DNA from: a virus
Length of the DNA: 23,902 nt
Strand: one strand, 5' to 3'
Virus record (IMG/VR): IMGVR_UViG_3300005584_000042
Span: 1-23,902 of that record
Positions 1 through 23,902 of this stretch are shown piece after piece. Below the pieces are notes generated by a model. It did no database searches, had not been told where the DNA came from, and saw nothing but the letters and a program-made list of their open reading frames with translations. Every line of letters begins with the position of its first letter. Position 1 is the stretch's first letter. Made by a program: the position numbers and the translations under genes.

Positions 1-116
1 ATTAATTCGTGGATTACTTCTAATTTAGGATGATACCCTCTATCACGATTCTTTGCTAAAATAAATTTATCATCTATTTCTTTAGAAACTATAATACATT
101 CTTGTATGATATTCAT
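1..116 (-). CDS. N-terminus of unrecognised protein (partial, runs off window)
   Basis: An open frame begins at an ATG (bases 116-114) and runs without a stop to the window edge, giving 38 complete codons. The peptide begins MNIIQECIIVSKEIDDKF and continues with a K-N-R-D-R-G-Y-H-P motif at about residues 22-30. The N-R-D-R-x-Y-x-P pattern is loosely like the N-terminal NRDE-type motif of some Ntn-hydrolase-like proteins, but 38 residues are too few to assign a family. The gene follows the oxygenase gene after a 130-base gap. That gap holds a copy of the recurrent TATATTTATA-like element (153-162), 36 bases before this ATG, so the gene probably has its own promoter. I am fairly sure this is a real gene, because it has an ATG start, phage-like coding composition and an upstream promoter-like element. 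I am not sure of its function. Confidence 0.6.
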   Translation of the reverse strand, partial: MNIIQECIIVSKEIDDKFILAKNRDRGYHPKLEVIHEL

Positions 117-152
117 TTTAGGTGTTCGTATGAGTTGGTTACAAATCTCTAT

Positions 153-162
153 AATAAATATC
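153..162 (-). promoter_or_regulatory. Putative phage promoter element (GATATTTATT)
   Basis: On the gene strand the site reads GATATTTATT, one of six copies of a TATATTTATA-like element found just upstream of start codons in this window. It ends 36 bases before the ATG at 116. It lies in the longest non-coding gap of the window (117-246), which otherwise holds only AT-rich sequence and no convincing hairpin. Promoter function is inferred from recurrence and position only. Confidence 0.4.
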
Positions 163-246
163 TACAAATAAAAAAAGAATATTATGAATAGCATGGGTTT
201 AAGATAGGTAGTTTGGTTAAAAATTTAATTAATATATTATGAAATC

Positions 247-960
247 TTAATCTTTATATGAATAGAATGATACTATATTATATTTAGTATCACTTTTTAC
301 CAATTCTACCTCGTGATATAGGTTAATATCACTATCCAATACAACAAAATTTGGAAAAGTTGGTTTTAATTTAATTTGTTTATTATCTTTCGTATATAGT
401 ATTAAATTACCACCGTTTTCATCATTCCATTCGGAATTTAAAAAAAACAAAAATACACATATCCTACTAATAGGTTTACCGTCATCGTGTAATTTTATTT
501 GACAACCTTCATCATAAAATTGTAAATTAGTATTTCCTTCAAATATTTTATCTCCATATTGTGTATAATAATATTTAATAAATTTTGTCTGAAACTCTTT
601 TAGAAAATCACTTCGTATAATTACATCTATATCAGGATCCCTAGCTGTCCCAAACACCCAAGTTGGGTTAAATTTACACTCATTTATTTTTTTAAGTTGA
701 TATTGGTGTGCCATTTTATACACATAATCTGCGGTTTCCAAATCAGCATCTCTAATAAGTAAATCATCATATACTATTTTTTCCGCGTATGATAAGTTAT
801 TATATGCATACCAATAATCATATTGAGAATGTCTTTTTATATTCTTGCTATCAATGAATGATTTTAATTCTACTAATTTATTAAAATCAATTAAATCTAA
901 ATAATTTTCTAAACTGTCATACAGATATCCATTATTTTTAAATTCTTCCAAAGATACCAT
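247..960 (-). CDS. 2-oxoglutarate/Fe(II)-dependent oxygenase, prolyl-4-hydroxylase-like
   Basis: A 237-residue protein whose C-terminal half looks like the 2OG-Fe(II) oxygenase double-stranded beta-helix. The likely metal triad is H158-x-D160 in KLHDDGKPISR and the distal H216 in NLYHEVELV. Between them lies RICVFLFFLN followed by ENGGNLILY, the usual core-strand pattern (roughly 'yLN..W....GGeL.ly'). The residue normally an Arg that binds 2-oxoglutarate, about ten positions after the distal His, is K226 here (SDTKYNIVSFY), a variation worth testing. The N-terminal 100 residues are not recognised. Such enzymes hydroxylate proteins, small molecules or nucleobases and are common accessory genes in T4-like marine phages; the substrate cannot be read from the sequence. 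It starts 11 bases after the stop of the fused recombination nuclease and probably shares its transcript. It has an ATG start and no Shine-Dalgarno sequence. Confidence 0.72.
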   Translation of the reverse strand: MVSLEEFKNNGYLYDSLENYLDLIDFNKLVELKSFIDSKNIKRHSQYDYWYAYNNLSYAEKIVYDDLLIRDADLETADYVYKMAHQYQLKKINECKFNPTWVFGTARDPDIDVIIRSDFLKEFQTKFIKYYYTQYGDKIFEGNTNLQFYDEGCQIKLHDDGKPISRICVFLFFLNSEWNDENGGNLILYTKDNKQIKLKPTFPNFVVLDSDINLYHEVELVKSDTKYNIVSFYSYKD

Positions 961-971
961 ATCTGTATTTA

Positions 972-3900
972 TTAATAATCAATCTTACTAAACCCATCTA
1001 TTTTCTTTATCTCTATCAGCCCATCTACAATATCTCGCATTTGTTCTAAATGTGATATCATCCAAATAAAATCAAATTGAGTTTTTAAATATTGCATCAT
1101 CATAAAAAGGGATGAAAGATTGTCAGAATCCAAAGTACCAAATCCTTCATCAATTACTAAAAAGTTTGGACGGGGTAAGTTACATATGTTAATTAGAGCT
1201 ACTCTAATAGCCAAACCACTTACGAATTTTTCCATACCACTACACATCTCTAACGGCCATTCTTGATCCTCATATACTATTTTTGCATTTATAGATTTAC
1301 CATCCACATCCATCATTACACTAAAATCCACAACCTGCGCTAATATGTTATTTATTTCATTTTCAATTACAGGTAGGGCTTTAGAAATTAACTCATACGG
1401 AATACCATCTCTCTTTACTGCATCTAAATAATAAGTATATAATCTGTTCTTTTCTTCCAACTCTTTAACTTCTTCCATTTTAGATTTAACAGTATCTATG
1501 AATGAATTTATAGTTGCGATTGAACCGTTTAATATTGATATTTTATTTGTTATATTTTTAATTTCTATTTCAATTTTGTTTTTTGATTTTTCTAATTTAG
1601 AAATTTCATTTTCAATAGAAATATTTTTTATAATTGTACTTTCATTTGCATGATACGTTTCAATATTAGTTTGTATTGATTGTAATTTATGATTTAGTAA
1701 TTCTCTTTTGGTACTAATTCCATTTATTTCTGTTTGTGTTTTTTCTTTAATTACAATACATTGTTGGTATTTTGAATTTAATTCAGTAAGCTCATTCCAC
1801 TGCTCTTCTACATCGGATATATAGGATGCTTGTTGAATTAACGATTGGTACTTATTACCCAATTGTGTTAGAATATCCACTTGCTCATCTACTTTTGTTT
1901 TTGTTTCCAACGCATCTTTTACAAATACATTAGTTATACAAAATTTACAATTAGGGTCGTACTCATGCGTTTCAAGATGTGATAATTTTTCACGATTTGA
2001 TTTTATAGATTGTTCTACTAATTCAATTTGATGCTCGGTTTCGTTTATTTCATTTTTATATTCATCCCATTCTTTTTTAGCATCCTCAATTGGTTTTCCA
2101 TTTATAACTTTAGATTGATTAATCGATTGTGATAACTCGGATATCAATACTATATATCTTAACATTTTAGATTCACTTTCAATTCTATAATCTTCCAAAG
2201 ATACAGTATCATTTTGAATTTGAGTATTCTGTCTTTCTAAATCATCTATATCCAGTTTTACATCAATATTAGATAACTCTTTATTTAAAGAAACTATACC
2301 ATCTATCAAAGTATCTTTCTCAATTACGTAGTTTTCTAATTCGGTTTCTAATTCAGTAAGCTCATTCTGTTTATTTTTTAAATCATTTCCTTTTTCTGCG
2401 AGTTCTGTTGTAAAATCTGTTCTCTTAAAATTCTTAATTAGAACTGATACCTCTTTTATATCTTCACTTGCCGTTTCATATAATTTATCAAATATATTTA
2501 ATCCCATAAATTGTGCCAATAAATCCTTCCTCTCTGATTGAGATTTATCGATGAATAGGGCATTATTTCCTTGCAGTGAAAGAGCAGTTAATACGAAATC
2601 TTCATATCTACCAACATACTGTTCAATAATTTGGTTAGTATCTCTACGTTCTGTTCCGTTTAATGAAATCATTCTATCATCATCCATTCTCCAAAACTTA
2701 ACATCTACTTTTACATTTTTACCTTTATTTACAATACTAGCGGTTCTTTCTATATAGTAATCTATTCCATCAACTTGAAAATGTAATTTACATTCAAAGT
2801 TATTTTTACGGTTGTTTAATATATTTGAGGCTTTAAATGCTCTACTACACTTATCGTATAAACAAAAAGATACTGCATCGAATAGTGATGATTTACCACT
2901 TGCGTTTGGTGCAAATAACCCAACTAACCCACCTAATTTAGTAAAATCAATTTTATTATTTTCACCATATGAAAACATATTTGAAAATGTAAATTTTATA
3001 GGTTTCCAATTGATGTTACGATACACATCATCATTTACAATTCTACTATTAACTTCTCTATTGATTATTTCTAAACCATCTAAATCACTTTGTGAAATAA
3101 AGGGCATCATTCTTTGAAGATACTCATTAATAAGTGAGTTCTGATAATTTATATCCGATGAATCTTCAAAATCTAATTTATTTAATCTATTTCCAGTTTT
3201 TAATTTAGAAAGAGAATCGGTTCTAATTATTGTAAAATCATCTACATTATAAGTTTGTTTTATTTCAGTGATTACTTTTTTAGTATCAGCAGTATCGGTG
3301 TTTGCCAATCTAACTCGCAATCTTGGATATTTTGGCATATTCGTAACTACTGGTACGTTTCCATTATCAATATCCATAGTATAATATCCATAATCATTTT
3401 GAATATCAACTTCATCATACTTAAATGTATCCAAATCCCAAACTAAAAACCCATGCTTCTCTAACGATTCTCCGAAGTTCTGCTGAACTAATGATCCTGC
3501 ATAGACTATCTTACATCCGGTTGGAGATGTTAGTTCCTGGCGTTTGTGAATATCTCCTAATAGTGCTAAATCGTACCCATCAAATATATCAGTTGTGAAA
3601 TGCCTACTACTTACGGTATATCCAATATCCGTTGTTGAATTATCAATCGGGCCGTGAAATAATGCAATCTTTTTATTTCCAAACATAGTATCCGCTTTCG
3701 GCCAATTTTCTTTTTTATCAAGAATACTAAATACTCCAAAATCAACTCCACCAATTGAATATACCTGTGTATCTCTTAAATATGTAAAGTTTGGTAGATT
3801 TAGAGCATCTACAATTGGAGTAAGAACATCCAATCTATCAGAGTTATTCATATTACAATCGTGATTACCCGTAATAAGGATAGTTTCACAATGCTTAGAA

Positions 3901-4118
3901 CATTCAGTAAATAACCAACTAATCTCTCTAACTAATTCAGGAGATAATTCTAATTTAGCGTGTGCAATATCACCTGCTAAATAGATAAGTGAATCATCCG
4001 TTCCTCTTTTACGGATTTCTTCAAACATTTTTTCAAATACAATTCGGTATTCCGTATGCCTTTTTACATTTCTAATGTGAATATCGGCAATATGAAATAT
4101 CTTTTTTAATTTATTCAT
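972..4118 (-). CDS. Fused SbcD-SbcC (T4 gp47-gp46, Mre11-Rad50-like) recombination nuclease
   Basis: One uninterrupted 1048-residue chain joins both subunits of the phage recombination endonuclease. Residues 1-300 are an Mre11/SbcD metallophosphoesterase: HIADIHIR (residues 9-16), LAGDIAH, TGNHD, FHGP and LLGDIHKRQ supply the metal-binding Asp, His and Asn residues. A linker of roughly 70 residues leads to a Rad50/SbcC ATPase beginning near residue 375. It has a Walker A-like APNASGKSS at about 403-411, long coiled-coil arms, a zinc hook CKFC at 724-727, a signature CSGMEKFVSGLAIR near 958, Walker B FLVIDEGFGTLD near 987, and an H-loop ISHLEQM. In T4 these are two adjacent genes, 47 then 46, whose complex resects DNA ends for recombination-dependent replication. 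The first Walker A glycine is Ala, and the signature has GM in place of GG. The start overlaps the primase stop by four bases (ATGA), which suggests translational coupling. Confidence 0.93.
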   Translation of the reverse strand: MNKLKKIFHIADIHIRNVKRHTEYRIVFEKMFEEIRKRGTDDSLIYLAGDIAHAKLELSPELVREISWLFTECSKHCETILITGNHDCNMNNSDRLDVLTPIVDALNLPNFTYLRDTQVYSIGGVDFGVFSILDKKENWPKADTMFGNKKIALFHGPIDNSTTDIGYTVSSRHFTTDIFDGYDLALLGDIHKRQELTSPTGCKIVYAGSLVQQNFGESLEKHGFLVWDLDTFKYDEVDIQNDYGYYTMDIDNGNVPVVTNMPKYPRLRVRLANTDTADTKKVITEIKQTYNVDDFTIIRTDSLSKLKTGNRLNKLDFEDSSDINYQNSLINEYLQRMMPFISQSDLDGLEIINREVNSRIVNDDVYRNINWKPIKFTFSNMFSYGENNKIDFTKLGGLVGLFAPNASGKSSLFDAVSFCLYDKCSRAFKASNILNNRKNNFECKLHFQVDGIDYYIERTASIVNKGKNVKVDVKFWRMDDDRMISLNGTERRDTNQIIEQYVGRYEDFVLTALSLQGNNALFIDKSQSERKDLLAQFMGLNIFDKLYETASEDIKEVSVLIKNFKRTDFTTELAEKGNDLKNKQNELTELETELENYVIEKDTLIDGIVSLNKELSNIDVKLDIDDLERQNTQIQNDTVSLEDYRIESESKMLRYIVLISELSQSINQSKVINGKPIEDAKKEWDEYKNEINETEHQIELVEQSIKSNREKLSHLETHEYDPNCKFCITNVFVKDALETKTKVDEQVDILTQLGNKYQSLIQQASYISDVEEQWNELTELNSKYQQCIVIKEKTQTEINGISTKRELLNHKLQSIQTNIETYHANESTIIKNISIENEISKLEKSKNKIEIEIKNITNKISILNGSIATINSFIDTVKSKMEEVKELEEKNRLYTYYLDAVKRDGIPYELISKALPVIENEINNILAQVVDFSVMMDVDGKSINAKIVYEDQEWPLEMCSGMEKFVSGLAIRVALINICNLPRPNFLVIDEGFGTLDSDNLSSLFMMMQYLKTQFDFIWMISHLEQMRDIVDGLIEIKKIDGFSKIDY

Positions 4119-5056
4119 AAATTATTTATTTTATTTAATAGCAACTCATCCGAAGTAAATTGAGTTGATTTATTTAATTCTTCATAAAATTTAGTATATC
4201 CAATTTCAGATGCATCTTTATCTTTTAATTGCATAAGTTTAACATTTATTCCTTGCTTTCTAAAATATTCAGAAGCCCGCAATGCCTCATTCATCGCATC
4301 ACTATCCAATGATATTACAATATTTTTAACTCCATTCATAAATATTTTCTCAACCAACTGTTTAGATGGAAATTTACCCAATAACGGTATGGCATTTCTT
4401 TTAATTGCAATTGCGTCAAATATACCTTCGCATAATATTAATTCTTCATCCCAATTTATTTGAGATTCTAAACATATTATATTTTTAGATATTGGTGGAT
4501 TTTTATATTTCATTTTCTCTTCCGGATAATATGAACGAGATATGAAATAATTTAACTGATTAGTTATATCATAAGATGGAATTATTATTCTTTTACTATA
4601 TAACCCTTCTTTGCAATATCCTATATTATATTTAATAATCTCTTTATGGGTAATTCCCCTTTGAGTTAGATAATGAATAGCGTGTTTATATTCAGGATTA
4701 AATCCTTTAGATTCGGTATTAAGTGATATAAATTCTTTTGGTAAAGAAATAAATACTTTGGTATCACTGGCTTCCTGTTGTGGGGTATAGTTTGTATCAC
4801 CGTATATGTCTCTAATAATAGAAATCGTTTTACGATCTACATCTAACTTTTTTAATAATGAGGTTAGTTTTTTACCGCCGGAATTGCAGTTCCAACAATG
4901 CCACTTTTGACTTTCTGTATTGACTTGTAGTTTTTGTTTGTGATGGTTACAAAATGGGCAGTAAAATGCTAACTCATTACCTCTTAAAATAGAATAACTA
5001 CCTAATGTATTTGATAATGTTACTACTACTCGATTTCTGTCATTTGTACTTATCAC
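4115..5056 (-). CDS. DnaG-type DNA primase (T4 gp61-like), GTG start
   Basis: A 313-residue primase. A zinc ribbon at the N-terminus has C33-x2-C36 (YCPFC) and C54-x2-C57 (HCWNC), with H38/H39 nearby. The Toprim catalytic core has the acidic E210 in LILCEGIFDA and D251-x-D253 in ISLDSDA, as in DnaG and T4 gp61. The enzyme would synthesise RNA primers for lagging-strand replication with a replicative helicase not present in this window. The length is close to T4 gp61 (about 340). The start is GTG: an in-frame TGA lies only two codons upstream, and no ATG occurs before the zinc ribbon, so GTG is the only reasonable choice. The stop overlaps the ATG of the fused nuclease (ATGA), coupling replication and recombination genes. 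A TATATTTG box ends four bases before the GTG. Confidence 0.9.
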   Translation of the reverse strand: MISTNDRNRVVVTLSNTLGSYSILRGNELAFYCPFCNHHKQKLQVNTESQKWHCWNCNSGGKKLTSLLKKLDVDRKTISIIRDIYGDTNYTPQQEASDTKVFISLPKEFISLNTESKGFNPEYKHAIHYLTQRGITHKEIIKYNIGYCKEGLYSKRIIIPSYDITNQLNYFISRSYYPEEKMKYKNPPISKNIICLESQINWDEELILCEGIFDAIAIKRNAIPLLGKFPSKQLVEKIFMNGVKNIVISLDSDAMNEALRASEYFRKQGINVKLMQLKDKDASEIGYTKFYEELNKSTQFTSDELLLNKINNL

Positions 5057-5060
5057 GTAT

Positions 5061-5068
5061 CAAATATA
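5061..5068 (-). promoter_or_regulatory. Bacteroidota-type -7 box candidate upstream of primase
   Basis: On the gene strand this reads TATATTTG, a match to the TAnnTTTG -7 box of Bacteroides/Flavobacterium housekeeping promoters. A TTTG lies about 20 bases further upstream in the 43-base gap, close to the usual -33 spacing. Only four bases separate the box from the GTG, so a transcript starting here would be leaderless or nearly so. It could also be a variant of the TATATTTATA element, or chance in AT-rich DNA. Confidence 0.35.
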
Positions 5069-5099
5069 CACATAATATTTCACATTTCCAAATAATGTA

Positions 5100-5510
5100 T
5101 TATTCAAACCAACTATCCGGTATAAACTTATCAGAATAGTTGTAGTTGTGTTTAATACACCAATCGGCATATGATGTTTTTGAAGTTTTAGTAATTTTAT
5201 TTTTAGAATTACTAAATACAAATCGTATATCTAATTCAGGATGTTGTTGTTTAATTAGTAAATGCTTCTTTCTATCCGTTGCAACAAACCTTCCTTTGGT
5301 TTCTATTATAATACCATTTGGTAATCTAAAATCCGGAGTGTAAGTGTGATTAGATGATGGTATTACGTATCCTATTTTTTCTGATTCGTATTTTACTGTA
5401 ACTCCTTTACTTTCAATTTGAGTTGATATATTTTCTTCAAGCCCAGACTTAAACCCATATTTTCTCGCAACCCATTTAGAGTTGTTTAATTTTATAACCC
5501 GCTTAGCCAT
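5100..5510 (-). CDS. T7 endonuclease I-like Holliday junction resolvase (gp3 family)
   Basis: A 136-residue protein with clear similarity to bacteriophage T7 endonuclease I along nearly its whole length: GFKSGLEENIS, YVIPSSNHTYTPDFRLPNG, IETKGRF, DRKKHLLIKQQHPELDIRFVF and a C-terminal SDKFIPDSWF. It would cut branched DNA (Holliday junctions and replication or recombination intermediates) as a domain-swapped dimer. Against the T7 sequence as I remember it, the catalytic residues E20, D55, E65 and K67 correspond to E25, D60, E70 and K72 here. The position of T7 E35 is K40; E42 two residues on might substitute. It lies three bases after the 69-residue gene and just upstream of primase, in a recombination/replication cassette. 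T4 itself uses the unrelated endonuclease VII for this job. The start is ATG with no Shine-Dalgarno sequence. Confidence 0.93.
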   Translation of the reverse strand: MAKRVIKLNNSKWVARKYGFKSGLEENISTQIESKGVTVKYESEKIGYVIPSSNHTYTPDFRLPNGIIIETKGRFVATDRKKHLLIKQQHPELDIRFVFSNSKNKITKTSKTSYADWCIKHNYNYSDKFIPDSWFE

Positions 5511-5513
5511 TAC

Positions 5514-5723
5514 TTAACGTTTTATAGTATCGGAATATTTTACATTACTTAATTCACCGCCTCTGCCAGTTTTGAATTTGGTAGCAGTTAATACCTGCTC
5601 ATCTACTTTTTTTAAATCATTAGTAGTGTATGGTGTTTTTAATGCATCGGATGCATCTTTACTGATTTTATCAGTTCCCAATTGTTTTTGAGATGCTTTG
5701 TATAAATCTAATATTTTTGACAT
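5514..5723 (-). CDS. Small hypothetical protein (69 aa)
   Basis: A 69-residue, Lys/Asp/Thr-rich, probably helical and soluble protein beginning MSKILDLYKASQKQLGTDK. It has no membrane segment, signal peptide or Cys. I do not recognise a family. It begins at an ATG that follows a copy of the TATATTTATA element after 16 bases (5740-5750) and ends three bases before the endonuclease I start. It is therefore the first gene of the recombination/replication cassette, or the last small gene of the virion block. The tight spacing and the upstream element support a real gene. A small structural or regulatory role is possible but not shown. Confidence 0.7.
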   Translation of the reverse strand: MSKILDLYKASQKQLGTDKISKDASDALKTPYTTNDLKKVDEQVLTATKFKTGRGGELSNVKYSDTIKR

Positions 5724-5739
5724 AATTGTTATTGTTTAG

Positions 5740-5750
5740 TATAAATATAA
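5740..5750 (-). promoter_or_regulatory. Putative phage promoter element (TTATATTTATA)
   Basis: On the gene strand this reads TTATATTTATA, followed by CTAAAC, 16 bases before the ATG of the 69-residue gene. It lies in the 28-base gap after the stop of the 402-residue gene. A TTG occurs 19 bases upstream of the box. It would drive the 69-residue gene, endonuclease I, primase and fused nuclease as one unit. The inference rests on recurrence of the element in this window. Confidence 0.5.
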
Positions 5751-5751
5751 G

Positions 5752-6960
5752 TTATGTATCAAAACGTACAATAAAGTTTATAGGAAAATCTTGTTGTGTT
5801 TTAATAGGTTGTGGTAATTTTGCTACTGCAACTAAATCACAATTATCATCGTATAATCCTATGGTGGTAATAAATGGTGATAAGAATGAACCGGTTGAAT
5901 CTATTGAACCACTAACATCAATGTGTTCAAATCCAGCGTATAAATTAGATTGTACTGATGATGTATATCTATAATCAATAACACTTCCATTTTCTAATAT
6001 TGATCGTTTTCTAATATATTTTACACCAGGATTTGTAGTAATGCGTTTAATAGTTCCATCGGTATCAATTGATGTATCTCGTTCTTCTCCTACCGTAACA
6101 ATTGCTGATGGGTTTTGTGAAATATTAAATTCATCTGGATCGGTTATTAACAAATATTCGTTTTCGTAGATTGTTTGAGTTGATTTATATGCAATATTCC
6201 AATTTGTAAGTAATAGATCATCTATACCACGTGTTAATACCACCAATCCTTGTGTATAAAATACATTTCCAATTTTATTAAGTCCCGCTGCTCCTAATAA
6301 AAATGGCATATTTTCTACAATAAGAATACCACTTTCAATATCAGCACTAGTTATGTTTAATTCGTATGTTACTGATTGGTATATTAATGTTAATATATTA
6401 TTTTCTAAATCAACTGCAATGGTAGGAGAACTTACTAATGATGCGGAATATTCTACAAATTCAATATCTGTAAAATTAAATATAGATGATTCTGTATCTA
6501 TTCTACTAATTAGTATAGTGTCACCCGTTAGACTAATTAAATTACCATACCCATCATCATTAAATACCACATTGTCATTGGTAAATGCTACCGAATTCTT
6601 TTTTATACCCTCACCTACATATTTTTGTGGAATTGATATAACTTTAGCAGATCCACTTAAAAATCTATCTTTGGTATTACTTTCTATATTATAACCAATT
6701 GATATATCTCCAAATCTTAAAAATGGATTATTTTCATTTCCATTATAAAACATTGAACGTAACTGCCCATATAGTGCATTTGTATCATAGGATGAACCGG
6801 ATAATATACCACCACTGATTTCATTTGTTAAAACATTTGTATAATCACCCGTAATAGCCTCTAATACCGATACTTCCGGTGAAGTATTATCGAATTCCCA
6901 TTCTTTATATGCCTTAAAAGGTCTTATACTAATATCCGATTTTGGTATTCTTTTTAACAT
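5752..6960 (-). CDS. Virion structural protein sharing a C-terminal module with its neighbour
   Basis: A 402-residue, beta-rich, low-Cys protein with Ser/Gly-Ser patches (LSGSSYD, FLSGSAK) typical of phage tail or baseplate proteins. It has no signal or membrane segment. Its C-terminal part, from about residue 230 (GNVFYTQGLVVLTRG, then TIYENEYLLITDPDEFNISQNP, ending in ITTIGLYDDNCDLVAVAKLPQPI and a short strand), matches the end of the 413-residue protein encoded just upstream at 7033-8274. The two are probably paralogous or carry the same module. The N-terminal 230 residues differ. I recall similar modules in uncultured marine T4-like phages, without a defined function. The gene stands alone between a terminator (6981-7010) with a promoter-like element (6967-6976) and the small gene at 5514. 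ATG start; the leader from that element is only six bases. Confidence 0.75.
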   Translation of the reverse strand: MLKRIPKSDISIRPFKAYKEWEFDNTSPEVSVLEAITGDYTNVLTNEISGGILSGSSYDTNALYGQLRSMFYNGNENNPFLRFGDISIGYNIESNTKDRFLSGSAKVISIPQKYVGEGIKKNSVAFTNDNVVFNDDGYGNLISLTGDTILISRIDTESSIFNFTDIEFVEYSASLVSSPTIAVDLENNILTLIYQSVTYELNITSADIESGILIVENMPFLLGAAGLNKIGNVFYTQGLVVLTRGIDDLLLTNWNIAYKSTQTIYENEYLLITDPDEFNISQNPSAIVTVGEERDTSIDTDGTIKRITTNPGVKYIRKRSILENGSVIDYRYTSSVQSNLYAGFEHIDVSGSIDSTGSFLSPFITTIGLYDDNCDLVAVAKLPQPIKTQQDFPINFIVRFDT

Positions 6961-6966
6961 AGTATA

Positions 6967-6976
6967 TATAAATATC
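6967..6976 (-). promoter_or_regulatory. Putative phage promoter element (GATATTTATA)
   Basis: Reads GATATTTATA on the gene strand, six bases before the ATG at 6960 and a few bases past the terminator hairpin of the upstream gene. A terminator followed directly by this element is the arrangement expected of a new transcription unit, and this is the best positional support for calling the element a promoter. The very short spacer implies a leaderless or nearly leaderless message. Confidence 0.5.
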
Positions 6977-6980
6977 TCAT

Positions 6981-7010
6981 AAACTAAAAACCCACCAAAA
7001 AGGTGGGTTA
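6981..7010 (-). terminator. Intrinsic terminator after the 413-residue virion gene
   Basis: On the minus strand, AACCCACC (7009-7002) pairs perfectly with GGTGGGTT (6996-6989) around a five-base TTTTT loop. It runs into a T-rich tail (TTTAGTTT). It begins 23 bases after the stop of the gene at 7033. It is the only GC-rich hairpin I found in a non-coding gap, and it separates the large virion block from the downstream genes. On the opposite strand the hairpin lacks a good T tract, so it should act in the gene direction. Confidence 0.8.
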
Positions 7011-7032
7011 ATTAGATGTTAGTTATTCATTA

Positions 7033-8274
7033 TTAAAAATCAAGTTTTACTTTAATTGCAACTTCTTTATCAAATGATTTTTCTATTGGTTTAGAAATTT
7101 TAGCAACTGCTAGTAATTCATTACCATCATCGTATAATCCTACCGTTGTAATATATACTTTTGGATTTGTTTCAAACGTAGATTGTACAAATTGACCAGT
7201 TGAACCGGTTACAAACGTTGGGTTATTTGAGAAATTAAATTCTCTATTATTTGCTCTTACAAAATAATGAGATGTTGAAACATTTTCAGTTCTTCTCATT
7301 TGAAAATCAGCTCCTCCACTAATTGCTTTAAACAAAGCCACTGAACCTGAATTTATTGAGTAAGTTGAACCACTTAATGAATTATTATGGTAAACATCTT
7401 TTTGTGAACCATTAGCTGCTCTCAAATTTACATTAACTGATGCTGATAATGCGTTTGGATTTAAAAGGATAATTCCCATATCTGGATAAAATAATCCAAA
7501 TCCCTGACCGTTTGAGGCAGTTGGTGAATTAATAGTTCCTTCATTGGCTGTTCCAATATTTAATGCACCACTTACAACATTGAATATTCTACCACTTGCA
7601 CCAACTGTTTCTGTTTGCCCAGAGTCATCTATTAATGTAATAGTACCCAACGAACCAGATAATGTTAATTCAAAGTTACCAGGATCAAGTTGTTCTTTAT
7701 ATCTCGCTCTATCAATCGCTAAAGCATAAAATGATGTTAAGTCATAACCACCTTCAACTGTACCATTGTATACACTAAAATTAGCATCAGATGAATCTAG
7801 TAATATATTTTTAAATTGATTATATACTGCTAACGACTGTCTATACGTATCATCGGATTGAACATACGTTGGTGAACCGGATCCGGCACTATCACCATAC
7901 GCAATTGAAAACTCTTTATTTTCCCTACCAGTATCACTATATACATCTATGTAGTATTTACCACTTACATCACCAATTTGTGTAGATGATGTAAAAAAGG
8001 TTGCTAATGATCCCGTATCACCACTCCATATACCAGAAGTTACAACCTCTGTGCGGTTTGTTACTTTATCAATTGAACCAAACTTTTTATAAATACCATT
8101 TGTAATAGTAGTTATATCTGAACTAAGTTGTTCTCCCTCACCTAAAAATTGGTTCAAAATACCAACAAGTTCTGTTGTATTGATTGGTGTTCCTGCAGTG
8201 TTTGCAGCACTTGCTAAATAACTTGATAAGTTACTTGCTAAAAGTTGTCCTCTATTATCTCTAATTATTGCCAT
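7033..8274 (-). CDS. Virion structural protein (tail/baseplate, 413 aa)
   Basis: A 413-residue Ser/Gly/Asn-rich beta protein. The N-terminus (MAIIRDNRGQLLASNLSSYL) is followed by a short helical segment to about residue 70. The rest is beta-strand-rich and contains SGS-type patches common in phage tail proteins. From about residue 260 (GFGLFYPDMGIILLNPN), through FVRANNREFNFSNNP, to the ending ITTVGLYDDGNELLAVAKIS, it matches the C-terminal half of the 402-residue protein downstream. A role as a baseplate, fibre-attachment or decoration component is inferred from context: it directly follows the 207-residue and 1743-residue virion proteins. It has no enzyme motifs, no signal and no Cys. It is the last gene of its transcription unit, because a strong terminator lies 23 bases beyond the stop. 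The start ATG lies eight bases after the preceding stop. Confidence 0.78.
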   Translation of the reverse strand: MAIIRDNRGQLLASNLSSYLASAANTAGTPINTTELVGILNQFLGEGEQLSSDITTITNGIYKKFGSIDKVTNRTEVVTSGIWSGDTGSLATFFTSSTQIGDVSGKYYIDVYSDTGRENKEFSIAYGDSAGSGSPTYVQSDDTYRQSLAVYNQFKNILLDSSDANFSVYNGTVEGGYDLTSFYALAIDRARYKEQLDPGNFELTLSGSLGTITLIDDSGQTETVGASGRIFNVVSGALNIGTANEGTINSPTASNGQGFGLFYPDMGIILLNPNALSASVNVNLRAANGSQKDVYHNNSLSGSTYSINSGSVALFKAISGGADFQMRRTENVSTSHYFVRANNREFNFSNNPTFVTGSTGQFVQSTFETNPKVYITTVGLYDDGNELLAVAKISKPIEKSFDKEVAIKVKLDF

Positions 8275-8282
8275 TTTCTATC

Positions 8283-8906
8283 TTATTGAACGTATGTTAC
8301 GGTTACTGGAATTGTTTGTGAACCACCTGTTTCGTTACCATAAACAGTTATTGTTGTTCTGATAGTTGAAGTTAAAGATGGGTTTGGTATAAATTTAAAG
8401 GTCAATCCTTTTGCAATTGCAGCTGTTGCAGATACATCATCTCCAATGAATATCGGAACTGAACCTACATCGGATGTTACACCTTCTCCAATTATATCAC
8501 CTGCGTTTTTATTAGATAATACAATTGTATATCCTAATCTCCTATTTCCGGCAGGTGATGTGGTTGGTGATAATGCAACTTCACCACTTTTTTGATTTAC
8601 GGCTACATTTGGTATACCAAATTCCACAACAGGGATTCTTGTTGTATTTTTTGGTAAAGTTACCAATTTATATTTCATTACCTGCGTTTCATCAGGTGAT
8701 GCTTCTAATATTGGCATGTTTTTAATCGCTGCATCATAGTATGCTGATCCAAGCGGATGAGCGGGTTCATATAAAGAATAATCAATCTCATCATCTGCTA
8801 AAGCAAATTGAGTGATGTTTAATCCTTGTCCAGCTGCTAATTTTTCTCTACCTTTTTTGGTAAGAATAGCATCAACTGTTAATTCGGTGTTACTTAAATA
8901 TCCCAT
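8283..8906 (-). CDS. Conserved phage structural protein, function unknown (207 aa)
   Basis: A 207-residue protein beginning MGYLSNTELTVDAILTKKG. It continues with ITQFALADDEIDYSLYEP, then HPLGSAYYDAAIKNMPILEA and MKYKLVTLP. I recall this N-terminal pattern in many T4-like marine and uncultured Mediterranean phage genomes, where it is annotated only as hypothetical or virion structural. The C-terminal half is beta-rich (TIRTTITVYG, IPVTVTYVQ) and could be a small beta-sandwich. It has no Cys and no membrane or signal segment. It lies between the 1743-residue protein and the 413-residue virion protein, with a promoter-like element 20 bases before its ATG and its stop eight bases before the next start. 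This placement supports a late tail or baseplate role. The molecular function is unknown. Confidence 0.8.
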   Translation of the reverse strand: MGYLSNTELTVDAILTKKGREKLAAGQGLNITQFALADDEIDYSLYEPAHPLGSAYYDAAIKNMPILEASPDETQVMKYKLVTLPKNTTRIPVVEFGIPNVAVNQKSGEVALSPTTSPAGNRRLGYTIVLSNKNAGDIIGEGVTSDVGSVPIFIGDDVSATAAIAKGLTFKFIPNPSLTSTIRTTITVYGNETGGSQTIPVTVTYVQ

Positions 8907-8926
8907 AGTATTTTATTTCGTTTGTT

Positions 8927-8936
8927 AATAAATATA
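8927..8936 (-). promoter_or_regulatory. Putative phage promoter element (TATATTTATT)
   Basis: On the gene strand this reads TATATTTATT, followed by AACAAACG, 20 bases before the ATG of the 207-residue gene. It lies in the 47-base gap after the 1743-residue gene. The AACAAAC extension is shared with the copies at 14195 and, more loosely, 20758. Promoter role is inferred. Confidence 0.5.
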
Positions 8937-8953
8937 ATTATTTTAAAAATTCG

Positions 8954-11900
8954 TTATTCTACTTCCAAAATTGGTTCACTAGCATCTCTACCTGCTTTAT
9001 TTACTTTTAATATATTTGGATTTGTTGCAAATACTTCAACCGGAGATGACCCATCCAATGTAGTTGCACTCGTATTCTTCGTACCGTAGTAAAAACTATT
9101 CTGTAATCCTCTCGTCAAATCACTAGTATTTCTATAATGTGATTTTAAATATCCATTTATAGGAACTACTTCGACAATTTTACCACCAACTGATGGTATG
9201 ACAGAGCCACTAAACGGTTGAATTGTTAATTTTGTTTCATAATATGTTTGAATTCCTAATTCTGTATATGATCCAGATGCACTACCAGTTAAATATGTAA
9301 ATTCTCTAGTATTCTGCTCTTTTATTAAAGATACTCTAACTCTTTCTTTTTTACGATTACCTCTCGCATCATAGTATGTGCGTATTGCCGAACCATTTTG
9401 TCCATAAATACCAAATCCTAAAACTTCATAATCGTTTTGTCCAACTATTGTATTAGAATTTATTAAATCAATTTCACTTATTATAGTTGAATTATTTAAA
9501 TTAGTGTTAATTAACGCATCGTTAAGGGTACTATATTCGAATGTGATGCGTGTAGTATCACTTGCAGTTATTTCCGAATTATATTGATAACTATTTGCAA
9601 TTAGTTTTTCAACTGCAGGATTAGTTATAGTAGTCTCATACTGATTATTTTCGCCACTTAAATCATATACGGTATTTGTATAAATTTGAGTTTCAATTTT
9701 GTCCGTTTCACCGGATAAATTAGTTTCTTTACTAATAGTTGCATCCCATTGAGAATATTCACCAGATGGTTTCTTATGTTGAACTTTACTTCTTTCTAAA
9801 AAATGTGGCTCTATTAGTAAACCAGTAGTTGCTTTAACTCTTGCTGGTAACATTTGTTTAATATCCTCAAACATAGATTTCTCATACAGTTTGATTAAAT
9901 TAATATATTGATAAATATCCCTACCATCAAATCTTTCAAAGTAATACTTTCTTAAATCATCTAATGTGGTATATTTTTCTTTATATAAATCAGATGGATT
10001 ACCTATGTAATTATCTAAATTAAACCCACCTAACGATTTTGCAATATCTAAATTTAATTCTTTTGTAGGTGAGAAAAATAATCCAACCCGATTAGAATCC
10101 GGTGGTGATTGATCAAATGCCTTTTTAGTTGCTCTACTTTTATAAGATAAATCAACACCACCACTTACATCGTTTCCACTAAAATCAGTTTGAGATTCAA
10201 ATCTAACTTTATTTGTAGAAAATCTAGATGAACCTATGTTCGGTATTTCAAGTGTAACACTTCTATCAATTGCTTCAAATTGGTATGGATATGATGGAGA
10301 TGATGTAAATCCAATTACAGATGCACTGATTGGTGCGTTTATGGTTGATGTTACATTTACAATACTTCCAGTTTCTTCAAATTGATTTCTTACAAAACCT
10401 TTAGGATAAAAAATATTATTTGCAACATTTATAAAAGAAGATGTACCATTTGTACCATATAAATTTTTAGGATATTCAAAATCCAAACGGAAATATAAAT
10501 CGGAAGTTGATGATGAATAATTATTACCATTAATCATTTCCGGGTACGATACGTGCTCAAAAAATCTATCTTTATCTAATGGAGTAGACCATAAACGGAA
10601 TTCATCTAATGAACCTGTATAATTATTACCAATACGTATAGTAGAACCACTATCCCAATTTGATTGAGTTAGTTTTAATGTACCACTATATTCAAAGATA
10701 GTTCTTTCTTTTTGAAATTGTTTTAAGTTCAAAGACATGGTTGCATCTGCCCCACTACCAACTGTTCTACTAACCTCTATACCAAAAAATCTATTATTAA
10801 ATATTGGCAATAAATTAGATGTAATAGTTTGTATATTAGTTGATTCTGAAATGGATAATTTAACTGTACCATATTTACTATCAATAGAACCACTTAATGC
10901 TACGTTCCATCCACTTCCTGATATTAGTTGATACGCACCTGCATAATTAGGTTTTACAAATAATTCAATCGTATCAGGCTTTCTATTAGTATCTGTGTTT
11001 TTCCATTCTAATTCGATTGATGAACCACTATTCATATTTAATACAGTGGTCACTACATCGGTTATTAGTTTACCTTTACTTTCATCGTTAATTTCAGGAC
11101 CACCAAACTCTAATATAGATAAGTTAGATGATGGTATTCCGTAACAACTTAATAATGCATATATACCCCTTCTACTACCTTTATGTTTTAATAGGTATGG
11201 TAGATTGTTTATAATCCTCCTCCATACTTCATTCGTTCTTTGTTTAGCCGGATTGGTTTCTTTAACATTTGAGTTTGAATCCACACCAAATGTGTAATTC
11301 CATAAACTAGAATCTGCTGATAAATTTTTAGCATCCCAACTCAATGATTTAAGTGTATCGAACAATAATTTATCAGATATTCCGTTTTTAGATTTATACC
11401 CTAATCCTCTACTTTTTTCTATTGATTTAGTATGATAATAAATATTATCAAAATGCTGCCCAACCATTGATAAAAATAATAACAAACTTGCATTATTGCC
11501 ATCATTTACAATATATTGTGGTATATTATTTTGTACCCAATTTTGATTATTATTATCGAAATTTTCAGCTAATGTAATAATAGTATCATACCATCCCGTT
11601 CCATAATCATTTGTTACTAATGGTGAAGAACTATCCACTCTAACAGAAGCACTGTATGGCCAAGTTATAGATGATGAATTGTATAAACTATAAGATGATG
11701 AATTAAATAATGTCTTTTCAAACCCATCAAATCCATTTATTAACTGTGATTTTTTTGATTTTTGTCTTTCTAATTCCTGAACTGATGCCGGTGAATTTAT
11801 GAAACCAGTATCAAGCAAATCAGTACTTGCACTTAATGCAAGATTTTCATATAATTCTATTAACTGTACCTTATAAACAAAGTTATCAACTCTTTCTTTT

Positions 11901-14185
11901 GCAGAACTAAAGTGAACAAAATTATTCCATAAGTATCCATTCTCTGCATCTGAACCACTGATATATTCTATATTTAAATCATCGGTATCAACAAATGATG
12001 AACTTAAATACGTTGCTACTAATTTTTCAGAAGTTGTTGTTTCTGCTGAAAATATTATATTATCGAGTGATTCAAAGTTTGTAGATTGCCCTTTTACAAA
12101 ATCAACTTCTATATTAAAATTTGGTCCTTTTAACGGTGGACACTTTAAATCATCTTGCTCTGTTAATACAATGGTTTCAATTAAAGGATTACTCATTAAT
12201 TTTGTAATCCAAAATGTTGAGTTTTCCGATACGTTAGCAGGTAGTGGTGTGTATAATTTTAATATTATTGAGTTTACAATATCATCCGTTTTAACTATGA
12301 CGTTTCCTAAATTATCTTCGGATTTTTTTGATAAAGTAAAATCATCAGTTTCCCATGATGAAATTATAATTTGCTCATTATTATTAAAATTGGCTAAATG
12401 AGTTAAATACTTACTCTCACTTTCAGGTTCAATAATAGATAATGATTGTGCAAATGCATCGTATATTACTTTTTCTAAAATAGTTTCATCTATTTCAAAG
12501 TTTGAAAATATTAGATTGGTTGTAACTTCATAATCATTGCCAACCAATGGCTCTATACCACTATTGTTATACGGTCGTATTATTAACGTTATGGAATTAG
12601 AACCTACCCAATTTGGATATGTATCTCTTAATTTTTTAAGATTTATGTTTACATTTCCATTTTCTGGTTGATTTTGAAATAACGGAGTTATTGAATTATC
12701 TCTTAATTTTAAAAATATATCAACACTCGATGCTGCAAATGATGAATATGCTACTGTATAATCAATATTACCATCAGAAAATGATGGAATATCTATATTT
12801 TCCGCGTATGTTATTTCGGTTATAGATGGGTAATCATTTATTGATGTATATGTTAATATGCACTCAACACGTTCACCACTACCATAATTATCACTATATG
12901 GTACAACTATAATTTTTTTAGAACCGTAAACCTTATTAAAATCTTTTTCAAAATATATTGATACCTGTTTATCAGATGCAGGTACTCTTAAAGTTTTTTC
13001 AGGTGATAAATAAACCAATACATAATCCGCGTTTTGCGTTAAAAATGGTATTATTGTAATCTTTTCGGTATCGGACTCCTTTACTCTAATATCATATTGT
13101 ATTTGATTAAGAGTTATAGATGGTTCTTCAAATTTTATTTCTTTTTCTAAAACAATAGCAACTGCAATACCACCTGATGATAATATGTTAGCAGGTATCT
13201 TAAATGAATTGAGTGCAGTGTTCCATTTACTGTAATCGCCGTACTGTTGAGTTAATGCGTTTACTTTGGTAGTATAGTAGTAGTTTAATACACTATATCC
13301 ATTTGGTATATTACTATTTATTGTAAATGCAATTTCTGCATCTTTTATTATAGAGTTTTCTAATTGCTTGTTATCGGTATTACCATCTAATAACGTTATA
13401 GTATCACTATCAACTACACTATCTTTATAAAAAATTTGATAGTTTAATTGCACCAAATCTCCTAATTCATTTGAAAAGTTGGAGGTAAATGCTACTTCGT
13501 AATTTATTGTTTGATTATCAGATATTACAGGTGTAACATTTGGTGTGGGTTGTGTTTCAAAATTTAATGTGTATGCACCATATACTCTATCGTACGGAAT
13601 TGTACTATCTTGCTGATAAGTATTTCCATTCCAAACATATTTTTTAACTATTAATTGCTCATCATATTGATATTGAATAGCACTTATTGACTCTGCTATA
13701 TTATAGGTGTAGTTAAAATCATAATAATTACCAAAAGCAACCATATTAGCAACTGGTAGTATTGTAGGATCAAATGCAGGTCTTATGGTTTCTGCTATGA
13801 TTAATGTATCTTTATATTTACTTACTATTTCAACTTCATAATAATATAATGATTTAACATTTAATGATTCAAATGTGTATACTCTTTTAGAACCAAATGT
13901 AGTAGATGGTGAGTATGTAATATTAATGGAATTTCCAAAACCTTTAGATACACCATCTTCAAAAAATTCACCAATTTGATTATCATCTTCTGCTATTAAA
14001 TTTATAGTAAGTGATTTTTCCGAATCGGCTATATAACTTGGAGGTATAAATAATGGATTGGTTGGTACGGGCGGTATATATGTTGGATTACCACTATTTC
14101 CTAAATCTACAAATGGATCATATTGCCCCGTACCATTGTATGGTGAATTTTGATCGTAATTATATAAATCGTCGTATTGTCCCAT
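8954..14185 (-). CDS. Giant baseplate/tail protein with gpI-like and LamG-like regions (1743 aa)
   Basis: A 1743-residue protein, the largest in the window. The N-terminal 50 residues are rich in Tyr, Asn, Gly and Pro. Residues about 60-700 look like a string of beta-sandwich (Fn3/Ig-like) repeats. Around 983-1021, VWRRIINNLPYLLKHKGSRR with IYALLSCYGIPSS resembles the P2 gpI/T4 gp7-related segment found in large baseplate proteins. Near 1180-1215, GSLDEFRLWSTPLD is a typical LamG/concanavalin-like signature. MFEDIKQMLPARVKATTG (about 1430-1450) and the C-terminal FYYGTKNTSATTLDG with VEVFATNPNILKV are stretches I recall from uncultured T4-like phages. By position downstream of gp25 and gp6 it is a candidate gp7-type wedge component, with sugar- or surface-binding ability from the LamG domain. 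T4 gp7 is about 1030 residues, so this is much larger. Exact equivalence to gp7 is inferred. Confidence 0.8.
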   Translation of the reverse strand: MGQYDDLYNYDQNSPYNGTGQYDPFVDLGNSGNPTYIPPVPTNPLFIPPSYIADSEKSLTINLIAEDDNQIGEFFEDGVSKGFGNSINITYSPSTTFGSKRVYTFESLNVKSLYYYEVEIVSKYKDTLIIAETIRPAFDPTILPVANMVAFGNYYDFNYTYNIAESISAIQYQYDEQLIVKKYVWNGNTYQQDSTIPYDRVYGAYTLNFETQPTPNVTPVISDNQTINYEVAFTSNFSNELGDLVQLNYQIFYKDSVVDSDTITLLDGNTDNKQLENSIIKDAEIAFTINSNIPNGYSVLNYYYTTKVNALTQQYGDYSKWNTALNSFKIPANILSSGGIAVAIVLEKEIKFEEPSITLNQIQYDIRVKESDTEKITIIPFLTQNADYVLVYLSPEKTLRVPASDKQVSIYFEKDFNKVYGSKKIIVVPYSDNYGSGERVECILTYTSINDYPSITEITYAENIDIPSFSDGNIDYTVAYSSFAASSVDIFLKLRDNSITPLFQNQPENGNVNINLKKLRDTYPNWVGSNSITLIIRPYNNSGIEPLVGNDYEVTTNLIFSNFEIDETILEKVIYDAFAQSLSIIEPESESKYLTHLANFNNNEQIIISSWETDDFTLSKKSEDNLGNVIVKTDDIVNSIILKLYTPLPANVSENSTFWITKLMSNPLIETIVLTEQDDLKCPPLKGPNFNIEVDFVKGQSTNFESLDNIIFSAETTTSEKLVATYLSSSFVDTDDLNIEYISGSDAENGYLWNNFVHFSSAKERVDNFVYKVQLIELYENLALSASTDLLDTGFINSPASVQELERQKSKKSQLINGFDGFEKTLFNSSSYSLYNSSSITWPYSASVRVDSSSPLVTNDYGTGWYDTIITLAENFDNNNQNWVQNNIPQYIVNDGNNASLLLFLSMVGQHFDNIYYHTKSIEKSRGLGYKSKNGISDKLLFDTLKSLSWDAKNLSADSSLWNYTFGVDSNSNVKETNPAKQRTNEVWRRIINNLPYLLKHKGSRRGIYALLSCYGIPSSNLSILEFGGPEINDESKGKLITDVVTTVLNMNSGSSIELEWKNTDTNRKPDTIELFVKPNYAGAYQLISGSGWNVALSGSIDSKYGTVKLSISESTNIQTITSNLLPIFNNRFFGIEVSRTVGSGADATMSLNLKQFQKERTIFEYSGTLKLTQSNWDSGSTIRIGNNYTGSLDEFRLWSTPLDKDRFFEHVSYPEMINGNNYSSSTSDLYFRLDFEYPKNLYGTNGTSSFINVANNIFYPKGFVRNQFEETGSIVNVTSTINAPISASVIGFTSSPSYPYQFEAIDRSVTLEIPNIGSSRFSTNKVRFESQTDFSGNDVSGGVDLSYKSRATKKAFDQSPPDSNRVGLFFSPTKELNLDIAKSLGGFNLDNYIGNPSDLYKEKYTTLDDLRKYYFERFDGRDIYQYINLIKLYEKSMFEDIKQMLPARVKATTGLLIEPHFLERSKVQHKKPSGEYSQWDATISKETNLSGETDKIETQIYTNTVYDLSGENNQYETTITNPAVEKLIANSYQYNSEITASDTTRITFEYSTLNDALINTNLNNSTIISEIDLINSNTIVGQNDYEVLGFGIYGQNGSAIRTYYDARGNRKKERVRVSLIKEQNTREFTYLTGSASGSYTELGIQTYYETKLTIQPFSGSVIPSVGGKIVEVVPINGYLKSHYRNTSDLTRGLQNSFYYGTKNTSATTLDGSSPVEVFATNPNILKVNKAGRDASEPILEVE

Positions 14186-14194
14186 TTAGTTTGT

Positions 14195-14204
14195 TATAAA
14201 TATA
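14195..14204 (-). promoter_or_regulatory. Putative phage promoter element (TATATTTATA)
   Basis: Reads TATATTTATA then ACAAACTAA on the gene strand, nine bases before the ATG of the 1743-residue gene and directly after the stop codon of the preceding gene. It is one of the best matches to the consensus. Promoter role is inferred from recurrence. Confidence 0.5.
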
Positions 14205-15569
14205 TTATTGTTGTATTTCCATACTTCTATCTTCATATAGACGTATATCATCAAACCTATCGAATTGATTTGTTATAGTACCACCACCTCTACTGCCGCC
14301 GCCTCCGCTAGTATATTCAATTGGAGTATCTATAATTCTATCCGGTATTTGAAAAGGAGTATCTATATTTGTATCCTGGATTGGGAAAAACGCATCTTCA
14401 ATTATATCCGGTATTATAATTGGAGCCGGTTCATATATTGGTTTAATTACGGTAGCAGGTATTAGTTGTGGCTCAATTGGTGGTACATCTATTACAGAGA
14501 TTTCTGTTTTTGGATATTCAATAATAGGTGGTTGTGGTGGCACATCATCAAATGCAACCGAAACAGTATTTGGTGAATAAACTATGCGTTTTGTTTCAGT
14601 TTTAGTTGCATATGAATCGATATTATCTTTAATTTCTTTTCGTAATTCAACTACTGTAAATTCTTTTGGTATAGATTTTATAGTTGTATTTCTTCTTTTA
14701 AGTGTTTTTATATTAACCTCTACTGATTTAAATAGTATATTTTGCAACTCTGCTATTAAATTTTGAAAATCATATTGTTCACAATCCTCAAATCTTTTTA
14801 TTGCAAGAGGGTTTCCGTAATTACTTTGAGTAATATCGTATTCTTTATTATTTACCCAATATGTTACACTATCTTTAAAGTTTGAAAATATACGATTTCT
14901 AAATGTTTCAAAATTAGATAATCCAAAATCTTTTTTAAGAACTTGTAAAAAATCATTGCCAAATTTAGAAACAATTGCGTCATTTATTTTAGTAATATTT
15001 TCATTTTCAAATGAATCCAATGTATCTAATATTTGTTTTTTATAATATTTGAAATCCTGATTTAAATTATTTATGTTAGAAAAATCTTTTTTATTTTTTT
15101 CAGTAATATTAGAATCACTAACTTTTAATGGTAAAATACGTATCTCTTCTCTGGATGGTGATATTTCTTGTATCCATACACGCGTTAATTCGTTTTCAGA
15201 ACCAACTCGATTACGTACAAAGTTTATATTAACTTTAAGAATACCATTTGTAAATCCTAACTTATTTAATAAAGTTTCTATATCAATTGCAAATTCTTTT
15301 TTACCTACGGTATTTGTAACATTGTACATATAGTTTTTAATATCTCCTGTTTTAATGTAGGCTACATTATTACCAGATTTCTGTGGTAATAGGTTGTTAT
15401 TTATATCATATACTGATACTTCCATAACATCATATTTACATTCACCGAAATCGGTATCTTCTATCTCACCTTTTGTTACAATAAATAAATCATCGTATTG
15501 AAGAAATTTTCCTTCATTTTCTATGTTTTTATTTATATCTTCAAAATTACTATATTTTGTAATACTCAT
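14205..15569 (-). CDS. Virion protein with beta N-domain and long Pro/Ile-rich tail
   Basis: A 454-residue protein with three zones. Residues 1-150 form a compact alpha/beta region (YDVMEVSVYDINNNLLPQ, then IDIETLLNKLGFTNGILKVN, then IQEISPSREEIRILPL). I recall this pattern as a recurrent N-terminal module of tail proteins in T4-like marine phages. Residues 155-330 are helical and Lys/Asn-rich. From about 340 to 425 the chain is a low-complexity Pro/Ile/Asp linker (VPPQPPIIEYP, IDVPPIEPQLIP, EPAPIIIPDII), followed by a glycine patch SGGGGSRGGGT and a short acidic/basic end. The extended linker suggests a flexible connector between baseplate parts or to a fibre. No enzymatic motif was seen. 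It starts five bases after the preceding stop in the baseplate operon. Function is not recognised. Confidence 0.75.
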   Translation of the reverse strand: MSITKYSNFEDINKNIENEGKFLQYDDLFIVTKGEIEDTDFGECKYDVMEVSVYDINNNLLPQKSGNNVAYIKTGDIKNYMYNVTNTVGKKEFAIDIETLLNKLGFTNGILKVNINFVRNRVGSENELTRVWIQEISPSREEIRILPLKVSDSNITEKNKKDFSNINNLNQDFKYYKKQILDTLDSFENENITKINDAIVSKFGNDFLQVLKKDFGLSNFETFRNRIFSNFKDSVTYWVNNKEYDITQSNYGNPLAIKRFEDCEQYDFQNLIAELQNILFKSVEVNIKTLKRRNTTIKSIPKEFTVVELRKEIKDNIDSYATKTETKRIVYSPNTVSVAFDDVPPQPPIIEYPKTEISVIDVPPIEPQLIPATVIKPIYEPAPIIIPDIIEDAFFPIQDTNIDTPFQIPDRIIDTPIEYTSGGGGSRGGGTITNQFDRFDDIRLYEDRSMEIQQ

Positions 15570-15574
15570 AATCG

Positions 15575-16693
15575 TTAATATGATTTAGGATGTGCGATTC
15601 TTAATATAGTTGGGTACTCTTTGGTTTTATTACTACCATCAACTCTCTGAATACTTATGTTTAAATTACCAGCATGCTCTACTGTATTATCTCTTTTACT
15701 CCACTTACCCATGCCAGATGGTACAAATTTTAATACTACTTTTTCACTTCCACCCGCAGGTATGGTTATATTAGATGTTGGTATTGCAAACCAGTTTCTT
15801 CCATCAGAAGTATTGTGTACTATATTAAGTACAACCTCATCGGTATCATTATTTGTAAAATCTAAAGTTTCACCGGCTAACCATTCGTATACCTCATCTC
15901 TAGCGTTTTTGTATTTTAATTTAATTTTAGGTTCATTTCCGGTAGCCGATGGTGTAAATTTAACAATAACTACATCATTTATCACATCACCACCAACTGC
16001 AGCTGCTAAGTTTGTTGCAGATTGTTGAATTGCCTGTTGGTTTTGTACTGCCCCTAATTGAGATTGTAATCCTTCTATTATCGCGTTTAACGAATCAACT
16101 AATTTAATCAATGATTCAATCTGTGCTTTAAATCCTGTATTTTGTGATTGTAACGATGCTCTTAATATGGATTCTTCTACTGATTTTTGAACTGCATTTT
16201 GTATTTGATTTGCAAAGTCTTCAATTGTAGTTGATAGTGTATCTAATTGATTTACCAATACATCATTTGATTGTTCAATTGCCAATCTATTATTTATTTC
16301 AGATTGTACCTGCGATTCTAAATCAGATATTGTTGTATTTAAATTTTGTACTTCCGTTGTTAATCTATCTACTATTTTTCGTAAATCTTCATTATCAACA
16401 ACCTGCTCATCATATAATGGCTTTGGTACTAAATCTTTTCTAATAATTGGTATATTAGGTTTTAATTCGGTAACTTCTACATTTATTGCTTTTACTAATT
16501 CTAAATTATCGTATTTATCTTTATGTAATTCTTTAAATATAAGTGAACTCGCAACTTTGGTATCATCCACAACGGTTATTCCATAATTGTTTTTTGAAAT
16601 GGCAGCCGAACCGGAAACTTTTAAAATTTCTTCTAAAATTTCTTTTCTTTTTTCTTCTAATTTTTGAGCAATTGCTTCTAACGATGTTGGCAT
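15575..16693 (-). CDS. Coiled-coil virion protein with C-terminal beta-sandwich
   Basis: A 372-residue protein. Residues about 105-225 show heptad-like spacing of Leu, Ile and Val with Gln/Asn-rich faces (LRKIVDRLTTEVQNLNTTI, IEGLQSQLGAVQNQ), predicting a long oligomeric coiled coil, as in trimeric fibre or whisker proteins. After a glycine hinge (AAAVGGDV), residues 240-372 form a beta domain (KIKLKYKNARDEVYEWLAG, DTDEVVLNIVHN, ITIPAGGSEKVVLKFVP) that looks like an Ig/ASH-type sandwich. The N-terminus is helical and charged (MPTSLEAIAQKLEEKRKEIL). It sits between the DNRLRE-like protein, with a one-base gap, and the proline-tail protein, in the baseplate block. A tail-fibre, neck or baseplate appendage role is inferred. 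No enzyme motif was found. ATG start without Shine-Dalgarno. Confidence 0.75.
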   Translation of the reverse strand: MPTSLEAIAQKLEEKRKEILEEILKVSGSAAISKNNYGITVVDDTKVASSLIFKELHKDKYDNLELVKAINVEVTELKPNIPIIRKDLVPKPLYDEQVVDNEDLRKIVDRLTTEVQNLNTTISDLESQVQSEINNRLAIEQSNDVLVNQLDTLSTTIEDFANQIQNAVQKSVEESILRASLQSQNTGFKAQIESLIKLVDSLNAIIEGLQSQLGAVQNQQAIQQSATNLAAAVGGDVINDVVIVKFTPSATGNEPKIKLKYKNARDEVYEWLAGETLDFTNNDTDEVVLNIVHNTSDGRNWFAIPTSNITIPAGGSEKVVLKFVPSGMGKWSKRDNTVEHAGNLNISIQRVDGSNKTKEYPTILRIAHPKSY

Positions 16694-16694
16694 T

Positions 16695-17768
16695 TTATAC
16701 TATTTCAAATACTGATTTATCATCAATTATATATTCTATTCCACTTTGTATAATTTTTAATTTTAATAAGTAAGTTCTACTAATTGGTAATGTATGTAAA
16801 TTCATAGTAAAATAACTACCACTAACATCACAACTTATTTTTGTATAATCTCCAAATGGATATATTATCTCCTTTGTTACATAATCTTCTAATTGATAAT
16901 AAGATGAACCAGATGGTAAATAACTCGTATTATCATAATCAAAAGTTGCACTAAATGTCCGTAGTGGGTATAATTCTCTACCTTTTACACGTATCTTAAC
17001 TTTACCATTCTGTGGATATTTTGATTTTAAATTAGAATAAACTATTTTAAATTTTTCTTCTGGTATTACTGACAATGAACCGGTTATAAAAGAACTATCA
17101 TCCCAAACTAATTCTAATTTTGGTTCATATATAGTATGTGTTTCTTTTGAAAAGAATTTTAATACACCATAATCTAATGTATTTTCTTCGTTTTCTAAAC
17201 TGTGATGCATTATAAATCCATTATTTGGCAATGAACCACTAACCCATTTGTGTACTATATTAGTAACATTCATTCTAACATCATCTAATTCATAATTATA
17301 TGATTGGGATGCCATAGATGCCGTATACCAAGTACCTCCTTCTGCATTTGCTGAACCTGTTGTTCCTGCTGCAAAAACGGCAGTACCACCTATTACATTA
17401 TCTTGCCAACTATCTACACCATTTCTATATTTCCAACTTACCCCATCCGTACTAACATTATCAAATTTAGTACCAGTTCCCATATTCCAACTTTGAGAAA
17501 CCGCATTTGCATATATTGTATATTCTAATGGAATCTCTTCTGAATTTGCAGAACGTAATACTAAATAAGTTGACCAACTTCCGGAACCTATTGATTGTAT
17601 TTCGGATTTAATTGAACCCGTATCAAATTTAATTAAAGCTCGAGATATATCTTTAATAGAACCATAATACAGTTTACCTACTTCTAAAATTTCATCTCTT
17701 CCGGCATTTTGATCCGGTTGTTGAAGATATATACTTGCGTCAAATGATGATGTGAATAATTTATGCAT
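16695..17768 (-). CDS. DNRLRE-like beta-sandwich virion protein
   Basis: A 357-residue protein. The N-terminal 230 residues resemble the DNRLRE/carbohydrate-binding-like sandwich: DASIYLQQPDQNAGRDEILEV, then SRALIKFDTGSIKSE and VLRSANSEEIPLEYTIY. Later come WNMGTGTKFDN, VTNIVHKWVSG, and NGFIMHHS (the usual 'NyGflLk' position). Residues 245-357 form a second beta domain (KVKIRVKGRELYPLRTF). The fold often mediates surface or glycan contact, so a baseplate periphery or host-recognition role is plausible but unproven. Its ATG overlaps the gp6 stop by one base (TAATG), indicating translational coupling. It is the only gene with a strong Shine-Dalgarno match (GGGGAGGG about nine bases upstream), which also encodes the last gp6 residues (KGRAL). 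Confidence 0.77.
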   Translation of the reverse strand: MHKLFTSSFDASIYLQQPDQNAGRDEILEVGKLYYGSIKDISRALIKFDTGSIKSEIQSIGSGSWSTYLVLRSANSEEIPLEYTIYANAVSQSWNMGTGTKFDNVSTDGVSWKYRNGVDSWQDNVIGGTAVFAAGTTGSANAEGGTWYTASMASQSYNYELDDVRMNVTNIVHKWVSGSLPNNGFIMHHSLENEENTLDYGVLKFFSKETHTIYEPKLELVWDDSSFITGSLSVIPEEKFKIVYSNLKSKYPQNGKVKIRVKGRELYPLRTFSATFDYDNTSYLPSGSSYYQLEDYVTKEIIYPFGDYTKISCDVSGSYFTMNLHTLPISRTYLLKLKIIQSGIEYIIDDKSVFEIV

Positions 17769-19795
17769 TACAATGCCCTCCCCTTAATGTCTTTATTTGG
17801 ATACTTAACTTCAAAAACACACGGATCAATTGATGGGTATACCATTTTACCAACCGTTGCTTCGTCAATATTATAACGATTTTCAGAATAGTTTTCCCCA
17901 TTATCAGATTTACATATGTTATATACCTTTACAGATGGTACACTCATTACACCTTCTACATTTGCGAGAAGTAATTCTACTTCTGAAATGTTTATTGGCT
18001 TATTAAACGTCCATTTATCTATATTAAAGTAACTTTGTATTTCTGTCAAACACGCGGTTAATACCTCTCTTTTATTATAATTAGAATAAACTATTATTTC
18101 AAAATCTACTCCAATATTTACAACAAACCCATCTATAATGTTTACACCATCCGTCAACATTCTATATTCACTTATATAGGTTTTTAAATTTTGTTTAACT
18201 GCGGAATTTAATTGTGTAAGTTTTTTATCACCATCGTAGGCGAGTACATACATATTTATTGCGAATGGATTATTTATTTCAGATATTGATGTTTTCTTTT
18301 GAGATAGATATTTTACTAATTCAGTTTGTATTTCAGATTTAGATTTATCTTTTAATCCTTCTACTACACCAACAAATTCTGCTATATTTTTTGGAGATGC
18401 TAATATGGATGATGGTGAATTATTATCAATCTCCCCATCAGGACTTACATATACTTTTGCAACACTACCATATCTTTCTGGCATTGATAATGCACGTACT
18501 ATATAATCTTGCCTAGTTACTGCTCTATTTTGAGAACCAAATGTTGATAATGCGTTTTGTCTAATTTCTTCAATTGATTCACTATCTCTACCACCAACTG
18601 CTGCTTCTAAATTTTCTACTGCGATTGATTGCTTTATAGTACTATACAATGCTTGATTTGTTACTGATAATAAATCTTCCTCAAATTCTATTCTACGTAT
18701 TGATGTCAAATCACCAACATTTACATTTGATTCAATCCCACCACCTATTAAGTATTTTACTTTTAATGTTTTATTTACAGGAGTTATTCCAAATGTATTT
18801 GTTTTTAAAAAATTAGATGGATCAATACCATCATTTAATCTTTTTATTGAGTTGGCTAATCCTAATCCTATATTTTTAGTATTTGGTAATATTAGTTCAT
18901 CTGCCAAATTAGAATCACCACTTCCAAACTGCAAATCCATTGTGTTATCTGAATTAACTTTTACAGAATATCGGTATGGTACTTTTTGTACTTCTAAAAT
19001 ATATGGAACATTTGTCAAATTTGAACTTAATTGCCCGTTTTCTTCTAAATTAGGTTGTTCTACAAATACACTTTCTTGTGCAAGATACGGAACTTCGTAC
19101 CATTTAACGTAATCGTCATCGGATGTTACGGATGTAACCTCTATAACATTAATATCATTTATGGTTACAAACGGATATTCTACATAATCACCAAACGTAA
19201 ATTCAGTTTCTCTTTCTGTTGCAGATATTGCTTTTATTTTTTTTGTTATTAAATAAAAGGTAGGTTCACCTGATGTGGTATCTCTCTCATATACATCAAT
19301 TTCTCTTTCAGTATTATTTGCAAAATCAACACTATCAACTGTTCTAAATATAATATTAGAATTACTAGTAGATGTTACTTCTAATCCATCTTTTAGTTTA
19401 AGATAATAAGTTTCATCAGGTTCATTAGTTACACCTACTCCTGTCGCTGGAACTAATTGATATACAGTTAATGTTGTTACCGCAGGTGTTGTTACTTTGG
19501 GTTTATATCCCATAGTTTGTGCCAGTGCAACTACATTTTTTCTTTCTGTTGCATAGGATAACAATGATTCTTTTAACTGTGTATCTTGATAAAATGTTAA
19601 AATATCACCAATTGCAGCCGCTTGTTCAACAAATACCATACCAGGCGATGAATCGCTGAAATCTGAATATGTATTGGGGTAATACGTTTTTGTAAAATCA
19701 ATAAGAGTTTGTTTTAAGGAAGCAAAATCTTTACCAACATAATTTATGTTTTTATTATTACTACCAAAACTTTTATTTATAGGTTTTATCGCCAT
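17768..19795 (-). CDS. gp6: Baseplate wedge protein, T4 gp6-like (Baseplate_J)
   Basis: A 675-residue protein, close to the 660 residues of T4 gp6. The N-terminus carries a typical gp6 signature: NINYVGKDFASLKQTLIDF, then YYPNTYSDFSDSSPGMVF, IGDILTFYQDTQLKESLL, and ALAQTMGYKP (residues about 17-100). Around residues 405-435, SIEEIRQNALSTFGSQNRAV then TRQDYIVRALS is the Baseplate_J-like core shared with P2 gpJ and T4 gp6. The C-terminus ends KGRAL. It forms the wedge dimers that ring the hub and join the iris of the contractile baseplate. It follows gp25 by four bases, the same neighbour pairing seen in other contractile-tail systems, and overlaps the next gene by one base. ATG start. An exact T4-type late sequence TATAAATA lies in the gene direction at 19812-19805, inside the gp25 3' end; it may be chance. 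Confidence 0.93.
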   Translation of the reverse strand: MAIKPINKSFGSNNKNINYVGKDFASLKQTLIDFTKTYYPNTYSDFSDSSPGMVFVEQAAAIGDILTFYQDTQLKESLLSYATERKNVVALAQTMGYKPKVTTPAVTTLTVYQLVPATGVGVTNEPDETYYLKLKDGLEVTSTSNSNIIFRTVDSVDFANNTEREIDVYERDTTSGEPTFYLITKKIKAISATERETEFTFGDYVEYPFVTINDINVIEVTSVTSDDDYVKWYEVPYLAQESVFVEQPNLEENGQLSSNLTNVPYILEVQKVPYRYSVKVNSDNTMDLQFGSGDSNLADELILPNTKNIGLGLANSIKRLNDGIDPSNFLKTNTFGITPVNKTLKVKYLIGGGIESNVNVGDLTSIRRIEFEEDLLSVTNQALYSTIKQSIAVENLEAAVGGRDSESIEEIRQNALSTFGSQNRAVTRQDYIVRALSMPERYGSVAKVYVSPDGEIDNNSPSSILASPKNIAEFVGVVEGLKDKSKSEIQTELVKYLSQKKTSISEINNPFAINMYVLAYDGDKKLTQLNSAVKQNLKTYISEYRMLTDGVNIIDGFVVNIGVDFEIIVYSNYNKREVLTACLTEIQSYFNIDKWTFNKPINISEVELLLANVEGVMSVPSVKVYNICKSDNGENYSENRYNIDEATVGKMVYPSIDPCVFEVKYPNKDIKGRAL

Positions 19796-19799
19796 TGAA

Positions 19800-20237
19800 T
19801 TAGTTATTTATACTTATGTTTAATGTTTCTGACAAACTTGGATTAGAAACTAATGAAAATTTCACATCTAAATTTATATTATTTACATCAATATCAGTTT
19901 CATCGTAATCAAATATAATTTCATCTATATTTAGATATGGCAACCAATTACTAACGGCATCCAATATTGTATTTTCTATTTGAGTTTCAATTTGTCCTGG
20001 TATGATTTGTTCAAATAATAATAACCATACATCGCATCCAAATTCAGGATTCATAACTCTTTCTCCCTTTTTTGTTAGAATTAAATTTTTTAAATTATCT
20101 TTAGCTTGACTTAATGTTGTATAATTTACAGGAAAAATACCATTATTATCAGATATACGGTTTATACCTATACCTAATATTTTGTAATTATTCTCTGTTA
20201 AGTCGCTTACATTAACCTTACCTAATTCTATTGCCAT
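19800..20237 (-). CDS. gp25: Baseplate wedge protein, gp25-like (GPW/gp25 family)
   Basis: A 145-residue protein of the GPW/gp25 family. The hallmark is LILTKKGERVMNPEFGCDVW at about residues 51-70, followed by LLFEQIIPGQIETQIENTI, then a beta segment ending in NPSLSETLNISINN. The usual family length is 110-150 residues. gp25 sits in the inner baseplate wedge and helps start sheath assembly; despite older naming it is not expected to be a lysozyme. It is followed after four bases by gp6 and preceded after six bases by a 163-residue unknown. ATG start with an A-rich leader (TTTTAATAAAAA) and no Shine-Dalgarno sequence. Confidence 0.94.
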   Translation of the reverse strand: MAIELGKVNVSDLTENNYKILGIGINRISDNNGIFPVNYTTLSQAKDNLKNLILTKKGERVMNPEFGCDVWLLLFEQIIPGQIETQIENTILDAVSNWLPYLNIDEIIFDYDETDIDVNNINLDVKFSLVSNPSLSETLNISINN

Positions 20238-20243
20238 TTTTTA

Positions 20244-20735
20244 TTAAAATCTTTTAACCAATTCGGTATAATCTCTATTTAATGCTTTTGTTATTACATC
20301 TACTTCCGAATTACCAGTAGTAGGTATACTACCATTGTGTAAATCAGTTCCTCTAAAATCCATAGTTTGCCATTCATTTTCAACACCTATTTCTGGATAA
20401 AGACCATCTAATACACTCGGTGTTACACCTTCATTTCTATGCGCAGATGTGAATGGTTGTGTCATATTAAGAATCTCATTTATCATTGGGTCTTTTGTAA
20501 ATTCCCGTTTTGTTCGTTGAGTTGGTACTACGGTTTGCTTTCTAATAGGAGCAGTAGTATTTACTTCCGTCATTTCTTTTAATGATGGTACTTCTTTTTT
20601 TCTTTGTGAGTTTAATGTAACTGCGCCAGATTTAATAAGTTTTACAAGTTGTTCTGTTACTTGCTCTTTTACTTGAGTTTTCACTTCATTCTTCACAACT
20701 TCTTTAATAAGGCTTAATAAAATGTCTGATTTCAT
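20244..20735 (-). CDS. Small helical phage protein, unknown (163 aa)
   Basis: A 163-residue protein. The first 40 residues are an amphipathic Lys/Glu/Val-rich helix (LIKEVVKNEVKTQVKEQVTE) likely to form a short coiled coil. The middle is basic, Thr/Pro-rich and probably disordered (RKQTVVPTQRTKREFTKD). The end contains a small conserved-looking motif, NSEVDVITKALNRDYTELVK. It has no membrane or signal segment. It lies directly before gp25 and after a 44-base gap with a promoter-like element (20758-20767), so it begins a baseplate transcription unit. A tail-assembly chaperone or minor baseplate protein is possible. I do not recognise the family. Confidence 0.7.
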   Translation of the reverse strand: MKSDILLSLIKEVVKNEVKTQVKEQVTEQLVKLIKSGAVTLNSQRKKEVPSLKEMTEVNTTAPIRKQTVVPTQRTKREFTKDPMINEILNMTQPFTSAHRNEGVTPSVLDGLYPEIGVENEWQTMDFRGTDLHNGSIPTTGNSEVDVITKALNRDYTELVKRF

Positions 20736-20757
20736 AAAAAATTGTTGTTTTGTTAGT

Positions 20758-20767
20758 TATAAATATA
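20758..20767 (-). promoter_or_regulatory. Putative phage promoter element (TATATTTATA)
   Basis: Reads TATATTTATA followed by ACTAACAAAAC on the gene strand, 22 bases before the ATG at 20735. It is the only long gap (44 bases) inside the packed baseplate block. It would start a unit beginning with the 163-residue protein, gp25 and gp6. Inference from recurrence; no -33 element is visible. Confidence 0.5.
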
Positions 20768-20779
20768 AAAAGTTAAAAT

Positions 20780-21706
20780 TTAACCCTTATTAGTATTTGT
20801 AAGTTTTTGACTAGATATTACCATACTAGCCTCATCTCCAGTTATTATAGATTGTAATGCTGATTGTATTTCTTTTTCTTGTAATTCACCCCCTACTATA
20901 AACCCCTTTGTAAGTTGTGTTGCTATATTTGAAATAGTTACTCCTGGTTCACTGACCACTGCGTTAAATACCGTTCCACCTGCAAGTGCTACCATATCTT
21001 TAAAATCTAATGATGATAGGGGAGTACCACTAAATGGCTTAACAAAATAACCAACCCATGGTAATACACCAGGAGCAGGTGGAGCCGGTGGTGGATATTG
21101 TGATAAGCAGGTGAATATACCACCAACGGTTAATAGATGTAATGATGCGGATAATATAAAATTTAATAAAAATGGTGATACACTACTTACAGGTGGCACA
21201 GATATAGGTGTCCATATTCCTGGTGAAAAATTAATACCAAGTGTAGTTGTTATATTTTTAATAGAACCTATGCATGGTACAGATGGTGGTGGGTACTTTG
21301 TAGTTTGCGCCCCTAACCAATATGCCTGTATAGCCGGCCCAATATCTCTTAATAAATCACCATTCTTACTTACTTGTGTTTTATTTAATATTATAAGTAA
21401 AGTCGCTAACATTGCAGTTGTATTTCCAGTCTGTATAGGGACACCTCCTATTAAAGTTTTACCCCCACGTATTGCTTTATCATATTCTTCGGTTAGTGAT
21501 TGTGCAAACCAATAATTGGTATTCAATTTAGCAATATCATCTGCTTCTTTTGTAAAATCTAAAACACTACTTTTTACTACGATATCGCCTGCTTTAGATT
21601 TTGCAACATTCTCTGCCATCTCTAATGCCATATTTAAATAAAAATCAGACCAACTATTTGATTGACCTTTAAATAATAATTTAGCTTTATTTAAATTAAT
21701 AGCCAT
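20780..21706 (-). CDS. Virion protein with two proline-rich loops (308 aa)
   Basis: A 308-residue protein, helical at the N-terminus (MAINLNKAKLLFKGQSNSW). It has two proline-rich segments, KYPPPSVPCIGSI near residue 139 and QYPPPAPPAPGVLPW near residue 203, which bracket a beta/hydrophobic stretch (PVSSVSPFLLNFILSASLHL). Hydrophobic runs (AMLATLLIILN, FLLNFILSA) are too mixed to call transmembrane with confidence. The C-terminal third is helical (EKEIQSALQSIITGDE). I recall similar proline-loop proteins next to the spike gene in T4-like marine phages, with no assigned function. Its ATG overlaps the stop of the spike gene by one base (TAATG), so a hub or spike partner is a reasonable inference. 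An internal holin-like role is a weaker alternative. Confidence 0.72.
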   Translation of the reverse strand: MAINLNKAKLLFKGQSNSWSDFYLNMALEMAENVAKSKAGDIVVKSSVLDFTKEADDIAKLNTNYWFAQSLTEEYDKAIRGGKTLIGGVPIQTGNTTAMLATLLIILNKTQVSKNGDLLRDIGPAIQAYWLGAQTTKYPPPSVPCIGSIKNITTTLGINFSPGIWTPISVPPVSSVSPFLLNFILSASLHLLTVGGIFTCLSQYPPPAPPAPGVLPWVGYFVKPFSGTPLSSLDFKDMVALAGGTVFNAVVSEPGVTISNIATQLTKGFIVGGELQEKEIQSALQSIITGDEASMVISSQKLTNTNKG

Positions 21707-22923
21707 TAGCTTTTACTCAAATAATTTTTAGCAGATAATATTGTCTTTAACTTCAATTTTATAGATTGAAATTGGGCTACATTTTCTGGACCTGTTTTTG
21801 AATCCCCGGATGGCGTTAAATATTTTTGTTTAAGTATTGCATCTATTAACTCCCCCATTATTTTTACTAACTCACCACCCAACACCATTTTCTGAACATC
21901 CGCACCCGCATCTCCCTCACCTGTATTTTTTCCTAAAAATATTTTACCATTTTCAGAATTTAAAAATATTTGGTTTGCTCCCGTTGATTGGATTGTTACT
22001 TTATTATTTGAATGTAAGTAAATTTCCTTTTCAGCATCTACTGAAAAATTACCATCTGTTATTACACCGGTATTACCTTTTCCAAAAATAATAAACTCAT
22101 ATGCCTTTGAAGATATTACAATTCTATCAGAATTTATAAATAGTTGATCTCCACTTAAATTTTTAGAATTTGGAAAATCTTTAAATCCTACTCTTGTTTT
22201 TTTTACAGTTTCTACAAATGGAACTTTTACTTTATTGGATGTAAGGTATATCGATGTACCATCTTTATTAATATCTTCATCAACTAACTCACCAATTTTT
22301 TTAGAGTCTAATTCTGGATTTTGTTTATTTCTAATAAAAATAGATGGTGATGATGTCTTACCATCCTCTGTTAAATTAAACTCTGAAAAACGTATTGTAT
22401 TACCAACTCTACCACTTAATATAGTATCCCCTTCTTTTGGATTTAAAAATTTTATTTTTTCTTTTACAACATACCCTTTTTCATCAGATTTGGTTTGGGT
22501 TGGTTTTTGATTTGGTGTACCCGTATTTTTTGTTTCTTTGTAATTTTTATTTTTAAAATCAACACCAACTGTTTGAGTGGTTTTTTCTTTTGTAGATTCG
22601 GATGTTTTATAATCTTCTCTATAATTGGGATAATGTGTTATTGAATATGGTTGCCAATAATAATCATTACCTATTTCCAATACTAACACCGTTTCGCCAA
22701 CAATTGGATATGTTATATTATTTTTATCAAATGGAAAAGCGTATCCGTCTAATTTAAAAGCCGATTCTCTACTAAATTCTACTACTCCTAAAAAACGGAT
22801 ATCGTTATCATCAAAATTAGAATTACCATTATATTTTTTAATAAAATCACCGGTTTTATCTAATTTTTTATCAGATTTAAGATATACGCGTGTTACGGAT
22901 GCTAGAAATGTATCTTTAATCAT
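21706..22923 (-). CDS. Baseplate central spike/hub protein (gp5/VgrG-like, no lysozyme)
   Basis: A 405-residue protein with an N-terminal OB-fold-like domain at about residues 1-115 (ASVTRVYLKSD, FLGVVEFSR, YPIVGETVLVLEIGNDYYWQ), as in T4 gp5 and phage baseplate protein V. A charged Lys/Thr/Asn linker follows (about 115-155). The C-terminal part (about 265-335) has short alternating strands typical of a spike beta-helix (NSDRIVISSKAYEFIIFGKG, GNFSVDAEKEIYLHSNNKV, QIFLNSENGKIFLGKN). It ends in an amphipathic helix. It would form the trimeric puncturing spike at the tail tip. Unlike T4 gp5, no lysozyme domain is inserted; cell-wall cleavage must come from elsewhere. It overlaps the proline-loop gene by one base and follows the helical 134-residue gene after one base. 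Confidence 0.8.
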   Translation of the reverse strand: MIKDTFLASVTRVYLKSDKKLDKTGDFIKKYNGNSNFDDNDIRFLGVVEFSRESAFKLDGYAFPFDKNNITYPIVGETVLVLEIGNDYYWQPYSITHYPNYREDYKTSESTKEKTTQTVGVDFKNKNYKETKNTGTPNQKPTQTKSDEKGYVVKEKIKFLNPKEGDTILSGRVGNTIRFSEFNLTEDGKTSSPSIFIRNKQNPELDSKKIGELVDEDINKDGTSIYLTSNKVKVPFVETVKKTRVGFKDFPNSKNLSGDQLFINSDRIVISSKAYEFIIFGKGNTGVITDGNFSVDAEKEIYLHSNNKVTIQSTGANQIFLNSENGKIFLGKNTGEGDAGADVQKMVLGGELVKIMGELIDAILKQKYLTPSGDSKTGPENVAQFQSIKLKLKTILSAKNYLSKS

Positions 22924-22924
22924 T

Positions 22925-23329
22925 TTATAATTTTGTTTTTATTTCGTCAATTTCAATTTGAATATCATTTAGTTTTTCTTTCTGTTCTTCTTCAACTTTA
23001 CTAATTGTATCTTCTAATTCTCCTAATAATTGTGCTTTTTCATTATCACTTAACCACCCATCCTCACCTATTCCTTTAGCTTCGGCAGTTGCCAATCGTT
23101 GCGCGATTGTTGCCAATTTAATTAAATGGTCATCGTTTTTAATAGATGAATCGATTAAATCTCTAATTATTGGTGCAATTACGGTTGCTTCTCCAACATT
23201 TTTAATTAACTTACGAAGAGATTCAATCATATCTGAAATGTTCTTCTTTTTGTTTTGTTGGTTTTCGTATATATCTTTAAATAATGATGATAAATTTTTA
23301 CCATCAAATAATTGAAACTCTGTTGCCAT
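22925..23329 (-). CDS. Helical phage structural/assembly protein (134 aa)
   Basis: A 134-residue, almost wholly helical protein. It begins MATEFQLFDGKNLSSLFKDI and ends in a charged coiled coil (LGELEDTISKVEEEQKEKLN). A central AEAKGIGEDGWLSDNEKAQL is a helix-turn-helix hinge. I recall this N-terminal pattern in T4-like marine phages, next to the spike gene, as hypothetical or structural. It has no membrane or signal segment. Its stop lies one base before the spike ATG, so the two are expressed together. A minor tail or hub-assembly role is inferred. ATG start without Shine-Dalgarno; a weak, imperfect copy of the TATATTTATA element may lie in the 29-base leader gap. Confidence 0.72.
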   Translation of the reverse strand: MATEFQLFDGKNLSSLFKDIYENQQNKKKNISDMIESLRKLIKNVGEATVIAPIIRDLIDSSIKNDDHLIKLATIAQRLATAEAKGIGEDGWLSDNEKAQLLGELEDTISKVEEEQKEKLNDIQIEIDEIKTKL

Positions 23330-23358
23330 ATTATATCTTTATAATAATTATTTGGTTA

Positions 23359-23902
23359 TTAAATTTTACTTATTAAATAGTTTCCCATAACTAAATAATC
23401 CATATCGGAGTTCATAAACGTCCATATCGCATCTTTTGGTGTGTTTGCCATTGTTTTACCTCGTAAATTAAATGATGTATTTAATAATATAGGAGTGCCA
23501 CTGACCGTTTCAAACTCCTTTAATAAATCGTAATAGAGTGGGTTTTGCTCTCTTCTAACGGTATGTATTCTTGCAGAACCATCTATGTGGGTTACTGATG
23601 GAATACGCTTGTAATCGGTTACTTTAACCACCTGATTCATATAGGGAACTTCCTCCTCTGAATTAAAATATTTATTAAAATCTTCAATTGTTACCGATGG
23701 TGCAAACGGTCTAAACATTTCTCTTTTTTTAACAACCTTATTAATCCTATCTCTTATATCCTCTAAATGTGGATTTCCTAATATAGAACGATTTCCCAAT
23801 GCCCTTGCACCAAATTCAGTTTTACCCTGAAACCAACCTATAATATTTCCTTTGTGTATAAGATTAGCAGTTAATTTTAACAGTTTTGATGTATTATCAT
23901 GC
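23359..23902 (-). CDS. NodU/CmcH-family carbamoyltransferase, C-terminal part (partial)
   Basis: The open frame enters from the window edge: 34 in-frame codons precede the TTG at 23799, reading LLKLTANLIHKGNIIGWFQG then KTEFGARALGNRSI, so that TTG is not a start. The visible 180 residues are the C-terminal domain of the NodU/CmcH/NovN O-carbamoyltransferase family: FGARALGNRSILGNP, INKVVKKREMFRPFAPSV, PYMNQVV, VTHIDGSARIHTV, and LNTSFNLRGKTMANTPKDAI. These enzymes transfer a carbamoyl group from carbamoyl phosphate, through a carbamoyl-adenylate, to a hydroxyl. The family is normally about 550-600 residues, so about two thirds lies outside the window. Phage versions occur in T4-like genomes, and some have been linked to carbamoylation of hydroxymethylcytosine; the substrate here is unknown. 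It precedes the 134-residue gene by 29 bases. Confidence 0.9.
   Translation of the reverse strand, partial: HDNTSKLLKLTANLIHKGNIIGWFQGKTEFGARALGNRSILGNPHLEDIRDRINKVVKKREMFRPFAPSVTIEDFNKYFNSEEEVPYMNQVVKVTDYKRIPSVTHIDGSARIHTVRREQNPLYYDLLKEFETVSGTPILLNTSFNLRGKTMANTPKDAIWTFMNSDMDYLVMGNYLISKI

Follow-up and report, generated by a model that had tools for sequence, protein, structure and literature searches.

Background

In phage T4, late transcription depends on the promoter TATAAATA together with gp55, gp33 and gp45 (PMC2988020, PMC7892883). Some T4-like phages have diverged late promoters, such as CTAAATA in Aeh1, and the authors of that work proposed that the motif shifted along with a diverged gp55 (PMC1524935). 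Bacteroidota sigma-A promoters have the -33 box TTTG and the -7 box TAHHTTTG; in F. johnsoniae, the final G of the -7 box is near-invariant and little of a -33 box is visible (PMC6847099). Fresh water and sea water commonly contain Far-T4 phages, in which the T4 core genes of transcription regulation were not detected (Roux et al. 2015, PMC4360716). The element studied here, ATATTTAT(A/T), was not found described in open-access PMC papers.

The element resembles the T4 late promoter in being a short -10-like sequence with no -35/-33 box, placed before structural genes that are presumably late. Its candidate reader may have a sigma-region-2 fold. The element differs from T4 in its sense consensus, which is Bacteroidota -7-like and contains TATTTATA, the reverse complement of TATAAATA. 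The sigma-like protein is also longer than gp55, and its C-terminal part may be a helix-turn-helix. As in Aeh1, the late motif appears to have shifted with a diverged gp55-like protein. Here, however, the motif looks like a promoter box from another host phylum, and no match of the sigma-like protein to the gp55 profile was found. With Bacteroidota sigma-A promoters (PMC6847099), the element shares the TA-n-n-TTT core and A/T-rich surroundings, but it has no -33 box, and A replaces the near-invariant final G of the host -7 box.

The Far-T4 phage RM378 of Rhodothermus encodes p020, which is weakly related to the sigma-like protein (hmmsearch 27 bits), and has ATATTTAAA before its divergent sheath and tube genes. 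Unlike here, that motif ends in AAA, and RM378 has a second annotated sigma factor, p144 (L257:41329-41928). The p144 protein matches the sigma-like family weakly, in the region-2 part.

Our main reading is a T4-type late promoter, written in Bacteroidota grammar and read in gene direction by a gp55-like sigma factor, at a rough probability of 75% or lower. That ATATTTAT(A/T) is a promoter is highly probable. Such a reading would give relatives of Far-T4 phages a concrete late promoter along with a candidate sigma factor. It would also be a case in which a phage promoter code obeys the promoter rules of another host phylum.

Six elements in the window

The window, i.e., the whole stretch of DNA analysed, has 23,902 nt (positions 1 to 23,902 of IMGVR_UViG_3300005584_000042) and 29.4% G+C, and all of its long genes lie on the minus strand. 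It is best explained as belonging to the structural region of a large Far-T4-like phage (T4 superfamily) that infects Bacteroidota. A gp6-like baseplate wedge protein (17768..19795), a gp25-like baseplate wedge protein (19800..20237) and, at the window edge, a carbamoyltransferase fragment (23359..23902) are encoded on this strand. The window also encodes gp46/47-like, primase and endonuclease proteins.

Six elements were located, all on the minus strand, and their distances were measured to the ATG in gene orientation. The first, GATATTTATT (153..162), is placed 36 nt before the start of a gene running off the left end. The second, TATATTTATA (5740..5749), precedes a 69-aa gene (5514-5723) by 16 nt, and the ortholog of this gene in relative G002 is also preceded by the element. 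The third, GATATTTATA (6967..6976), lies 6 nt before a 402-aa gene (5752-6960), so its transcript could be nearly leaderless; matching sites exist in relatives G001 and G002. Directly upstream of it, a terminator-like hairpin was read from the sequence (6986..7007, minus strand; CCCACC-TTTTT-GGTGGG, then TTTTT). The remaining three are TATATTTATT (8927..8936), 20 nt before a 207-aa gene (8283-8906), TATATTTATA (14195..14204), 9 nt before a 1743-aa gene (8954-14185), and TATATTTATA (20758..20767), 22 nt before a 163-aa gene (20244-20735) that stands at the head of the gp25/gp6 baseplate genes. Compared with TATATTTATA, three sites match exactly, two differ at one base and one at two. The core ATATTTAT is invariant across all six, with ATATTTAT(A/T) as the extended form.

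An earlier note on this DNA had reported six copies on the gene strand, and its positions and distances to the start codons were borne out, with one correction, i.e., 5740-5749 and not 5750. Its remark that one copy directly follows a terminator agrees with the hairpin-plus-T sequence before 6967-6976. The note had also seen three or four of the copies continue as A-C-[AT]-A-A-C. This continuation is weak, with no more than an A-rich stretch following over 61 non-redundant sites.

Enrichment and conservation in relatives

With one mismatch allowed, the whole-window count was at chance level (30 found, 26.9 expected); the signal therefore lies in place and strand. In the sense gaps of the window, ATATTTAT occurred 6 times against 0.34 expected from dinucleotide shuffles of those gaps, and none of 5000 shuffles reached 6. 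Exact TATATTTATA occurred 3 times there against 0.04 expected (0/5000 shuffles). Over the whole window, ATATTTAT was found at 9 sense and 2 antisense positions.

No DNA-level match of the window was found among phage records. With the gp6-like protein as the query, the nearest records were Microcystis phage Mel-JY01, Flavobacterium phage immuto and LR756508 (38-40% identity). A search of viral contigs gave 80 related contigs, three of which are parts of records of 199-245 kb, here called G001, G002 and G003. The 8-mer ranking described below covered these three near-full relatives and two cultured phages, immuto and Mel-JY01. In the 80 contigs, the sense gaps (14 kb) held 19 copies of TATATTTATA and the sense coding sequence (888 kb) none, a count that includes three re-fetched copies of the window. 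A 209-kb relative had the element in 38 gaps in sense and 3 in antisense, and its 199 kb of coding sequence held 11 copies.

Every 8-mer was ranked by upstream gaps versus coding sequence, with no motif named beforehand. The top upstream 8-mer in each of the five phages was ATATTTAT or TATTTATA, mainly on the sense strand. In a second set, i.e., 80 contigs around immuto-like sigma-like genes, CTATTTAT ranked highest, followed closely by TATATTTA and TATTTATA. The T4 structural region served as a control, and the same procedure yielded TATAAATA. Among its 56 distinct base permutations, ATATTTAT ranked first in four of the five phages and third in immuto, where the two words above it overlap and belong to the same motif.

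In 5/5 deeply diverged phages, whose most distant pairs share about 20-60% protein identity, the element stands before the tail-tube gene gp19, a prohead-region gene and the ortholog of the 207-aa gene.

Probable late element and host-type promoters

Other genes of the same phages are headed by host-type Bacteroidota promoters. In G002 and G003 these are TTTGG-N19-TATATTTG, in Mel-JY01 CTTGCAT...TTTCGTAnnTTTGTA and in immuto GTTGCC...TATATTTAGGTAT. By their sequence, the G002/G003 and Mel-JY01 sites fit the Bacteroidota -33/-7 consensus of PMC6847099, and the immuto site appears as a variant of it with A at the last -7 position. The window holds a contrast site of this type (5061..5092, minus strand) before the primase gene, which has a GTG start at 5056. 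It comprises a -33 TTTG (5089-5092), a 20-nt spacer and the -7 box TATATTTG (5061-5068).

Alternatively, the element could be a host sigma-A -7 box in degenerate form (TAHHTTT-A); the host holoenzyme would then act on it together with a phage activator, as happens in T4 middle transcription, and no phage sigma factor would be involved. TATATTTA and TATATTTG are one base apart, and the -33 box of F. johnsoniae promoters is itself little visible (PMC6847099). Moreover, 20/60 sites with a -33 TTTG, a third, also carry A for the final G, and host sigma-A may therefore read some of the sites. However, host promoters keep the final G almost without exception (PMC6847099), and a predicted gp55-like protein is encoded by the phages. 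No upstream box was found in the 61 pooled non-redundant late sites; host-type sites show TTTGG. The two promoter types also separate by gene block. Compared with host-type promoters, the element clusters in the structural blocks, at 22:5 against 2:13 in G002 (p=4e-5) and 20:11 against 0:16 in immuto (p=9e-6); the blocks were set after the site lists had been seen, and these p-values are descriptive. The host-box explanation is unlikely next to the main reading.

Position relative to genes and strand

The element appears to mark transcription-unit starts, being placed at gaps where such a unit can begin, and it is rare before operon-internal genes. In G001, it was found before 0/128 genes with gaps <15 nt versus 21/34 genes with gaps of 30-59 nt. 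From the end of the element to the ATG, the distance was most often 20-24 nt, and it ranged from <5 to >60 nt. Some copies stand directly after terminator-like hairpins.

These placements bear on the idea of an RNA-level element, i.e., a translation enhancer or RNA processing site in the leader. The usual closeness to start codons would suit it, and translation in Flavobacterium is tuned by the bases next to the initiation codon (PMC6847099). The varying distance, the rarity before operon-internal genes and the copies next to hairpins argue against it and leave it very improbable next to a promoter function.

In the five phages, sense to antisense counts were 38:3, 25:2, 23:3, 18:1 and 15:1. 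Action in the opposite direction, i.e., an antisense or two-sided promoter like T4 TATAAATA, has in its favor only that TATAAATA lies within the reverse complement of the element; it is hardly credible given the sense-only placement before genes in five phages and the fact that antisense transcription would re-enter the upstream gene.

The earlier note had offered a phage-specific late promoter or a two-sided element. The former is supported by gap-specific and sense-strand-specific placement and by concentration in structural-gene blocks, and the latter is not supported, given the strand ratios. Two of its proposed checks were run. Strand-aware counts of genes versus gaps showed the element to be specific to gaps and to the sense strand in the window and relatives, and motif discovery on upstream regions, done as 8-mer ranking in relatives, put ATATTTAT or TATTTATA first. 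Its worry that the T4 consensus TATAAATA points against the genes is gone. The sense consensus is not TATAAATA but ATATTTAT, TATAAATA being that of the T4 control, and, read in sense, the element looks like a Bacteroidota -7 box (TAHHTTTG) in which another base stands for the last G. As for the reader, the note had suggested a diverged gp55-like factor, and the protein described below makes this probable, with the link between protein and element being our inference.

Candidate sigma-like protein

A conserved protein of ~230 aa resembling gp55 was picked out by inspection of conserved proteins. It is present in 27 related contigs, in immuto and Mel-JY01, and in at least 600 IMG/VR stretches. 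Contig L006 is 97-98% identical to the window and carries the gene (L006:2803-3495) directly upstream of the carbamoyltransferase gene; placed from L006, the gene ends ~1.2 kb beyond the right edge of the window. Its operon begins at a host-type site with -33 TTTGG and -7-like TATATTAG.

In profile comparison, the alignment of the protein with gp55 was collinear and weak (hhalign P=0.004; probability under 10%). Pfam Sigma70_r2 gave sub-threshold matches in two members (E 0.007, 0.025). No Pfam family scored above cut-off, PHROG gave nothing informative, and PDB sequence searches with the sigma-like alignments gave chance matches only. In the seven relatives G001-G007, the gp55 profile phrog_234 had no match at E <= 1, and profile phrog_12791 had none. 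The Mel-JY01 protein as the query found no match among viral contigs.

The N-domain was modelled by AF2 with pLDDT 86 and pTM 0.76. Most of the 50 PDB matches listed for this model are sigma factors. Among these 50, gp55 (7d7c) had the best query TM-score (0.63, prob 0.95), and a region-2 fragment (5h6x) had a higher target-normalised score than 7d7c. No Foldseek match with E <= 0.001 was present among the matches listed. In the model, the N-terminal part of the protein looks like a diverged sigma region 2 with a predicted gp55-like fold.

The 484-kb phage LR756508 has the sigma-like protein (42%), but its sheath and tube genes are not preceded by ATATTTAT within 80 nt; therefore, protein and motif can be uncoupled.

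Proposed mechanism and sliding clamp

In the preferred reading, ATATTTAT(A/T) would be the -7/-10-like element of late promoters, acting in gene direction, with its lateness inferred from the type of genes it precedes. Early and other genes would use host-type promoters (-33 TTTG/TTG, -7 TAHHTTTG) read by host sigma-A, and one of these would head the operon with the phage sigma-like gene. The sigma-like protein, presumably the reader of the element, would then bring host RNA polymerase to ATATTTAT, which has neither a -33 box nor the near-invariant final G of the host. By analogy with host promoters, transcription would start ~4-6 nt downstream of the element, and the resulting mRNAs would have short A-rich leaders or be nearly leaderless.

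Clamp loaders of the gp44 type were found in G001-G003 and Mel-JY01, and none was detected in immuto and RM378. The gp45 profile (phrog_223) had no match in G001-G007; G002 encodes a weak PCNA-like candidate protein. A broader and rather doubtful proposal is that a widespread phage group uses a two-part late sigma factor, in which a gp55-like region 2 is joined to a C-terminal part that binds DNA itself, with a target in Bacteroidota -7 grammar, and that some members, e.g., immuto, would carry out late transcription without a T4-type sliding clamp.

Putative early promoters of immuto and Mel-JY01

In immuto (L085:17000-26500), about twenty similar early promoters, GTTGCC-N-TATATTTAGGTAT, were observed, mostly before small genes of unknown function. 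Many of them are followed by CAATAATTAAAAC.

Phage Mel-JY01 (PP395634.1) was deposited as a cyanobacterial phage, and no paper on it was found. Some ten or more early promoters of Bacteroidota type (TTG ... TAnnTTTG) are present in its genome. Judging from these sites, its true host may be a Bacteroidota bacterium in a mixed culture.
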